Shown here: piece by piece, positions 1 through 64,000 of the stretch
Numbering within the stretch: the stretch's first letter is position 1
Layout: each line of letters starts with the position of its first letter
Source: Sinomonas atrocyanea
GTDB lineage: Bacteria > Actinomycetota > Actinomycetes > Actinomycetales > Micrococcaceae
Direction of reading: 5' to 3'
Assembly (NCBI RefSeq): GCF_030812675.1
Contig: NZ_JAUSTE010000002.1
Span: forward strand, 62,001-126,000
DNA length: 64,000 nt
The notes under the pieces: model-generated
Databases searched by the model: none
Told to the model about the DNA's origin: nothing
The model's input: only the letters and a program-made list of their open reading frames with translations
Translations under genes and position numbers: made by a program

Positions 1-839
1 CCCTCGAGCCGGCGGCCGATCTGCTTCTCGAGCAGCTCCGCCTGGCGGTCCTGCTCCGACGGCCCGAGGTTGAGCGCCCCGCCGCTGATCCGGTACAGGA
101 ACCCGCGTAGGCCCCCCGAGGGCGGCATGGGGGCGGAGCGGATGAACCCCGCGGGGGCTTCCGCCGGCTCGGCCGGCGGGGCGGGCCGCGCGGGCGCCGG
201 GGGTGTGCTCGGCCGGGCCTGTCGCGGGGCCGCCTGGTTCGCTGCGGGCGGGGGTGGCGCGGGTCGGCGGCCCGGCGCGGGCCGGACGGCCGGAACTGCG
301 GCGGTCGGGGCGTCGTCGGGCGCGGGGGTGCCCCGGTGGGTCGGCTGCTGGGGGGCGGTGTGCTGGTGGGCGCCGTGCGGGCGGGTCGGCGGTGTGCCCG
401 GCCTGGGCGGGGAGGGGGCGGCTGCGCCGGGCTGCGTGGCCGCGGCGGCCTCCCCGGGCTGGGCCGCCGCAACGGACGACGGCGTCTCCCGCGCCTCGGC
501 TGTGTTGCGGGCTCCGGCTGTGTTGCGGACCTCTGCCGTGTCGGGGGCCGGCGGCGCGGCCGTCGAAACGTCCGGCATCGGAGGCCGCGCCGGCGCCAGC
601 CGCTCGGCCGGCGCTGGGGGCCGCGCCGGCGACGGAGGCTCGAGCACCGGAGGCTGGGGTGGGGCCGGCTCCACCGGAGGCCGGGGTGGGGCCGGCTGCA
701 CCGGTGCCGGTGACTCGGCCGGCATCGACGACCGCGCAGCGCGCCGGGCCTCCTCCGCCTCACGGAGCCGCCGCGCCTCGCGCCGGGTCAAGGGCGCAGA
801 CGAGGACGGCCTCCCGCCTTCGGGGTGGTTCTCGGTCAT
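1..839 (-). CDS. MinD/EspI-like P-loop ATPase, N-terminal part (runs off the left edge)
   Basis: The reverse strand is open from an ATG at 839 to the window edge. The visible product starts MTENHPEGG, has a short Arg/Glu-rich basic segment (REARRLREAEEARRAARS), then about 190 residues very rich in Pro and Ala, then a more ordered stretch (GGLRGFLYRISGGALNLGPS) leading to EQDRQAELLEKQIG. A proline-rich N-terminus followed by a 'GG...LNLGPS' segment is what I know from actinobacterial MinD/ParA-like ATPases, including the EspI type associated with type VII secretion. The ATPase domain itself would lie outside the window, so function is inferred only. The high GC of the Pro/Ala region makes the opposite-strand frames open, but those translations look like low-complexity noise. 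Confidence 0.6.
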   Translation of the reverse strand, partial: MTENHPEGGRPSSSAPLTRREARRLREAEEARRAARSSMPAESPAPVQPAPPRPPVEPAPPQPPVLEPPSPARPPAPAERLAPARPPMPDVSTAAPPAPDTAEVRNTAGARNTAEARETPSSVAAAQPGEAAAATQPGAAAPSPPRPGTPPTRPHGAHQHTAPQQPTHRGTPAPDDAPTAAVPAVRPAPGRRPAPPPPAANQAAPRQARPSTPPAPARPAPPAEPAEAPAGFIRSAPMPPSGGLRGFLYRISGGALNLGPSEQDRQAELLEKQIGRRLE

Positions 840-915
840 GCTGGCCCCTTGCCTCTGACGCGGTCTGGCGCTGGCTCGGTCCGGCGGCGCTGGCCCGGGC
901 TCCCCCTCCGGCCGG

Positions 916-1782
916 TCAGCCGAGGCTTGCGGCCTTGAGGCGCCGGATGAACAGGCGGGACTGCTCGGGCCCGTACGGAAGGATCGGAACCGCCTTGGTG
1001 GCGTCGTCCGGGGTCTCCCGCGTGGCCTGCAGCGCCGAGCGCACCGCCGTGGCCATCGTATCCGCCATGGTGCGCACGAACGCGTCGCTGCACAGGCCTC
1101 CGTGCCCGGGCACGAGGCTCGTGTACCGGTTCCGCAGGGCGGAGATGTGGCGCAGGGCGTCGGCCCACTCCTCCGGGAACGAGTCCCCGAACTCGGGGTA
1201 GGCGCCCTCCTCGACGAGGTCCCCCGAGAAGAGGGTGGACTGGGTGCCGACGAGCAGGTCCCCGTCCGTGTGCCCCCGGCCCAGGTAGAACAGCGTCACG
1301 GAGGCGCCGCCGAGGTCCACGAGCACGGGCTGGTCGCGCACGATCGCGGTCGGCACCACGATCTGGGTGTTCTCGCCCTCGCCCGCGGCCATCTCCGGTT
1401 CCGACTCGGCGACGGCGGGCCGGTGCGCCTCGCCGTTCTCCGCGATCTCGGCCACCGCGTTCTCGTGCGCGTAGAACTCCACCGCGCCGCCGGCCGCGAA
1501 GACGGCGTTGCCGAAGTAGTGGTCGTAGTGCGCGTGCGTGTTGACCACGACGAGCGGCAGGTCCGTCTTCTCGCGAACCTTGGCGAGGATCGCGGCACCC
1601 TGGCGCGGCCCCTGCCCCGTGTCCACGACGAGCGCCCGGTCCTCGCCCACGACCAGGCCGACGTTGAGCCGCAGTGGCTCGGTGGCGAGGACGTAGGTGT
1701 TCGCTCCGAGATCTCGCCAGTCAGCCATGGGGGTGATGCCGTCCTTCCGTAGGGCGTTCGAGGATGTGCTCGATTCTGCCAT
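916..1782 (-). CDS. MBL-fold metallo-hydrolase
   Basis: Product of about 288 residues with the metallo-beta-lactamase fold. The zinc motif reads HAHYDH (HxHxDH) after the strand LPLVVVNT. A later GRGHTDGD supplies the next His, followed by LFSGDLVEEG and SLVPGHGG near the C-terminus. Members hydrolyse diverse esters, thioesters or lactams; no substrate can be named. The ATG at 1782 follows the bkdC stop after only 5 nt, so the gene is probably translated as the last member of the bkd operon. A second in-frame ATG at 1728 would give a protein 18 residues shorter. A thioesterase-like housekeeping role beside the dehydrogenase complex is possible but inferred from position alone. Confidence 0.85.
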   Translation of the reverse strand: MAESSTSSNALRKDGITPMADWRDLGANTYVLATEPLRLNVGLVVGEDRALVVDTGQGPRQGAAILAKVREKTDLPLVVVNTHAHYDHYFGNAVFAAGGAVEFYAHENAVAEIAENGEAHRPAVAESEPEMAAGEGENTQIVVPTAIVRDQPVLVDLGGASVTLFYLGRGHTDGDLLVGTQSTLFSGDLVEEGAYPEFGDSFPEEWADALRHISALRNRYTSLVPGHGGLCSDAFVRTMADTMATAVRSALQATRETPDDATKAVPILPYGPEQSRLFIRRLKAASLG

Positions 1783-1787
1783 GGCCG

Positions 1788-3296
1788 CTACAGGTCTGCG
1801 AGGACGCCGCCGGGGTGCTCGACCGCGTCGGCCACGAAGCGCAGGAACCCGCCGGCTGTGCCCCCGTCGCAGACCCGGTGGTCGAAGGTGAGCGTCAGCT
1901 GGACGACCTTGCGGACCGCGAGCGCCCCGTCCACCGCCCACGGCCGGTCGATGATCCGGCCCACGCCGAGGATCGCGGCCTCGGGGTGGTTGATGATCGC
2001 CGCGCTGCCGTCCACGCCGAACACGCCGTAGTTGTTCAGCGTGAACGTCCCCCCGGTGAGGTCGGCGGGCGAGGCCTTGCCGTCGCGGGCGAGGGCCGTG
2101 AGGCGCCGGAGCTCGCCGTCGAGCTGGCGGGCGCTCATCGTGTGGGCGCCGCGGATGGCGGGGACCACGAGCCCGCGGTCCGTCTGGGCCGCGAAGCCGA
2201 GGTTGACCCCCTCGAACCGGACGATCTGCTGGCCGCCCTCGCTGGCGTCCTCGAGGCGCGTGTTGAGCTCGGGGTACTTGGCGAGGCCCGCGAGCACGAA
2301 GCGCGCGATGAACGCGAGCAGGCTCGGCGCGGACTCCGGGTCCCGCCGCTTGAGGTCGGCCCGCAGGCGCACGAGCTCCGTCGCGTCCGCATCGACCCAC
2401 ACCGTGGCCTCGGGGATCTCGGTGCGGGAGCGGACCATCGCCTGCGCCACCGCCTTGCGCACCCCGGTGACGGGTGTCCGGGCGGCCACGCCCAGTCCCG
2501 TGCGCGCGTCCACCTCCCCCGCCGAGGTAACCCCGCCAGACGCCGAGGTCACCCCGTGGACGCCCAAGGTCATCCGGCCGGCATGCGAGGCCGCCCCGGC
2601 CGACTCGACGTCGCGGCGCACGATGAGCCCATCGGGCCCCGTCCCGGAGACCATGGCGAGCGAGACATTGAGGTCCCGGGCCAGCCTGCGCACGATCGGC
2701 GAGACGACGCGCACGGCCTGCTCCGGCGCCGTCGTGCGCGCCGCCGGTGGCGCGGCCACGGGAGCCGAAGCGGGAGCGGACGACGGCGCGGCCCCCTTGC
2801 GTCGCCGGGTGCGGCCGCCTGCCGTCCCGGCAGGGGTGCCGTAGCCGATGAGCACGTTCCCGGAACCCGAGGCCTGGCTCGCCTGGCTCGCCTGGCCGGG
2901 CTGGCCGGACTGGCCGGGCTGGCCGGACTGGCTGGGCTGGCGCGCGCCGGCGCGTTCCTCGGTCCGGTACTCCTCGCCCGCCGACGCCCCGACCTCACGA
3001 GCCCCCTGGGCGACCTCGGCGATGGTGATGAGCGGGGTGCCGACGTCGATCGTCGACCCGGCCTCACCGTGCAGCTGCGCGACGGTCCCGCCGAACGGCG
3101 TGGGGACCTCGACGATCGCCTTCGCCGTCTCGACCTCGGCCACGGGCTGGTCCACGGCGACGGTGTCCCCGACGGCCACGAGCCAGCGCACGAGCTCGGC
3201 CTCGGTCAGGCCCTCCCCGAGGTCGGGGAGCAGGAACGTCTTCTGGGCCGTCGCTTTCTGGGCCGTGCCGCCCTGGGCGGTCAGTGCGGTCGCCAT
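1788..3296 (-). CDS. bkdC: Branched-chain 2-oxoacid dehydrogenase E2 (dihydrolipoamide acyltransferase)
   Basis: A 502-residue E2 component that transfers the acyl group from the E1 ThDP site to CoA. The single N-terminal lipoyl domain carries the lipoylated Lys59 in VETAKAIVE. A peripheral-subunit-binding domain follows (VVSPIVRRLARDLNV). The C-terminal catalytic domain has the active-site motif DHRVCDGG (His473, Asp477). The linker after the lipoyl domain is an unusual Gln/Ser/Gly repeat (GQPGQSGQPGQASQASQAS) encoded by 9-bp DNA repeats, rather than the usual Ala/Pro linker. It starts 1 nt after the bkdB stop. Specificity for branched-chain acids, rather than pyruvate, is inferred from the separate alpha/beta E1 genes and the Lrp-type regulator. 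Confidence 0.92.
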   Translation of the reverse strand: MATALTAQGGTAQKATAQKTFLLPDLGEGLTEAELVRWLVAVGDTVAVDQPVAEVETAKAIVEVPTPFGGTVAQLHGEAGSTIDVGTPLITIAEVAQGAREVGASAGEEYRTEERAGARQPSQSGQPGQSGQPGQASQASQASGSGNVLIGYGTPAGTAGGRTRRRKGAAPSSAPASAPVAAPPAARTTAPEQAVRVVSPIVRRLARDLNVSLAMVSGTGPDGLIVRRDVESAGAASHAGRMTLGVHGVTSASGGVTSAGEVDARTGLGVAARTPVTGVRKAVAQAMVRSRTEIPEATVWVDADATELVRLRADLKRRDPESAPSLLAFIARFVLAGLAKYPELNTRLEDASEGGQQIVRFEGVNLGFAAQTDRGLVVPAIRGAHTMSARQLDGELRRLTALARDGKASPADLTGGTFTLNNYGVFGVDGSAAIINHPEAAILGVGRIIDRPWAVDGALAVRKVVQLTLTFDHRVCDGGTAGGFLRFVADAVEHPGGVLADL

Positions 3297-3297
3297 G

Positions 3298-4389
3298 TCA
3301 GTCCTCCCACTGCAGGTCGTCGAGGGCGTCGAGGATGCGGTCGACGCTGGGCAGGTAGTAGTGCTCGAGCTTGGGCGGCGGGAAGGGGATGTCGAACCCC
3401 GTCACGCGGCGCACCGGAGCGGCGAGGGAGTGGAAGCAGCGCTCCTGGACCCGCGCCACGATCTCGGAGGCCACCGAGGCGAAGCTGGCAGCCTCCGCGA
3501 CCACCACCGCACGGCCGGTCTTGCGGACCGAGGCGGCCACGGTCTCGTCGTCGAACGGCACGAGGGTGCGCACATCGACGACCTCGACGGACCGGCCCTC
3601 CGCGGCCGCGGCCTCCGCGGCCGCGAGCGCCGTCGGCACCGAGGGGCCGTAGGTGATGATCGTCGCGTCCGTGCCGGGGCGGGCCACCACGGCGGCGCCG
3701 TCCACGCTGAGCCGCCGCCCGCCGTCGTGCGCCTGCGAGCGGGGGCCGTCCGGGGAGCCGTCGAATTCGGCCCGCAGCGCGGCGAGGTCCACGAGGTCCT
3801 TGGACCAGTAGAGCTTCTTGGGCTCCATGAAGACCACGGGGTCGTCGCTCGCAATGGCCTCGCGGAGCATGCGGTACGCGTCCTGGACCGTGGCGGGGGT
3901 GAAGACCTTCAGGCCGGGGGTGTGCGCGTAGTAGGCCTCGGAGGAGTCGCAGTGGTGCTCGACGCCGCCGATCCCGCCCGCATACGGGATGCGGATGACG
4001 AGCGGCAGGCGGACCACCCCGCGTGTGCGGTTGTGCATCTTGGCGATGTGGCTCGCGATCTGCTCGAACGCGGGGTAGGCGAACGCGTCGAACTGCATCT
4101 CGATCACGGGGCGCAGCCCGTTCATCGCCATGCCGAGGGACATGCCGGCGATGCCGGACTCCGCCAGGGGCGTGTCGAAGCAGCGCTGCTCGCCGAACTC
4201 CTTCTGGAGCCCGTCGGTGATGCGGAAGACGCCGCCGAGGGCTCCGACGTCCTCGCCGAACACGACGACGTTCTCATCGGCGCGCATGGCGTCCGCCATG
4301 GCGGTGGTCAGGGCCCTGGCGAACGTCAGGGCCTCTGGCGCGGGGGTGCCGGCGGCGCGGGCCGCGGCGGCTTCGGCGACCGTGCTCAT
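3298..4389 (-). CDS. bkdB: Branched-chain 2-oxoacid dehydrogenase E1 beta subunit
   Basis: A 363-residue transketolase-like beta subunit. The N-terminal half has ALTTAMADAMRADENVVVFGEDVG and later QRCFDTPLAESGIAGMSLGMA, which are the E1-beta signatures around the ThDP pyrimidine site. The C-terminal half has VEVVDVRTLVPFDDETV, the transketolase C domain. It pairs with the alpha subunit encoded upstream to decarboxylate the 2-oxo acids of Val, Leu and Ile. The ATG overlaps the bkdA stop (ATGA), implying coupled translation. Residues 1-20 are Ala-rich and longer than in many homologues, but no better internal start is evident. Confidence 0.92.
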   Translation of the reverse strand: MSTVAEAAAARAAGTPAPEALTFARALTTAMADAMRADENVVVFGEDVGALGGVFRITDGLQKEFGEQRCFDTPLAESGIAGMSLGMAMNGLRPVIEMQFDAFAYPAFEQIASHIAKMHNRTRGVVRLPLVIRIPYAGGIGGVEHHCDSSEAYYAHTPGLKVFTPATVQDAYRMLREAIASDDPVVFMEPKKLYWSKDLVDLAALRAEFDGSPDGPRSQAHDGGRRLSVDGAAVVARPGTDATIITYGPSVPTALAAAEAAAAEGRSVEVVDVRTLVPFDDETVAASVRKTGRAVVVAEAASFASVASEIVARVQERCFHSLAAPVRRVTGFDIPFPPPKLEHYYLPSVDRILDALDDLQWED

Positions 4390-5582
4390 GCTCGGCGCTC
4401 CTCTCCGGTGGTCTCGTCGGTGGACTGCTCGCGGGCCTGCTCCTCGGCGAGGAACGCGGCCTGCTCGCGCAGCTGCGGGGTGGGCTCGGTGAACACGAAG
4501 CGGAAGAGGTCCTGCGGGTCGGGCTGCGCCTCGGCGCCGAGGCCGTCGCGGAGCTGGCGGGCGGTCTCCTCGGCGTCGGCGGCGAAGGCTGTTTCCGTCT
4601 GCTCGCCGAGCACGCCCTCGGCGCGCAGGTACTCGCGCATCCGCTTGAGCGGGTCCTTCTCGGCCCAGGCCGCGACTTCGTCGTCCTCGCGGTAGCGCGT
4701 GGCGTCGTCGGCGTTGGTGTGCGCCTGCATGCGGTAGGTGTAGGCCTCGACGAGCAGCGGGCCCGAGCCGGCCCGGGCGAGGCGCACGGCGCGGTCCAGG
4801 ACGGCGAGGAGGGCCGCGGCGTCGTTCCCGTCGACCCGCTCGCCCGCCATCCCGTAGCCGACCGCCTTGTGCGCGATCGAGGGCGCCACGGTCTGGTGGG
4901 CGAGCGGCACCGAGATGGCGTACTGGTTGTTCTGCACGAAGAAGACGACCGGGAGGTTGAACACGGCCGCGAAGTTGAGCGCCTCGTGGAAGTCGCCCTC
5001 GCTCGTGGCGCCGTCGCCGCACATCGCGAGGACCACGGTGTCCTCGCCGCGCAGCTTGGCCGCATGGGCCACGCCGACGGCGTGCAGCAGCTGGGTGGTC
5101 AGGGGCGTGGACTGGATGCCGACCTTGTGCTCGTGCGGGTCGTAGCCGCCGTGCCAGTCGCCGCGGAAGAGCGTCATCGTCTCGACGGGGTCGACGCCGC
5201 GGGTCATGACGGCGACCGCGTCGCGGTAGGTGGGGAACATCCAGTCGCCGGCGCCGAGGCACAGCGCGGCCGCGACCTGGCAGGCCTCCTGGCCGTGGCT
5301 CGAGGGGTAGACGGCCATGCGGCCCTGGCGCACGAGCGCGGAGTTCTGGTCGTTCACGCGCCGGCCGATCACGAGGCGGCGGTAGGCCTCGAGGAGGTCC
5401 TCGGCGGCGGGGATCGGATACTCGTGGCCCGGGGCGGACCCGCGCTCGTCCTCGGGGCGGAGGCTGCCGGCCTCGTCGAGGATCTGGATCTGCGGCACGC
5501 GGCCGTGCACCGGGAGCATGTAGTCCTCGATGCTGATCCCGAAGCTGCGGATGGCCTCCTGTGCCTCGGTGGGAAGGGTCAT
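4386..5582 (-). CDS. bkdA: Branched-chain 2-oxoacid dehydrogenase E1 alpha subunit
   Basis: A 398-residue alpha subunit. The ThDP-binding motif starts with GDGATSEGDFHEA (GDG at about residue 189) and ends with QNNQYAIS, the GDG...NN spacing of E1-alpha. The phosphorylation-loop region reads ATRYREDDEVAAW. The start chosen is the ATG preceded by AAGGAGG, the strongest Shine-Dalgarno sequence in this part of the window. It is the first gene of bkdABC and is divergent from an Lrp/AsnC regulator, a common arrangement for branched-chain keto acid dehydrogenase operons. Pyruvate or acetoin dehydrogenase are the alternatives, but the regulator and sequence style favour branched-chain substrates. 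Confidence 0.9.
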   Translation of the reverse strand: MTLPTEAQEAIRSFGISIEDYMLPVHGRVPQIQILDEAGSLRPEDERGSAPGHEYPIPAAEDLLEAYRRLVIGRRVNDQNSALVRQGRMAVYPSSHGQEACQVAAALCLGAGDWMFPTYRDAVAVMTRGVDPVETMTLFRGDWHGGYDPHEHKVGIQSTPLTTQLLHAVGVAHAAKLRGEDTVVLAMCGDGATSEGDFHEALNFAAVFNLPVVFFVQNNQYAISVPLAHQTVAPSIAHKAVGYGMAGERVDGNDAAALLAVLDRAVRLARAGSGPLLVEAYTYRMQAHTNADDATRYREDDEVAAWAEKDPLKRMREYLRAEGVLGEQTETAFAADAEETARQLRDGLGAEAQPDPQDLFRFVFTEPTPQLREQAAFLAEEQAREQSTDETTGEERRA

Positions 5583-5674
5583 GGCTCCTCCTTGGTACGG
5601 CGCTGGACTTTCCTCAAGTATCCGCTTCCGTAGCCATTCGTATGCCGGGGAGGCCACAACCGTGGAATACTGGT

Positions 5675-5686
5675 GCTGGATCCAGC
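5675..5686. promoter_or_regulatory. Palindrome in the bkdA/lrp divergent promoter region, candidate regulator site
   Basis: GCTGGATCCAGC is a perfect 12-bp palindrome in the 152-bp region between bkdA and the divergent regulator gene. Weaker symmetry extends outward (paired positions 3 and 5 bp further out). Lrp/AsnC proteins bind imperfect palindromes of about 13-15 bp, so this is a plausible operator. No direct evidence ties it to this regulator. Confidence 0.35.
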
Positions 5687-5734
5687 CCTATTGAAGACGA
5701 AATGCCAACATGAGCTGGGTCACAGGAGGTTCCG

Positions 5735-6190
5735 ATGGACGATCTGCACGAGCCGAGGGCGCTCGACGCCGTGGACCGCGCCATCCTCGACCAGCTCACC
5801 GAGGACGCGCGTCGGTCGGTGACCACGATCGCCGAGAACGTGCACATCTCCAGGGCGCACGCCTACAACCGGCTCGCGCGGCTCCAGGCTGACGGGGTGA
5901 TCACGAAGTACACGGCGCTGGTCGACCCGCTCAAGGCGGGCCTCCGCTCGAGCGCCTACGTGACCCTGAAGGTGCGGCAGCAGACCTGGCGCGACCTCCG
6001 CGAGCGCCTGCGCGCCATCCCCGAGGTGCACCACATCGCCCTCGTGGGCGGGGACTTCGACGTGATCATCCTCGTCCGCGCCGTGGACAACACGGACCTG
6101 CGCCGGGTCGTGTTCGACCAGCTCCAGAGCATGCCCGGGGTCCTCGACACCCAGACCTTCCTTGTCTTCGAGGACCTCGACACCCGCTGA
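5735..6190 (+). CDS. Lrp/AsnC-family transcriptional regulator, probable BkdR
   Basis: A 151-residue one-domain regulator. The N-terminal winged HTH (residues about 8-60) includes LDAVDRAILDQLTEDARRS and ISRAHAYNRLARLQADGVI. The C-terminal RAM/AsnC effector domain follows (SAYVTLKV, HIALVGGDFDVIILV). Its ATG has a perfect AGGAGG 6 nt upstream. The gene is divergent from bkdABC, where family members such as Pseudomonas BkdR activate the operon in response to branched-chain amino acids. That role is inferred from position. The long divergent spacer has room for both promoters and an operator. Confidence 0.85.
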   Translation: MDDLHEPRALDAVDRAILDQLTEDARRSVTTIAENVHISRAHAYNRLARLQADGVITKYTALVDPLKAGLRSSAYVTLKVRQQTWRDLRERLRAIPEVHHIALVGGDFDVIILVRAVDNTDLRRVVFDQLQSMPGVLDTQTFLVFEDLDTR

Positions 6191-6242
6191 CCCGGGCCGC
6201 CCTCTCCCCCGGTTCCCGCGCCCCCACTCCCGCTCCTGCGTT

Positions 6243-6312
6243 TCGGGTACGCATCTCGTCGCCCTTCTGGGCTCTCGGGTACGCATCTCGTCGCCCTTCT
6301 GGGCTTTCGGGG
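6243..6312. repeat. 32-bp tandem repeat at a convergent junction
   Basis: Two complete 32-bp copies (6243-6274 and 6275-6306), identical except for the last base, begin TCGGGTACGCATCTCGTCGC. They are followed by a partial third copy. They fill the space between the stop of the Lrp gene and the stop of gadB. No T-run hairpin is visible. Confidence 0.85.
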
Positions 6313-6329
6313 CCCGGGGGGGGAGCGGG

Positions 6330-7763
6330 TCAGTGGTGGAAGGCGCTCCCGTGCTCCGGGTCGGGGAAGGGCCCGTCCGCGGCGTCGAGGAAGTCCACGG
6401 CGGTGCGCAGGTCCTCGAGGAAGCTCGCGGCGAGGTCGCGCGTGAAGCCGTTGCGCACCACGATCCGCTGCACGGTCAGGTCGGCCAGGCCGTCCGGCAT
6501 CGGGTACGCGGGGACGAGCCAGCCGTTCATCCGCAGCCGGTCCGAGAGGTGGTGCAGGTTCCAGTTCTGCGTGTGCCCCGGGGCGAGGCTCCACGCGAAG
6601 ACCGGGATGTCGGAGCCGTCGTTCCATAGCTCGAAGGCCTCCATCGCGCCGATCTCGCCGGCCAGGTAGCCGGCCACGTCCCGCGACGCCGCGTGCACGG
6701 CCCGGTACCCCTCGAAGCCGAGCCGCAGGAACAGGTAGTACTGCAGGAGCACCTGGGCGCCCGGGCGGGAGAAGTTCAGCGCGAACGTCGGCATGTCCCC
6801 GCCGAGGTAGCTGACGTGGAAGACGAGGTCGTCCGGCAGCGCCGCGGCGTCCCGCCACACGACCCACCCGAGGCCCGGGTACACGAGCCCGTACTTGTGG
6901 CCGGAGGTGTTGATGGAGGCCACCCGGGGCAGCCGGAAGTCCCATTCGAGCTCCGGGGCGAGGAACGGGGCGACCATCGCCCCCGAGGCGCCGTCCACGT
7001 GGATCGGCACGTCGAGCCCGGTGGCGGCCTGGATCGCGTCCAGCGCCCGCGAGATCTCGGCGACCGGCTCGTACATGCCCGTGTAGGTGACGCCCATGAT
7101 CGCGACGACGCCGATGGTGTTCTCGTCCACGTACTCCTCGAGCCCGTGCCCGTCGAGGACCCGGTGCTCCTGCGAGATGGGCACGTAGCGGGCCTCGACG
7201 TCCCAGTAGTTGCAGAACTTCTCCCAGCAGACCTGCACCGCCGAGCTCATGACGAGGTTGGGTCGGTCCGCGGGCTTCCCGGCCGCGCGGCGGTCGTGCT
7301 GCCAGCGTCGCTTGAGCGCGAGCCCTGCGAGCATGCACGCCTCGGACGAGCCGATGGTGGAGGTCCCGACGGCGTGCTCGGGCTCGGGCGCGTTCCACAG
7401 GTCGGCGAGCATGCGCCAGCAGCGGTGCTCGATCTCGGCCGTCTTGGGGTACTCGTCCTTGTCGATCATGTTCTTGTCGACGGTCTCGGCGTACAGGCGC
7501 GCCGCCTCAGGCTCCATCCAGGTGCCCACGAAGGTCGCGAGGTTCAGGCGCGCGTTGCCGTCCAGCATCGCGTCGTCGTGCACCACCTGGTACGCCGTCC
7601 CGGGCAGGCTCTCCCCCTCGGGCAGGGTGAAGCGCGGGAATTCGCTGGCCTCCCCGGGCCGGCTGAAGAGCGGGTTCAGCTCGACGTTCGACGCCGGCTC
7701 GCGGCGCCCGCGCCGCCCTCGCCCGTCGGAGGAGGGATGGAAGGTGGAGCGGGAGGCAGACAC
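6330..7763 (-). CDS. gadB: Glutamate decarboxylase
   Basis: A 477-residue group II PLP-dependent decarboxylase converting glutamate to GABA and CO2, consuming a proton. The PLP lysine is Lys290 in SINTSGHKYG. Upstream are the family segments VGTSTIGSSEACMLAGLALK and PIHVDGASGAMVAPF, whose Asp contacts the pyridine nitrogen. Length matches the bacterial family (about 466). The start is a GTG preceded by AGGAG; no ATG lies in frame nearby. There is no glutamate/GABA antiporter next to it, so the usual acid-resistance operon is absent here; the amino-acid permease at 18712-20184 is 11 kb away. A role in GABA metabolism or pH control is inferred. Confidence 0.93.
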   Translation of the reverse strand: MSASRSTFHPSSDGRGRRGRREPASNVELNPLFSRPGEASEFPRFTLPEGESLPGTAYQVVHDDAMLDGNARLNLATFVGTWMEPEAARLYAETVDKNMIDKDEYPKTAEIEHRCWRMLADLWNAPEPEHAVGTSTIGSSEACMLAGLALKRRWQHDRRAAGKPADRPNLVMSSAVQVCWEKFCNYWDVEARYVPISQEHRVLDGHGLEEYVDENTIGVVAIMGVTYTGMYEPVAEISRALDAIQAATGLDVPIHVDGASGAMVAPFLAPELEWDFRLPRVASINTSGHKYGLVYPGLGWVVWRDAAALPDDLVFHVSYLGGDMPTFALNFSRPGAQVLLQYYLFLRLGFEGYRAVHAASRDVAGYLAGEIGAMEAFELWNDGSDIPVFAWSLAPGHTQNWNLHHLSDRLRMNGWLVPAYPMPDGLADLTVQRIVVRNGFTRDLAASFLEDLRTAVDFLDAADGPFPDPEHGSAFHH

Positions 7764-7947
7764 GGTGGCACTCCTGGGGGTCGCGTCGAGTGGGCGCCGC
7801 GTCGGAGCACAGGATCGGCCGGGCCGACGGACGGCTCCCACGCTACCGGCGCCCCGCCGGGGCGTCGAGGACCCCGCGGCGTGCGATGGTTGGTAGTGGA
7901 TGGGCGACCCGGATGGGCGACCGGGCCGGCGACCCGAAGGAGGGGCC

Positions 7948-8703
7948 ATGGCGAACGACGACGGCGGTCCGGCCGGCGCCCCCTCGCGCCCTCCGTGGGT
8001 GGCGGTGCTCGTCGCAGCGTGCGTCGTGGTCGGCGTGGGGGTCGTGGTGGCCATCGCCGCGCTGTTCATGGGACCGTCCCCCCAGCCGCCCGCACCGGCG
8101 CCGACGCCGGGAGCGTCAGGCGAGGCCGCGCCGTCGGCCGCGCCGGGCCAGGGCTACAGCCTCAGCGACCCGCTCCCCCTCGCGGCCCGGCCGGTCTGGC
8201 ACGCCGCGCCGAGCGCCGAGTACCGGCTCACCGCGGCCCCGGACGAGCTGCGCTACGTCTCCGACGCCGGCTGCCGCCTCTCCTTCCGCGCGGGGCCGCT
8301 GCAGGCGGGCGCGTCGCCGTCGAACGCGGCTCCGCGCACGACGCCGGCACCCTCCTCCGCGTCCGCCTCGCCCTCCCCGGATCCGGAGACGGCGGCCACA
8401 CGCGGCGCCCTGGCCGACGCGATCGAGGCCGAGCGCAAGGCCTCTTCCTCCGTGGGGGTCACCGAGCAGGGGCTCGTGGTCGTGACCACCCTGGGGTCGC
8501 AGGGCGGCCCGCTGGTGGACATGGCGGGGGCAGCGCTCACCGTCGGGCATACGGACGGAACGGCCACGTACGTGCGCCTGGCCGTGCGTGCGGTGCCGGC
8601 GGCTCATGCGGCCGTGGCGATCGAGGCCGAGTGCCCGCAGCCGGAGCAGGCGGCCACGGCGATGAACCACGCGAGCGTGCACGCGTACCTCGCCGACCAT
8701 TAG
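7948..8703 (+). CDS. Membrane-anchored hypothetical protein
   Basis: A 251-residue protein I do not recognise. After a short cytoplasmic Gly/Ala/Pro segment there is one transmembrane helix (about residues 17-40, WVAVLVAACVVVGVGVVVAI). A Pro/Ser-rich linker follows, then an extracytoplasmic domain with a single Cys pair candidate (AGCRLSF and EAECPQPE). A second low-complexity Ser/Pro linker splits that domain. The ATG is preceded by GGAGGGG, which decides it over an upstream in-frame ATG. It is single-gene and convergent with paaG across the 14-bp repeat array. Confidence 0.7.
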   Translation: MANDDGGPAGAPSRPPWVAVLVAACVVVGVGVVVAIAALFMGPSPQPPAPAPTPGASGEAAPSAAPGQGYSLSDPLPLAARPVWHAAPSAEYRLTAAPDELRYVSDAGCRLSFRAGPLQAGASPSNAAPRTTPAPSSASASPSPDPETAATRGALADAIEAERKASSSVGVTEQGLVVVTTLGSQGGPLVDMAGAALTVGHTDGTATYVRLAVRAVPAAHAAVAIEAECPQPEQAATAMNHASVHAYLADH

Positions 8704-8774
8704 GCGGGCCCGTGGCGCTGCAGCGCGCTGCCGCAGCGAGCAGCCCCGGCCGCCCTTCCTCCGGTCTTCCGTCT

Positions 8775-8894
8775 GAGAGTCACCTCCTGAAGGGCAGGTC
8801 CTGGGGGGGTCACCTCCTGCGGGTCGCCGGCGCGCCGACCCGCAGGAGGTGACCCCCAGGAAGTGACTCCCAGAAGGTGACCCCCAGAAGGCGC
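8775..8894. repeat. 14-bp repeat array forming a 25-bp inverted repeat
   Basis: Units of 14 bp (CAGGAGGTGACCCC type) recur at 8843, 8857, 8871 and 8885 in one orientation. The reverse orientation (GGGGGTCACCTCCTG) occurs to the left. The arms 8800-8826 and 8836-8860 are inverted and pair over 25 bp apart from two extra G. The array separates two converging genes and could fold as a bidirectional terminator. The same 14-bp unit recurs at 18627-18695. Confidence 0.85.
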
Positions 8895-8897
8895 GGC

Positions 8898-9680
8898 TCA
8901 GCGGCCGGCGAAGACGGGCTTCCGCTTCTCCTGGAAGGCCTTGAAGCCCTCGGCGTAGTCCTCAGACCCGCAGAGCGCGGCCTGGGCCTTGTTCTCGGCG
9001 TCCATGGACTCCCAGAGGCCGAGCCGGCGGTCGCGGACCTGCGCGACGAGCTCCTTGGACGCGACGAACGCGCCGGTGGCCCCGGCGGCGACGCGGGCCA
9101 CGATGCCCCGCGTGCGCTCGAGCAGCTCGCTGGCCGGGAAGGACCGGGAGAACATGCCCGAGCGCACGGCGTCCGCGCCGCTCATCAGCTCGGCGGTGTA
9201 GACGAGGTCCAGCGCGCGGTGCATGCCGAGCCGCTCGGTGAAGTACCAGTGGCCGCCGGAGTCCAGCGTGGCACCGAGGTTGGCGAACGGCGAACCGATC
9301 TTGGCCTCGTCGGCCACGTAGACCACGTCGGTGGCCAGAAGGAGCCCGAGCCCGACGCCGAGGGTAGCCCCCTGCGCGGCGGCGAACGTCGGCGCGGGGA
9401 ATGCGGCCATCTTCTGCATGAGCGGCGTCACGAGCCCGCCGAGGTAGCCGAGCACGTCATCGTCGGCGGGGTCCACGCCGGAGATGTCGCGTCCGGCGCA
9501 GAAGGCCCGGCCCTCGCCGCGCAGGAGCAGCGCCCGCACCTCGCCGCGGGAGGCGGCGGCAGCGGCGTCGTCGTACGCGTCGGAGAGCTCGCGCAGTGCG
9601 GCCTCGTCGAGGGCGTTGAGCTTGGCGGGCGCGTCGAGGACGACCTCGGCCATGCCGTCGGCGATGGAGAGCGTGATCAT
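8898..9680 (-). CDS. paaG: Ring-epoxyphenylacetyl-CoA isomerase (enoyl-CoA hydratase/isomerase family)
   Basis: A 260-residue crotonase-fold protein, last in the paaABCDE-G operon and 9 nt after paaE. PaaG converts the 1,2-epoxide made by PaaABCE to the oxepin-CoA substrate of PaaZ, and it also shifts double bonds later in the pathway. The oxyanion-hole segment is AAQGATLGVGLGLLLA, where the first hydratase Glu is replaced. The second site has Asp140 in GATLDSGGHWYF, as in PaaG-type isomerases, rather than the hydratase Glu. These residues favour isomerase over hydratase, complementing the true hydratase at 47060-47944. Confidence 0.85.
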   Translation of the reverse strand: MITLSIADGMAEVVLDAPAKLNALDEAALRELSDAYDDAAAAASRGEVRALLLRGEGRAFCAGRDISGVDPADDDVLGYLGGLVTPLMQKMAAFPAPTFAAAQGATLGVGLGLLLATDVVYVADEAKIGSPFANLGATLDSGGHWYFTERLGMHRALDLVYTAELMSGADAVRSGMFSRSFPASELLERTRGIVARVAAGATGAFVASKELVAQVRDRRLGLWESMDAENKAQAALCGSEDYAEGFKAFQEKRKPVFAGR

Positions 9681-9689
9681 GAGGGCCTC

Positions 9690-10916
9690 CTACGCGTCGA
9701 AGTCCACGGACACGCGGTCCGAGGTCGGCCGGGACTGGCAGGTGAGGACGTAGCCGCGCTCCACCTCGTCGGGCTCGAGCGCGTAGTTCTCGGCCATGTC
9801 CACGGTGCCGGAGACGAGCTTGGCCCGGCACGTGCCGCAGACGCCGCCGGCGCAGGCGAAGGGCACGTCGGGGCGCACGCGGAGGGCCGCGTTGAGGACC
9901 GTCTCGTTCGCGGAGACGGGCGAGGCCACCACGCCCGTGAGGCCGTCGAGCGTGAACTCGATCTCGACGTTCGCGCCCGAGGGGTCCTCCACGACCGGGC
10001 GGCCGATGTTGCCCTCGAGGTTCGTGGGCGTGCCCGTGGTGAAGAGCTCGTAGCGGACCTTCTCCGGCTCGACACCGCGCGCCGAGAGCGTGTCCCGGAC
10101 CAGCTGGACGAGCTCGAACGGACCGCACAGGAACCACTCGTCGACGTCGTCGGCGTGGATCACGGTGTTGAGCAGCGTGGTGAGCTTCTCGGAGTCGACC
10201 CGGCCCGAGAGCAGCGGGGAGATGCGCTGCTCGCGCGAGAGGACGTGGTGGAGCGCGAACCGGGAGGGGTAGCGGTCCTTGAGGTCCGCGAGCTCCTCGA
10301 CGAACATGACGTCCATCGCGGCCTTGTTGGCGTAGACGAGATCGAAGCGGACGTGCTCGTCGGCCGCCAGGACGGTGCGGGCGATCGCCATGATCGGGGT
10401 GATCCCCGACCCTGCGGCGACGGCCACGAACGTGTGCTCGCGCTCAGTGTCGATGCTGCTCGGGTCGTTGAGGCCGGTCATCCGGTGCTTGGAGATGAAG
10501 GCGCCCGCGGGGCTCATGACGTCCAGCGTCGCGCCGGCCTCGAGGCTCTCGTTCGCCCACGTGGAGAAGACACCGCCGAGGTCGCGCTTGATGGCGACCT
10601 TGATCTCGCTCGAACCGTCCTCGAAGCGGCGCGGCGCGGCGCAGATCGAGTAGGAGCGGCGCACCTCGCGCGGGGCGCCCGACTCGTCGGGGAACTGCGC
10701 GCGCAGGGCCACGTACTGGCCGGGGATGTAGTCGTACTCGTCGGCGAGCGCGGCGGGGACGCCGAACGTCACCTCGATGGAGTCGTTGGTGAGCCTGCGG
10801 ACCCCGCTCACCTCGAGCGGGTGGAAGGACGCACGACGCCGGGCGGTCCCCTCCGTCTGCTCGCCCGCGGCGGCGTCGGCCGGCTCGGCCGCAGTTTCGT
10901 TCAGCTGGTCAGTCAT
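9690..10916 (-). CDS. paaE: Phenylacetyl-CoA epoxidase reductase subunit
   Basis: A 408-residue reductase that passes electrons from NAD(P)H through FAD and a plant-type 2Fe-2S centre to the PaaA di-iron site. Order of domains: FAD-binding domain (RRSYSICAAP), NAD-binding domain (AAGSGITPIMAIARTVL), then the ferredoxin domain with Cys355, Cys360 and Cys363 (CAGGVCGTC) and the distant Cys393 (VLTCQSRP). Its start abuts the paaD stop with no spacer. Length is longer than the E. coli protein (about 356) mainly at the N-terminus. Confidence 0.95.
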   Translation of the reverse strand: MTDQLNETAAEPADAAAGEQTEGTARRRASFHPLEVSGVRRLTNDSIEVTFGVPAALADEYDYIPGQYVALRAQFPDESGAPREVRRSYSICAAPRRFEDGSSEIKVAIKRDLGGVFSTWANESLEAGATLDVMSPAGAFISKHRMTGLNDPSSIDTEREHTFVAVAAGSGITPIMAIARTVLAADEHVRFDLVYANKAAMDVMFVEELADLKDRYPSRFALHHVLSREQRISPLLSGRVDSEKLTTLLNTVIHADDVDEWFLCGPFELVQLVRDTLSARGVEPEKVRYELFTTGTPTNLEGNIGRPVVEDPSGANVEIEFTLDGLTGVVASPVSANETVLNAALRVRPDVPFACAGGVCGTCRAKLVSGTVDMAENYALEPDEVERGYVLTCQSRPTSDRVSVDFDA

Positions 10917-11405
10917 CTAGAGCACCTTGAAGTAGTCGAAGGGTTCGTGGCAGTCCTGGCACACGTAGAGCGCCTTGCAGGACGTGGAGCCGAAGCGGGA
11001 CATCTCGCGGGTGTTGAGCGAGTGGCACTGGGGGCACTTGACGGTGAGGCCGAGCCGGATGGGTCCGCTGTGGCCGGCCTTGCCGGTGGGCGGGGCGATC
11101 CCGTACTCCTCGAGCTTGGCCTTGCCCGCCTCGCTCATCCAGTCAGTGGTCCAGGCCGGGGAGAGCACGAGGTCCACGCGGACCTTCTCGTGCCCGGCCT
11201 TGGCGAACACCGTGGCGAGGTCCGCGCGGATCGTGTCCATCGCGGGGCATCCGGAGTAGGTCGGGGTGATCGTGAGGCGGACGGTGCCGTCCGGCTCGAG
11301 GTGCCCGTCCCGGAGGATGCCGAGGTCCTCGATGGTGAGCACGGGGATCTCCGGGTCGGTCACGGTGGCGGCGAGCGCGCGGACCTCGTCATCGGTGGTG
11401 ATCAT
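10917..11405 (-). CDS. paaD: PaaD, maturation factor of the phenylacetyl-CoA epoxidase
   Basis: A 162-residue protein with an N-terminal MIP18/DUF59 domain (VTDPEIPVLTIEDLGILRD, then TPTYSGCPAMD). A C-terminal cysteine ribbon follows (KCPQCHSLNT and TSCKALYVCQDCHEPF) that can bind zinc or iron-sulfur. PaaD is needed for an active epoxidase, probably in Fe-S or di-iron centre assembly. The ATG follows GAAGGAA. It lies between paaC and paaE, the usual order. Confidence 0.93.
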   Translation of the reverse strand: MITTDDEVRALAATVTDPEIPVLTIEDLGILRDGHLEPDGTVRLTITPTYSGCPAMDTIRADLATVFAKAGHEKVRVDLVLSPAWTTDWMSEAGKAKLEEYGIAPPTGKAGHSGPIRLGLTVKCPQCHSLNTREMSRFGSTSCKALYVCQDCHEPFDYFKVL

Positions 11406-11440
11406 GGGTGTTCCTTCGTGGGCGTGTGCCGTTCCCGGGC

Positions 11441-12325
11441 CTACCAGGTGGCGCCGGGATGCTTGCGGGCGAGCACCTGCATCTCGGCGAGGATGTAGCC
11501 GAGGTGCTCGGTGTGCTCGCCCCGGCGGCCGCCGCCGCGGGCGCGGGGGACGTCGGGCAGGGCCAGGGTGGCCTCGTCGAGGACCTCGGCGATGTGGGCG
11601 TCGAAGGCCCCGCGCAGGCTCGAGGGCCGCACGCCGGCGTCGCCGACGGCGTCGATGAGGGCATCGTCGTCGAAGAGCTCGTCCACGTACGGCCAGACGA
11701 GTTCGAGGGCGGCCTGCATGCGGGCGTGCGACTCCTCCGTGCCGTCGCCGAGGCGGACGGTCCACTGGATCGCGTGGTCGCGGTGGTAGTCGACCTCCTT
11801 GAGCGCCTTGGCGGCGATCGCGGCGAGGGTCGCGTCGCTGGAGCCCACGAGCCCCGAGTAGAGCAGGTACTGGTAGACGGACATGACCAGCTGGCGGGCG
11901 ATCGTGACGCCGAAGTCGCCGTTGGGCTGCTCGACCAGCCAGGCGCTGCGGAACTCCTCCTCCTCGCGCCAGTAGGCGAGGTCGTCCTCGGTCTTGCCCC
12001 AGGCGTGCCCCGCGTAGGTCAGGAAGGAGCGCGCGTGGCCGAGCGTGTCGAGGGCGATGTTGCCGAGGGCGATGTCCTCCTCGAGCTCGGGGCCGCGGGA
12101 GATCCAGTGGCTCAGGCGCTGGGCGAGGATGAGGGCGTCGTCCCCGAGGCGGAGGGCGTACTGGGCGACGTCCTCGCTCGGCTTCTCCGGGGAGAGGGCG
12201 ATGTCCTCGGGGCGCAGCGCGTTGCCCGGGGTGACGCGGGTGGCCGACGCCGCGGCGTCGCCGAAGCTGTCGAGCGTGTGGTCGGCGTGGGCCGGGGCCG
12301 GGTGGGCGGGGGTCGGCGCGTTCAC
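11441..12325 (-). CDS. paaC: Phenylacetyl-CoA epoxidase structural subunit PaaC
   Basis: A 294-residue ferritin-like helical protein, the non-catalytic partner of PaaA in the epoxidase heterodimer. Recognisable segments are ALRLGDDALILAQRLSHWISRGPELEEDIALGNIALD and EVDYHRDHAIQWTVRLGDG. It starts with an ATG that overlaps the paaB stop (ATGA). The first 40 residues are His/Ala/Pro-rich and longer than in E. coli PaaC (about 248). Confidence 0.93.
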   Translation of the reverse strand: MNAPTPAHPAPAHADHTLDSFGDAAASATRVTPGNALRPEDIALSPEKPSEDVAQYALRLGDDALILAQRLSHWISRGPELEEDIALGNIALDTLGHARSFLTYAGHAWGKTEDDLAYWREEEEFRSAWLVEQPNGDFGVTIARQLVMSVYQYLLYSGLVGSSDATLAAIAAKALKEVDYHRDHAIQWTVRLGDGTEESHARMQAALELVWPYVDELFDDDALIDAVGDAGVRPSSLRGAFDAHIAEVLDEATLALPDVPRARGGGRRGEHTEHLGYILAEMQVLARKHPGATW

Positions 12326-12615
12326 AGGTGCTTCACGCCCTCGCTCTTGGTGTAGTACGTCGCGTGGCGGTAGTCCTTGCCCTGGGGCGACTCGAAGTAC
12401 GCGCCCTTCGAATCCGGGTCGGACGAGGCGATCGCCTCGGACGGGACCACCCAGATGGACACGCCCTCGTTGCGGCGGGTGTACAGGTCACGCGCGTTGC
12501 GCAGCGCCATGGCGGCATCCGGGGCGTGCAGCGAGCCCGCGTGCACGTGGGAGAGGCCACGGCTGGACCGCACGAAGACCTCCCAGAGGGGCCAGATGTT
12601 GCTCTGCTCGCTCAC
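12322..12615 (-). CDS. paaB: Phenylacetyl-CoA epoxidase subunit PaaB
   Basis: A 97-residue small subunit beginning MSEQSNIWPLWEVFVRSSRG, the typical PaaB start. It is required for an active complex, bridging PaaAC dimers. The start is GTG directly after the paaA stop with no spacer, and the end overlaps paaC by 4 nt, so it is translationally coupled on both sides. Confidence 0.94.
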   Translation of the reverse strand: MSEQSNIWPLWEVFVRSSRGLSHVHAGSLHAPDAAMALRNARDLYTRRNEGVSIWVVPSEAIASSDPDSKGAYFESPQGKDYRHATYYTKSEGVKHL

Positions 12616-13638
12616 TTAAGCTGCTCCGATCTCTTCTGCGGCACGCTTCGCGGCCTGCTTCTTCGCGTACGCGCGGGCCGCCTCGCGGACCCAGGTGCCG
12701 TTCTCGTGGGCCTCGCGGCGGCGCTCCATGCGCTGGGCGTTGCACGGCCCGCGGCCCGCGATGACATCCTTGAATTCCTGCCAGTCGAGGTCCATGTGGA
12801 TCCACCGGCCGGCTTCCTCGTCGTAGCGGAGCTCCGGGTCCGGGAGGGTCAGGCCGAGGACCTTGACCTGCTCGGCGATCATGCCGACGAACCGCTGGCG
12901 GAGCTCGTCGTTGGAGAAGCGCTTGATGTTCCACGCCATCGACTGCTTCGAGTTGGGCGAGTCGTCGTCCGGCGGACCGAACATCATCAGCGCCGGCGCG
13001 TAGAAGCGGTTGACGGCGTCCTGCGCCATCTGCTTCTGGGCGGGGGTGCCGTTGGAGAGCTCGAGGAGGATCTCGAAGCCCTGGCGCTGGTGGAAGGACT
13101 CCTCCTTGCAGATGCGCACCATGGCACGCCCGTAGGGGCCGTAGCTCGCCCGGCACAGCGGCACCTGGTTGGCGATCGCCGCCCCGTCCACGAGCCAGCC
13201 GATGGCGCCCATGTCGGCCCAGGTGCGGGCCGGGTAGTTGAAGATCGAGGAGTACTTGGCCTTCCCGTCCAGCAGCTGCTGGTTGAGGACGTCGCGCGGG
13301 GTGCCGAGGGTCTCTGCCGCCGAGTACAGGTAGAGCCCGTGGCCGGCCTCGTCCTGGACCTTGGCCATGAGGATGGCCTTGCGCTTGAGGCTCGGGGCGC
13401 GGGTGATCCAGTTCGCCTCGGGCTGCATGCCGATGATCTCGGAGTGCGCGTGCTGGGACACCTGGCGCACGAGCGTCTTGCGGTACGCCGCGGGCATCCA
13501 GTCGCGCGGCTCGATGCGCGAGTCTTCGGCGATGACGCGATCGAAGTATGCCTGTCCCGCGATGTCCTCAGCGGACGGGGCGTCGTCGCCCTGTCCAGCC
13601 TGGGGCTGGGGCACGGACTGCAGGTTCGCAGCTGCCAT
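12616..13638 (-). CDS. paaA: Phenylacetyl-CoA epoxidase catalytic subunit PaaA
   Basis: A 340-residue di-iron oxygenase that forms the ring 1,2-epoxide of phenylacetyl-CoA. Di-iron ligand motifs are visible as [15 protein letters not shown] and [11 protein letters not shown] (ExxH type), with the substrate region [17 protein letters not shown] at the N-terminus. Gene order A-B-C-D-E is canonical. The ATG has GAGGAGG 4 nt upstream. The promoter just upstream carries the PaaR-type operator, so expression should be induced by phenylacetyl-CoA. Confidence 0.96.
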
Positions 13639-13655
13639 GTCTCCTCCTCAAGAAA

Positions 13656-13705
13656 TAATTACCGACCGTTCGTTCAGAATATGGGGAGGCGGATACTGAC
13701 GTCAA
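13656..13705 (-). promoter_or_regulatory. paaA promoter with PaaR-type operator
   Basis: Reading toward paaA: -35 TTGACG (13700-13705), 18-bp spacer, -10 TATTCT (13676-13681). An operator reading TTACCGACCGTTCGTTC on the plus strand (13659-13675) comes next, in the expected start-site region. A repressor bound here would block initiation. The operator core recurs at 23732, 43552 and 49233. Confidence 0.75.
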
Positions 13706-13842
13706 GGTAGGCAGGGCGGATCGCGGCACTCCTGCGAGGACCCCGGCGGCCCTCGCCTCCGAGGTGGCGGGGCGCCCGGGTCGGACACTGCCGGCCTCAT
13801 CGACGCCAGCCGGCTCGCGGCGCCCGGTGCTAGCGTGATCCG

Positions 13843-14448
13843 GTGACGAGCGCCGACCGCCTGCGAATCCTGACCGTCTGCACCGGCAATGTCTGCCGGT
13901 CCCCGCTGGCGGAGCGCCTCCTCCAGGCCGGGTTCGACGAGATCTGCCCGGATGCCGTAGAGGTCCGCAGCGCAGGGACCCACGCCCTCGTCGGATCCGC
14001 GGCCGAGCCGGGGTCCCGGGCGATCGCCTCGGCCCTCGGCGCCTCGCTCGCCGGATTCACCGCCCGCCAGCTCACGACGCCGATGCTCACCGGGGCGGAC
14101 CTCGTCCTGGCCCTGGCCACCGAGCACCGCTCGGCGATCCTCCAGCTCGCGCCGTCCGCATTCAGGAAGACCTTCACCCTGCGCGAATTCGCGCGGGTCC
14201 TCGAGGGCACCGCGCTCGAGGGCGCCGGAGCCGAGGTCTGCGCCGTCCGCCACGCCTGGCTGGCCACGATCTCCGACGCCGCGGCCCGGCGCCAGGCTGG
14301 GGCCGCTGCCGACGACGACGTCACGGACCCCTTCCGCCAGGGCCCGGAGGTGTACCGGACGATGGCGGAGGAGCTCGTGCCCGCGGTCGATGCGATCCTC
14401 ACGGCCGGGGACTCCGTGCGCAGACGCAAGCACGCCGGAAGTCCCTGA
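13843..14448 (+). CDS. Low-molecular-weight protein tyrosine phosphatase
   Basis: A 201-residue LMW-PTP. The P-loop is CTGNVCRS with nucleophile Cys13 and Arg19. The general-acid Asp is in the DP loop DVTDPFRQG (about Asp162). It is longer than standard enzymes (about 150) because of an insert around residues 100-150. It starts with GTG. A TAGCGT box ends 6 nt before the GTG and there is no ribosome binding site, suggesting a leaderless message. It is convergent with a BY-kinase gene, the usual Wzb/Wzc partner, so the pair probably sets tyrosine phosphorylation of a polysaccharide export system encoded elsewhere. Confidence 0.9.
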   Translation: MTSADRLRILTVCTGNVCRSPLAERLLQAGFDEICPDAVEVRSAGTHALVGSAAEPGSRAIASALGASLAGFTARQLTTPMLTGADLVLALATEHRSAILQLAPSAFRKTFTLREFARVLEGTALEGAGAEVCAVRHAWLATISDAAARRQAGAAADDDVTDPFRQGPEVYRTMAEELVPAVDAILTAGDSVRRRKHAGSP

Positions 14449-14460
14449 CTTCCGGCGTGC
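14430..14460. terminator. Perfect 14-bp hairpin between converging phosphatase and kinase genes
   Basis: GCACGCCGGAAGTC, a 3-nt loop and GACTTCCGGCGTGC form a perfect stem. The phosphatase stop codon lies in the loop and right arm. It probably ends transcription from both sides. No U-run follows, which is common in high-GC actinobacteria. Confidence 0.7.
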
Positions 14461-14499
14461 TGGCCGTGCTGCTGCGAGGCGAGGCCCCGGGCGCTGTCC

Positions 14500-16290
14500 T
14501 CAGACCCCGCGGCGGCGCGAGCCGTAGGACTCGCGCACGCGGGCCGGGAGCCACACGCCGTCGTCGGCCGCGGGTTCCTCGACATCGCTGGGACGGAGGT
14601 CGCGATCGTCCGCGTAGCCCGACTGCACCCACCCGGAATGGTCGCGGGGCGCTTCCGACTGCCGGGGCTCGACGGGCATGTCCCGACGGGGCTCCGCCGA
14701 ATAGGGCGCAGCGAACCCGTGCGCCCGCGGGCCGCCGCCCTCGCCCGGACGGTCCCACTGCGCCGCCGCGCCGTCGTCCGCCAGCGCGTGTCCGGCACCG
14801 AGCCAGTCGTCGGCCGCGGCCGCCCGCCGGCTGCCGGCCTCGTGCTGTGGCGCCGCTGCTTCCGGCGCGCGGCCCTCGGTGGGCGGTTCGCCGTAGCCGT
14901 AGCGGCCGTAGTATCCCCGGGCGCGGGCGTCGGCGCCCTTCGAGGGGATGCCGTTGAGGATGAGCCCGAGGACCCGGCCCTTGACCCGCTGGATGTTGCC
15001 CAGGGCGTGGGAGAGCTCGTCCACCTTGGTCCGGTTGGCCCGCACCAGCACCAGGGTGCCGTCGGCGATGCGGGAGAGGACGGCTGCGTCGGTGAAGGGC
15101 AGCACCGGGGGCGCGTCCACCAGCACGAGCGCGTCCTGCGAGAGCGTCGCCAGGAGGTTCCGCATGGCCTGGGAGCCGAGGAGCTCCGACGGGTTCGGCG
15201 GGATGTGTCCGGCCGCGAGGACGCGGACCAGATCGTTGCCCGGCCATGTCTGCATGACATCGTCGATCCGGGCACGCCCGGAGAGGATGTCGGTCACCCC
15301 GACGTCGCCGACCACATCGAAGACGTTGTGGACGTTGGGCCGGCGCAGGTCTGCGTCGACCACGATCACGGGCTCGGCGTCGGCCGCCAGGGTGGAGGCG
15401 AGGTTCGCGATCACCGTCGACTTGCCCTCCGAGGGCAGCGAGCTCGTGACGAGCACGATCCGCGGCTGGTGGTCCACGTCGATGAAGCGCAGGTTGGTGC
15501 GGAGCTCGCGCAGCGACTCGCTCATGAACTGGTGGCCGCCGGCCCCCTCGAGGACGCTGGAGCCCTTCACGAGGACGTCGTCCAGCGGAAGCGTGCCGAT
15601 CACGGGGTAGCCGAAGCGCTCCGCCTCCTCGGAGGTGCGGATCCGGCGGTCCACGCGGTCCCGGATGAACGCGTAGGCGAGGCCCAGCAGCAGCCCGCCG
15701 ACCACGCCGACACCCAGCGCGAGCGTGAGCTTGGGCGAGACCGGCTCTGTGGGGACCATCGCCGTCACGAGCGGCACCACCTTCACGGCGGGGTTCCCCT
15801 TCGTGTTGGCGTTGGCGTCCCGCTCAAGGTCGCTGACCTGGGACGCCAGGGCCTTCACCCAGTCGTTCGCCACCTTCTGCGACTGGACCGGGTCCCGGTC
15901 GCGCGCGTCGACGCGGATCTCGGTGCCGTCGGTGGGCACGGTGACCGTCACGTTCCCCAGGAGGTCCTGGGCCGTGGTGGGCAGGCTGAGGTCGCTGATC
16001 ACGCGGTCCGCGACGGACGCGGACTCGGCAACGGCCTTGTACGACTTCGCCTTCGACTTCGCGAGGCTGTCGCCGGCGAGCGACCAGGAGAGGTTGTCGG
16101 CACCGGAGCTGATCACCATGCCGCTCGCCTCGGCCGAATAGATGCGGGGCTGGATGAGATACCAGCCGAAGGCGGCCACGGTGGACACCAGGACGAGCGC
16201 CACGATGCCCTTCCAGAACCGCCGCGCGATCCGCAGATAATCCGTCAGTGACATCCCTTGTTCGGCGCTGAGGCCAGTGCCCTGCTCCAC
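14500..16290 (-). CDS. Polysaccharide-associated BY-kinase (Wzz domain plus tyrosine autokinase)
   Basis: About 596 residues. The N-terminal Wzz chain-length domain is bounded by two membrane helices (IVALVLVSTVAAFGWYLI and LTLALGVGVVGGLLLGLAYA). The cytoplasmic kinase has Walker A SSLPSEGKST, Walker A' VIVVDADLRRP and Walker B ALVLVDAPP. A disordered tail of about 150 residues begins with a Tyr-rich cluster (ARGYYGRYGYGE), the likely autophosphorylation site. It controls capsule or exopolysaccharide assembly in the family. I chose the GTG with GGGGAGG 9 nt upstream; alternatives are ATG at 16308 (no ribosome binding site) and ATG at 16254. No glycosyltransferases are adjacent. Confidence 0.88.
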   Translation of the reverse strand: MEQGTGLSAEQGMSLTDYLRIARRFWKGIVALVLVSTVAAFGWYLIQPRIYSAEASGMVISSGADNLSWSLAGDSLAKSKAKSYKAVAESASVADRVISDLSLPTTAQDLLGNVTVTVPTDGTEIRVDARDRDPVQSQKVANDWVKALASQVSDLERDANANTKGNPAVKVVPLVTAMVPTEPVSPKLTLALGVGVVGGLLLGLAYAFIRDRVDRRIRTSEEAERFGYPVIGTLPLDDVLVKGSSVLEGAGGHQFMSESLRELRTNLRFIDVDHQPRIVLVTSSLPSEGKSTVIANLASTLAADAEPVIVVDADLRRPNVHNVFDVVGDVGVTDILSGRARIDDVMQTWPGNDLVRVLAAGHIPPNPSELLGSQAMRNLLATLSQDALVLVDAPPVLPFTDAAVLSRIADGTLVLVRANRTKVDELSHALGNIQRVKGRVLGLILNGIPSKGADARARGYYGRYGYGEPPTEGRAPEAAAPQHEAGSRRAAAADDWLGAGHALADDGAAAQWDRPGEGGGPRAHGFAAPYSAEPRRDMPVEPRQSEAPRDHSGWVQSGYADDRDLRPSDVEEPAADDGVWLPARVRESYGSRRRGV

Positions 16291-16405
16291 CCGCGTGTAC
16301 CTCCCCAATGGTCATGGCGCTGGCGTGCGCACAGTCACGGAAATGGTACCGCACGCGCGGGTGCCTTCCGCGGGCGCTGTCGGCGGCGGCCGCTAGGGTG
16401 GGGCC

Positions 16406-18622
16406 ATGACTGAAGCTGCCGCTCCCCAGGCCCCTGTCGCGAAGAAGGTGCCCACGAGGCGCGAGCGTCACGGCGACGCCTTCGTTGACCCGTACGAATG
16501 GCTGCGTGAGAAGGACAATCCGGAGGTCGTCGAGCATCTTACCGCCGAGAACGCCTACACCGATGCGGTCACGGCCGGCCAGCAGCCCCTCCGCGAGGCG
16601 ATCTTCGAGGAGATCAGGCGCCGCACCCAGGAGACGGACCTGTCCGTCCCGGCCCGCAAGGACGGGTGGTGGTACTACGCCCGCACCGTCGAGGGCCAGC
16701 AGTACCCGATCTACTGCCGGGTCAGGGCCGATGGCGCCGGCCGCGCAGACGACGGCGGCGACCTCCTCGGCGCGTGGACGCCGCCCGCCGTCGTGCCCGG
16801 CACCGCGGTCCCCGGAGAGCAGGTGCTGCTGGACGGGAACGCCGAGGCCGAGGGGCACCCCTTCTTCGCGCTCGGCGGGGCCGCCGTCTCCCGCGATGGG
16901 AACCTGTACGCCTACTCGGTCGACACCGCCGGAGACGAGACCTTCACCCTGCGCATCAAGGACCTCCGCACCGGCGATCACCTTTCCGAGGTCATCGAGG
17001 GCGTGTTCTACGGCCTCGAGTTCGATCCGGACGGCTCGCGGCTGTTCTACATGGTCGCGGACGACTCCTGGCGCCCCTACCAGGTGCGCGTGCACGTGCT
17101 CGGCACCCCGCCGGAGCAGGACACGGTCCTGTACCAGGAGGACGACGTCGCGCAGTGGACCGGGATCGACCTCTCCTCGGACCGCCGCTGGCTCCTCGTC
17201 GGGATCGGCAACTCGGAGTACTCGGAGACCCGCGTCCTCGACCTGGCCGGCCCCGACGCCCGCCTCCGGCTCGTGCTGGGGCGCGAGGAGCGCATCCTCC
17301 ACACCGCCGAGCCGTTCGAGCACGGCGGCCGCACGCGGCTGCTGCTCCTGCACGACGGGCGCCCCGAGGGCCCCGAGGGCTCGGCCCCGAACAGCATGCT
17401 CTCCCTCGTCGACCTGGCCGAGACGTCCAAGCCGCTGTCCGAACAGCGCTGGTCGACGCTCGTTCCGCACGACGAGCAGGTCAAGGTCGAGGGGGCGGAC
17501 GTCTCCGCGACGCATCTCGTCGTCACGCTGCGCAGGGACACCGTCACCACCGTCCGCTTCGCACCCCTCGCGGACGCCGTCGAGGCCGCGGACGCCGGCC
17601 GGACGCCGTCGTTCGTCGAGCCGCAGTTCGGCGAGGAGCTCTACACGGCCGGCGGCGGTGTCACCGAGCATGGCGCCCCGGTCGCGCGGCTGAGCTTCAC
17701 CTCCTACGTCACTCCCCCGCGCGTCTACGACTACGTGCTGGCCACCGGCGAGCTGCTCCTGCGGAAGGAGACCCCGGTGCTCGGCGGATACGACCCGGAC
17801 CAGTACGTGGCGGAGCGGGCCTGGGCGACGGCCGAGGACGGCACGCGCATCCCGCTGTCGGTGGTCCGGCGGGCGTCGGTCCAGCGGGACGGGACGAACC
17901 CGGCCCTCGTCTACGGGTACGGCTCGTACGAGGTGAGCATGGACCCGGCCTTCGCCGTGGCCCGGCTCAGCCTCCTGGACCGGGGCATCGTGTTCGTCGT
18001 CGCCCACGTGCGCGGCGGCGGCGAGCTGGGGCGCCACTGGTACGAGGACGGCAAGAAGCTGAACAAGCGGAACACGTTCACCGACTTCGTCGCCGCCACC
18101 GACTGGGTCGCCTCCTCGGGGTGGGCGGACCCGGCCCGGATCGCCTGCATGGGCGGCTCCGCCGGCGGCCTGCTCATCGGTGCGGTGCTGAACCTGGCCC
18201 CGGAGAAGTACGCGGCCGCCGTCGCCCAGGTCCCGTTCGTGGACGCCCTCACCACGATCCTGGACCCCGAGCTGCCGCTCTCCGCCCTCGAGTGGGAGGA
18301 GTGGGGCAACCCGATCGAGGACGCCGAGGTCTACGCCTACATGAAGTCCTACACGCCCTACGAGAACGTGCACTCGGCCCCGTATCCGAAGGTCGCCGCC
18401 GTGACGAGCTTCAACGACACGCGCGTGCTGTACGTCGAGCCGGCCAAGTGGGTCCAGGCGCTGCGCGAGGCCACCACATCCGGGCAGCCGATCGTGCTCA
18501 AGACCGAGATGGACGCCGGGCACGGCGGCGCGTCGGGACGCTACGAGGCGTGGAGGGAGCGGGCCTGGGACTACGCGTTCATCGCGGACGCCCTCGGCGC
18601 CACGGAACTCCTCCCCCGCTGA
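16406..18622 (+). CDS. ptrB: Oligopeptidase B (S9 family serine peptidase)
   Basis: A 738-residue prolyl-oligopeptidase-family enzyme with an N-terminal beta-propeller and a C-terminal alpha/beta-hydrolase domain. The catalytic triad is Ser585 (CMGGSAGGLL), Asp671 (FNDTRV) and His706 (MDAGHGG). The motif YVEPAKW after the Asp is typical of oligopeptidase B, which cuts short peptides after Arg or Lys in the cytoplasm. The ATG has no ribosome binding site; TAGGGT ends 6 nt before it, suggesting a leaderless message. It is a single gene convergent with a permease gene. Confidence 0.92.
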   Translation: MTEAAAPQAPVAKKVPTRRERHGDAFVDPYEWLREKDNPEVVEHLTAENAYTDAVTAGQQPLREAIFEEIRRRTQETDLSVPARKDGWWYYARTVEGQQYPIYCRVRADGAGRADDGGDLLGAWTPPAVVPGTAVPGEQVLLDGNAEAEGHPFFALGGAAVSRDGNLYAYSVDTAGDETFTLRIKDLRTGDHLSEVIEGVFYGLEFDPDGSRLFYMVADDSWRPYQVRVHVLGTPPEQDTVLYQEDDVAQWTGIDLSSDRRWLLVGIGNSEYSETRVLDLAGPDARLRLVLGREERILHTAEPFEHGGRTRLLLLHDGRPEGPEGSAPNSMLSLVDLAETSKPLSEQRWSTLVPHDEQVKVEGADVSATHLVVTLRRDTVTTVRFAPLADAVEAADAGRTPSFVEPQFGEELYTAGGGVTEHGAPVARLSFTSYVTPPRVYDYVLATGELLLRKETPVLGGYDPDQYVAERAWATAEDGTRIPLSVVRRASVQRDGTNPALVYGYGSYEVSMDPAFAVARLSLLDRGIVFVVAHVRGGGELGRHWYEDGKKLNKRNTFTDFVAATDWVASSGWADPARIACMGGSAGGLLIGAVLNLAPEKYAAAVAQVPFVDALTTILDPELPLSALEWEEWGNPIEDAEVYAYMKSYTPYENVHSAPYPKVAAVTSFNDTRVLYVEPAKWVQALREATTSGQPIVLKTEMDAGHGGASGRYEAWRERAWDYAFIADALGATELLPR

Positions 18623-18626
18623 TCCC

Positions 18627-18695
18627 GGGGGGTCACCTTCGGGGGGTCACCTTCTGGGGGTCACCTTCTGAGGGTCACCTCACGGACGCTGACCC
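18627..18695. repeat. 14-bp tandem repeat at the ptrB/permease convergent junction
   Basis: Four units of 14 bp with TCACCTT/C at 18633, 18647, 18661 and 18675 (core GGGGGTCACCTTCTG). An inverted half unit (GCTGACCCCC) follows near 18688. It is the same unit as in the array at 8775-8894, 10 kb away. The array starts within 5 nt of the ptrB stop. Confidence 0.85.
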
Positions 18696-18711
18696 CCAAG
18701 CGCGGAGGGCC

Positions 18712-20184
18712 TCAGACGTTCGCGTCCACGCTCTCCGCCTCGGCGTCGCCGGAGGCTGCTGCCGCGGCCGCCTCCCGGCGCCGGACGAGCAGCCAGCCGA
18801 GCCAGAGGAGCAGCGCGATCACCGGAACGCTGAGGATGGTGTACAGGCCGATCGGGAAGACCTCGCCGGTGGCCTTGTCCGTCATGGTGTCGAACGCGAT
18901 GAGCACCGTGATCGCGGCCAGCGCGGCCAGACCGAGCCAGCTGGTCCAGGGCGAGCCGGGCATCGGAAGCGAGGACGCGCCGTCGCCCTTCTTCTTCCGC
19001 AGCATGAGCTGGCACGCGAAGATCGAGCCCCACGTGAAGATCACGCCGATCGAGGCGGTGTTGAGCGCGAGGTCGAACGCGTGCGTGCCGCCGGCCCAGA
19101 TGTTCACGAGGATGCCCACCAGGTACACGGCGGCGATGGCGAGGATCGCAGCGTAGGGCACGTGCCGCTTGGACATGCGGGTGAGCCAATGCGGCGCGTG
19201 GCCGTTGGAGGCCATGGTGCGGAAGATGCGGCCGATCGAGTAGAGGCCGGTGTTGGACGAGCTCAGCGCGGCGGTGATGACCACGAGGTTCATGACGTCG
19301 CCGATCCACCCGACGCCGAGGTGGTCGAAGACCGTGACGAACGGGCTCACGCCGGCCTTGTACTGGTCCGAGGGCAGCAGCATCGCCAGGAGCAGGACGG
19401 AGCCGACGTAGAAGACGACGATCCGCAGCACCACGGCGCGGATGGCGCGGGGGACCTCCCGCTGCGGGTCCTCCATCTCGCCGGCGGTGATGCCGACCAG
19501 CTCGATCGCGTTGTAGGCGAAGATCACGGCGTTGAGCACGAGGATCATCACGAAGAAGCCGTGCGGGAACATGCCCCCGTCGCCGGAGAGGAGGTTCGAC
19601 GGGGACGCGTGCGTGGTACCGATCCGGGTGTTGAGGACCACCATGACCGTGCCGGCCACGAGGAAGAGCGAGATCGCGGTCACCTTGAGCACGGACGCCC
19701 AGAACTCGAACTCCCCGAAGGCCCTGACGCTGAGCAGGTTCACGGCCACGAGCAGGGCCAGCGCACACAGCGCCGAGACCTCCACCGGCACGTTCGGGAA
19801 GAAGTACTGGAAGTACAGGCCGATCGCGAGCAGTTCGGCGATGCCGGTCATGGCCCAGTTGACGAAGTACATCCACCCGGACAGGTAGGCGCCCTTGGCC
19901 CCGAACATCTCCCCCGCGTAGCTCACGAACGAGCCCGACGTCTGCCGGTACATGATCAGCTCGCCGAGCGCCCGCATGAGCAGGTACGCGATGGCGCCCG
20001 CGATCGCGTAGGAGAACACGAGCGCAGGACCGGTCGAGGCGAGCCGTCCGCCCGCGCCCATGAACAGGCCGACGCCGATGGCGCCGCCCATGGCGATCAT
20101 CTGCACATGGCGGCGGCTGAGAGCCCTCTCATAGCCCTCGGCGGACACGGCTGGGGGCGTGGAGGCGTGGTGGTTCTGCTGCAC
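18712..20184 (-). CDS. Amino-acid permease (APC superfamily, AnsP/GABA-permease type)
   Basis: A 490-residue integral membrane transporter with about 12 helices. The N-terminal motif ALSRRHVQMIAMGGAIGVGLFMGAG and the later NAIELVGITAGEMEDPQREVP are hallmarks of the amino acid transporter branch that includes asparagine, GABA and D-alanine/D-serine permeases. It should import a neutral or small amino acid with protons. The exact substrate cannot be read from sequence. Start is GTG with GAAGGA 5 nt upstream. The 115-bp gap to ackA contains only degenerate CTCGTGTG-like repeats. Confidence 0.9.
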   Translation of the reverse strand: MQQNHHASTPPAVSAEGYERALSRRHVQMIAMGGAIGVGLFMGAGGRLASTGPALVFSYAIAGAIAYLLMRALGELIMYRQTSGSFVSYAGEMFGAKGAYLSGWMYFVNWAMTGIAELLAIGLYFQYFFPNVPVEVSALCALALLVAVNLLSVRAFGEFEFWASVLKVTAISLFLVAGTVMVVLNTRIGTTHASPSNLLSGDGGMFPHGFFVMILVLNAVIFAYNAIELVGITAGEMEDPQREVPRAIRAVVLRIVVFYVGSVLLLAMLLPSDQYKAGVSPFVTVFDHLGVGWIGDVMNLVVITAALSSSNTGLYSIGRIFRTMASNGHAPHWLTRMSKRHVPYAAILAIAAVYLVGILVNIWAGGTHAFDLALNTASIGVIFTWGSIFACQLMLRKKKGDGASSLPMPGSPWTSWLGLAALAAITVLIAFDTMTDKATGEVFPIGLYTILSVPVIALLLWLGWLLVRRREAAAAAASGDAEAESVDANV

Positions 20185-20299
20185 AAGGGTCCTTCGTCAG
20201 ACATGCGCCGCGCTTCGATGCGCGGGCCGCCGTCAAGTGTAGGACCCGCGAGTGTGCCTCAGGTCTCGCGTGTGGGCCAGCTCTCGTGTGGTGCTCGTC

Positions 20300-21466
20300 T
20301 CATGCGGGCCTGACCTGCTGGCGGACGACGGCGGCCGTCGCCTCCGCGATCGCCCTCTCCTCGTCGGTGGGAACCACCAGGAGCGGGATGGCGGACTCGG
20401 GGGCCGAGACGGCCCGCGGCTCCTTCGAGCGGACGGCGTTGAGCCCGTCGTCCAGCACCACGCCGAGGGCGCCGAGGCGGGCGGCCACGCGGGCCCGGAA
20501 CGGCGCGGAGTTCTCCCCGATGCCCGCGGTGAAGACGATCGCCTTGGCCCCTCCCACAGCCACGTGGTAGCCGCCGATGTACTTCGCGACGCGGTACGAG
20601 GCGACGTCGAGGGCCACCTGCGCGCGCCGGTCGCCGCCCTCGGCGGCCTCCACCACGGTACGCATGTCGTTCGAGCCCGCGAGGGCCTTGAGCCCGGACT
20701 CGCGGTTGAGCAGGTCATCGATCTCGTCCGCGCCGTGCCCCTGGCGGGCAAGGAACACGAGGATCGAGGGGTCCAGGTCCCCCGAGCGCGTGCCCATGAC
20801 GAGGCCCTCGAGCGGCGTGAAGCCCATCGACGTGTCGATGCTCTCCCCGCCCTGCACCGCGGTGGCGGACACCCCGTTGCCGAGGTGGAGCACCACGCCG
20901 TCGAACTCCTCCGGGGCGATCCCCATCAGCTCGGCGGCGCGGCCGGCCACGTACTGGTGCGAGGTGCCGTGGAAGCCGTACCGGCGGATCCCGTGGTGGG
21001 TGTAGAGCCAGTCCGGCACGGCGTACCGCCAGGCGTGCTCGGGGATGGTGCGGTGGTAGGCGGTGTCGAAGACGGCCGCCTGCGGCATGTCCGGCCACTT
21101 GGAGGCGATGGCCCGCAGGCCGAGGACGTTCGCGGGGTTGTGGAGCGGTGCGAGCGGGTTGAGCCGCTCGATCGCCCGGATAATCTCGTTGTTCACGAGC
21201 ACAGGCTCGGAGAACCGCTCGCCCCCGTGGACCACGCGGTGGCCCACGGCGTCGACCGCGCGTCCGCCGAGCACGCGGTGCAGCTCGGCGTCGACCTGTC
21301 CGAGCGCCTCGGCGTGGTCCCGGGGGCCGCCGTCGAACCCGATCCGCTCGATCAGCCCCTCGGCGAGGACCGCGGGCTCCGGTTCCTGCCCGCCGTCGGC
21401 CTCCCCGACGTCGCGGAGCTGGTACTTGAGGGAGGACGAGCCGGAGTTGATGACGAGGACGAGCAC
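20300..21466 (-). CDS. ackA: Acetate kinase
   Basis: A 388-residue ASKHA-fold kinase interconverting acetyl phosphate plus ADP with acetate plus ATP. The N-terminal signature is LVINSGSSSLKYQL. Other family motifs are GHRVVHGGERF, YGFHGTSHQYV, LHLGNGVSATAV and FTAGIGENS. The start is GTG preceded by CAGGAG; no ATG is suitable. It lies 35 bp downstream of pta in the same direction, forming the overflow/acetate-assimilation pair. It could also recover energy from acetyl-CoA released by phenylacetate degradation. Confidence 0.95.
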   Translation of the reverse strand: MLVLVINSGSSSLKYQLRDVGEADGGQEPEPAVLAEGLIERIGFDGGPRDHAEALGQVDAELHRVLGGRAVDAVGHRVVHGGERFSEPVLVNNEIIRAIERLNPLAPLHNPANVLGLRAIASKWPDMPQAAVFDTAYHRTIPEHAWRYAVPDWLYTHHGIRRYGFHGTSHQYVAGRAAELMGIAPEEFDGVVLHLGNGVSATAVQGGESIDTSMGFTPLEGLVMGTRSGDLDPSILVFLARQGHGADEIDDLLNRESGLKALAGSNDMRTVVEAAEGGDRRAQVALDVASYRVAKYIGGYHVAVGGAKAIVFTAGIGENSAPFRARVAARLGALGVVLDDGLNAVRSKEPRAVSAPESAIPLLVVPTDEERAIAEATAAVVRQQVRPA

Positions 21467-21501
21467 GCGGGACTCCTGGGGCTGGGTCTGGAGGGCTGGG
21501 A

Positions 21502-23604
21502 CTAGACGGACTGGGCGGCGGGCTGGGCGGCCCGGACGTTCTGGGCCTGGATGGCGGTGATGGCCACGGTGTTGACGATGTCCTCGACGGTGCAGCCGCG
21601 CGAGAGGTCGTTGACCGGCTTGCGCAGGCCCTGCAGGACGGGGCCGACCGCGACGGCACCCGAGGACTGCTGGACCGCCTTGTAGGTGTTGTTGCCGGTG
21701 TTGAGGTCCGGGAAGATGAACACGGTCGCCTGCCCCGCCACGTCCGATCCGGGCAGCTTCGAGGCTGCGATCGAGGCGTCCACGGCGGCGTCGTACTGGA
21801 TGGGGCCTTCCACGGCGAGGTCCGGGCGGTGGGCGCGGACGAGCTCGGTGGCGCGGCGGACCTTGTCCACAGCCTCCCCGGATCCCGAGAGGCCGGTCGA
21901 GTAGGAGAGCATCGCCACGCGCGGCTCGACGCCGAACTGGGCCGCTGTCTCCGCCGAGGCCAGCGCGATGTCCGCGAGCTGCTCCTCGTTCGGCTCCGGG
22001 TTCACGGCGCAGTCCCCGTAGACGAGCACGCGGTCCGCCATGAGCATCAGGAACACCGAGGAGACGATCTTGACCCCGGGCTTGGTCTTGACGAACTCGA
22101 GCGCCGGCCTGATGGTGTGGGCGGTCGTGTGGGCGGCGCCGGAGACCATCCCGTCCACGATCCCGAGCTGGACCATCATGGTGCCGAAGTAGCTCACATC
22201 GAGCATGACCTCGAGCGCCTTGGCGAGGTCCACGCCACGGTGGGCGCGCAGCCGGGCGTACTCCTCGGCGAAGCGCTCCCGCAGCGGGGAGAGGGCCGGG
22301 TCCACCACATCGATGCCCTCGAGCGGGACGCCGTTGGCGGCCGCGATCTCGCGGACCTGGCTCTCGTTGCCCAGCAGCGTCAGGTCGCACACGTCGCGGC
22401 GGTGGAGGATGTCCGCGGCCCGCAGGATGCGCACGTCCGTGCCCTCGGGCAGCACGATGCGGGTGCGCTGGGCGCGGGCCCGGCCGATCAGCTCGTGCAG
22501 GAACCGCAGCGGCGTCATCGTGTCCGGGCGGGGCAGGTTGAGCCGCTCGACCAGCTCGTCGTCGTCCACGTGCCGGGCCCACGCTCCCAGGGCCGAGGCG
22601 ACCTTCCGGCGGTGGCCGGTCCAGATCTCGCTGCGGACCTCGGAGACGCTGCGGGCGGCGTGGTAGGTGTCGCCCTCGTAGGCGAAGACGGGGAACGGCG
22701 CCTGCGCGAGCAGCGGGAGGATGTGCGCGTCCGGGGCGAGGCCACCGGTGAGGACCATCGCGGCGGGGACCGGGAACTCGGGAGAGAACGTCGAGGCGAG
22801 CGCCCCGACCATCACGTCGGCCCGGTCGCCGGGGACGATCACGAGGTCGCCGTTCTCGAGTGCGCCGATGAAGTTCGCCACGCTCATGGCGGCGACCTTC
22901 ACGCCGCTGACCTCGCGCTCCATGTCGGCGCTCCCCGCGATCTGCCGCAGCGCGAGCGCGCCGGAGACCTCCCCCGTGGTGGGCCGGGAGATCTCCGCGA
23001 GCTCGGGGAGGACGTAGACCGGCCGGTGGGACACACCGGGCCGGATGGCGGCCCTGATCGCGTCCATCTGCTCGGGGTCGGCACGGTTGACCATCATCAC
23101 CAGGAGGCTGCAGCGCGCCGCGTAGAGCTCCTTCCGGGCCACGTCGACGGCGTCCGCGATCTCCTCGGGGGTGCGGTCCCTGCCGCTCACGACGGCGAGC
23201 ATGGGGCAGCCGAGGTCGTTGGAGAGCCGGGCGTTGAGGGCGAACTCGACGGCGGAGTCCTGGCCGGTAAGGTCCGTGCCCTCCACGACGACGATGTCCA
23301 CGCGGGCGGCGATCTCGGCGAAGACCTCGACGCAGCGGGCGTCGATCTCCTCCCGCTGCCCCTCGGCGAGGAGCCGGCGGACCTCACGCGCCGTGAGGCC
23401 GCCCCGGCACACCGCGGGGTCGAGGTCGAACCGCGAGCGCATGAGCGCCACCATCGGGTCCTCGCCCGGGGCGTCCGCGAGGACCACGGGCTTGAAGAAT
23501 CCGATGCTCCCGGTGCGGGCGTGGAGTGCCTCGGCCACTCCGAGGGCGATGAGCGACTTCCCCGATCCGGGGGTGGTGGCGCTGACGTAGATGCCTCGTG
23601 ACAT
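21502..23604 (-). CDS. pta: Phosphate acetyltransferase
   Basis: A 700-residue long-form Pta. The N-terminal third is a BioD-like P-loop region (YVSATTPGSGKS). A DRTGG domain sits in the middle, and the C-terminal PTA_PTB catalytic domain begins near IGRARAQRTRIVLPEG and ends with TVEDIVNTVAITAIQAQ. It converts acetyl-CoA and phosphate to acetyl phosphate. The long form is often allosterically regulated through its N-terminal domain. It is followed by ackA. Confidence 0.95.
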   Translation of the reverse strand: MSRGIYVSATTPGSGKSLIALGVAEALHARTGSIGFFKPVVLADAPGEDPMVALMRSRFDLDPAVCRGGLTAREVRRLLAEGQREEIDARCVEVFAEIAARVDIVVVEGTDLTGQDSAVEFALNARLSNDLGCPMLAVVSGRDRTPEEIADAVDVARKELYAARCSLLVMMVNRADPEQMDAIRAAIRPGVSHRPVYVLPELAEISRPTTGEVSGALALRQIAGSADMEREVSGVKVAAMSVANFIGALENGDLVIVPGDRADVMVGALASTFSPEFPVPAAMVLTGGLAPDAHILPLLAQAPFPVFAYEGDTYHAARSVSEVRSEIWTGHRRKVASALGAWARHVDDDELVERLNLPRPDTMTPLRFLHELIGRARAQRTRIVLPEGTDVRILRAADILHRRDVCDLTLLGNESQVREIAAANGVPLEGIDVVDPALSPLRERFAEEYARLRAHRGVDLAKALEVMLDVSYFGTMMVQLGIVDGMVSGAAHTTAHTIRPALEFVKTKPGVKIVSSVFLMLMADRVLVYGDCAVNPEPNEEQLADIALASAETAAQFGVEPRVAMLSYSTGLSGSGEAVDKVRRATELVRAHRPDLAVEGPIQYDAAVDASIAASKLPGSDVAGQATVFIFPDLNTGNNTYKAVQQSSGAVAVGPVLQGLRKPVNDLSRGCTVEDIVNTVAITAIQAQNVRAAQPAAQSV

Positions 23605-23708
23605 GTGGGCTCCTGTTCGGGTGCCGCCGGGCTGGTCAGGACCAGTCTTGCAGGTCGCCGGCGAGCTCGCTCAGCACCCTCCGGGCGGGTCACGGCGGGG
23701 TGTGCTCC

Positions 23709-23755
23709 TTGACACGTCCGGGCGTTATGGGATTACCTAATGAACATTCGGTAAA
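23709..23755 (+). promoter_or_regulatory. paaI-paaK promoter with PaaR-type operator
   Basis: -35 TTGACA (23709-23714) is followed after about 18 bp by a -10-like TTACCT. The -10 is embedded in a palindromic site at 23732-23755 whose ends match the paaZ operator (ATTAC...TTCGGTAA). The middle is more degenerate than in the other three sites, so affinity may differ. Confidence 0.6.
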
Positions 23756-23775
23756 GAATTGCGAGAAGGTGCCCC

Positions 23776-24237
23776 ATGAGCGAAGCTGCTCCCGCCCACA
23801 CGCTGGCCCACCCGATCCTCACGGACGACTACGCGACGGAATGGATGGGCCTGTCGGTCCTCGAGCTCGGCGACGGCACGGCCACCGTGTCCACCACGCT
23901 GCGGCGGGAGATGCTCAACGGCTTCGGCATCGCCCATGGCGGGATGCTCTTCGCCATCGCCGACTCGGCCTTCGCCCTGGCGTGCAACCCGCACACGCCC
24001 GAGGAGGGCCACAACACCATGACCGTCGCCTCCGGCGTCGACGTGAACTTCCTCGCCCCAGCCCACGAGGGCGAGCTGATCACCGCCGTCGCCGCCCGGC
24101 GGGCCCATGCGGGCCGCAGCGGCCTCTACGACATCCAGGTCTTCGCCTCCCCCGCGGACACCCCCCACACGGCGGAGTCCCCCGGCCGCCTCGTGGTCGA
24201 GTTCCGCGGGCGCTCCCGGACGATCCCCCAGCGCTAG
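23776..24237 (+). CDS. paaI: Hydroxyphenylacetyl-CoA / acyl-CoA thioesterase
   Basis: A 153-residue hot-dog thioesterase. The catalytic helix motif is NGFGIAHGGMLFAIADSAFALACN, with the key Asp in IADSAF. PaaI releases CoA from dead-end hydroxyphenylacetyl-CoA esters so the CoA pool is not trapped. It starts 20 nt after the PaaR-type operator, with AGAAGG as ribosome binding site, and is followed by paaK 107 nt downstream in the same direction. Confidence 0.92.
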   Translation: MSEAAPAHTLAHPILTDDYATEWMGLSVLELGDGTATVSTTLRREMLNGFGIAHGGMLFAIADSAFALACNPHTPEEGHNTMTVASGVDVNFLAPAHEGELITAVAARRAHAGRSGLYDIQVFASPADTPHTAESPGRLVVEFRGRSRTIPQR

Positions 24238-24344
24238 CCGGGCCGCCCGGCCCGGCGCCAGAGCACGACGGCGTGTGCCCGCCCGCTGTGCGCCCCGGAC
24301 CCCGCTCCCCGCATCGACCCCGCCCCTCCCCAGCCGACAACGAA

Positions 24345-25709
24345 GTGAGCACCGCAGTGACCCAGACCGCATCCGCCCCCGAGACCCCGACCTCCTCGGC
24401 CTTCGGCCCCGCTGTCCTCGATGCCGAGGAGACGATGAGCCGCGACCAGATCGAGGCCCTGCAGCTGACCCGGCTGCAGGAGACCGTCAAGTACGCCTAC
24501 GAGCGTGTGCCGCACTACACGCGCAAGTTCGACGAGGCCGGGGTCCACCCCGAGGACCTCAAGGAACTCGACGACCTCGCGAAGTTCCCGTACACCACCA
24601 AGGAGGACCTCCGCGAGGAGTACCCCTTCGGCATGTTCGCGGTGCCCATGAACGAGGTCACGCGCATCCACGCCTCCTCCGGCACGACCGGCCGCCCGAC
24701 GGTGGTCGGGTACACCCGGCAGGACCTCGACACTTGGGCCACCATCGTGGCGCGCTGCTTCCGCGCCGCGGGCGTGCGCCCCGGCATGAAGGTCCACAAC
24801 GCCTACGGCTACGGCCTGTTCACCGGCGGCCTCGGCGCGCACTCGGGCATCGAGAAGCTCGGCGCGACGGTCATCCCCATGTCCGGCGGCCAGACCGAGA
24901 AGCAGATCCAGCTCATCGAGGACTTCGCCCCGGATGCCATCTGCTGCACACCGACCTACCTGCTCACCATCGGCGACGCGATGCTGCACAAGGGCCTCGA
25001 CCCCCGCAAGACCTCGCTCAAGTACGCCGTGCTCGGGGCCGAGCCGTGGACCAATGAGATGCGCGCCGAGCTCGAGGAGATGTTCGGCATCAAGGCCTCG
25101 GACATCTACGGCCTCTCGGAGGTCATGGGCCCCGGCGTGGCCGGGGAGTCCGTCGAGACCCAGGACGGCTCGCACATCTGGGAGGACCACTTCCGCCCCG
25201 AGATCGTCGACCCGTTCGACCTCACCAAGACCAAGGCCGACGGCGAGACGGGCGAGCTCGTCTTCACCTCGCTGACCAAGCAGGCCCTGCCGATCATCCG
25301 GTACCGCACCAAGGACCTCTCGACCCTGCTGCCGGGCACCGCCCGCCCGGGCCACCGCCGCATGGGCCGCATCTCGGGCCGCACGGACGACATGATCATC
25401 CTGCGCGGCGTCAACCTGTTCCCCTCGCAGATCGAGGAGATCGCCCTGCGGATCCCGGAGCTGAGCCCGCACTTCCAGCTCGTGCTCACCCGCCCGGAGG
25501 GCCGCCGCATGGACGAGCTCACCGTCAAGATCGAGCCGCGCGAGGGCACCACGCCGGACCAGCGCGACGCCGCCGGCGCCTCCCTGCGCCAGCAGATCAA
25601 GATCCACATCGGCTCCTCGTGCCGGATCGACGTCGTGGAGCCCGGCTCGCTCGAGCGCTCCAACGGCAAGCTCCGCCGCATCTACGACCTGCGCGAGAAG
25701 CAGGCCTGA
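24345..25709 (+). CDS. paaK: Phenylacetate-CoA ligase
   Basis: About 454 residues. It activates phenylacetate to phenylacetyl-CoA with ATP. The AMP-binding motif is ASSGTTGRPTVVGYT, with further adenylation motifs DIYGLSEVMGPG and IIRYRTKDLS, and LERSNGKLRRI near the C-terminus. N-terminal SRDQIEALQLTRLQETVKYAYERVP is the PaaK consensus start. GTG codons at 24345 and 24357 both lie in frame; neither has a good ribosome binding site, so the start is uncertain by a few residues. It shares the paaI promoter. A short GC hairpin at 24237-24256 lies between them but has too small a loop to be a confident terminator. Confidence 0.93.
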   Translation: MSTAVTQTASAPETPTSSAFGPAVLDAEETMSRDQIEALQLTRLQETVKYAYERVPHYTRKFDEAGVHPEDLKELDDLAKFPYTTKEDLREEYPFGMFAVPMNEVTRIHASSGTTGRPTVVGYTRQDLDTWATIVARCFRAAGVRPGMKVHNAYGYGLFTGGLGAHSGIEKLGATVIPMSGGQTEKQIQLIEDFAPDAICCTPTYLLTIGDAMLHKGLDPRKTSLKYAVLGAEPWTNEMRAELEEMFGIKASDIYGLSEVMGPGVAGESVETQDGSHIWEDHFRPEIVDPFDLTKTKADGETGELVFTSLTKQALPIIRYRTKDLSTLLPGTARPGHRRMGRISGRTDDMIILRGVNLFPSQIEEIALRIPELSPHFQLVLTRPEGRRMDELTVKIEPREGTTPDQRDAAGASLRQQIKIHIGSSCRIDVVEPGSLERSNGKLRRIYDLREKQA

Positions 25710-25721
25710 CTCCCCTTCCCG

Positions 25722-25752
25722 ACGGGGCCGCCGGTGAATCCGGCGGCCCCGT
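25722..25752 (+). terminator. Intrinsic terminator after paaK
   Basis: A perfect 13-bp stem ACGGGGCCGCCGG / CCGGCGGCCCCGT with a 5-nt loop, starting 12 nt after the paaK stop and followed by TCCC. It separates paaIK from paaR. Confidence 0.8.
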
Positions 25753-25774
25753 TCCCTTCCCTAGACTGGATCCC

Positions 25775-26404
25775 ATGCCTACAGCCCCCACCACCGCCTC
25801 CGGCGCCCCCTCCTCCACGGGCCGCCGGGGCCGCCCCGGCTACGACCAGCAGACGGTGCTCAATGTCGCCGTCGAGGTCTTCAACCGGCATGGCTACGAT
25901 GCAACGAGCATGGGCATCCTGGCCGAGAACCTGGGCATCTCGAAGTCCGCGATCTACCACCACGTGCCCTCCAAGGAGGACCTCCTCTCGCTGGCCCTCG
26001 AGCAGGCCTTGGGGGGCCTGGAGTCGGTGTGGGAGGCGCCGGAGTCGCAGTCCGGCAGGGCCGAGGAGCGCCTCGAGTTCGTGGTCCGCTCGACCGTCCG
26101 GGTGCTCACGGAGCGGCTGCCCTTCGTGACGCTCCTGCTGCGCCTGCGCGGGAACACGGAGACGGAGCGCGCGGCCCTGCAGCGCCGCCGCAGCTTCGAC
26201 CGCAAGGTCGCCGAGCTCATCGGCGAGGCCCGGGCCGAGGGCACCATCCGCACGGACATCGACCCGCGCACGGCGTCCCGCCTGCTCTTCGGCACGATCA
26301 ACTCGATCGTCGAGTGGTACCGCCCCGGAGGCTCGCTCACCCCGGCGAAGCTCGCCGACGACGTCGTGGCCGTCCTCTTCGACGGGCTGCACACCCGCAG
26401 CTGA
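25775..26404 (+). CDS. paaR: TetR-family regulator of phenylacetate genes, probable PaaR
   Basis: A 209-residue TetR protein. The HTH lies at about residues 30-75 (VFNRHGYDATSMGILAENLGISKSAIYHHVPSKEDLL). The C-terminal ligand domain is the TetR_C type seen in actinobacterial PaaR. It follows paaIK directly. PaaR proteins of Corynebacterium are known to repress paa genes at a palindrome close to ACCGNNCGNNCGGT and to be released by phenylacetyl-CoA. The four matching sites in this window support that assignment. A TAGACT box lies 7 nt before the ATG and no ribosome binding site is present, so the message may be leaderless. Confidence 0.85.
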   Translation: MPTAPTTASGAPSSTGRRGRPGYDQQTVLNVAVEVFNRHGYDATSMGILAENLGISKSAIYHHVPSKEDLLSLALEQALGGLESVWEAPESQSGRAEERLEFVVRSTVRVLTERLPFVTLLLRLRGNTETERAALQRRRSFDRKVAELIGEARAEGTIRTDIDPRTASRLLFGTINSIVEWYRPGGSLTPAKLADDVVAVLFDGLHTRS

Positions 26405-26562
26405 CGAGGCCCCTCCGCCCCTCGGGGTGAACACTTGCTGAACTGATGGGGAAGCCCGGGCCAAACCGGGAACTTCCGGCGGACCACCGCCTTAGGGTCG
26501 GTGCGGGGAACCACTCGCACCGCCACCCGGGGCCACCATCCACCGTGAGAAAGTCACAGCCC

Positions 26563-28266
26563 ATGCCCAAGTTCAGCATCCGCGCCGCGGCCGCGACGAG
26601 CGCCGTGGCGTTCGCCGCAGCGGCGGCCGGAGGCGTCGCCGCTGCCATGCCCGCCCAGGCCGCGTCCACGACCTCCACGCCCATCAAGCACGTCGTCGTC
26701 ATCTTCGGCGAGAACGTCTCGTTCGACCACTACTTCGCCACGTACCCGAAGGCCGCCAACGCCCCCGGTGAGAAGGTCCAGGGAACCGGCGCCGCGGCGT
26801 CGTCCTTCACGGCCGCCCCGAACACGCCGAAGAAGGTCGGCACCCTCGCCAGCGCCGGCCTGCTCGCGCCCCACAACCCGAACTCCGTGCAGCCGTTCCG
26901 CCTCAGCCCGTCCCAGGCCGGCACCTGCGACCAGGACCACGCCTACAAGCCCGAGCAGCAGGCGTACAACGGTGGCCTCATGGACAAGTTCGTCCAGTAC
27001 ACGAGCACCGACGCCTGCGGCGCGCCGCTGTACGGCCGCGACGGCCTCACCATGGGCTACTACGACGGCAACACCGTCACCGGCATGTGGAACTACGCCC
27101 AGCACTTCGCGATGAGCGACAACAGCTACGACGACGAGTTCGGCCCCTCGACCCCGGGCGCCCTGAACCTGGTCTCGGGCCAGACGCACGGCGTGGTGAG
27201 CGTGGACCCGTTCACGGGCCAGCAGACCTCCGCCCCTGACGCGTACACGGTCAAGTCCCCGAACACGCAGGGCGTCGGCACCGTCACCGGCGATCCCGAC
27301 CCGGCCTTCGACGACTGCTCGGACAACAGCCACGCCAAGTCCAACGCCCTCGCCGCCATGCAGGGCACCAACGTCGGCGACCTCCTCAACACCAAGGGCG
27401 TCTCGTGGGGCTGGTTCCAGGGCGGCTTCCGCCCGCAGGGCACCGCGACGATCAAGGGCACGGACTACGCCCAGTGCACCACGAAGCACACGTCCGTCGC
27501 CGGGGTCTCCTCGATCGACTACAGCCCGCACCACGAGCCGTTCCAGTACTACGCCTCCACGGCGAATCCGCACCACGTCGCGCCGGCGAGCGACGCCGAG
27601 ATCGGCCACAGCGGGCCGGCCAACCACCAGTACGACATGACCGACTTCGACAAGGTCGTGAACACCGACAGCATGCCTGCGGTCTCCTTCCTCAAGGCGC
27701 CGATGTACCAGGACGGGCACGCCGGCTACTCGGACCCGATCGATGAGCAGCAGTTCGTGGTGAACGAGATCAACGCGATCCAGAAGTCGAAGAACTGGGA
27801 CTCCACGGCCGTGGTCCTCGCCTACGACGACTCCGACGGCTGGTACGACCACGTCGCCGCCCAGGTGAAGAACGCCTCCAACGACCCGGCGAACGACGCC
27901 GCCTGGTGCCAGAACGCCGCCGCGGCCGGGACACCGATCCTGGGCGGCTACCAGGACCGCTGCGGGCCCGGCCAGCGTCTGCCGCTGCTGGTGGTCTCGC
28001 CCTACGCGAAGAGCAACTTCGTGGACCACACGCAGACCCAGCAGTCCTCCGTCCTGCGCTTCATCGAGGACAACTGGGGCCTCGGCCGGCTCGGCGACGG
28101 CTCCTTCGACGCCACCGCGGGCTCGCTGGGCGCGATGTTCAACTTCGACGCCCAGCCGCGCCGTGACGGCCTGATCCTCGATCCCTCGAGCGGCTCGGTG
28201 GTCCCGGGCGCGTACTGCGACGGCAACGAGGGCCAGCACCTCGGCCAGGGCGGCTCCTGCCGCTGA
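26563..28266 (+). CDS. Secreted phospholipase C / acid phosphatase-type phosphoesterase
   Basis: A 567-residue phosphoesterase-family (PF04185 type) enzyme. The signal peptide ends in MPAQA-AS. Metal and active-site motifs are visible: IFGENVSFDHYFATYP at the N-terminus, then DDEFGPSTPGALNLVSGQTHG, and VLAYDDSDGWYDHV in the C-terminal half. Relatives cleave phospholipids or phosphate monoesters outside the cell. The substrate here is not determined. The ATG at 26563 immediately precedes the signal sequence; upstream in-frame ATG codons would bury it. There is no C-terminal anchor, so it is likely released. Confidence 0.88.
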   Translation: MPKFSIRAAAATSAVAFAAAAAGGVAAAMPAQAASTTSTPIKHVVVIFGENVSFDHYFATYPKAANAPGEKVQGTGAAASSFTAAPNTPKKVGTLASAGLLAPHNPNSVQPFRLSPSQAGTCDQDHAYKPEQQAYNGGLMDKFVQYTSTDACGAPLYGRDGLTMGYYDGNTVTGMWNYAQHFAMSDNSYDDEFGPSTPGALNLVSGQTHGVVSVDPFTGQQTSAPDAYTVKSPNTQGVGTVTGDPDPAFDDCSDNSHAKSNALAAMQGTNVGDLLNTKGVSWGWFQGGFRPQGTATIKGTDYAQCTTKHTSVAGVSSIDYSPHHEPFQYYASTANPHHVAPASDAEIGHSGPANHQYDMTDFDKVVNTDSMPAVSFLKAPMYQDGHAGYSDPIDEQQFVVNEINAIQKSKNWDSTAVVLAYDDSDGWYDHVAAQVKNASNDPANDAAWCQNAAAAGTPILGGYQDRCGPGQRLPLLVVSPYAKSNFVDHTQTQQSSVLRFIEDNWGLGRLGDGSFDATAGSLGAMFNFDAQPRRDGLILDPSSGSVVPGAYCDGNEGQHLGQGGSCR

Positions 28267-28288
28267 GCCCGTACGCTGCCTGACCTGG

Positions 28289-28325
28289 ACGGGGCCTCCG
28301 GCGCGCACCACGCCGGGGGCCCCGT
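28289..28325 (+). terminator. Terminator hairpin after the phosphoesterase gene
   Basis: Arms ACGGGGCCTCCGGCG and CGCCGGGGGCCCCGT pair over 15 bp with one mismatch and an intervening loop of 7 nt, 23 nt after the stop codon. Confidence 0.7.
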
Positions 28326-28359
28326 TGCCATCCCCGGCGCCACAGGCCACGCTTGCCCT

Positions 28360-29184
28360 ATGGCCATCAGGATCTCCCACGAGCTCAAGCGGCTCCTCCC
28401 CCAGCTCCGGTACGAGCCCACGCCCAAGCGGCTGCGGGCCCGTCTCGGCGACGTCCTCGTGCTCGACTCGCGGCGCGCCGTCGTCCTCTGGGAGCCGCAA
28501 CGGTACCTGCCCCTCCACGCCGTGCCGGAGGACGACGTCGTGGCCCGCCTCGAGCCGCTCGGCGCGGCTCCCGCGGGGGCCGCGGAGGCGCCGGAGGTGT
28601 CGGGGCCGCCGAGCTCGCCGGACCCGTTCTCGTCCCACACGGCCGAGGGCGAGCGGCTTGCCGTCGTCGTGGGCGGGATCAGGCTGCCCGATGCGGCGTT
28701 CCGGCTCGCCGACCCCGATCTGGCCGGCTACGTGGCCTTCGACACCGACGCGTTCGCGTGGTTCGAGGAGGACGAGCCGGTGATCGGCCATGCGAGGGAC
28801 CCCTTCAGCCGGATCGATATGCGGGCCAGCCGTGCGCACGTGCGCGTCCTGCTCGACGGCGTGGTCCTCGCCGAGTCCAGTGAGACGGTGCGCCTGTTCG
28901 AGGGCCGGCTGCCGCCGCGGACCTACTTCCGCCGCGAAGACGTCCGCTGGGAGCGGCTCGCCGAGGACCCGCTGCGCACGGTCTGCCCGTACAAGGGCGT
29001 CGCGGAGTACTGGACCGCGCCGGGACTGGGCGAGGCGCGGCCCGTGGCGTGGAGCTACGGGGCCGCGACCCCCAGCTTCCCGGAGATGGCCCAGATCCAC
29101 GGCCTGGTGGCCTTCTTCGACGAACGGGTGGACGTCGAGGCGGACGGCGAGCAGATCGGGCGGCCCCGGACTGCCTGGTCCTGA
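28360..29184 (+). CDS. DUF427 domain protein (two tandem domains)
   Basis: A 274-residue protein with two DUF427 (NTP_transf_9) units. The first covers about residues 40-130 and the second residues 150-265. Family signatures are VFDTDAFAWFEEDEP-like strand pairs and the C-terminal TVCPYKGVAEYW followed by GLVAFFDERVDVEADG. The domain is widespread in actinobacteria and fungi and has no established reaction. No partner gene is adjacent in an operon, so no function is proposed. Confidence 0.85.
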   Translation: MAIRISHELKRLLPQLRYEPTPKRLRARLGDVLVLDSRRAVVLWEPQRYLPLHAVPEDDVVARLEPLGAAPAGAAEAPEVSGPPSSPDPFSSHTAEGERLAVVVGGIRLPDAAFRLADPDLAGYVAFDTDAFAWFEEDEPVIGHARDPFSRIDMRASRAHVRVLLDGVVLAESSETVRLFEGRLPPRTYFRREDVRWERLAEDPLRTVCPYKGVAEYWTAPGLGEARPVAWSYGAATPSFPEMAQIHGLVAFFDERVDVEADGEQIGRPRTAWS

Positions 29185-29222
29185 TAATCGGCAGTCGCCA
29201 TGCATCTTTTTCCCGGAAGAAC

Positions 29223-29295
29223 TTGTCTGCGGCGTCCGTGCTTGCCTACACTCGAAAGCGTGACCTGCATCTCAATGGCGCGATGCAGGTTTTTC
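29223..29295 (+). promoter_or_regulatory. Promoter followed at once by a terminator-like hairpin, upstream of the sugar dehydrogenase gene
   Basis: TTGTCT (29223-29228) and TACACT (29247-29252), 18 bp apart, resemble a sigma-70 promoter. Directly after the expected start site, ACCTGCATC and GATGCAGGT form a perfect 9-bp stem (29263-29290) followed by TTTTTC. The hairpin may terminate the DUF427 transcript or attenuate or stabilise the following mRNA. Confidence 0.5.
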
Positions 29296-29348
29296 TCTGC
29301 CCTGGCCCAGGCACGCCCGGCCCGGCCGCCGCAGGAGGGCGCTCGGGG

Positions 29349-30494
29349 ATGGGCCTGACCTCGCGCCGGGCGTTCCTCGGGCTGGCGCTGGCGGGCACAG
29401 CGTCCGGTGCGGCCGCAGCGCTCGGCGCGTGCACGCCGTCGTCCACCGCCCCGCCCTCATCAGCCGCCACGGCCTCCTCCGCGGCCGGCAGCCCAGCGCC
29501 CGGCACGGCCTCGGGCGCTGCACCAGCCCCGCGGGTGACCGGGACTGTTGCCGGCGGGCTGGACACGCCGTGGTCGATCGTGTTCCTTCCCGGCGGCTCG
29601 GCGCTCGTGTCCGAACGCGGCACCGGCCGCATCCTCGAGGTGCCCGCGGGCGGCGGCGCGGCCCGCGAGGCCGGGCGGATCGACGTCCGGACCGACACGA
29701 GCGAGGGCGGCCTCCTCGGCCTCGAGCTCTCGCCGAAGTTCGCCGCGGATGCCACGGTCTTCGCCTACTGCACCGCCGGCCCCGGCAACCGGGTCGTGGC
29801 CCTGCACTGGGACGGGCGTTCGGTGGGCGGCGCGCGGGTGCTGGTGGACGGGATCCCTGCCGGGACGTTCCACAATGGCGGCCGGATCAAGGTGGGCCCG
29901 GACGGCATGCTGTACATCGGCACCGGCGACGCGACGCGCCAGTCCAACTCCCAGGACCTCGGCAGCCTCGGCGGGAAGGTCCTGCGCGTCGCACTCGACG
30001 GTTCGCCCGCGCCGGGGAACCCCTTCGGGACCCGGGTCTACACGTACGGCCACCGGAACGTGCAGGGCCTCGCATGGGACTCCGCCAGCCGCCTCTGGGC
30101 GAGCGAGCTCGGGCCCGACCGCGACGACGAGCTCAACCTGCTCGCCCCGGGCGCCCAGTACGGGTGGCCCGCCGTGACCGGCGCCCGCAGCGTCAACGGC
30201 AGTGTCCCTGCCGTCCACGTCTGGCCGAACACCGCGGACGCGTCGCCGAGCGCCCTCGCGATCGCGGACGACGTCGCGTACGTCGCGTGCCTGCGGGGCC
30301 AGCGGCTCTGGCGGCTCCCGCTCCCGGCCCCGGGCTCGCCAGTGCCCGGCGGCGGGGCCCTTCCGGGCGCGGCCGAGTACTTCAGGGGCCAGTACGGGCG
30401 GCTCCGCGAGGTGGTCCGGGTCCCGGGGCGGCGGGAGCTGTGGATGGCGACGAACGAGGGCACGGGCTCGCGCATCCTCGCCGTCGCCATCTAG
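29349..30494 (+). CDS. Tat-exported lipoprotein, PQQ-dependent sugar dehydrogenase-like (GSDH family)
   Basis: A 381-residue protein. The N-terminus carries a twin-arginine signal (TSRRAFLGLALAG) joined to a lipobox (LGAC), so it should be exported folded and anchored by lipid. After a Ser/Ala-rich linker comes a six-bladed propeller of the glucose/sorbosone dehydrogenase family: LDTPWSIVFLPGG, EGGLLGLELSPKF, LYIGTGD, YTYGHRNVQGLAW and WASELGPDRDDELN. Relatives oxidise sugars using PQQ. The ATG has GGAGGG 9 nt upstream. No PQQ biosynthesis genes are in the window. A non-catalytic sugar-binding role is an alternative. Confidence 0.85.
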   Translation: MGLTSRRAFLGLALAGTASGAAAALGACTPSSTAPPSSAATASSAAGSPAPGTASGAAPAPRVTGTVAGGLDTPWSIVFLPGGSALVSERGTGRILEVPAGGGAAREAGRIDVRTDTSEGGLLGLELSPKFAADATVFAYCTAGPGNRVVALHWDGRSVGGARVLVDGIPAGTFHNGGRIKVGPDGMLYIGTGDATRQSNSQDLGSLGGKVLRVALDGSPAPGNPFGTRVYTYGHRNVQGLAWDSASRLWASELGPDRDDELNLLAPGAQYGWPAVTGARSVNGSVPAVHVWPNTADASPSALAIADDVAYVACLRGQRLWRLPLPAPGSPVPGGGALPGAAEYFRGQYGRLREVVRVPGRRELWMATNEGTGSRILAVAI

Positions 30495-30534
30495 GGAGCT
30501 AGCCCCCGCCCCCATCCCCGCCCCGACCCACCGC

Positions 30535-30660
30535 GTTGAGGGGTCATGTCCCAAGGTTGAGAGGTCATGTCCCAAGGTTGAGGGGTCATGTCCCTGCGAG
30601 CGCCGTCCGCGGCGTCCTAGGGACATGACCCCTCACCGTAGGGACATGACCCCTCACGGG
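30535..30660. repeat. 21-bp repeat array, three forward and two inverted units
   Basis: TTGAGGGGTCATGTCCC repeats every 21 bp (TCATGTCCC at 30544, 30565 and 30586). After a GC-rich centre the inverted unit GGGACATGACCCCTCA repeats at 30620 and 30641, again 21 bp apart. The two sides can form a long hairpin between the converging sugar dehydrogenase and mtlD genes. Confidence 0.9.
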
Positions 30661-30674
30661 GCTGGGGGCGGCGT

Positions 30675-31883
30675 TCAGTCGGGCTGCGCCGCCCCCGCCG
30701 GCCTGACTCTAGCCTCCTTGACCCGAGCCGCGACCGCGTTGTGGAGCGGGTGGCCGGCGGGGAGGCCCGTGATCTCCTCGACGAGGGCCTCGTCGGTGGA
30801 CTGGCCGGCGAGCATGGCCTGGAGGCGCTGGGCCTCCTCGTCGTCGGCGGCGTCGAAGGCGAGGGCCGCGCCCATCGCCTCCACGAGCGAGTCGGCCACC
30901 ATGCCGCGTTCGGCAAGCTCGGCCGCCGGACCGATGAACCGCTCGTGGCGGGACAGCTTGCGCAGCGGCGCGCGGCCCACACGCTCCACCGTGTCCGGCA
31001 GCGCCGGGTTGGCGAACCGGCCGAGGATCTTCTCCACGTAGGCCTGCTGCTGCTCGGGCGCGAAGCCGTACTTGGCCACGAGCAGCGACTTGGTCTCGGC
31101 GAGGACGGCCTCGACCTTCGCCCGGACCTCGGGCATGGCCAGGGCGTCCGAGATCTTCTCGGCCCCGGCGCGCCGCCCGAAGTACGCCGCGGAGGCGTGC
31201 CCGGTGTTGACGGTGAAGAGCTTGCGCTCGATGTACGGCCCGAGCGAGTCCACCCACGTGACGCCGGGGATCTCGGGCACGTCGTCCCCGAAGGGCTCCT
31301 GCTCGATCGCCCACTCGAAGTACGGCTCGACCCGCACGTCGAGGCCGCCGGCGGGGTCCTGGTTCGGCACGATCCGGTCCACGGCGGTGTTGGCGAACAC
31401 GGCGCGCGCGTCCACGGCCGCGTCATCGAGCCCCTCCCCCGCCGCCGCGGCACGGATCTCCGCCTCGAGGATGTCCGTGGCGTTGATCGCGTTCTCGCAC
31501 GCCATCACGGCGAGCGGGCCAGCGCCGGCGGGCCGCGCGGCGATGCCGCGCGCGATCGCCGGGGCGACGAACCTGAGGATGCTCGGGCCCACCGCCGTGG
31601 TGACGATCTCCGCCTCCGCGATCCGGTCGACGAGCTCGGCCTCGTTCGTGGCCGAGTTCACCGCCGTGTAGCCGTCCACCACGTGGTCGACGCCGCCCTC
31701 GCCCACCTCGTGCACGGTGTACGAGGGGGTGGCATTGATCGCGTCGATGAGGGGCGCCGCGACGTCGGCGAACACGAGCCGGTAGCCGGCGTTGTGGAGC
31801 AGGAGCCCCACGAAGCCGCGGCCGATGTTCCCTGCGCCGAAGTGGACCGCGGTACCCCGGGACCCTGTCGCTGCCTCGCTCAC
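30675..31883 (-). CDS. mtlD: Mannitol-1-phosphate 5-dehydrogenase
   Basis: A 402-residue NAD-dependent dehydrogenase oxidising mannitol 1-phosphate to fructose 6-phosphate. The Rossmann motif is VHFGAGNIGRGFVG at the N-terminus. Family segments VACENAINA-like and KLSRHERFIGPAAEL are present. The ATG overlaps the mtlA stop by 4 nt, so it is coupled to the transporter that supplies its substrate. Confidence 0.95.
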   Translation of the reverse strand: MSEAATGSRGTAVHFGAGNIGRGFVGLLLHNAGYRLVFADVAAPLIDAINATPSYTVHEVGEGGVDHVVDGYTAVNSATNEAELVDRIAEAEIVTTAVGPSILRFVAPAIARGIAARPAGAGPLAVMACENAINATDILEAEIRAAAAGEGLDDAAVDARAVFANTAVDRIVPNQDPAGGLDVRVEPYFEWAIEQEPFGDDVPEIPGVTWVDSLGPYIERKLFTVNTGHASAAYFGRRAGAEKISDALAMPEVRAKVEAVLAETKSLLVAKYGFAPEQQQAYVEKILGRFANPALPDTVERVGRAPLRKLSRHERFIGPAAELAERGMVADSLVEAMGAALAFDAADDEEAQRLQAMLAGQSTDEALVEEITGLPAGHPLHNAVAARVKEARVRPAGAAQPD

Positions 31884-33892
31884 GCGTTCACCTTTCCGAA
31901 GATGTCCAGGACCTCGTCGGCCGTCGTCGCGGACTCGAGGCGGGCCACCTGCTCCTTGTCGCCGAAGACCTTGGCGATCTTGGCGAGGATGCCGAGGTGC
32001 TCCTTGCCCTTGCCGGCGATCCCGACGACGAACTTCACCGGCTTGCCCTTCCAGTCGACCGGCTCGTCGTAGCGGACGAACGTCACGGCCGAGGCCTGGA
32101 TGTGGTCCTTGGCCTCGTTGGTCCCGTGCGGGATGGCCAGGAAGTTGCCCATGTACGTGGAGACCGAGCTCTCGCGCTCGTGCATCGAGGCCACGTAGGC
32201 GTCGTCGACCGCGCCCGCCTCCTTGAGCAGGCGGCCTGCCTCGTCGATCGCCGCGGCCATGTCAGCCGCCGTGCCGGTGAGGACGATCGACTGGCGGCGC
32301 AGCACGTCCGGCGTCTCCGCGTGACGGTGCGGCACCGGGACGTGGGAGGCCGCGGCCTCCGACTCCGAGGCGGGCTCAGACTTGGCGGCGACGCCCTCGA
32401 ACGGGACGTCCTCGGTGGCCTCCTGCTCGTCGAGGAGCGCGACGATCTCGTCGTACTTGGGGCTGCCCATGAAGTTGTCGACCGTGACGATCTGGGCGCT
32501 CGGGGTCTTCTGCTCCGCGCGGAGGGCGAGGTCCTGGTGGACCACGACCATGTCGTAGGTGTCGGTGAGGTTCGCGATCGCCTGGTTGACCACCGTGACG
32601 TCCTTGTGGCCCGCGGCCCGAATCTTGTTGCGCAGCACCGAGGCGCCCATGGCGGAGGAGCCCATGCCCGCGTCGCACGCGAAGACGATCTTCTTGATCT
32701 CGGTCGCCGTCGCAACGCCGCCGGCGCCGCCCCCGAGAACGCTCGAGGCCATGGACTTCCTGCCCTTCATGCTCTCCATCTGGGACGTGGCGGCCGCGAG
32801 GTCGCCCTCGCCCTTGTCCTTCGACGCGCGCAGGATCACCGAGGCGATGATGAACGAGACGGCGCAGGCGAGGATCACGGACAGGATCACGCCGAAGTAG
32901 CTGTCCCTCGCGGTCTGCGCGAGCACGGCGATGATCGAGCCCGGGGCCGCCGGGGCCACGAGGCCGGAGTGGGTGATCGCGAGCGTGGCGATGCCGGTCA
33001 TGCCGCCGCCGATGGTGGCGAGGATGAGGATCGGCTTCATGAGCACGTACGGGAAGTAGATTTCGTGGATGCCGCCGATGAAGTGGATGAGCGCCGCACC
33101 GGGGGCCGAGGCCTTGGCCGCGCCGCGGCCGAAGAACATGTAGGCGAGCAGGACGCCGAGGCCGGGGCCGGGGTTCGCCTCGAGGAGGAACAGGATCGAC
33201 TTGCCCTGTTCGAGGGACTGCTGGGTGCCGAGCGGGGTGAGGACGCCGTGGTTGATGGCGTTGTTGAGGAAGAGGACCTTGGCCGGCTCGATGAGGATCG
33301 AGGTGAGCGGCAGGATCCCGTTGTTGACCAGGAACTGCACGACGTTGCCCGCGGCCGTGCTGAAGGCCTGGACCACGGGGGCGATCCCGAAGAAGCCGAC
33401 GAGGGCCAGGATGGCTCCCCAGATTCCAGCCGCGAAGTTGTTGACGAGCATCTCGAAGCCCGGCTTGATCTTGCCGTCCCAGACAGCGTCGATCTTCTTC
33501 ATGGTCCAGCCGCCGAGGGGGCCCATGATCATGGCGCCGATGAACATCGGGATGCCGGCGCCCACGATCACGCCCATGGTGCCGATGGCCCCGACCACGC
33601 CGCCGCGCACGTCGTAGACCATCTTGCCGCCCGTGTAGGCGATGAGGAGCGGCAGGAGGTAGGTGATCATCGGGCCGACGAGGCCCGTGTAGGGCTTCCC
33701 GTCCGGGCCGTTGCCAAAGCCGCCGAGCTCGGGGACGGGGATGAAGCCCTTCTCGATGAAGAGGGCGGTGATGAGGCCCCAGGCGATGAAGGCGCCGATG
33801 TTCGGCATGATCATGCCCGAGAGGAACGTGCCGAACTTCTGCACCCCGGCCCGGGCCGTGTGCAGTCGCGACGGCGCTGCTGTGGTCGACAT
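31880..33892 (-). CDS. mtlA: Mannitol PTS enzyme IICBA
   Basis: A 670-residue fused phosphotransferase permease. The EIIC membrane domain covers about residues 1-350 (FLSGMIMPNIGAFIAWGLITAL). EIIB has the phosphocysteine Cys406 in VFACDAGMGSS. EIIA has the phosphohistidine His589 in AIPHGTNEAKDH. It imports mannitol as mannitol 1-phosphate for mtlD. It is the second gene of a tetR-mtlA-mtlD operon, 51 bp after tetR, with GCAGGA as ribosome binding site. The EIIB-EIIA linker is rich in Glu and Ala. Confidence 0.95.
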   Translation of the reverse strand: MSTTAAPSRLHTARAGVQKFGTFLSGMIMPNIGAFIAWGLITALFIEKGFIPVPELGGFGNGPDGKPYTGLVGPMITYLLPLLIAYTGGKMVYDVRGGVVGAIGTMGVIVGAGIPMFIGAMIMGPLGGWTMKKIDAVWDGKIKPGFEMLVNNFAAGIWGAILALVGFFGIAPVVQAFSTAAGNVVQFLVNNGILPLTSILIEPAKVLFLNNAINHGVLTPLGTQQSLEQGKSILFLLEANPGPGLGVLLAYMFFGRGAAKASAPGAALIHFIGGIHEIYFPYVLMKPILILATIGGGMTGIATLAITHSGLVAPAAPGSIIAVLAQTARDSYFGVILSVILACAVSFIIASVILRASKDKGEGDLAAATSQMESMKGRKSMASSVLGGGAGGVATATEIKKIVFACDAGMGSSAMGASVLRNKIRAAGHKDVTVVNQAIANLTDTYDMVVVHQDLALRAEQKTPSAQIVTVDNFMGSPKYDEIVALLDEQEATEDVPFEGVAAKSEPASESEAAASHVPVPHRHAETPDVLRRQSIVLTGTAADMAAAIDEAGRLLKEAGAVDDAYVASMHERESSVSTYMGNFLAIPHGTNEAKDHIQASAVTFVRYDEPVDWKGKPVKFVVGIAGKGKEHLGILAKIAKVFGDKEQVARLESATTADEVLDIFGKVNA

Positions 33893-33943
33893 GGTGATCC
33901 TGCTTTCTGTTCAGGACGCAGCACGCGGCTGCTGGGATCGGGG

Positions 33944-34828
33944 TCAGCTCGTCCCGTCGGTCCGGCGCCCGGGCGGCGCGGGGGGCGCGCTCGAGAGCCG
34001 GTGGAGCCATTCGAGGAAGAGCTTCATCTCGGTGCCGGACAGCTGGTCCGGGTGCGAGGACTGGAGCGTGGCGTTGAGGGCGATGGCGGCAGCCACGTAG
34101 CTGGGCTGCCCGTCCTGGCCGGCCGGCGCTCCCGCGCGGGGGGTGTCAACGAGGGCGGGGTCCGTGAGCACCGAGCGCAGCACTGCGTCCCGGGTCTGCA
34201 CGGACAGGGCGGAGGCGGACAGCGGTTCTGCGGCCGCCGGGGACGTGTCCCTCGCGGCTGCGTCTCGGGCAGCCGAGTCTCCGTCCGCGTCCGCGATGAG
34301 CATGAGGGTCACCCCGATGTTCGAGGCGAGGACGGCACGGGCCGCCTCGACGGGACGGACGGCGAGGTGCCCGGCGACGGCGAGCCTTGTGAGCTCGGCC
34401 TCGAGGAGCCGTTCGGCCTCCACGACCACCCCTGGGCGCCGGCTCGGGCCCGCATTGCCGAACATCAGCAGGTACAGCTGGGCATGGGTCACGCCAAACT
34501 GCACGTGCACGTCCCAGAGCCGCTTGACGTCCTCGATGGGCGCATCCGTGTGCTCGATGCTGCCCTCGCTGCGGATGAACTCCTCGAAGCCCCGGGCCAC
34601 CACCGCCTCCATGAGGCCGTCCTTGTCCCCGAAGTGGTGGTAGAGCGTGGGCGCCGTGACGCCCGCCCTCTCGGTGATCTGGCGCGTGGAGACGGCGTTC
34701 CCGTCCGAGGCGGCCACCAGTTCCATCGCCGCCTGGAGGATCCGCTCCCGGGGTGAGGGTGCGGCGGCGCGCTGCTGCGGCCCGTCCGCCGCAGCACCTC
34801 CGGCCACCTCGACCGCCCCCTTGCGCAT
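33944..34828 (-). CDS. TetR-family regulator heading the mannitol operon
   Basis: A 294-residue TetR protein. The HTH reads STRQITERAGVTAPTLYHHFGDKDGL. The C-terminal ligand domain (WHG-like, HVQFGVTHAQLYLLMFG) carries an Ala/Ser-rich insert and a long tail. It is the first gene of the mtl operon, so it probably represses mannitol uptake and its own synthesis. Mannitol operons are more often controlled by other regulator classes, so the ligand is uncertain. A TACCGT box ends 7 nt before the ATG without a ribosome binding site, suggesting leaderless translation. Confidence 0.85.
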   Translation of the reverse strand: MRKGAVEVAGGAAADGPQQRAAAPSPRERILQAAMELVAASDGNAVSTRQITERAGVTAPTLYHHFGDKDGLMEAVVARGFEEFIRSEGSIEHTDAPIEDVKRLWDVHVQFGVTHAQLYLLMFGNAGPSRRPGVVVEAERLLEAELTRLAVAGHLAVRPVEAARAVLASNIGVTLMLIADADGDSAARDAAARDTSPAAAEPLSASALSVQTRDAVLRSVLTDPALVDTPRAGAPAGQDGQPSYVAAAIALNATLQSSHPDQLSGTEMKLFLEWLHRLSSAPPAPPGRRTDGTS

Positions 34829-34835
34829 GGCCGCT

Positions 34836-34864
34836 ACGGTAGTCCATATAGCAGCGCTATACAA
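34836..34864 (-). promoter_or_regulatory. tetR-mtlA-mtlD promoter with operator in the spacer
   Basis: Toward the operon: -35 TTGTAT (34859-34864), 17-bp spacer, -10 TACCGT (34836-34841), then 7 nt to the ATG. The perfect inverted repeat TATAGC-AGC-GCTATA (34847-34861) fills the spacer and overlaps the -35, an ideal site for an autoregulating TetR repressor. Confidence 0.75.
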
Positions 34865-34948
34865 GACCTGTCTGTGATCCACGCCATGCCGGGCTTGCTA
34901 CCGTGGTCGCCAGCGCCCCACCCCACCACGTCGGACTCAGGAGGAGCC

Positions 34949-36037
34949 ATGGCCCCCACCTTCGTCTTCGTCGCCTGCGCAGGCGGCGGCGCCGTCGACA
35001 CGCTCTCCCTCGACCCGCTGTCCGGCCAGCTTGAGCACGTCTCCCGCGCCGCGGGGCTGCCGAAGGTCACCGCGCTCACCCTCGACCCGGCGGGAACGCT
35101 GTACGCCGGGGTCAACGGGGAGCCGCGGCGCACCGTGGCCCTCGCGCTCGACCCCATGAGCGGCACCGCCTCCCCGGTGGGCGCCCGCGAGGTCCCCGCC
35201 ACGACCTGCTTCCTGTCGCTGCGCCCGGACCGCGGCGTGCTCTTCAGCGCCTCGTACCACGAGGGGCTCATGGCGGCCTACGCGGTCCCGCAGGATTCCG
35301 CCGGCCCCGACGGTTCCGCCGGTCCGGTCACCGAGTACCGCTCGGGCCCCAACACCCACTCGGCCGTCCCGAGCCCGGACGGCCGGTTCGTCTACGCGGC
35401 CTCGCTCGGGACGGACCGCATCTCGTGGTTCCCCCTCGACGCCGGGGCAGGGGCTGCCGCGGCGTCCGGAGGCTCGGTGGTCCGGGCCGCCGGCCACGTG
35501 GACGCCTCCCGGGGCTCGGGGCCGCGCTTCCTGCGCCACAGCGCCGACGGCCGGCGCGTGTACGTGAGCCACGAGCGCACCGGCACCGTGGACGTCTACT
35601 CCCGCGACGCCGGCTCTGGCGCGCTCGAGCTCCTGCAGCGGACCTCAGCGGTGGAGGGCCTGGGCCTGGAACCCGGCCCGATCCGCTCGCCGAGCACCCC
35701 GGATCCGGGGCCCGGCGTGGTGTGGTGCGCGGACATCCGCCTGACCCCGGACGAGCGCTTCGTCTACGTGACCGAGCGCTCCACGAGCACCATCGCCGCG
35801 TTCGCCGTGGGCCGCGGCGGCCGCCTCTCCTTCCTGCGGCGGACCGAGACGGAGGCGCAGCCCCGCGGCATCGGGATCGATCCCTCCGGCGGGTGGCTCC
35901 TCGCGTGCGGGGAGCGGTCGGGCCGCGTCACGTCCTACGCGATCGGCCACGACGGCCAGCTTGAACCGGTGGGCCGCGCCCAGACCGCGGCCGGCCCCCT
36001 CTGGATCGAATGCTGGAGGCCTTCGCACGCCGACTAG
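34949..36037 (+). CDS. Lactonase family protein (6-phosphogluconolactonase-like beta-propeller)
   Basis: A 362-residue seven-bladed propeller of the YbhE/Pgl type. Repeated blade motifs include HSAVPSPDGRFVYAASLGTDRI, RFLRHSADGRRVYVSHE and DIRLTPDERFVYVTERSTSTIAAF. The family hydrolyses 6-phosphogluconolactone or related sugar lactones. Its ATG follows AGGAGG. It is divergent from the TetR-mtl operon, and the TetR operator lies about 90 bp upstream, so joint control is possible but not shown. Confidence 0.85.
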   Translation: MAPTFVFVACAGGGAVDTLSLDPLSGQLEHVSRAAGLPKVTALTLDPAGTLYAGVNGEPRRTVALALDPMSGTASPVGAREVPATTCFLSLRPDRGVLFSASYHEGLMAAYAVPQDSAGPDGSAGPVTEYRSGPNTHSAVPSPDGRFVYAASLGTDRISWFPLDAGAGAAAASGGSVVRAAGHVDASRGSGPRFLRHSADGRRVYVSHERTGTVDVYSRDAGSGALELLQRTSAVEGLGLEPGPIRSPSTPDPGPGVVWCADIRLTPDERFVYVTERSTSTIAAFAVGRGGRLSFLRRTETEAQPRGIGIDPSGGWLLACGERSGRVTSYAIGHDGQLEPVGRAQTAAGPLWIECWRPSHAD

Positions 36038-36046
36038 GGTTGGACC

Positions 36047-38479
36047 ATGGGTGAGGGGACCACTGGCGGTCAGCCCGCGGGGCGGCCCCCCGGGCCGGCC
36101 CACGGGCTGAGCGCCGAGGAGGTCGCCGAGCGGGTCGCGTCCGGCGCCACGAATGACGTCCCCGCACGCCCGGGCCGCAGCACGTGGGAGATCGTCCGGG
36201 CGAACGTCTTCACGCGCATCAACGCGATCTTCGCGGTGCTCGCGGCGATCATCTTCGCCACGGGCCACCTGTTGGACGGGCTCTTCGCGGGCCTCATCGT
36301 GGCCAACTCGATCGTTGGCATCGTGCAGGAGCTGCGTGCCAAGCGCACCCTGGACCGGCTCGCGATCGTCGGCCAGGCACACCCCCACGTGCGCCGGGAC
36401 GGCGGCACCGTGCAGCTGCCGCCGCATCGGATCGTGCTCGACGACGTGATCGAGCTCGGGCCCGGCGACCAGGCCGTCGTGGACGGCGAGGTGCTGTGGG
36501 CGGACGGCCTCGAGCTCGACGAGTCCCTGCTCACCGGGGAGGCCGACCCGATCCCCAAGGCCCCGGGCAGCCCGGTCCTCTCGGGCTCCTACGTCTCCTC
36601 CGGCACGGGGCTTTACCGGGCCACGAAGGTGGGCCGGGATGCCTACGCTGCCCAGCTCGAGGCCGAGGCGAGCAAGTTCACCCTCGTCGACTCCGAGCTG
36701 CGCAGCGGCATCAACATAATCCTCAGGGTCATCACGTGGCTGCTCGTGCCCGCGGGCCTCCTCTCGGTCTACAACCAGCTCACGGGCCGGCAGGAGCTCC
36801 CGGACGCCCTCCGCGGCATGGTCGCTGCCCTCGTGCCCATGGTTCCCGAGGGGCTCATCCTCATGACCACGATCGCGTTCGCCGTGGGCGTGGTGCGGCT
36901 CGGGCGGCGCAACTGCCTCGTCAACGAGCTGCCGGCGATCGAGGGGCTGGCCCGCGTGGACGTGGTCTGCGCCGACAAGACCGGCACCCTGACCGAGAAC
37001 GCGATGGAGCTCGCCGAGGTGCGCGGCCTGCCGGGGGCCTCGCCGGAGACGCACGACGCCGGCCCGCGCCTTCCGGAACACCGGCTCGCCCTCGCGGCGC
37101 TCGCCGCCGCAGACCCTCGCCCGAACGCGAGCATGCAGGCGATCCGGGACGCATTCCCGGACGCCCCCGGCTGGGCGGCGGTCCAGACCCTGCCGTTCTC
37201 GTCGGCCCGGAAGTACGGCGGCGTCGCGTTCGAGGGCCAGGGCGCGTGGCTGCTCGGGGCCCCGGACGTCCTCCTCCCGGACGCCTCGCCGGCACGGGCC
37301 GAAGCCGAGGAGCTCGGGGCCCGCGGCCTGCGGGTGCTCCTCCTGGCCCGCGCCGCAGATCTGCCGGCCACCGTCGCGCCCCCCGCCCAGCCCGGGCTCG
37401 AGCCCGCGGCGCTCGTGGTGCTCGAGCAGAAGGTGCGCGGGGACGTCCGCCCCACCCTCGACTACTTCGGGGCCCAGCACGTCACGGTCAAGGTCATCTC
37501 CGGGGACAACGCGGCCTCGGTCGGGGCGGTCGCCGGCCAGCTCTCGCTGCCCGGCGCGGAGGCACCCGTGGACGCGCGCACCCTCCCCGAGCACGGGGAC
37601 GGCCTCGCGGACGTGCTCGAGGAGCGCACCGTGTTCGGCCGGGTGAGCCCGGCCCAGAAGCGGGGCATGGTGCGGTCCCTGCAGGCGCGCGGGCACACGG
37701 TGGCCATGACGGGCGACGGCGTCAACGACGTGCTCGCGCTCAAGGACGCGGACATCGGCGTCGCGATGGGGGCGGGCAGCCCGGCGGCGCGGGCCGTCGC
37801 GCAGATCGTGCTGCTGGACAACAGGTTCGCCACGCTTCCCCACGTGGTCGGCGAGGGCCGGCGCGTGATCGGGAACATCGAGCGGGTCGCGAACCTGTTC
37901 CTGACCAAGACCGTGTACTCGGTGCTGCTCGCGCTCCTGGTGGGCGTGCCGGGGCTGATCGGCCTCGAGGCCCTGCCGTACCCGTTCCTGCCGCGGCACG
38001 TGACGATCACCGGCTGGTTCACGATCGGCCTGCCCGCGTTCGTCCTCTCGCTCGCGCCGAACCACGACCGGGCGCGGCCGGGGTTCGTGGGGAGGGTCAT
38101 GCGGATGGCGGTCCCCGCCGGCACGGTCATCGCAGCGGCCTCGTTCACGTGCTACCTGCTGGTGCGCCCCGCGGTGGCCGGCGGGGGGACCACGCAGGTG
38201 CAGGCGAGCACGTCCGCGCTCATCACCCTCATCGCGATCGCGCTCTGGGTCCTCGCGATCGTCGCCCGGCCGTACGCGTGGTGGAAGGTGCTGCTCGTGG
38301 CGGTCATGATGGCCGCCTCGTTCGCGATGTTCGCCCTGCCGCTCACCCGCGGGCTGTTCGAGCTCGATCCGGGCAACGCCGGGCACACGTGGACTGCGCT
38401 GGCCTGCGCCGGGGTCGGGATCGTGCTGGTCGAGCTCGCGTGGTGGGTCGACGGCTGGCTGCGCAGCCGCAGGGCCTAG
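36047..38479 (+). CDS. P-type cation-transporting ATPase (CtpE-like)
   Basis: An 810-residue P-type ATPase. Motifs in order: actuator loop [13 protein letters not shown]4 motif [16 protein letters not shown], phosphorylation site DKTGTLTEN (Asp310), hinge [17 protein letters not shown], and a C-terminal group of membrane helices. The PEGL motif and overall layout resemble mycobacterial CtpE, a calcium uptake pump, rather than heavy-metal pumps, because no N-terminal CxxC domain or CPx motif is present. The ion is inferred. The -10-like TAGGGT (36035-36040) contains the stop codon of the preceding gene, and the ATG follows 6 nt later without a ribosome binding site. Confidence 0.88.
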
Positions 38480-38492
38480 ACCCTTCCGGCGC

Positions 38493-39947
38493 TCAGCGCG
38501 CCCACTCGAGCGGCGAGGTGCCGTAGCGCACCGGCGGGTGGGGGTACTCGAGCGGGCGACCGTCGACGGCGAGTGGCGGGCCCACGTAGTCGAGCTCGCC
38601 GTAGGAGGACGCCGCCCTGCGGACCCCGACGGTCAGGTCGGCGGGTGCCGAGGCCGGCGGCGGACCGGCGCGCAGGAGCTCGTGCGCCGTGGCGGCCAGG
38701 CTGAGCCGGGCACTCCCCGCGATCCCCCGCGTCCGTGCCGCGAGGAGCGCGACGGCCGCGGCGGCCATGCCCATCCCCGTCGCGTGGTCGAGCGCCTGGA
38801 CAGGCAGGGCGCCGGGCCGCCAGGCGCCGTCCTGCGGCGCCCCCTCCGACGTGCCGGCAGGCGTGCCGTACAGGTCGGAGATCCCGCACGCCGCCTGCAC
38901 AATGCTGTCGAACCCGCGCGCGTCCACCCAGGGCCCAGACCAGCCCCACGCGTCGAGGGCCACGACGGCAAGCTGCGGGCAGTCCGCGCGCAGCGACTCC
39001 ACGTCCAGCCCGAACCGCGCGAGCGAGGCCTGCCGGTAGCCCAGCAGCACAGCGTCGGCCGCGCGGGCGAGCGCCCGGACCTGGCCGAGCTGCTCGACCA
39101 CGCGCAGGTCGGCAACGGCGCTGCGCTTGGCGAACCCGGTGTCCAGATGCGCGTCGAGCAGCTCTGGGTGGTGCGGCGGGTCCACGCGCAGCACGTCCGC
39201 GCCGAGCGCCCCGAGGAGCCGGGACGCGCTCGGTCCGGCGATCACCCGGGTGAGGTCCAGCACCCGCACGCCGTCCAGCGGGAGTCCCGGAGCTGCGTCG
39301 TGCGCCACCGGGACCGCGGGGGCTTCTGCGATCGACCACCGGATCCAGAGCTCCCCCGCCGCGGCGGCTCCCGCCTCCGACGCCGTCCACTCGGCCGGGG
39401 TGCGCACGGCGGCCGCCACTCCGCCGGCAGCGCGGACGGTGGCTTCGACGTCGAGGGCGTCGCGCTCGAGGACGGCGGCGTCGAGCCGCTCTGGACCGGC
39501 GATGCCGAGGCCCGCCAGAAGTGCCTGCGCGTGGTGCGGGTAGTTGGCGTGGAGCCGCACCCAGCCGTCACGCGCGCGCCGGAAGCCGGACATGGGCGCC
39601 CAGATGTCCGGTGCCTTCCCGTCGACACGGAGCCGGCGGATGGAGTCGAACGAGGCGGCGGCGAGCGCGGACGACGTCGCGAGGCGGCTGCCGCCGGCAG
39701 CCTCGCCCCGGGCCTCGGCCAGGGAGGCGAGCGCCGCGATGAGCGCGCCGAGGGAGCCGAGGGCGAGGCCCTCGACGTCGAGCGCTCCGGCCCACCACGT
39801 GCGGGGGCCCGACCACCAGCCGGCGGGCTCGGGAACACCGCCGGAGACACCGTCCAGGGCGGGCGCGAGGAAGTGCCGGAGCCCGAGGAGCCCAGCGTCG
39901 GGTGACGCGCCCGCGCCCGGCGACGCGGCGCCGTCGTGCACGCTCAT
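38493..39947 (-). CDS. Family III CoA-transferase (CaiB/BaiF)
   Basis: A 484-residue protein with two CaiB/BaiF-like halves. The second half has GLPLDGVRVLDLTRVIAGPSASRLLGALGADVLRVDPP, the nucleotide/CoA-binding start of the family, and a likely catalytic Asp in AVVALDAWGWSG. The first half (residues 30-230) is more divergent. Substrate is unknown; the family moves CoA between carboxylic acids. The ATG follows GGGAGGGG and overlaps the amidotransferase stop by 4 nt, so both form a two-gene operon. It ends 13 bp from the converging ATPase gene. Confidence 0.82.
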   Translation of the reverse strand: MSVHDGAASPGAGASPDAGLLGLRHFLAPALDGVSGGVPEPAGWWSGPRTWWAGALDVEGLALGSLGALIAALASLAEARGEAAGGSRLATSSALAAASFDSIRRLRVDGKAPDIWAPMSGFRRARDGWVRLHANYPHHAQALLAGLGIAGPERLDAAVLERDALDVEATVRAAGGVAAAVRTPAEWTASEAGAAAAGELWIRWSIAEAPAVPVAHDAAPGLPLDGVRVLDLTRVIAGPSASRLLGALGADVLRVDPPHHPELLDAHLDTGFAKRSAVADLRVVEQLGQVRALARAADAVLLGYRQASLARFGLDVESLRADCPQLAVVALDAWGWSGPWVDARGFDSIVQAACGISDLYGTPAGTSEGAPQDGAWRPGALPVQALDHATGMGMAAAAVALLAARTRGIAGSARLSLAATAHELLRAGPPPASAPADLTVGVRRAASSYGELDYVGPPLAVDGRPLEYPHPPVRYGTSPLEWAR

Positions 39948-40813
39948 GTTTTCCCCTCCCTCTGCGACGCGGCGGCGACCGGGTCGAGGTCGTCGAGCGT
40001 GAGGCGGCGCGTGGGCCCGTCCGGGAACGGGTTGGTCCGGGTGAGAGTGAGGTTGCGGTCCACGTGGAGGAGGACGCCGGGGTCCATGAGGTGCCAGCGG
40101 AGGTCGTTGGCCATGGGCTCGGTCGCGACGAGGACGAAGTCGCCGATGTCTTCTCCGTGCGCCGAGATCCGCGGGCTGCGCGCGCGGAGGTGGCGACCGG
40201 GCGCGGGGGCGCCGGTGCGGTCGTCCAGGACGTGGAGCTCGTGGGTGTCCGGGTAGCGCACGGCCCACAGGTCCGTGGACGTGGTCAGGATGAAGTTCAG
40301 GCTGAGGACGGGCACGTTCTGCGCGATCCACGTCACGGCGGCGGCGATGCCGGCCGCGACGTCGCCGTCCGCCCTGCGGGTCTCTGCGGTGATGAGCGCG
40401 AACATGCGCTCGCTGTCGGTCTGGCCCCGCACGAGGCCAGCGGCACCGAGCTCCTCGAGCCGCCGGTCGAGGGCTGCGACCTCGGTGAATGCGCCGTTGT
40501 GGGCGAACAGCCGCCCGTCCTGCTCGAAGGGGTGCGTGTTGGCCCAGGTGTGCTCGCCGATGCTCGCGTAGCGCACATGGGCCAGGAACGTGGAGCTCAC
40601 CAGATCCCGGGCCTCGCGGGCGAAGGCCCGGTCCTCCCAGGCGGCGATCGGCTGCTTGTCCACTCTGGGCACGCCGTCCGCGGTGAAGGTGCCGATGCCC
40701 GTGCCGTCGGGCTCGCGGCGGCTCTGCACCTCGAGACTGTCCGGAGCCGTGAGCAGCCAGAAGGTCGCGTGCACGGACCTGCGGCCCGCGTGCATTCCGA
40801 ACAGCCGGCACAT
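39944..40813 (-). CDS. Class II glutamine amidotransferase
   Basis: A 289-residue Ntn-hydrolase. MCRLFGMHAG places the nucleophile Cys2 at the mature N-terminus. Glutaminase-site segments are FLAHVRYASIGEHTWANTHPF, FAHNGAFTE and QTDSERMFALI, the set seen in YafJ- and EgtC-type amidotransferases. It could act on gamma-glutamyl compounds. No ergothioneine genes are adjacent, so EgtC is not claimed. The true start is the MC pair; upstream in-frame codons would destroy the Ntn mechanism. Confidence 0.9.
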   Translation of the reverse strand: MCRLFGMHAGRRSVHATFWLLTAPDSLEVQSRREPDGTGIGTFTADGVPRVDKQPIAAWEDRAFAREARDLVSSTFLAHVRYASIGEHTWANTHPFEQDGRLFAHNGAFTEVAALDRRLEELGAAGLVRGQTDSERMFALITAETRRADGDVAAGIAAAVTWIAQNVPVLSLNFILTTSTDLWAVRYPDTHELHVLDDRTGAPAPGRHLRARSPRISAHGEDIGDFVLVATEPMANDLRWHLMDPGVLLHVDRNLTLTRTNPFPDGPTRRLTLDDLDPVAAASQREGKT

Positions 40814-40843
40814 GGGCCCATCATTGCAGGTCGGGCCCAGACA

Positions 40844-40876
40844 GCGGCGGGCCGGGTGCGAAACCCGGCCCGCCGC
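40844..40876 (-). terminator. Terminator hairpin after the VOC gene
   Basis: A perfect 14-bp stem GCGGCGGGCCGGGT / ACCCGGCCCGCCGC with a 5-nt loop (GCGAA), about 20 nt beyond the VOC stop and before the amidotransferase start. Confidence 0.8.
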
Positions 40877-40898
40877 CGTCGTGCGCTGCAGGAGCGCG

Positions 40899-41303
40899 CT
40901 ACATGTTGTACTCGACCGTGCCGCCCTCGTGCAGGCAGAGGATGTTCCCATCAGGATCCGCGAACCAGCAGGCGCGCTCGCCGGCCGTGGAGAAGATGTG
41001 GTGCTCGTCCGTGGTGAGGTTGGGCAGGTCGTAGTCCTCGAAGTGCACGCCGTGCCCCTCGAGTTCCGCCATGGAGCCCTCGAGGTCGTCGACCTCGAAC
41101 GTCAGGGCGGTGTGGCCGGTGTGGACGGCGTTGGCGTCCACCATCAGGCCCAGTGATGCGGATCCGTCCAGACCCAGGATCATCATCCCGGTCGGGTCCT
41201 TGCCGCGGACAGGGAGCCCCAGCGCTCCCTCGTAGAAGTCCTTCGCGCGGGCCTCGTCGGCCACGGTCAGGATCGTGGTTGCCGGTCTTGTTGCCAGCGT
41301 CAT
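40899..41303 (-). CDS. VOC-superfamily protein (glyoxalase/bleomycin-resistance fold)
   Basis: A 134-residue protein with two beta-alpha-beta-beta-beta units. The ends of the fold are visible as TTILTVADEARAKDFYEGALGLPV and CWFADPDGNILCLHEGG, with possible metal ligands in GHTALTFEV and the final Glu. The substrate is not predictable; members include glyoxalases and antibiotic-binding proteins. It is a single gene between paaZ and the amidotransferase, bounded by hairpins on both sides, so it is probably expressed alone. Confidence 0.85.
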   Translation of the reverse strand: MTLATRPATTILTVADEARAKDFYEGALGLPVRGKDPTGMMILGLDGSASLGLMVDANAVHTGHTALTFEVDDLEGSMAELEGHGVHFEDYDLPNLTTDEHHIFSTAGERACWFADPDGNILCLHEGGTVEYNM

Positions 41304-41345
41304 GGCACACCTCCACGAGGGGAACTGACGCGGCCAGTTTAAGCC

Positions 41346-41375
41346 CGGAGGACGGGGTACGGACCCCGCCCTCCG
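41346..41375 (-). terminator. Terminator hairpin after paaZ
   Basis: Arms CGGAGGACGGGGT and ACCCCGCCCTCCG pair over 13 bp with one mismatch and a 4-nt loop, starting 7 nt past the paaZ stop. Confidence 0.75.
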
Positions 41376-41382
41376 CGACGAA

Positions 41383-43509
41383 TCACGCCTTCCTCGGCCA
41401 CTCCTTCTCGACCAGGGTGAGGACGTCGTAGTTGGCGATCAGCGTATCGTCCTGGTTGGTCAGGACGGCGTCCCACCGGACCTCGCCGTACTCGTCGGTG
41501 ACGCGCGGGGTGATCTGCTTGGCCGTCAGGGTCACGCGGATCGAGTCGCCGGCGGGGACGGGCTGGAGGAAGCGCAGGTTGTCCAGGCCGTAGTTCAGCA
41601 GCACCGGGCCGGGCTCGGGCGAGACGAACAGGCCGGCGGCCCAGCTCACGAGCAGGTAGCCGTGCGCCACGATGCCCGGGAACACGCCGGCGGCGCGGGC
41701 GGCCTCGTCGTCCATGTGGGCGTAGAACGTGTCCCCGGTCTCGGCCGCGAACTTCGCGATGTCCTCGCGGGTGATCTGCCGCAGCTCGGAGCGCATGGCG
41801 TCGCCCACGCGCAGCTCGGCGAGGGACTTGCGGAACGGGTGCGTCGAGGGGTCTGCAGGATCGGCGAGGTTGCGGTCCGCCCCGGTGTGCCACACCCCGG
41901 TGACGGCGGTGAGCATGTTGGGCGAGCCCTGGATCGCGGTGCGCTGCATGTGGTGCTTGACGGAGCGGATGCCGCCGAGCTCCTCGCCGCCGCCCGCGCG
42001 GCCGGGGCCGCCGTGGACCAGGTGCGGGACCGGGGAACCGTGGCCGGTCGAGGTCCTCGCGTCCTCGCGGTTGAGCATGAGCACGCGGCCGTGGTGCGCG
42101 GCGATGCCGGTCACGAGCGTGCGGGCCGTCTCGGGGTCGTTGGTGCAGACCGAGGCGACGAGCGAGCCGGCACCCAACGCCGCGAGCCGGACGGCCTCGT
42201 CGAGCGAGGAGTAGCCGACCACCGAGGAGACGGGGCCGAACGCCTCGGTGCCGTGCAGGGCCGGCGCCTGGACGTCGTCCCAGGTCAGGACGACCGGGGA
42301 CATGAAGGCGCCGTCCTCGACGACGGCCCTCTCGCCGCTCGCGGTGACGACCTCGGGGACGTCGAGGGAGCCGAACGCGATCTTGCCGCCGGCGGCGACG
42401 AGGGACTCGACCGCGCCCCGGACGTCCTTGAGCTGCTCCACCGAGGCGAGGGCGCCCATCGTGACGCCCTCGGCGCGGGGGTCGCCGACCACGACGCGCT
42501 CCGTCACCCGCGCGCCGATGGCGGCGACGACGTCGTCCACGAGCTCGGCCGGGACGATGCTGCGGCGCACCGCGGTGCACTTCTGGCCGGCCTTGACGGT
42601 CATCTCGGTGACCACCGACTTCACGAACGCGTCGAACTCGGGGGTCCCGGGGACAGCGTCCGGGCCGAGGATCGCGGCGTTGAGCGAGTCCGTCTCGGAG
42701 GTGAAGCGGACGCCGCCGTGGACCACGTTCGGGTGGGACTTGAGGAGGTTCGCGGTGGCCGCCGACCCCGTGAAGGAGACCATGTCGCGGTAGTCGAGCT
42801 CGTCCAGGAGCGTGCGCGCCGAGCCTGAGATGAGCTGGATCGAGCCGGCCGGGAGGATCCCAGAGTCGACCATGAGCCGGACCATCGCCTCGGTCACGTA
42901 CCCCGTCGGGGTGGCGGGCTTGACGATCGTGGGCACGCCGGCCACGAACGCGGGGGCGAACTTCTCGAGCATGCCCCAGACGGGGAAGTTGAACGCGTTG
43001 ATCTGGGCGGCCACGCCCGGGATGCGGGTGTAGATGTGCTCGCCGGCGAACGAGCCGTCCTTCGAGAGGACCTCCATCGGGCCGTCCACGATCACGTTGC
43101 TGTTGGGCAGCTCGCGCCGGCCCTTCGAGCCGAACGTGAAGAGCACTCCGATGCCGCCGTCGATGTCCACCATCGAGTCGATCTTGGTGGCGCCGGTCTT
43201 GTAGGAGAGCTCGTAGAGCTCGTCCCGGTGGCCGTTGAGGAACTGCGCGAGCTCCTTAAGCTTGAGGGCGCGCTCGTGGATGGTGAGCCGGCCGAGCTCG
43301 GCCTGGCCCACGGTCCGGCCGTGCTCCACCATCGCGGCCAGGTCGAGTCCGTTCGAGCTCACGACGGCGAGCAGCTCGCCCGTGCTGGCATCGCGCACCT
43401 CGGCGGCCTTGCCGGCCTCGTCCGGAGTCCACCAGCCGTCACGGATGTAGCTGGGGACGACGGCGACGCGCGTCGAATCTGGGGCTGCGGTCTCGGTGGC
43501 AGTGGTCAT
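41383..43509 (-). CDS. paaZ: Bifunctional oxepin-CoA hydrolase / 3-oxo-5,6-dehydrosuberyl-CoA semialdehyde dehydrogenase
   Basis: A 708-residue fusion. The N-terminal aldehyde dehydrogenase (residues about 20-540) has the catalytic Cys311 in KAGQKCTAVRR. The C-terminal MaoC-type hydratase (about 560-705) has KFAAETGDTFYAHMDD and FPGIVAHGYLLVSW. PaaZ hydrolyses the oxepin ring of oxepin-CoA and oxidises the resulting semialdehyde. It stands alone, away from the other paa genes, with its own PaaR-type operator. The ATG follows GGAAGGA by 10 nt. Confidence 0.95.
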   Translation of the reverse strand: MTTATETAAPDSTRVAVVPSYIRDGWWTPDEAGKAAEVRDASTGELLAVVSSNGLDLAAMVEHGRTVGQAELGRLTIHERALKLKELAQFLNGHRDELYELSYKTGATKIDSMVDIDGGIGVLFTFGSKGRRELPNSNVIVDGPMEVLSKDGSFAGEHIYTRIPGVAAQINAFNFPVWGMLEKFAPAFVAGVPTIVKPATPTGYVTEAMVRLMVDSGILPAGSIQLISGSARTLLDELDYRDMVSFTGSAATANLLKSHPNVVHGGVRFTSETDSLNAAILGPDAVPGTPEFDAFVKSVVTEMTVKAGQKCTAVRRSIVPAELVDDVVAAIGARVTERVVVGDPRAEGVTMGALASVEQLKDVRGAVESLVAAGGKIAFGSLDVPEVVTASGERAVVEDGAFMSPVVLTWDDVQAPALHGTEAFGPVSSVVGYSSLDEAVRLAALGAGSLVASVCTNDPETARTLVTGIAAHHGRVLMLNREDARTSTGHGSPVPHLVHGGPGRAGGGEELGGIRSVKHHMQRTAIQGSPNMLTAVTGVWHTGADRNLADPADPSTHPFRKSLAELRVGDAMRSELRQITREDIAKFAAETGDTFYAHMDDEAARAAGVFPGIVAHGYLLVSWAAGLFVSPEPGPVLLNYGLDNLRFLQPVPAGDSIRVTLTAKQITPRVTDEYGEVRWDAVLTNQDDTLIANYDVLTLVEKEWPRKA

Positions 43510-43551
43510 CGTCGACGGGTCCTTCCGATGGGGGCCTGCGCGCCGGCAGAA

Positions 43552-43612
43552 ATTACTGACCGGCCGTTCGGTAATGGGACCAGAATACACGGAAGGGGGC
43601 GGAGCGCGTCAC
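43552..43612 (-). promoter_or_regulatory. paaZ promoter with the best-formed PaaR operator
   Basis: Toward paaZ: a TGACGC/GTGACG -35 (43606-43612), 18-19 bp spacer, -10 TATTCT (43582-43587). The 24-bp near-perfect palindrome at 43552-43575 (ATTACTGACCGG, then CCGTTCGGTAAT) follows. Only two base pairs break its symmetry. The -10 is identical to that of paaA and sits at a similar distance from the operator. Confidence 0.8.
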
Positions 43613-43791
43613 TGTCTTCTGCGCCTCCTGTGGCCTGTGGGCATGAAGTGCCGGAAGACTCTAGGCGGACGGCCGGCCCGTCGGCCATCGTGAGGGCGCG
43701 AGAACCCGAACATCGCCGCCCGTCCCGCACGTGGTGCCGCCGCCCGGCGGCAGCGCGGCGGCCTCCAAGCCGCGACCTCCAAGGAGCCCCG

Positions 43792-44553
43792 ATGAACCTC
43801 ACCCGGTTGCGCAGCCTCGGTGCCAGCGCCCTGACAGCCCTCAGCCTCGTTGCGGGCGCCACCGCCCCAGCCGTCGCCGCACCACCGCAGCCGGGCTGGT
43901 ACTACGCGCTCGGCGACTCGATCGCGGCCGGCGTCGGCGGAACGCAGTACGTCCTCGACGGCACCGACTGCGGCCGCACCCTCGACTCCTACGCCACGGA
44001 CCTCAGCGCGAAGAAGAACATCGGCTGCGACGGTGCCACGACCGCCGATGTCCTGAAGCAGGCGAAGACTATTCCGCCGACGACCGGCCGCATCAGCGTG
44101 ACGGTCGGAGCCAACGACCTCGGCGTCGACGCGCTCGCCGCCGCGTGCCTGGCGGGTGCGCCTTCATGCCCCACCCTCATCGACGACGCCCAGGTGGCGA
44201 TCCCCACCCTCGGACCCAAGATCGCCGCCGTGATCGACGCGATCCGGGCGAAGTCCCCCGACGCCAAGATCGTGCTCACCGGCTACCCGCTGCTGCTCGA
44301 CCCCAGCTCGAGCGCGCTCGCGGCCACCATCGACGGCGGAATCACGAGCCTGAACGGCGTCATCCAGGCTACAGCCGCCGCGAAGGGCGCCGGCTACGCC
44401 GACGTTGTGCCGGCGTTCTACGGGCACTGGATCGGATCCGCGGATCCCTGGATCAACGCGCCGGGCACCCCGGGCGCGTTCCACCCGACCGCCGCCGGCT
44501 ACAGCGGCGGCTACGCACCCGCGGTGGCCGCCGCCTTCGCTGCCTTGCCCTGA
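43792..44553 (+). CDS. Secreted SGNH/GDSL hydrolase
   Basis: A 253-residue esterase/lipase-type protein with a Sec signal peptide (LGASALTALSLVAGATAPAVAA). Block I is ALGDSIAAG with Ser43, block III is VGANDLGVD, and block V is AFHPTAAGY with His231. Cys pairs (DCGRT, IGCDG, ACLAG, SCPTL) may form disulfides. It probably acts on an acyl ester outside the cell; the substrate is unknown. The ATG follows AAGGAGC. The 282 bp upstream hold the paaZ operator and otherwise nothing I recognise. Confidence 0.88.
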   Translation: MNLTRLRSLGASALTALSLVAGATAPAVAAPPQPGWYYALGDSIAAGVGGTQYVLDGTDCGRTLDSYATDLSAKKNIGCDGATTADVLKQAKTIPPTTGRISVTVGANDLGVDALAAACLAGAPSCPTLIDDAQVAIPTLGPKIAAVIDAIRAKSPDAKIVLTGYPLLLDPSSSALAATIDGGITSLNGVIQATAAAKGAGYADVVPAFYGHWIGSADPWINAPGTPGAFHPTAAGYSGGYAPAVAAAFAALP

Positions 44554-44579
44554 CCGTGCGACGCACCCGGCGTCAGCGG

Positions 44580-44611
44580 AGGACGACGACGGGCGGCCCC
44601 GTCGTCGTCCT
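44580..44611. terminator. Perfect 14-bp hairpin between the converging SGNH and GNAT genes
   Basis: AGGACGACGACGGG / CCCGTCGTCGTCCT with a 4-nt loop, centred between two converging stop codons; a likely bidirectional terminator. Confidence 0.75.
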
Positions 44612-44635
44612 GCGCTGCGCGGGCGGCAGCCCGGG

Positions 44636-45229
44636 TCATCCCCGCCGGGCGAGCCGCAGCTCGAGCCCGTTGCGGACCATGGGCCACTCGGAGGCGATCA
44701 CCGAGTAGACCACGGTGTCCCGCAGCGACCCGTCGGGCATGAGCTGGTGGCTGCGGAGCACGCCGTCCTGCTTGGCCCCGAGCCGCTCGATCGCTGCCCG
44801 GGACTGCCGGTTCATCCAGTGCGTGCGGAACTCGACGGCGATGCAGCCGAGCATCTCGAACGCGTGGCGCAGGAGGAGGAGCTTGGACTCCGCGTTGGTG
44901 CCCGAGCCCTGGGCGCTCGCCGCGTTCCAGGTCGAGCCGACCTCCACGCGGCGGTTCGCCGGATCCGCGTTCATGTACGTGGTCATGCCGATGACGCGGC
45001 CGTCCGAGGCGCGGCGGGCGGCGAAGGGGAGCATCGAGCCGGCCTCCTGCAGCGCGAGGCGCCGGGCGATCTCGGCGCCCATGCCCTCGGGCCGTGGGAC
45101 GGCGGTGTACCAGAGGCGCCACAGTTCGCCGTCCCGGACCGCGTCCTCGAGCTCGTCGCAGTGGTCCTGGGAGAGCGGCTCGAGGGTCACGAGGCGGCCA
45201 CGCAGCGTCACGGGGTTGAGGAAGGGCAT
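44636..45229 (-). CDS. GNAT-family N-acetyltransferase
   Basis: A 197-residue acetyltransferase of the RimJ/RimL-like branch. Recognisable segments are LEPLSQDHCDELEDAVRDG, the acetyl-CoA region GSTWNAASAQGSGTNAESKLLLLRHAFE, and VEFRTHWMNRQSRAAIERLGAKQDGVLR. The acceptor may be a protein N-terminus or a small molecule. A TATCCT box ends 6 nt before the ATG and no ribosome binding site is present, so the message may be leaderless. Confidence 0.87.
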   Translation of the reverse strand: MPFLNPVTLRGRLVTLEPLSQDHCDELEDAVRDGELWRLWYTAVPRPEGMGAEIARRLALQEAGSMLPFAARRASDGRVIGMTTYMNADPANRRVEVGSTWNAASAQGSGTNAESKLLLLRHAFEMLGCIAVEFRTHWMNRQSRAAIERLGAKQDGVLRSHQLMPDGSLRDTVVYSVIASEWPMVRNGLELRLARRG

Positions 45230-45274
45230 GCGGCGAGGATACCCGCGGCGGGGCGGTGCGTCGCGGAGCCGGCC

Positions 45275-46006
45275 TCAGCCCTTCGTCGAGGCGAGCTTGG
45301 CCCTGATGGCGGCGATGTCCGCGGGAGCGAGGCCGTGGTCGAGGAGGAAACGCTCCACGTCGAGTCCGGCCGCGAAGGCCGCGAGCGCCTCCTGCCGTTC
45401 GGCGATCATCGGCGCCAGCTCGGCGTCGTCGTGCCAGCGTTCGTAGGGATGCCTGACCGGGCTGATCCGGTGCCACTCGTTGATGCCCCGGACGCTGGCC
45501 TCGTACTGCGCGGCGACGGCCTCCGGGGCTGCGGCCGGGTCCGCGAGCTGCAGGAGCATGGTGACGACCAGGCCCGTGCGGTCCCGGCCCGCCGAGCAGT
45601 GCAGCACGACGCCGGCCGGCGCCTCCGCGACCGTACGGAACACGGCGGCGATCAGCTCGGGGAAGAGGCGCACCGTGCCCGGGTAGCCCTTGGGGTGGTT
45701 CAGGTACGGGACGAGCTCGGCCGCGAACCGCGCCGCGTGCTCGGGGTGGGCGGGGTCCTCGGTGGGCGTGTTCACGATCGTGATCCCGTCCATGGCCTCG
45801 GGCCGGACGTCGGGGTCGGTCGGGCGGCGGCGCTGCTCGTCCGGGTTCCGCAGGTCGATCACGGTGCGGACGCCGTCGTCGTGCATCTGGCGCCACCCGC
45901 GCTCGGTGAGCCATTCGCGCCGCCCCATCCGGTAGACCGAGCCGAGGACGCGCCGGGCGTTGACGGAGCCTTCCCAGGCGACAGCGTCACTCGGTGCGTC
46001 CCTCAT
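45275..46006 (-). CDS. Tyrosine/lipid phosphatase of the MptpB-like family
   Basis: A 243-residue phosphatase. The P-loop is HCSAGRDRTG with nucleophile Cys137 and Arg143, the extended HCxxGxxRT form of bacterial dual-specificity and phosphoinositide-type phosphatases such as mycobacterial PtpB. The N-terminus has GSVYRMGRREWLTERGW and TVIDLRNPDEQ. Substrate is unknown. The start at 46006 is preferred because upstream in-frame sequence is made of the 22-bp repeat array. Confidence 0.87.
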   Translation of the reverse strand: MRDAPSDAVAWEGSVNARRVLGSVYRMGRREWLTERGWRQMHDDGVRTVIDLRNPDEQRRRPTDPDVRPEAMDGITIVNTPTEDPAHPEHAARFAAELVPYLNHPKGYPGTVRLFPELIAAVFRTVAEAPAGVVLHCSAGRDRTGLVVTMLLQLADPAAAPEAVAAQYEASVRGINEWHRISPVRHPYERWHDDAELAPMIAERQEALAAFAAGLDVERFLLDHGLAPADIAAIRAKLASTKG

Positions 46007-46026
46007 GGCACCATCTTCCCCCTTCC

Positions 46027-46175
46027 TTGCGGGGTCCCTGGCGCGTCGTTGCGGGGTCCCTGGCGCGTCGTTGCGGGGTCCCTGACGGGTCGTTGCGGGG
46101 TCCCTGGCGCGGCGAGGCCCCGCAACGGCATGCCAGAGACCCCTCAATGGAGCGCCAGAGACCCCTCAACGGGTC
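46027..46175. repeat. 22-bp repeat array, four direct and about three inverted units
   Basis: TTGCGGGGTCCCTGGCGCGTCG repeats every 22 bp (46027, 46049, 46071, 46093) with small changes. The inverse (GCCAGAGACCCCTCAA type) recurs at about 46110, 46132 and 46154. It lies just beyond the paaH stop and upstream of the phosphatase gene. The same unit is at 56736-56780. Confidence 0.88.
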
Positions 46176-46185
46176 GCGGCGGCGG

Positions 46186-47055
46186 TCAGGACCAGTTGTA
46201 GAAGCCCTTGCCGGTCTTCCGGCCGAGTTCGCCGGCGGCGACCTTGTCGCGCAGGATCTGGGGCGGGGCGAAGCGGTCGCCGAGGGTGGAGGCCAGGTAC
46301 TCGGCGATGCCGAGCCGGACGTCCAGGCCCACGATGTCGGTGGTCTTCAGCGGGCCTGTGGGGTGCTTGTAGCCCAGGACCATGGCGTTGTCGATGTCCT
46401 CCGCGGACGCCACCCCCTCCTCGACCATGCGCATCGCCTCGAGCGCGATCGCCACGCCGAGGCGCGAGGACGCGAACCCGGGGGCGTCCTTGACCACCAC
46501 GGCCGTCTTGGCGAGCCCGGCGACCCAGCCGCGGGCGGCGGCCTCGGTCTCCGCGGACGTCTTCTCGGCGATGACCACCTCGATCAGGGTCGAGGCCGGG
46601 ACCGGGTTGAAGAAGTGCAGGCCCAGGAACCGCTCGGGCCGGGCGAGGGACTCGGCCAGCTTCGAGACGGACAGGGAGGAGGTGTTGGTGGCCAGGAACG
46701 CGCCCGGGGCGAGCTCCGCCTCGACCGCGGTCAGCGCCGAGACCTTCAGGGCCGGGTCCTCGGGCACGGCCTCGACCACGAGGTCCCGGCCGCGGAAGTC
46801 GGCGTAGTCCACGCTCGTGGAGAAGGACTCGAGGATCTCGTCGAGATTGCCCTCGGCCGCGCCGCGCTCGATCGACTTCGCCACCGATGCCTCGACCCGT
46901 TCCCGGGCCCCCTGGGCGGCCTGCTCGTCGCGCTCGACGACGACCACGTCCGGCCCGCCCATGAGGAACGCGTGCGCGATCCCGGCGCCCATCCGCCCGC
47001 CGCCGAGCACTCCCACGCGTGCGGGCAGGCCCTCGGCCAGAGTGATCTTTCCCAT
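46186..47055 (-). CDS. paaH: 3-hydroxyacyl-CoA dehydrogenase of phenylacetate degradation
   Basis: A 289-residue NAD-dependent dehydrogenase. The Rossmann motif is VGVLGGGRMGAGIAHAFL. Downstream family segments are VVEAVPEDPALK, LATNTSSLSVSKLA and GLHFFNPVPASTLIEVV, with the catalytic His in LHFFNP. It oxidises the 3-hydroxyadipyl-CoA-type intermediate to the 3-oxo form used by the thiolase. It is the third gene of thiolase-hydratase-dehydrogenase, 4 bp after the hydratase, under the operator at 49233. A general butyryl-CoA role is possible. Confidence 0.88.
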   Translation of the reverse strand: MGKITLAEGLPARVGVLGGGRMGAGIAHAFLMGGPDVVVVERDEQAAQGARERVEASVAKSIERGAAEGNLDEILESFSTSVDYADFRGRDLVVEAVPEDPALKVSALTAVEAELAPGAFLATNTSSLSVSKLAESLARPERFLGLHFFNPVPASTLIEVVIAEKTSAETEAAARGWVAGLAKTAVVVKDAPGFASSRLGVAIALEAMRMVEEGVASAEDIDNAMVLGYKHPTGPLKTTDIVGLDVRLGIAEYLASTLGDRFAPPQILRDKVAAGELGRKTGKGFYNWS

Positions 47056-47059
47056 GTGT

Positions 47060-47944
47060 CTACTTCTTCTTTCGGTCGAGGAATGCCTGCATGCGGTCGA
47101 ACTTGGCCTGGGACTCGAACAGCATGCCCTGGGCCAGGGTGTCGATGAGGGGGTGGACCTCCCGCGGGCTGTGGAACACGGCCTTGGAGATCCGCACGGC
47201 CAGCGGGTCCTGGGCGCCGATCCGGTCCGCGAGCCGGTGGGCAGCAGGGATCAGGTCCGCCGGCTCCACGAGCTCGGTGATCAGGCCCGCGGCGAGGCAC
47301 TCGGCGCCCTTGAGCACGCGCCGGGCCAGGAGGATCTCCTTGGCCAGCGGCTCGCCGACGAGCTCGCGCAGCCGCCACGTCGCGCCGGCCGCGGCCATGA
47401 TGCCCAGCCCGGTCTCGGGGTTGCCGACCCGCAGGGACTCGGTGCCGATCCGGAAGTCGGCCGCGTAGGCCAGCTCGGCCCCACCGCCGAGCGCGTAGCC
47501 CTCGAGCGCGGCGATGACGGGCATGGGGAGCTTGGCGATCCGGTCGAACACGGTCGAGTTGATGCCGGCGAGCGCGTCGTCCCGGCGCCGCTCGCGCAGC
47601 TGCGCGATGTCTGCGCCCGAGGCGAAGATCCCCTTCGCGCCCGACTCGGGATCGGCCGGGGTGCCGGAGAGGATCAGGACCTTCGGGTGGGCCTCGAGGT
47701 GCGCGCAGACGGCGTGCAGCTCCTCCACCATCGTGGCATCGATCGCGTTGCGCACCGCCGGGCGGTGCAGCCGCGCGTGCAGCCGGTCCGCTCCCTCCTC
47801 GACCACGAGCGCGGTGAAGCCGGTCGCGTCGAGGCGAGGGGCGCCGTCGTGCGCCGTATCTTCAGCGGACGACGCCGGCACCTCCCCCGCCGCGGCGGCC
47901 CCGCCGCCCGTCGTGGTCGCGGCAGTGTCGGTGCCCTCCGCCAT
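47060..47944 (-). CDS. paaF: Enoyl-CoA hydratase, probable PaaF
   Basis: A 294-residue crotonase-fold hydratase. Unlike the PaaG-type gene at 8898-9680 it keeps both catalytic Glu, in GYALGGGAELAYAADF and GNPETGLGIMAAAGATW. It would hydrate 2,3-dehydroadipyl-CoA. The first 45 residues are Ala/Thr/Gly-rich and probably disordered; a start further in cannot be excluded, but the ATG directly abuts the thiolase stop. Its place between the thiolase and PaaH genes supports the pathway role. Confidence 0.85.
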   Translation of the reverse strand: MAEGTDTAATTTGGGAAAAGEVPASSAEDTAHDGAPRLDATGFTALVVEEGADRLHARLHRPAVRNAIDATMVEELHAVCAHLEAHPKVLILSGTPADPESGAKGIFASGADIAQLRERRRDDALAGINSTVFDRIAKLPMPVIAALEGYALGGGAELAYAADFRIGTESLRVGNPETGLGIMAAAGATWRLRELVGEPLAKEILLARRVLKGAECLAAGLITELVEPADLIPAAHRLADRIGAQDPLAVRISKAVFHSPREVHPLIDTLAQGMLFESQAKFDRMQAFLDRKKK

Positions 47945-49171
47945 CTAGACCCCCTCGATCAGCAGGGCAGTGCCCTGACCGACGCCGACGCACATGGTGG
48001 CCAGGCCGAGCTTCCGGCCCTCGCCGGCGAGCTCGCGGTCCATCCGGCCGAGCAGGGTCACGACGAGGCGGGAGCCGGAGGAGCCGAGCGGGTGGCCGAG
48101 GGCGATCGCGCCGCCGTCGGCGTTGACGATCTCCTCGTCCAGCTTGAGCTCGCGCATCACGGCCAGGGACTGCGAGGCGAAGGCCTCGTTCAGCTCCACC
48201 GCGCCCAGGTCCGCCACGGAGACGCCCTGGCGCTCGAGGACCTTCCGCGTGGCCGGGACCGGGCCGATGCCCATGATCTCCGGGGCCACCCCGGCGGAGG
48301 CGCCGTCGAGGACGCGGGCGCGCGGGGTGAGGCCGAACCGCTCGATGGCGGCCTCGGAGGCCACCACGATCGCCGAGGCGCCGTCATTGAGCGAGGAGGC
48401 GTTCCCGGCGGTGACCACGGAACCGCCCTTCACGACCGGGCGCAGCTTCGCAAGGACTTCCATCGAGGTGCCCGGGCGCGGGCCCTCGTCGGTGTCCACC
48501 ACAGTCTGGGCGCCCTTGCGGCCCGTGACCGTCACGGGGACGATCTCGTCGGCGAACCGACCGGCCTCGATGGCGGCGAGGGCACGCTCGTGGGAGCGGA
48601 CCGCGAACGCATCGCAGTCCTCGCGCGAGGTGTCGAAGACGCGGGCGACCTCCTCGGCCGTCTCCGGCATCGAGTACGTGGCCTTCCCGTCCCGGGAGAG
48701 CTCGCCGGAGAGGAAGGCGGGGTTGGTGAAGCGCCACCCGATCGAGGTGTCGAACACGGCCCCGGGCTTGGCGAACGCCGCGGTGGGCTTCTCCATGACC
48801 CACGGGGCACGGGACATCGACTCGACGCCGCCGGCCACGACGAGGTCCGCGGCCCCGGCCTTGACCATGTGCGAGGCCATGATGATCGCAGACAGGCCCG
48901 AGGCGCACAGCCGGTTCACGGTGATGCCCGGCACGCTGTCCGGGAACCCGGCCAGCAGCCACGCCATCCTGGCCACGTTCCGGTTCTCCTCGCCCGCGCC
49001 GTTGGCGTTGCCGAAGATGACCTCGTCCACGAGGGAGGGATCGATCCCGGCCCGCTCCACCGCGGCCCGCACCGTCAGCGCCGCAAGGTCATCGGGACGC
49101 ACCGCGGACAGCGCACCCCCGTACCGCCCCACCGGGGTCCGCGCCCCGCCGACCAGAAAAGCCTCAGCCAT
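47945..49171 (-). CDS. paaJ: 3-oxoadipyl-CoA / acetyl-CoA C-acyltransferase (thiolase)
   Basis: A 408-residue thiolase cleaving 3-oxoadipyl-CoA to acetyl-CoA and succinyl-CoA, and probably the earlier 3-oxo-5,6-dehydrosuberyl-CoA. The nucleophile is Cys89 in NRLCASGLSAI. The C-terminal motifs are NEAFASQSLAV, GGAIALGHPLGSSGSRL and CVGVGQGTAL. First gene of the third paa block. The ATG follows GGGAG by 5 nt; an in-frame GTG lies two codons upstream. A pcaF role in protocatechuate degradation is the main alternative, but no pca genes are nearby and the PaaR-type operator precedes it. Confidence 0.9.
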   Translation of the reverse strand: MAEAFLVGGARTPVGRYGGALSAVRPDDLAALTVRAAVERAGIDPSLVDEVIFGNANGAGEENRNVARMAWLLAGFPDSVPGITVNRLCASGLSAIIMASHMVKAGAADLVVAGGVESMSRAPWVMEKPTAAFAKPGAVFDTSIGWRFTNPAFLSGELSRDGKATYSMPETAEEVARVFDTSREDCDAFAVRSHERALAAIEAGRFADEIVPVTVTGRKGAQTVVDTDEGPRPGTSMEVLAKLRPVVKGGSVVTAGNASSLNDGASAIVVASEAAIERFGLTPRARVLDGASAGVAPEIMGIGPVPATRKVLERQGVSVADLGAVELNEAFASQSLAVMRELKLDEEIVNADGGAIALGHPLGSSGSRLVVTLLGRMDRELAGEGRKLGLATMCVGVGQGTALLIEGV

Positions 49172-49232
49172 GTGCACTCCCTCATGCCTCGTTACGCGCA
49201 GGATCCGGCCGGGAGCCTTCCGTCCACGAAAT

Positions 49233-49256
49233 AGTTACCGACCGTTCGTTCTATAA
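49233..49256 (-). promoter_or_regulatory. PaaR-type operator before the thiolase-hydratase-dehydrogenase operon
   Basis: TTACCGACCGTTCGTTCT on the plus strand is identical over 17 bp to the paaA site. A -10-like TATAGA (49251-49256 region on the minus strand) abuts it on the side away from the gene, matching the paaA arrangement. No good -35 was found at standard spacing. Confidence 0.7.
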
Positions 49257-49381
49257 AGGTTCTCACCCGGCCACCCTCGGGTCAACCTCCCGGCCGTCCG
49301 CCCGGCGCCGCCCGGCGCCGCGCGGCCGCCGCCGGTGGGGCGCGCGGAACCGTGCCGGGGCCGCGTTCGTTCTGACCGTTG

Positions 49382-50116
49382 ATGCTCCGATCGCCCTCCA
49401 CGTCGCCCAGCACGCCGCGGCGTTTCACCCGGTACACGCCCGCGGACGCGCTCGCCGTCGTGCTCTACCTCGGCCTGCCCTTCGCGCTCGTGTTCCTGCC
49501 ATTCGACCGCGTCGGCTGGCTCACCCAGGACCCGCTGGTGGGCACCTACCTGCTGAACCTCGCGCTCTACGCGGCCGTCTTCGTCGCCGCCATGGTGGCT
49601 GCCGGGCACTACGTGGTCCGCGACGCGCGGATCCTCGCGACGAGGCCATGGTTCACCCTCGGGATCCTGCCCCTGCTGCTCGTGGCCATGCTCATCGTGA
49701 CGGTGATCGTGGTCTCGCTCGCCGGCGGGGTCGAGGTCTCGGTGAACCAGACCGGGCTCCAGGACATGACGGCCCACGTCCCCTGGTACCTCACGGCGCC
49801 CCTGCTCGTGCTGATCGGCCCCTTCGTCGAGGAGTACATCTTCCGGCACCTGCTGATCGGCAAGCTGAGCCAGTACATCAACCGATGGATCTGCTACGTG
49901 GCATCGGTGGTACTGTTCGCAGCGCTGCACATCGCGGGCCGCGAGGCGATCACCTTCCAGGCCCTCGCGCCGTACCTCGGGCTGGGCCTCGTGCTCGTGT
50001 TCGCGTACGCGTGGACGGCCAACAACCTCATGTTCAGCTACTCCCTGCACGCCCTCAAGAACCTCCTGTCCGTGGTGCTCATGTACACCGTGGACGTCAG
50101 TTCGCTCACCCGCTAG
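49382..50116 (+). CDS. CPBP-family intramembrane glutamic protease
   Basis: A 244-residue membrane protein with about six helices. The CPBP (Abi/CAAX) motifs are GPFVEEYIFRHLL (EExxxR), FAALHIAGRE (FxxxH) and NLMFSYSLHALKN. Related enzymes process membrane substrates or bacteriocin-immunity targets; the substrate here is unknown. No ribosome binding site is visible before the ATG; a TTG immediately upstream is also in frame. YceI follows 4 bp after its stop, so the two are probably co-transcribed. Confidence 0.85.
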   Translation: MLRSPSTSPSTPRRFTRYTPADALAVVLYLGLPFALVFLPFDRVGWLTQDPLVGTYLLNLALYAAVFVAAMVAAGHYVVRDARILATRPWFTLGILPLLLVAMLIVTVIVVSLAGGVEVSVNQTGLQDMTAHVPWYLTAPLLVLIGPFVEEYIFRHLLIGKLSQYINRWICYVASVVLFAALHIAGREAITFQALAPYLGLGLVLVFAYAWTANNLMFSYSLHALKNLLSVVLMYTVDVSSLTR

Positions 50117-50751
50117 GACTATGGACAGACGCCGACTCCTGATCCCCCTCGTCATCGTCGTGGCACTGATCGCCGCCGTGGTGATCGGCGGCCCGCTCGT
50201 CTATGCGGCCGTCACGCCGAAGGCGCAGGACCCGTTCAGCGTCACCGCGGCGACCGGTGCCGCTGCGAGCACGACGCCGCGGCCCGCCTCCGCCGACAAC
50301 GGCACCTGGGGCGTGGCCTCGGGCTCGCAGGCCGGGTACACGGTCAATGAGGTGCTCAACGGCAAGGCGCTGGCTGTGGTGGGCCGCACCGACAAGGTGA
50401 CCGGGTCGGCGTCGGTGGCCGGCGGGAAGCTCACCGGTGCGACCGTCACCGTCGATGCCGGCAGCATCGCCACGGACAGCACGGGCCGCGACAACTACTT
50501 CCGCTTCACCGTGATCTCGGCGGGCAAGTACCCGCAGGCCACGTTCACGCTACGGGCGCCGGTGGCCCTGCCGGACCTCGGCGGCCAGCCCGTCGACGTG
50601 ACCGTGCCCGGCACCCTCTCCCTTGCGGGTGAGACCCGCAGCGTGAGCGCGGACGTGAAGGTGGTGCGCGACGGCGACCGCATCGCCGCCGCCGGCTCCA
50701 TCCCGATCGCGGTGAAGGACTTCGGGATCGACCCGCCGAACCTCGGCTTCG

Positions 50752-52458
<1,707 letters not shown>

Positions 52459-52525
52459 CGGCTGTCTCACTTCGCGGCTCGCGGGCGCAGGAAAGGGCCC
52501 GGGCGGACGGGGGTCGGGGCGAGGA

Positions 52526-52537
52526 TCAGCGGAGCAT
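52526..52537 (-). CDS. Possible leaderless 3-codon leader ORF (Met-Leu-Arg-stop) upstream of the ABC-F gene
   Basis: ATG CTC CGC TGA begins 7 nt after the GACGCT box, so a transcript starting at the usual place would begin at or close to this ATG. It ends 67 nt before the ABC-F start. Ribosome-protection ABC-F genes are commonly controlled by short leader ORFs. Such a short ORF can arise by chance, so confidence rests on the promoter geometry. Confidence 0.35.
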   Translation of the reverse strand: MLR

Positions 52538-52544
52538 GCCTCCA

Positions 52545-52573
52545 AGCGTCCCGGGCGCCGGGCGAGGTGTCAA
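52545..52573 (-). promoter_or_regulatory. Promoter of the ABC-F gene
   Basis: A consensus -35 TTGACA (52568-52573) is exactly 17 bp from a -10-like GACGCT (52545-52550). It is the only perfect -35 hexamer noted in this 158-bp intergenic region. Confidence 0.55.
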
Positions 52574-52616
52574 GGGCGGCCGGGCTTCCCTCGGGGAGGC
52601 CGGGGACGGGCGCCAG

Positions 52617-54071
52617 CTACAGGCCGGCCTTGCTGAACATCTGGTCGAGGAGCGCCACCAGCGCCTCGGCTGCCGGCTGGACTTCCGCCTCCGTCCTGCG
52701 GACGTCGTTGGCCTCGAGGGACAGCGTTCCCCGCCGCGCGCCGACGGCCACATGCCGCTCCCCGGTGCCGTCCGGGAGCTCGTACACCACCGCGTAGGCG
52801 GCATCCCCCCGGGGAACGGCCGCCAGCGGCCTGAGGGAGGACCAGGCCCGGGTCTGCGAGACCCCCATGACGTCCTCGGTGACGGACGTGCAGGTCCGCA
52901 GCGCCTCGGCCCGGGCATCGAAGGGGTAGGGCTGCGGGATGGAGTCGGCCATGCTGACCGCGAGCACGGTGATGAACGACTTGCCGGCCTGGCTTCCCGA
53001 ATACTGTGCCTGGGCCATCGAGGAACCGGCGAGGGCGCCGAGGTATGCGGCGTCGTCGTAGGTGCAGGGCGCCTCGCTGGGGCGCGCGGTGGACGTGGCG
53101 CTGGCCGGGATGAGCTGGGCGTTGACCAGCGGGGCGCTGCCGCCGGGACCGGGCACTCCCCTGACCAGGGCGGCCAGCTGCTCCGGCGTCCGGGAGTTCG
53201 GCGTCGGCGTGCTCACGGTGGGTGGGTGGCTGGCGGCCTGGTCGATGATCTTCCGGGCGATTCCGGCCAGGGCGTCCAGGGCGGACTGGGCGTCGGCGTC
53301 CTGCGCCACGCTGAGCGAGAGGGAGATCGAGAGGGTGCCGGCCAGCACGTGCAGCGTGGCCCCGCCCAGATCGCCCGGTCCGCCCGGCGTTGTCTTCTGG
53401 AGCATCGCGAAGGCCCGCTCCCCCACCTTCGGGGCGGGGAGCATCCGGAGGCTGTACGCCGAGGCACTGGTCCCCTGGTCAATCTTCAGTGTGAACTGGC
53501 TGCAGCGGGAGGCGAGGCTGTCGCTGTAGTTGAAGTCGGACGCGGCCAGCGCGTCCGCGGCGGCACTCCTGACGATGACGATCGCGGTCGTCGTCGGCCC
53601 TCCCGAGCCGGGGCCGGCCGAGGGCGCGACCTCGGACCCGCCGAATGCGGGCAGGGCGCCCTGGGCGAAGGCGACGTTCGCGTCCCGGGCGATGTCGAAC
53701 GGGTTCTTGGCCGCGAAGGGCTGGCATTCGGCGGGCGTCGCCGTGGACGTGATCGCCGGCCACGAATTGGCCGTGGCACCGATCCGGAAGCTGCGCGAGT
53801 CAGAGGCGCCGTAAGGGCGCGTGGTCACCGCGTTGACGATCGCCATGAGCTCGTCGTCCGTGAAGACCCTGGTGGGCTGGCCTGCGGAGGCCCCGGCCGA
53901 CGGGCTCGCGGCGGATTCCGTGGGTGCTGCCGGAGCACCCCCGGGCGAGCACGCCGCGATGCCCAGGGCGGCCAGCAGGGCCACCAAGGTGAGGCGCAGG
54001 CGGCCCGGGCGCCGGCGAGGGCCCCTGACTCGGCGGTGCACGTCCGGGCCTTCATCCGCTCGTCCTGGCAT
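52617..54071 (-). CDS. Lipoprotein with two tandem sensor-like domains
   Basis: A 484-residue protein I cannot assign to a named family. A basic N-terminus leads into a signal peptide with lipobox GIAAC, so it should be an extracytoplasmic lipoprotein. Two similar halves follow: residues about 70-280 and 290-484. Each has a helical start (FTDDELMAIVNAV versus RTPEQLAALVRGV), a Cys after Pro (TPAEC versus SEAPC), a second Cys pair partner (SRCSQF versus RTCTSV) and a closing strand (AGTLSISLSL versus RGTLSLEAND). The Cys pattern resembles the PknH extracellular sensor fold of actinobacteria, but similarity is too weak to claim. Single gene. Confidence 0.75.
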   Translation of the reverse strand: MPGRADEGPDVHRRVRGPRRRPGRLRLTLVALLAALGIAACSPGGAPAAPTESAASPSAGASAGQPTRVFTDDELMAIVNAVTTRPYGASDSRSFRIGATANSWPAITSTATPAECQPFAAKNPFDIARDANVAFAQGALPAFGGSEVAPSAGPGSGGPTTTAIVIVRSAAADALAASDFNYSDSLASRCSQFTLKIDQGTSASAYSLRMLPAPKVGERAFAMLQKTTPGGPGDLGGATLHVLAGTLSISLSLSVAQDADAQSALDALAGIARKIIDQAASHPPTVSTPTPNSRTPEQLAALVRGVPGPGGSAPLVNAQLIPASATSTARPSEAPCTYDDAAYLGALAGSSMAQAQYSGSQAGKSFITVLAVSMADSIPQPYPFDARAEALRTCTSVTEDVMGVSQTRAWSSLRPLAAVPRGDAAYAVVYELPDGTGERHVAVGARRGTLSLEANDVRRTEAEVQPAAEALVALLDQMFSKAGL

Positions 54072-54232
54072 CCCCGCTCCCCTCCCGGTCAGGCTCCCAG
54101 CCTCACCGGCCGCGCCGGGGACTGCCAGAGGAGTTCGTCCTACGATGCTGCGGGGATGGCAGCGGACAGCCCATGTCCTCTTCGAGCCTCCGGACCCTTC
54201 CGGGGGCGGGGTGGGCCGCCTAGCGTGGGCCC

Positions 54233-54670
54233 ATGGCGTACACCTTCCAAGTGGTCATCGACAGCCACGATCCCCACGCGCAGGCCGACTGGTGGGCCGA
54301 GACGCTCGGCTGGACCGTCGAGCCGAGCGACGAGGACTTCATCCGGCGCATGGTCGCCGAGGGCTACGCGGGCGAGGACGAGACGATGACGCACCGCGGC
54401 GTCCTCGTGTGGGCGTCCGCGCAGGCCATCTGCCCGGCAGACCAGGTCGGGGACAGGGGCCGGCAGCGGTTCCTGTTCCAGTCGGTGCCCGAGGGCAAGT
54501 CGGTGAAGAACCGGGTGCACTGGGACGTGCGGATCGGCGGCGACGACAAGGACGAGGTGCGGGCGCGGCTCGAGGCCCGCGGCGCAACGTTCCTGTGGGA
54601 GGGCCACGAGGGGCCGCACGGGTGGTACACGATGGCCGATCCCGAGGGGAACGAGTTCTGCATCTCGTGA
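54233..54670 (+). CDS. VOC-superfamily protein (glyoxalase-like)
   Basis: A 145-residue VOC-fold protein beginning TFQVVIDSHDPHAQADWWAETLGW and ending WYTMADPEGNEFCIS, the typical first and last strands. The group is close to Glyoxalase_6-type proteins of unknown substrate. TAGCGT ends 6 nt before the ATG without a ribosome binding site, suggesting a leaderless message. It converges on ldh across an 18-bp repeat array. Confidence 0.85.
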   Translation: MAYTFQVVIDSHDPHAQADWWAETLGWTVEPSDEDFIRRMVAEGYAGEDETMTHRGVLVWASAQAICPADQVGDRGRQRFLFQSVPEGKSVKNRVHWDVRIGGDDKDEVRARLEARGATFLWEGHEGPHGWYTMADPEGNEFCIS

Positions 54671-54685
54671 GCGCCCGGGGCTCCC

Positions 54686-54739
54686 CCGCGGCTGCCGGTA
54701 CCCCCGCGGCTGCCGGTACCCGCCCGGCTGCTAGTACCC
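54686..54739. repeat. 18-bp tandem repeat at the VOC/ldh convergent junction
   Basis: CCGCGGCTGCCGGTACCC repeats at 54686 and 54704, with a diverged third unit at 54722 that contains the ldh stop codon. The repeat thus extends into the last codons of ldh. Confidence 0.75.
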
Positions 54740-55684
54740 GAGCGACTGCGCCGAGGCGCGCAGAGCCTCGGCCGAGCGCCCGAGCCGCGCCAGCTCGCCG
54801 TCGTCCATCGGGACTTCGAGGACGCGCCGGACCCCGCCCGCGCCCACCACGGAGGGCAGGCTGAGGGCCACGCCGTGGATGCCGCTCTGGCCCGAGAGCA
54901 CCGAGGAGACGGGCAGCACGGCGTCCTCCCGGCCCAGGACCGCCTCGACGATGCGGGCGGCGGAGAGCCCGATCGCGTAGTTCGTGGCGCCCTTGCCCTC
55001 GATCACGCGGTAGGCCGCGGTGCGGACGTTGTGCGCGAGGGCCTCGAGGGACTCGGGCGTGAACGCGCGGGAGCCGTCGTCGGCCGTCCAGTCCCGGAGC
55101 GGCACGCCGCCGATACTCGCGCAGGCCCAGAGCGGGAACTCGGTGTCGCCGTGCTCGCCCACGATGTAGGCGTGGACGGAGGAGCGGGACACCCCGACCC
55201 GCTCGCCCAGCAGCCACCGCAGGCGGGAGGTGTCCAGCACCGTGCCCGAGGCGAACACCCGGCCGGCCGGAAGGCCGGAGATGCGCTGCGCGATGACGGT
55301 CAGCACATCGCACGGGTTGGTCACGAGCACGTAGACAGCGTCCGGCGCCTGCGCGACCAGCCGCGGCATGAGGGCCTCGAGGATGCGCGCGTTGGTCCCG
55401 GCGAGCTCGAGCCGGGTCTGCCCCGGCCGCTGCTTTGCCCCGGCGGTGATCACCACGATGTCCGCTCCCGCCGCAAGCGCCAGGTCCGTCCCGCCGGTGA
55501 TGCTCGAGGCTCCGGTGAACTGGGTCCCATGCGCGAGGTCGAGGACCTCGGCCTCGGCCTTCGCCTGGTCGATGTCGTAGAGGACCACCTCGCGCGCCGA
55601 ACCGCGGATGAGGCAGGCGTAGGCCACCGAGCTCCCCACCGCGCCGGCGCCGACCACCACGAGCTTGCCTGCCTGAGCCGCCAT
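54731..55684 (-). CDS. ldh: L-lactate dehydrogenase
   Basis: A 317-residue NAD-dependent dehydrogenase interconverting pyruvate and L-lactate. The Rossmann motif is [17 protein letters not shown]. The substrate loop reads [14 protein letters not shown], where Gln (not Arg) marks lactate over malate specificity. The catalytic His is in [20 protein letters not shown] box ends 6 nt before the ATG, with no ribosome binding site, suggesting leaderless translation. It is divergent from menB with 69 bp between the start codons. Confidence 0.93.
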
Positions 55685-55753
55685 GGTCACAGCGTAGCCC
55701 GCACCCTCGGGCACGGCTCCCCCCGCGTGCGCCGCCGACTAGACTCTTTCCAC

Positions 55754-56725
<972 letters not shown>

Positions 56726-56735
56726 GCGCACGGCC

Positions 56736-56780
56736 GCCAGAGACCCCGCACCACCCCGCCAGAGACCCCGCAACGAGAGG
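56736..56780. repeat. 22-bp repeat between menB and menE
   Basis: GCCAGAGACCCCGCA at 56736 and 56758 is spaced by 22 bp and matches the inverted-orientation unit of the array at 46027-46175. It begins 11 nt after the menB stop and ends 13 nt before menE. Confidence 0.75.
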
Positions 56781-56792
56781 CGCCCCCGCACC

Positions 56793-57938
56793 GTGAACCT
56801 GGACCCCGTGCTCTCAGCCCTCGCCGCCGCACTCGCGGGCGAGGGCCCGGCGGTCGAGTTCGGCCCGGGCGGCCCCGCATTGGCTGGGCACAGCAACGGG
56901 TCCGCGCTGCCCGAGGGCACGGCGATCGTGGTCCGCACGTCCGGCTCGACGGGGGAACCCAAGGCGACCGCCCTCACCGTCGAGGCCCTCGCTGCGTCCT
57001 CGGCGGCCACGGCGATGCGCCTCAGGGGCGAGGGCCAGTGGCTGCTCGCGCTGCCCCTCGCCTACGTCGCCGGCGCGCAGGTCCTGGTCCGCTCCCTGTT
57101 CGCCGGGACGCGGCCCTGGGCGATGGACCTCTCTGGCGGATTCAGGCCCGAGGCCTTCGCCGACGCCGCGGAGGCCCTCACCGATCCGATCCGGTTCACC
57201 TCCCTCGTGCCCACCCAGCTGCGCCGCCTGCTCGACGACGGCTCGCCCCGGGTGCTCGCAGCCCTCACCCGCTTCGACGCCGTGCTGCTCGGCGGCGCGG
57301 CGATGTCGCAGGACCTCCTCGACCAGGCCCGCGAGGCCGGGGTGCGGGTGGTGACGACGTACGGCTCCGCGGAGACCTGCGGCGGCTGCGTGTACGACGG
57401 CGTGCCGCTGGACGGCGTCGACGTCGAGCTCGTGGACGGCCGGGTGTGGCTCGGCGGAGACGTGGTGGCCGCCGGGTATGTGGGAGACCCGGAGCGCACC
57501 GAGGCGCACTTCCGCACCGACGCGGACGGCCGCCGGTGGTACCTCAGCTCCGACGTGGGCGAGTTCGCGCCCGACGGTCGCCTCCGGATCCTGGGGAGGG
57601 CGGACGACGTCGTCATCACCGGCGGCGTCAAGGCCTCCGCCGCTCGGGTCGCGGCGGCTGTCGAGGCCCTGCCGGGAGTGCGTGAGGCGTTCGTGGCCGG
57701 CGTCGACGATCCGGAGTGGGGGCAGGCGCTCGCCGCTGCCGTGGTCCTCGCGGCGCCCGAAGGCCGGGCTGGAGAGCAAGCGGTGCCGGAGGACATCCGC
57801 GCGGCGGCCGCGGAGCGGCTCGGCCGGCTCGCGCCGAAGTCGTGGCTGGCCCTGGAGTCCCTCCCGCTCCTGCCGAACGGGAAACCGGACCGCAGGGCCC
57901 TCACCGAACTCCTGGCCGCCAGGCACCGCAGGCCCTAG
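56793..57938 (+). CDS. menE: o-Succinylbenzoate-CoA ligase
   Basis: A 381-residue acyl-CoA synthetase, short for its superfamily but usual for actinobacterial MenE. The AMP-binding motif is VVRTSGSTGEPKATALT. Later adenylation motifs are YGSAETCGGCVYDG, WYLSSDVGEFAPDGRLRILGRADD and the C-terminal LPNGKPDRRALTE. It activates o-succinylbenzoate for MenB. Start is GTG, without a clear ribosome binding site, directly after the 22-bp repeat. Gene order B-E does not follow the pathway order E-B. Confidence 0.92.
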   Translation: MNLDPVLSALAAALAGEGPAVEFGPGGPALAGHSNGSALPEGTAIVVRTSGSTGEPKATALTVEALAASSAATAMRLRGEGQWLLALPLAYVAGAQVLVRSLFAGTRPWAMDLSGGFRPEAFADAAEALTDPIRFTSLVPTQLRRLLDDGSPRVLAALTRFDAVLLGGAAMSQDLLDQAREAGVRVVTTYGSAETCGGCVYDGVPLDGVDVELVDGRVWLGGDVVAAGYVGDPERTEAHFRTDADGRRWYLSSDVGEFAPDGRLRILGRADDVVITGGVKASAARVAAAVEALPGVREAFVAGVDDPEWGQALAAAVVLAAPEGRAGEQAVPEDIRAAAAERLGRLAPKSWLALESLPLLPNGKPDRRALTELLAARHRRP

Positions 57939-57993
57939 CGCACGCCGCCCCTCAGCCTTCACCCACCCCCACCACCGTCAGAGGAATCAGCCC

Positions 57994-58875
57994 GTGGCAA
58001 CACCCGCCCAATGGATCTCCGGCTCCCGGCCGCGAACCCTGCCCATGGCCGTCGCGCCCGTGGTGATCGGCACCGCGGCGGCGTACGGCCTGGGGGCGTT
58101 CAAGCCGGTCAACGCCGTGCTGGCCGCCCTCGTTGCGGTCCTGCTCCAGATCGGCGTGAACTACGCGAACGACTACTCCGACGGGATCCGCGGCACCGAC
58201 GACGACCGCGTGGGGCCCTTCCGGCTCACTGGCTCCAAGGCTGCGGCGCCCGCCCAGGTCAAGCGCGCCGCCTTCATCGCGTTCGGGGCCGCCATGGTGT
58301 TCGGCCTCGTGCTCGTGGTGATCTCGCAGGCCTGGTGGCTGCTGCTCGTCGGGGCAGGATGCGTCGCGGCGGCCTGGGGCTACACCGGCGGCAAGAACCC
58401 GTACGGCTATCTGGGACTCGGCGACGTCTTCGTGTTCGTGTTCTTCGGCCTCGTGGCCACGCTGGGCACCACGTACACGCAGGCCGGAACCCTCAGTGCG
58501 GCGTCCTGGATCGGGGCCGTCGGCACGGGCCTCATCGCGGATGGGCTCCTCATGGCCAACAACGTCCGCGACATCCCGACAGATGAGACGGCTGGCAAGC
58601 GGACCCTCGCCGTGCGTCTGGGCGACTACCGTGCGCGGCGGGCCTACGTCTGGATGCTCGGAGTGGCGGTGCTCGGGCCCCTCCTGCTGGCGCCGTGGAA
58701 CCCGTGGATGCTGATCATGCTGCTGCTCGTCCCGGCGTGCCTCACGCCATCGTGGCTCATGCTCGGCGGGAAGAAGGGACCGCGCCTCATCCCGGTCCTC
58801 CAGCAGACCGGATTCATCAACCTCGGCTATGCCGGGCTCTTCACGATCGCCGTGGTGCTGAAGACCCTGTTCTAG
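57994..58875 (+). CDS. menA: 1,4-dihydroxy-2-naphthoate polyprenyltransferase
   Basis: A 293-residue UbiA-family membrane prenyltransferase with about eight or nine helices. The first Asp motif is NYANDYSDGIRGTDDDR and the second is NNVRDIPTDETAGKRTLAVRLG. It attaches the isoprenoid tail to give demethylmenaquinone. Start is GTG with AGAGGAA 8 nt upstream, chosen because it precedes the typical QWISGSRPRTLP N-terminus. Third gene of the men group. Confidence 0.95.
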   Translation: MATPAQWISGSRPRTLPMAVAPVVIGTAAAYGLGAFKPVNAVLAALVAVLLQIGVNYANDYSDGIRGTDDDRVGPFRLTGSKAAAPAQVKRAAFIAFGAAMVFGLVLVVISQAWWLLLVGAGCVAAAWGYTGGKNPYGYLGLGDVFVFVFFGLVATLGTTYTQAGTLSAASWIGAVGTGLIADGLLMANNVRDIPTDETAGKRTLAVRLGDYRARRAYVWMLGVAVLGPLLLAPWNPWMLIMLLLVPACLTPSWLMLGGKKGPRLIPVLQQTGFINLGYAGLFTIAVVLKTLF

Positions 58876-58950
58876 ACCGTCGGAAGTGACGGCGGCCAGC
58901 GGCCGTCCGGGGCAGCCAGAAATGTCGTAGTGGCGTTCTAGTATGTGCCT

Positions 58951-59340
58951 ATGGGAATCGGACAGGGGTTCGAGGACGGCGCTGGGGCCACCGGCTCCGC
59001 CGGGGAGAGCGGGCCGTGGGGGGCCGCCCTCGAGCTCGAGGCGATCCGTGAGGCCGAAGAGGAGCGTGCCGCCGCCGGCAGCCCCGTCGAGCCCGAGCCC
59101 TGGCTGCTCAGCGCGTGGGAGCGCCGCGACGACCCGTCGACGAGGCCCGTGCTGCCTCCGTGCCCCGATTCCGAACTGCTGGCCCTCATCGCAGATGACC
59201 TCGCCGTGGAACACCACCGGGCGAGGAAACGACGGGGGCGGCCCCCGGCCCACTGCCCGAAGGCACCGATCCTGGCGGCGGTCTCCCGTCCCCTGCGGCA
59301 ATCGTGGCCAGCATCGAGGCCGAGACCGCCCAGCTCCTGA
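58951..59340 (+). pseudogene. 5' part of a DUF222-HNH gene, separated by a frameshift
   Basis: The ATG lies 6 nt after TAGTAT (58939-58944), a leaderless-type promoter. The frame encodes MGIGQGFEDG, an acidic region EAIREAEEERAAAGSPVE, then PDSELLALIADDLAVEHHRARKR, after which it becomes Arg/Pro-rich noise. From 59199 the next frame is open and gives sensible sequence (LPSPAAIVASIEAETAQLL) that continues into the HNH gene. A single -1 or +2 shift near 59205-59240, where runs of G and C occur, would join both parts. It could be a true mutation or a sequencing error. Confidence 0.55.
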
Positions 59341-60608
59341 TCGCCCGCCTAGAGCGCCTCGACCGCGACGACTCCGCGCGCGCCGCCGAACGCATCGTCA
59401 CTCTGGCCTCCCTGGCGCGCGCGGTGGGCGGCTCATCGGATGCCCCCTTCCGGCGTCTCGGGGCCCCGTCGATCGCAGCGTCCGAGGTCTCGGCAACACT
59501 GAAGCTCTCGGCCCGCACGGCGAAGGGAATGGTCACCGAAGCGCTCGAGCTCTCCCGGCCGGCCTGGCGCCCACTGCTCGAGGCCATGCACGCCGGGCTC
59601 GTCCCCCAGCGCCGGGCGCGGACGATCCTCGACGCTGCAACGCCGGTCCCGCAGGAAAGGCTGGCCGCCTTTGTAGCCGAGGCCGTCGCCGTGGCAGCCC
59701 CCACCGGCCCTGATGGCAGCCCAGACGCCGACGGGATCCCGAGCCCCGGCGCTCTGGGCCGGAAGCTCCGGCGGCTGGCCGAGAGGCACGCGGCCGAACC
59801 CCTCGCTGTCCGCAAGGCGAAGGCGCGCGAGCACCGCCGGGTGGACATCGAGCCCGCGGGAGACGCGATGTGCTGGCTCACGGCCTACCTGCCGCTCGAG
59901 GACGCGGCCGCAATCGACACGCGCCTCGAGAGCATGGCACGGTCCCTGCAGGGCCCCTCCGAGAGCCGTACGCTCCCCCAGCTGCGGGCCGATGTGTTCG
60001 CGGACCTCGTCAGTGGCGCGTCGCCGGCAGACCTCCGGGCTGCCGCCAGCCCGGGAGCCCAGATCGTCGTCACGGTCCCGCTGGCCACCCTTGAGGGTTC
60101 GGGCGACGCTCCCGGGGAGATCCTCGGCTACGGCCCCCTCGATCCTGACGCGGCGCGCCTCGTGGCCGCCGGGGCTGCCACGTGGACCCGCCTGTGGGTC
60201 GATCCGAGGACCGGCGCGCCCCTCGCGCTCGGCCGCACGCGGTACCGGCCGAGCGCCGCCATGCGCCAGCAGCTCGGGGCCCGGGACATGGTGTGCCGGT
60301 TCCCCGGTTGCGACAGGCCCTCCACGGCCACCGACGCCGACCACACCATGTCATGGGCAAGCGGCGGCGAGACCGGCACCGACAACCTTGCCCTCCTGTG
60401 CAGGGAGCACCATCGGCTCAAGAGCGAGGGCCACTGGAGGGCGCGGCAGATCGGGCGCCCGGGGTCAGCTCCGGACGGTCCGGGCCGCCCGGAGGCTCCG
60501 GCCGCTGTGCCCCGGCACCTCCCTCCGCCGGGGACGATCGAATGGACCTCTCCCGCCGGCCGGCGCTACATTACCTATCCCGAGGGCGACCCGCCGCCCC
60601 CGTTCTAG
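59304..60608 (+). CDS. DUF222 / HNH endonuclease-domain protein (3' part of the split gene)
   Basis: 434 residues from a GTG at 59304, but the frame is open from 59199. The DUF222 region covers about residues 1-300 (LARAVGGSSDAPFRRLGAP, VDIEPAGDAMCWLTAYLPLEDAAAIDTRLESMA). The C-terminal HNH motif is CRFPGCDRPSTATDADHTMSW, then TDNLALLCREHHRLK. Actinobacterial genomes carry many copies of this family (13E12-type); some are mobile-element associated, most uncharacterised. Without its first about 90 residues it may be inactive. The last two codons share a palindrome CTAGCGCTAG with the converging DUF4229 stop. Confidence 0.8.
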   Translation: MASIEAETAQLLIARLERLDRDDSARAAERIVTLASLARAVGGSSDAPFRRLGAPSIAASEVSATLKLSARTAKGMVTEALELSRPAWRPLLEAMHAGLVPQRRARTILDAATPVPQERLAAFVAEAVAVAAPTGPDGSPDADGIPSPGALGRKLRRLAERHAAEPLAVRKAKAREHRRVDIEPAGDAMCWLTAYLPLEDAAAIDTRLESMARSLQGPSESRTLPQLRADVFADLVSGASPADLRAAASPGAQIVVTVPLATLEGSGDAPGEILGYGPLDPDAARLVAAGAATWTRLWVDPRTGAPLALGRTRYRPSAAMRQQLGARDMVCRFPGCDRPSTATDADHTMSWASGGETGTDNLALLCREHHRLKSEGHWRARQIGRPGSAPDGPGRPEAPAAVPRHLPPPGTIEWTSPAGRRYITYPEGDPPPPF

Positions 60609-60610
60609 CG

Positions 60611-61093
60611 CTAGGAGGCCGTTCCCTCGCCACCGGGGTTCTGGGGGTTCTGGGCCTTCCGGTCCTGCAGCGTCCGGTCTCGGTTCTCATCCGCTGCCCT
60701 CTCAGCGGGAACCCCGGTGCGCTCGGTGGCGGTGGCCTCGGTCGCATTGTGCTCGGTCGCGGTGCCCTCGGCGTCGGTGCGCTCGGTCGCGGTGCCCTCG
60801 GCGTCGTCGTACTCGGCGTCCTCGTCGGCGCGCTGTGCGTCGTCGAGCGCGTCCTCCACCTCGGCGTCCGCGACCTCGCGCTTGGTGCGCACCTGCTTGC
60901 GGCCGCCGAAGACATCGCGGACCTCGCTGGCGGCGGCGTTGCGCTGGCGCGTCAGGAACAGGAAGTTGATCGCGAAGGCGATGAGCACGGCGTAGACGGC
61001 AGAGAGGACCACTCCGATGCGCAGCACCATGAACACCGCGAACGGCACAACGAACAGGACGGCACGGAGCAGGAAGTACTTGAGGGAGGCCAC
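60611..61093 (-). CDS. DUF4229 small membrane protein
   Basis: A 160-residue protein. Two helices lie in the N-terminal 55 residues (YFLLRAVLFVVPFAVFMVL and VVLSAVYAVLIAFAINFLFL), followed by a charged cytoplasmic tail. The last 70 residues contain imperfect repeats of EGTATERTDA. It is a regular neighbour of menA in this group of actinobacteria, with no known function. Start is GTG, 6 nt after TAAACT and without a ribosome binding site. Confidence 0.8.
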   Translation of the reverse strand: MASLKYFLLRAVLFVVPFAVFMVLRIGVVLSAVYAVLIAFAINFLFLTRQRNAAASEVRDVFGGRKQVRTKREVADAEVEDALDDAQRADEDAEYDDAEGTATERTDAEGTATEHNATEATATERTGVPAERAADENRDRTLQDRKAQNPQNPGGEGTAS

Positions 61094-61118
61094 TGGACGA
61101 GTTTACTAAAATGGTCCT
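61094..61118. promoter_or_regulatory. 25-bp divergent promoter for two apparently leaderless genes
   Basis: The minus-strand gene has -10 TAAACT (61100-61105) and the plus-strand gene has -10 TAAAAT (61107-61112), each 6 nt from its start codon and 1 bp apart. Both -35 regions must lie inside the opposite coding sequence, so RNA polymerase could occupy only one direction at a time. Confidence 0.7.
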
Positions 61119-61382
61119 ATGATCCGCGTCCTGCCCTGGCTCATCGTCCTGGTCGCATGGCTGTATGGCATGGTCGACTGCGCACTCAGTGACCGCCGCG
61201 CCGTCCGGGGTGGCATCTCGAAGACGCTCTGGTTCCTCATCTCGGTGCTCCCTGCCGTGGGCACCATCCTGTGGTTCGCCTTCGGCCGGCCACGGGGCAC
61301 CACCCCGCCGCGCGGCAGGGACGGAAAGGGCCGCCGCCCGATGGCACCGGACGACGACCCTGACTTCCTCCGCGGACTCTGA
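61119..61382 (+). CDS. PLDc_N-domain small membrane protein
   Basis: An 87-residue protein with two helices: LPWLIVLVAWLYGMVDCAL and TLWFLISVLPAVGTILWFAFGRPRG. This is the phospholipase-D-nuclease N-terminal (PLDc_N) fold seen alone in many actinobacteria. The C-terminal tail is basic, then acidic (PDDDPDFLRGL). It is a constant neighbour of the ccsB/resB genes; function unknown. Confidence 0.85.
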   Translation: MIRVLPWLIVLVAWLYGMVDCALSDRRAVRGGISKTLWFLISVLPAVGTILWFAFGRPRGTTPPRGRDGKGRRPMAPDDDPDFLRGL

Positions 61383-61393
61383 GCGCCGCGTCC

Positions 61394-61437
61394 GCTCTCC
61401 CGACGGTCAGCCGGCTCTCCCTACTGTCAGCCGGCGC
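61394..61437. repeat. 20-bp direct repeat at the PLDc_N/ccsB convergent junction
   Basis: GCTCTCCCGACGGTCAGCCG and GCTCTCCCTACTGTCAGCCG, at 61394 and 61414. The second copy enters the ccsB stop and final codons, as at the ldh junction. Confidence 0.7.
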
Positions 61438-62503
61438 TGACGCCCGCGTAGGAGTGCAGGCCGGAGAAGTAGATGTTCACCACCGTGAAGTTGAAGATGA
61501 CGCACAGGTAGCCGACGATCGAGAGCCACGCGGCGCGGACGCCCGTCCAGCCGCGGGTCGCGCGGGCGTGGAGGTAGGCCGCGTAGACGACCCAGATGAC
61601 GAAGCTCCAGACTTCCTTGGTGTCCCAGCCCCAGAACCGGCCCCACGCCTTCTCGGCCCAGATCGAGCCGAACATCACGGTCAGCGTCCAGCCCACGAAC
61701 GCGATGGTGTTGATGCGGTAGGACAGGGCCTCGAGGGTCAGCGAGCTCGGCACGAGGCGCATGAACGACCCCGTGTCCAGGCCGCCCGCGGCAATCTTCG
61801 CCTCGCGCCGGCTCTGCAGGAGCTGGAGGACGGCCATCGAGAACGTCAGCGTGAACAGCGCCGAGGAGAGCACGGCGATCGAGACGTGGATGACGAGCCA
61901 GTAGCTCTGCAGCGCGGGGACGAGGTGGCCCACCGGGATGTAGAACGCGACCGCCGCGGCCACCATCATGACCACCGCGAGGCCGAGCACGAACGTGCCG
62001 AGGAAGCGCAGGTCCCGGCGGATGAGCACCACGAGGAACACCGCGACGACGAGGAAGGCGCCCGTGGTGCAGAACTCGTACATGTTGCCCCACGGCACCC
62101 GGCCGGCCGCGATGCCGCGGCTGAGCACGCCGGCCGCGTGGATCAGGAGGCCGAGGATGCTCAGGGCGACGCCGACACGGGCGCCCTTGCGGCGCGAGCG
62201 GTACTTGAGGTCGGCGTCGGCCACCTCCACGACGCCGGAACCCGAGGCCTTCGACGGGGCGGGGCTGGAGCTGTCCACCGTCGTGGTGCCGCCGCCGGCG
62301 CCGGCGAGCACGGCCTGCTTGGCCTCCGCCTTCGCGGCGGACTGCGCCTTCTCTCCGGCCAGCAGGGCGGCGTCGCGCTGGGCGACCTTCCCGCTGGTGG
62401 CCATGTCCCACGCGAAGGCGAGGAACGCGACGACGTATGTTCCGGCGGCAAGCAGCATGAACAGCTCGCTGTACGCACCGAGAGTGAAATTGATCTGCGG
62501 CAT
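61427..62503 (-). CDS. ccsB: Cytochrome c biogenesis protein CcsB (ResC type)
   Basis: A 358-residue membrane protein of the system II haem-delivery complex. It has a cytoplasmic Ala/Lys-rich insert (residues about 45-90), then eight or so helices. The WWD-type haem motif is WGRFWGWDTKEVWSFVIW. His ligand candidates are in HLVPALQSYWLVIHVSIAV and YLHARATRGW. With ResB it carries haem across the membrane for attachment to apocytochrome c. The ATG shares one base with the resB stop (TGATG). Confidence 0.93.
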   Translation of the reverse strand: MPQINFTLGAYSELFMLLAAGTYVVAFLAFAWDMATSGKVAQRDAALLAGEKAQSAAKAEAKQAVLAGAGGGTTTVDSSSPAPSKASGSGVVEVADADLKYRSRRKGARVGVALSILGLLIHAAGVLSRGIAAGRVPWGNMYEFCTTGAFLVVAVFLVVLIRRDLRFLGTFVLGLAVVMMVAAAVAFYIPVGHLVPALQSYWLVIHVSIAVLSSALFTLTFSMAVLQLLQSRREAKIAAGGLDTGSFMRLVPSSLTLEALSYRINTIAFVGWTLTVMFGSIWAEKAWGRFWGWDTKEVWSFVIWVVYAAYLHARATRGWTGVRAAWLSIVGYLCVIFNFTVVNIYFSGLHSYAGVSAG

Positions 62504-64000
62504 CAGGCGTCCTTCTGAGTACTGGCCGAGGTGGTTGTACTGGCCGACGTGGTTGTACTTGCCGACGTGGTGTTGCTGGCCGACGGGGTCTTCGCATTCC
62601 CAGTCTGCGCCCCCGGGTCCTCGCCGGGAACGTCCCAGGCCTTGGCGAGCGCGGCGCGCACGGCCCGGCCCTCGGCGGCCAGGCCGCCGTGGTCCTCGCC
62701 GCGGGTGAGGAGGCCGTACTCGATCATGGTGCGCCCGTCCTCGTGCTGGCCCACCCGCACCCACAGGCGCCGCCGGGTCAGGAAGAGGGAGCAGATGAGT
62801 CCGGCCAGGGAGAACAGGGCGAAGCCGAGGGCCCATTCCTGTCCCGGGTTGTGGTGGATGTCGAGGGCAACGTAGCGCTTGAGGCCGTCGAAGCTGATCG
62901 ACCCCTGCCCGTTCGGCAGGCTGTAGGACTGGCCCGCGCCCAGCACGATGCCCCCGGCAGGCTTGTCGCGGCCGTTGACCTGGGTCAGCTTGGCGACGTC
63001 GAGCGCGTAGACGTTCTGGGGCTTGCCCTTGTCGAGCCCGAGGTCGCCCACGTACGAGTTCAGGTTGAGCTGGACGTTGAGCGGATCGGGATCGGCGCTG
63101 AAGGCGACGTTGTTCGCGCCCTTCTCGGCGGTCGGGAGGAAGAATCCCACGAAGCCGAGCTGGGTGGGCTTGGCGTCGGGGACCTTGATGACGACCGTCG
63201 AGGTGTAGACGGCGTCGGTCGGGATGGCCGGAACAGGGCCCTGGAAGGCCACCTTCCCGTCGCCGCCGCGGACCGTCACCACCGGCGCGTAGCCGTTGCC
63301 GACGAGGTAGACGTCCGTGGCGCCGATCGAGATCGGGTCGTTGACCTTGAGGTCCTGCTGCCGCTCCGGATCGCCTGGCGAGTCCCGCGTGGTCACGTGC
63401 GCGGTGAAGTCGAGCGGCTGGCCGAACTGCTTGACCGACTCGCGGTCGTAGCGGACGTCGAACTTGTCCAGGCGGAGCGAGTACGGGGCGAGCCAGCTGG
63501 ACTGGAAGTCGGTGCCCGGGTTGAACGTGTCGTACCCGACGAGGGTGTTGACGAACGACTCGCCCTCGATCAGGGTGCGCTGGCCGCTGTAGCCGAACAG
63601 GCCGCCGATCGCCACAGACACGAGCACGCCCACGAGCCCGGAGTGGAAGCAGAGGTTTCCGAACTCCTTGAGGTAGCCCTTCTCGGCCCCCACGGAGTGG
63701 AACGCGGACGCACGACGGCGAGCACCGCCGTCGGGCGCGTCCGTCGCCTCGGTCTCGGGCGCGGCAGGGCGGAGGTCGACGCGGTAGCCGCGCTTCTTGA
63801 GGAGGGCTGCGGCCTGCTCGGCGGCATCCGCCGCGGCGAGGCCGCGCGCGGCCGGGACCACGAGCGTGCCGTAGACCGGCATGCGGGACAGCCGGGCGGG
63901 GGTGCGCGGCGGCTTCGAGCGCCAGGACTTCCAGTGGGCGATCGCCCGCGGGACGACGCAGCCGATCAGCGAGATGAACAGCAGCAGGTAGATGGCCGAG
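62503..64000 (-). CDS. resB: Cytochrome c biogenesis protein ResB, C-terminal part (runs off the right edge)
   Basis: The frame stays open past the window edge. Visible are a membrane helix (AIYLLLFISLIGCVVPR), a cytoplasmic loop with LLKKRGYRVDLR, a helix pair flanking the large extracytoplasmic domain (GNLCFHSGLVGVLVSVAIGGLFGYSGQRTLIEGESF), and the last helix WALGFALFSLAGLICSLFLT. FHSG near the second helix is a ResB hallmark. The cytoplasmic C-terminal tail ends in repeats of SASTTT encoded by an 18-bp DNA repeat (62519-62585). Confidence 0.93.
   Translation of the reverse strand, partial: SAIYLLLFISLIGCVVPRAIAHWKSWRSKPPRTPARLSRMPVYGTLVVPAARGLAAADAAEQAAALLKKRGYRVDLRPAAPETEATDAPDGGARRRASAFHSVGAEKGYLKEFGNLCFHSGLVGVLVSVAIGGLFGYSGQRTLIEGESFVNTLVGYDTFNPGTDFQSSWLAPYSLRLDKFDVRYDRESVKQFGQPLDFTAHVTTRDSPGDPERQQDLKVNDPISIGATDVYLVGNGYAPVVTVRGGDGKVAFQGPVPAIPTDAVYTSTVVIKVPDAKPTQLGFVGFFLPTAEKGANNVAFSADPDPLNVQLNLNSYVGDLGLDKGKPQNVYALDVAKLTQVNGRDKPAGGIVLGAGQSYSLPNGQGSISFDGLKRYVALDIHHNPGQEWALGFALFSLAGLICSLFLTRRRLWVRVGQHEDGRTMIEYGLLTRGEDHGGLAAEGRAVRAALAKAWDVPGEDPGAQTGNAKTPSASNTTSASTTTSASTTTSASTQKDA

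What the first reader, a model, noticed from the sequence alone, without database searches (positions are those of the whole stretch)
6243..61437. Eight short repeat arrays with locus-specific periods sit directly after stop codons, mostly where genes converge
The arrays are at 6243, 8775, 18627, 30535, 46027, 54686, 56736 and 61394, with periods of 32, 14, 14, 21, 22, 18, 22 and 20 bp. Six of the window's eleven convergent gene junctions carry one; two others carry perfect 14-bp hairpins; the remaining three have overlapping ends or at most 13 bp of space. The two arrays at non-convergent sites also follow a stop codon. Three families share a GGGGTC core (GGGGTCACCTTC, GGGGTCATGTCCC, GGGGTCCCTGGC). 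I know no element that fits: the units are too short and too direct for CRISPR, and no transposase is present. A rapidly changing class of bidirectional transcription ends, or of sites expanded by slippage or a nuclease, are possibilities.
Basis: seen in the sequence. Interest (0 to 1): 0.8.

Follow-up and report, generated by a model that had tools for sequence, protein, structure and literature searches.

The report
Fast-changing repeat arrays at gene ends
In the soil bacterium Sinomonas, gaps after genes, above all where two genes end face to face, hold small arrays of a 16-17 base motif that was not found in related genera, changes from species to species at the same spot and often folds into strong hairpins, so it probably helps to mark where reading of a gene stops and may be read by a still unknown factor.

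Summary
In detail: all eight arrays are in the window, 6 of 11 convergent junctions carry one, and each lies within 20 bp of a stop codon. They are not eight unrelated repeats. Six belong to four genome-wide families: A (8775, 18627), B (30535), C (46027, 56736), F (6243). Two (54686, 61394) have no relatives in the 1.18 Mb of this genome held. B and C share a half-motif TTGNGGGGTC with different tails. Its tandem form occurs in 10 of 15 Sinomonas genomes and 0 of 380 other Micrococcaceae. The tail differs between species, even at the same orthologous junction. Units stand at fixed 21- or 22-bp periods with near-random spacers; two 98%-identical genomes differ by whole units at 5 of 9 shared arrays. 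At convergent junctions most arrays are inverted and fold strongly, with self-complementary linkers; single-orientation arrays do not fold beyond background. No REP-type (Y1) transposase was found in 15 genomes, and no IS21 end examined carries the units. Best reading: a lineage-specific, REP/BIME-like extragenic repeat population without palindromic units or detectable RAYT, serving as bidirectional 3'-end hairpins at convergent genes and probably recognised by an unknown factor. Termination and recognition are untested.

The parts
6241..6311 (+). Family F array, two copies, period 32 (TTTCGGGTACGCATCTCGTCGC + spacer), between convergent genes 5735-6190(+) and 6330-7763(-)
   Evidence: the orthologous junction in G013 and G008 has copies on both sides of a long hairpin
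8775..8891 (.). Family A array (GGGGGTCACCTTCTG type, period 14), both orientations around a long hairpin, between convergent genes 7948-8703(+) and 8898-9680(-)
18626..18680 (+). Family A array, period 14, followed by a partial inverted copy, between convergent genes 16448-18622(+) and 18712-20184(-)
30535..30657 (.). Family B array (TTGAGGGGTCATGTCCC, period 21): three forward and two inverted units, between convergent genes 29535-30494(+) and 30675-31883(-)
46023..46172 (.). Family C array (TTGNGGGGTC(T/C)CTGGC, period 22): four forward and two inverted units, between the stop of 46186-47055(-) and the start of 45275-46006(-)
54683..54739 (+). Locus-specific array, period 18, at convergent junction 54670/54731, running into the end of the minus gene
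   Evidence: no other copy within 2 mismatches in 1.18 Mb
56736..56773 (-). Family C array, two units on the minus strand, between co-directional genes 55754-56725(+) and 56793-57938(+)
61394..61435 (+). Locus-specific array, period 20, at convergent junction 61382/61427, running into the end of the minus gene
   Evidence: no other copy within 2 mismatches in 1.18 Mb
44581..44610 (.). Array-less convergent junction with an ordinary 13-bp-stem hairpin (GGACGACGACGGG-CGGC-CCCGTCGTCGTCC), for comparison; G003 has a similar hairpin at the orthologous place
   Evidence: read

Best explanation
The arrays are members of a Sinomonas-specific population of short extragenic repeats. SHOWN: the main unit is a 16-17 bp bipartite motif, a half kept across much of the genus (TTGNGGGGTC, free at N) plus a tail that differs by lineage (ATGTCCC, TCTCTGGC, CCGTCC, ACCTCCC and others). 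Units stand head to tail at a fixed 21- or 22-bp period with near-random spacers. Whole units are gained and lost over short times. Arrays lie between genes, mostly after stop codons and above all where genes converge; there most are inverted and form a hairpin whose stem runs on through the linker to a small loop. INFERRED: (1) the hairpin arrays act as bidirectional transcript 3' ends, or protecting 3' stems, for convergent genes, in the place of ordinary hairpins; (2) the kept core, free spacer and fixed phase mean that the core is recognised by a sequence-specific factor (a DNA-binding roadblock, an RNA-binding protein, or an unknown copying enzyme as in REP/RAYT systems) whose specificity for the tail shifts between lineages; (3) arrays grow and shrink by slippage between the kept halves, which can change the tail at a site without a new insertion.
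For: Genus restriction: tandem half-core in 10 of 15 own-genus genomes and 0 of the other 380 family genomes searched, reversed-pattern controls 0-1 per genome; A, B and C each in 1 of 43 genera. Core against spacer: with only GGGGTCTCTGGC fixed twice, 51 distinct intervals give TG 51 of 51 and the T before it 40 of 51, but spacer positions 3-5 at 0.15-0.34 bits and N at 0.50 bits; other seeds agree. Period: C 22 bp in 29 of 29 (own) and 70 of 72 (G014) neighbouring pairs, B 21 bp in 57 of 59 (own). Position. Hairpins: mixed-orientation convergent arrays outside the C1/window sample fold at mean z -7.4, 31 of 31 under -2, against -2.9 for array-less convergent gaps (n 59) and -0.3 for divergent gaps (n 60); linkers of 10-17 nt between facing units pair at 22 of 31 (own, 9 linkers) and 20 of 30 (G014, 9 linkers) inner positions against 12.2 and 10.8 expected, P 0.0003 and 0.0002. 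Same place, other unit: junctions 8703, 18622 and 30494 each carry at least two unit types among sister species; array presence follows the junction (17 of 52 cells, P 0.023). Whole-unit differences at 5 of 9 aligned arrays of G003 and G014.
Against: Single-orientation arrays do not fold beyond background: co-directional mean z -1.0 (n 12), convergent -2.5 (n 13) against -2.9 for array-less convergent gaps; they are 17 of 27 co-directional and 17 of 52 convergent arrays. So the hairpin is not the whole story. No orientation bias at co-directional junctions (43 sense, 42 antisense). Between G003 and G014 cores change (20 of 494 sites) faster than other intergenic DNA (0.0205) and about as fast as third codon positions (0.034), and not clearly slower than spacers (12 of 171); part is copy-number misalignment and the free N, but this weakens the case for present purifying selection. 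Family A has a 14-bp period, which does not fit the B/C design. No T-run follows the stems of the window arrays. No RNA or binding data; no factor identified; 5 of 15 genus genomes lack the half-core arrays.
Confidence: 0.5

Rival explanations
1. Selfish or decayed non-autonomous mobile elements: the units are transposase-binding sites (as the repeated end units of IS21-family elements, or REPIN-like) copied about the genome by an unseen or lost enzyme and left mainly where harmless, i.e. after genes.
For: Species-specific families, dispersed copies, inverted pairs and location are those of REP/REPIN elements (PMC3733652, PMC8049555 passages; PMC2817692 abstract). IS21 elements in this genus have ends with head-to-tail units of about 22-25 bp, and IS21 ends are typically made of repeated elements L1, L2, R1, R2 (PMC11208146 passages). 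Cores evolve about as fast as spacers at short range. Some F copies form pairs of equal outer size, 92 bp.
Against: Y1 transposase (PF01797) in 0 of 15 genomes (the control search rang in 5 of 14 known genomes). In 8 IS21-bearing stretches TTGNGGGGTC is absent and occurs only as scattered one-mismatch hits, never tandem. None of the 16 genes flanking the window arrays is recognisably a transposase. At 56736, C units in G000, G002 and G012 and other tails in G003 and G014 share the exact boundary CCCCGCAAC|GAGAGG, unlike fresh insertions. Plasmid search with one B and one C array gave only weak scattered matches. Genes beside the arrays of the other fetched loci were not annotated, so an element elsewhere is not excluded.
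Confidence: 0.28
2. Plain hairpin terminators: any stem would do; units spread by rare recombination and grow by slippage, and the shared core is only a trace of that spread.
For: Array-less convergent gaps also fold (53% of 59 under z -2), and one such window gap has an ordinary hairpin. Whole-unit turnover is fast.
Against: A near-random spacer of constant length beside a kept core, with one free position inside it; single-orientation arrays without stems.
Confidence: 0.15
3. Iteron-like initiator sites or DNA-uptake sequences.
For: 17-bp units at 22-bp period with TTGAGGGG recall RK2 iterons (from memory); uptake sequences can sit in inverted pairs at gene ends (from memory; only listings seen).
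Against: Tens to about two hundred tandem pairs per genome, almost all between genes; TrfA search found nothing, but its controls did not ring either, so that test says little.
Confidence: 0.04

Closest known systems
REP / BIME / REPIN repeats (GTAG- and CGTC-tagged palindromes, RAYT transposases)
   Same: Short extragenic units, dozens to hundreds per genome, species-specific families, inverted and tandem arrangements, mainly at convergent and unidirectional gene ends, local amplification
   Different: Single units are not palindromic; units start GTTG or GACG, not GTAG or CGTC; head-to-tail at fixed 21/22 bp with free spacers; kept half plus lineage-specific tail; no Y1/RAYT gene found in 15 genomes
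Ends of IS21-family insertion sequences
   Same: Head-to-tail units of about 22-25 bp in tandem at each end, in inverted orientation (PMC11208146 passages)
   Different: Other letters; no istA/istB between the arrays; units not found at the ends examined
Intrinsic (hairpin) transcription terminators
   Same: GC-rich stem just after stop codons, bidirectional at convergent genes
   Different: Arms built from a genome-wide motif repeated in phase; no T-run in the window arrays; some arrays have no stem

Membership tests
REP/BIME/REPIN | Unit is itself a palindrome (stem-loop) | tested here: not met
   single B and C units fold no better than shuffles, z -0.55 and -0.03; a two-unit A string z -1.25
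REP/BIME/REPIN | GTAG or CGTC tag at one end | tested here: not met
   units begin GTTG or GACG
REP/BIME/REPIN | RAYT (Y1 tyrosine transposase) in the genome | tested here: not met
   PF01797 in 0 of 15 genus genomes; control rang in 5 of 14. Loss in all, or a RAYT too divergent for the model, is not excluded
REP/BIME/REPIN | Extragenic, convergent and unidirectional gene ends, inverted or tandem groups | tested here: met
IS21 ends or IS21-derived MITE | Unit sequence shared with a full element | tested here: not met
   no TTGNGGGGTC in 8 IS21-bearing stretches except one-mismatch hits; only part of the IS21 copies listed was read
IS21 ends or IS21-derived MITE | Target-site duplication and empty sites | tested here: inconclusive
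   junctions without an array exist (G008, G004), but no clean duplication was seen by eye
CRISPR array | 24-48 bp repeats with unique spacers of similar size | tested here: not met
   16-17 bp cores with 4-6 bp spacers
Intrinsic terminator | GC-rich stem after the stop codon | tested here: met
   mixed-orientation arrays only
Intrinsic terminator | Transcripts end there | not testable with these tools
   no RNA data
Known structured RNA family | Match in Rfam | tested here: not met
   0 matches in the window at gathering score
DNA uptake sequence | Hundreds to thousands of dispersed copies, also inside genes | tested here: not met
   20 of 221 classified half-core sites in coding sequence (loci partly chosen for arrays); at most 209 tandem pairs per genome

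The most novel reading that the evidence does not exclude
A recognition system unknown so far: a Sinomonas factor (or family of factors) binds phased arrays of a bipartite 16-17 bp motif at gene ends and stops or insulates converging transcription. One half of the motif is fixed and the other is rewritten genome-wide as lineages diverge, so the factor's specificity and its sites co-evolve quickly, with several specificities living in one genome.
Probability: 0.3. Interest if true: 0.82.

Novelty: new variant of a known kind. Interest (0 to 1): 0.62.

Why it matters
How high-GC actinobacteria end transcription without T-runs, and how short extragenic repeats spread and persist without a visible transposase, are open questions. 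Here both become testable in one genus: the same junction with different units in sister species is a natural swap experiment, and a motif with a fixed half and a lineage-specific half gives a direct handle for finding what recognises it.

Tried and rejected
RAYT/REP transposase: none found. IS21: elements exist in the genus and have a similar end architecture but other letters. Stretches round weaker transposase-like hits were scanned for GGGGTC-type patterns: in L254 a B array lies at a convergent junction about 1.2 kb from such a gene; in L197 (G002) a 14-bp array with a B-like tail (GGGGGTCATGTCCC) lies between the end of one gene and a transposase-like gene whose own upstream side has two other 24-bp units; I read this as an element beside an array, but did not prove it. 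Plasmid homologues of one B and one C array: only weak scattered hits. Facing arrays about 1 kb apart (L119, L120, L121, L123) looked like element ends, but gene order and lengths match between G000 and relatives (L121/L125, L119/L126, L120/L123), so they are old, shared positions. Strand-biased (Rho-type) signals: no orientation bias. Helical phasing of facing units: gaps cluster at steps of about 10.5 bp (Rayleigh P 0.0015-0.044 on 6-12 values, several periods tried), but the self-complementary linkers can explain it. TrfA test uninformative. Other genera: 0 arrays in 35 convergent junctions of 15 genomes, but gene calls in lower-GC genomes were poor and only 2.9 kb of convergent gap was seen. 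Similarity of A units to the anti-Shine-Dalgarno sequence (recalled) was set aside, since B and C lack it.

Dropped rows: the G003 rows were left out as orthologues of G014 (57 intervals taken, 51 distinct; the list was not capped for the genomes used). Linkers outside 10-17 nt (12 of 21 own, 14 of 23 G014; most of the long ones span a further unit) were left out. Array G003 52460 lies in no aligned block and is not among the 9. The G017 stretch (1,025 bp) was not used. G014 was left out of the permutation. TRF rows outside period 10-60 (10-40) and overlapping lower-scoring rows were dropped. Most loci and all were fetched because they hold units, and species share orthologous arrays, so searches are not unbiased samples; searches are. 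An earlier count said 5 of 10 arrays; the recount is 5 of 9.
Full report
OBSERVATION. In 864 kb of this genome 23 of 199 tandem arrays lie in convergent gaps that make up 1.8% of the sequence, and A/B/C motif sites fall 20 convergent, 14 co-directional, 4 coding, 0 divergent of 38. The genes flanking the eight arrays are ordinary: 15 of 16 have a Pfam match, none a transposase.

WHERE IT IS FROM. The window is part of an unnamed 4.12-Mb genome in 32 contigs. A scan of one genome per species for a tandem C pattern returned 40 stretches, 36 titled Sinomonas and 4 scattered others.

THE UNITS. Four genome-wide families explain six of the eight arrays: A (8775, 18627), B (30535), C (46027, 56736) and F (6243). 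The arrays at 54686 and 61394 have no other copy within 2 mismatches in 1.18 Mb. B and C are one bipartite motif: TTGNGGGGTC followed by a tail. In the places listed the commonest tail differs by genome: ATGTCCC in G000, G004 and G008; TCTCTGGC in G003 and G014; CCGTCC in G001; ACCT(C/T)CC in G011; ACGTCCG frequent in G013; G002 and G012 mixed; several tails also share one genome. Tandem half-cores occur in 10 of 15 genus genomes and 0 of the other 380 family genomes searched. F occurs in 4 of 15 (34 copies in G000, 34 in G013, 39 in G008, 2 in G011).

CORE, SPACER, PHASE. A pattern fixing only GGGGTCTCTGGC twice at 22 bp was listed genus-wide. Of 57 intervals taken (G003 left out) 51 are distinct: the TG of the next unit is invariant (51 of 51), the T before it 40 of 51, position N is nearly free (0.50 bits) and spacer positions 3-5 carry 0.15-0.34 bits. 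Seeding on either half of B or C gives the same picture. Neighbouring C units are 22 bp apart in 29 of 29 (own) and 70 of 72 (G014) cases, B units 21 bp in 57 of 59 (own); A units 14 or 28. A constant-length but near-random spacer beside a kept core is what recognition sites show. Against this, at the short range of G003/G014 the cores (20 of 494 sites changed) are not clearly slower than spacers (12 of 171), change faster than other intergenic DNA (0.0205) and about as fast as third codon positions (0.034). Part of that comes from copy-number misalignment and changes at N, as the alignments show.

SAME PLACE, OTHER UNIT. Junction 8703/8898 carries A in G000 and G013, C in G002, G003, G014 and G012, a B-like array in G011, and none in G008 and G004. 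Junction 18622/18712 carries A in G000, G013 and G004 and another unit in G003 and G014; none was seen in G008, G002 and G012. Junction 30494/30675 carries B in G000, G008 and G004, a TCACTTCCC tail in G002 and G012, and TCACCTCC with a GACG or GATG start in G013 and G011. At the co-directional junction 56725/56793 C units (G000, G002, G012) and other tails (G003, G014) share the exact boundary CCCCGCAAC|GAGAGG, and G004 is empty. By automatic scoring, which misses some arrays read by eye, array presence follows the junction (17 of 52 cells, permutation P 0.023). Several unit types stand in one array in G012 and G002, so a slippage deletion between kept halves could change the tail without a new insertion (inference).

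TURNOVER. G003 and G014 are about 97-99% identical over the aligned pieces. Of nine orthologous arrays displayed, five differ by whole units of 21 or 22 bp.

STRUCTURE. Of 52 multi-unit arrays at convergent junctions 35 hold both orientations (20 <>, 15 ><); at co-directional junctions 10 of 27. Mixed convergent arrays outside the C1/window sample fold far better than 60 shuffles each (mean z -7.4, 31 of 31 below -2), as do mixed co-directional ones (-5.4, n 8). The 6 convergent array gaps of the C1/window sample give -6.8 (5 of 6). Array-less convergent gaps give -2.9 (n 59), divergent gaps -0.3 (n 60). Single-orientation arrays stay at background: convergent -2.5 (n 13), co-directional -1.0 (n 12). 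Single units do not fold; a central facing pair folds at z -7.3. Linkers between facing units differ in letters but are self-complementary (22 of 31 and 20 of 30 inner positions, G-U pairs counted; P 0.0003 and 0.0002), so the stem continues to a small loop. This is either kept pairing or the trace of inverted duplication. Some F arrays likewise flank long unrelated hairpins. Facing gaps cluster at steps of about 10.5 bp, but the hairpins may account for that.

WHAT IT WORKS LIKE, AND WHAT IT IS A MEMBER OF. In location, copy number, orientation patterns and species-specificity it behaves like REP/BIME repeats. PMC3733652 (passages) reports REPs mostly between unidirectional and convergent ORFs, in head-head, tail-tail and head-tail dimers. 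PMC2817692 (abstract) ties REPs obligately to RAYTs. PMC8049555 (passages) describes REPINs as non-autonomous elements duplicated by RAYTs, with local amplification probably by the host. Membership fails on palindromic unit, tag and RAYT. IS21 ends are the second resemblance: PMC11208146 (passages) says the ends typically hold at least two repeated elements each, and ends in this genus look so, but none examined carries these units. For uptake sequences only search listings were seen. Literature searches on Sinomonas with repeats, convergent genes with tandem repeats or terminators, and extragenic repeats in Micrococcaceae listed no paper whose title or abstract start describes these arrays; they cover open-licence papers only, and most hits were not opened.

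VERDICT. A real, genus-specific, fast-changing class of extragenic arrays. Hairpin 3'-end function at convergent sites is well supported by structure but untested. A dedicated recogniser is suggested by the kept core and fixed phase, is weakened by the fast short-range change of the cores, and is unproven.

Noticed in passing
G009 stretches, L159-L161 and L237-L244: A Sinomonas genome without tandem half-cores has other tandem units at several convergent junctions, some flanking a hairpin (one with a T-run), and 27 matches to the IS21 transposase model.
   Followed up: partly
G000 C2:233539-233630, G008 C7:21101-21192, G008 C9:85641-85732: F-family inverted pairs of the same outer size (92 bp) at three places, as a miniature element would give.
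   Followed up: no
G003 (L151) and G014 (L162), junction orthologous to window 18622/18712: A 465-494 bp gap with arrays of ACGCCGAAGTCACCCC and GGTGACCTCGACGCC, a further unit family.
   Followed up: partly
L197:2430-2570 (G002): A 14-bp-period array whose units carry a B-like tail (GGGGGTCATGTCCC) beside a transposase-like gene with two 24-bp units of its own upstream; it links families A and B.
   Followed up: partly
window 60715-60816 and 62519-62589: Tandem repeats of periods 15/30 and 18 in predicted coding sequence, apparently unrelated to the arrays.
   Followed up: no
window 8775-8891: A units contain TCACCTCCT, which resembles the 3' end of 16S rRNA (recalled); probably coincidence.
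   Followed up: no
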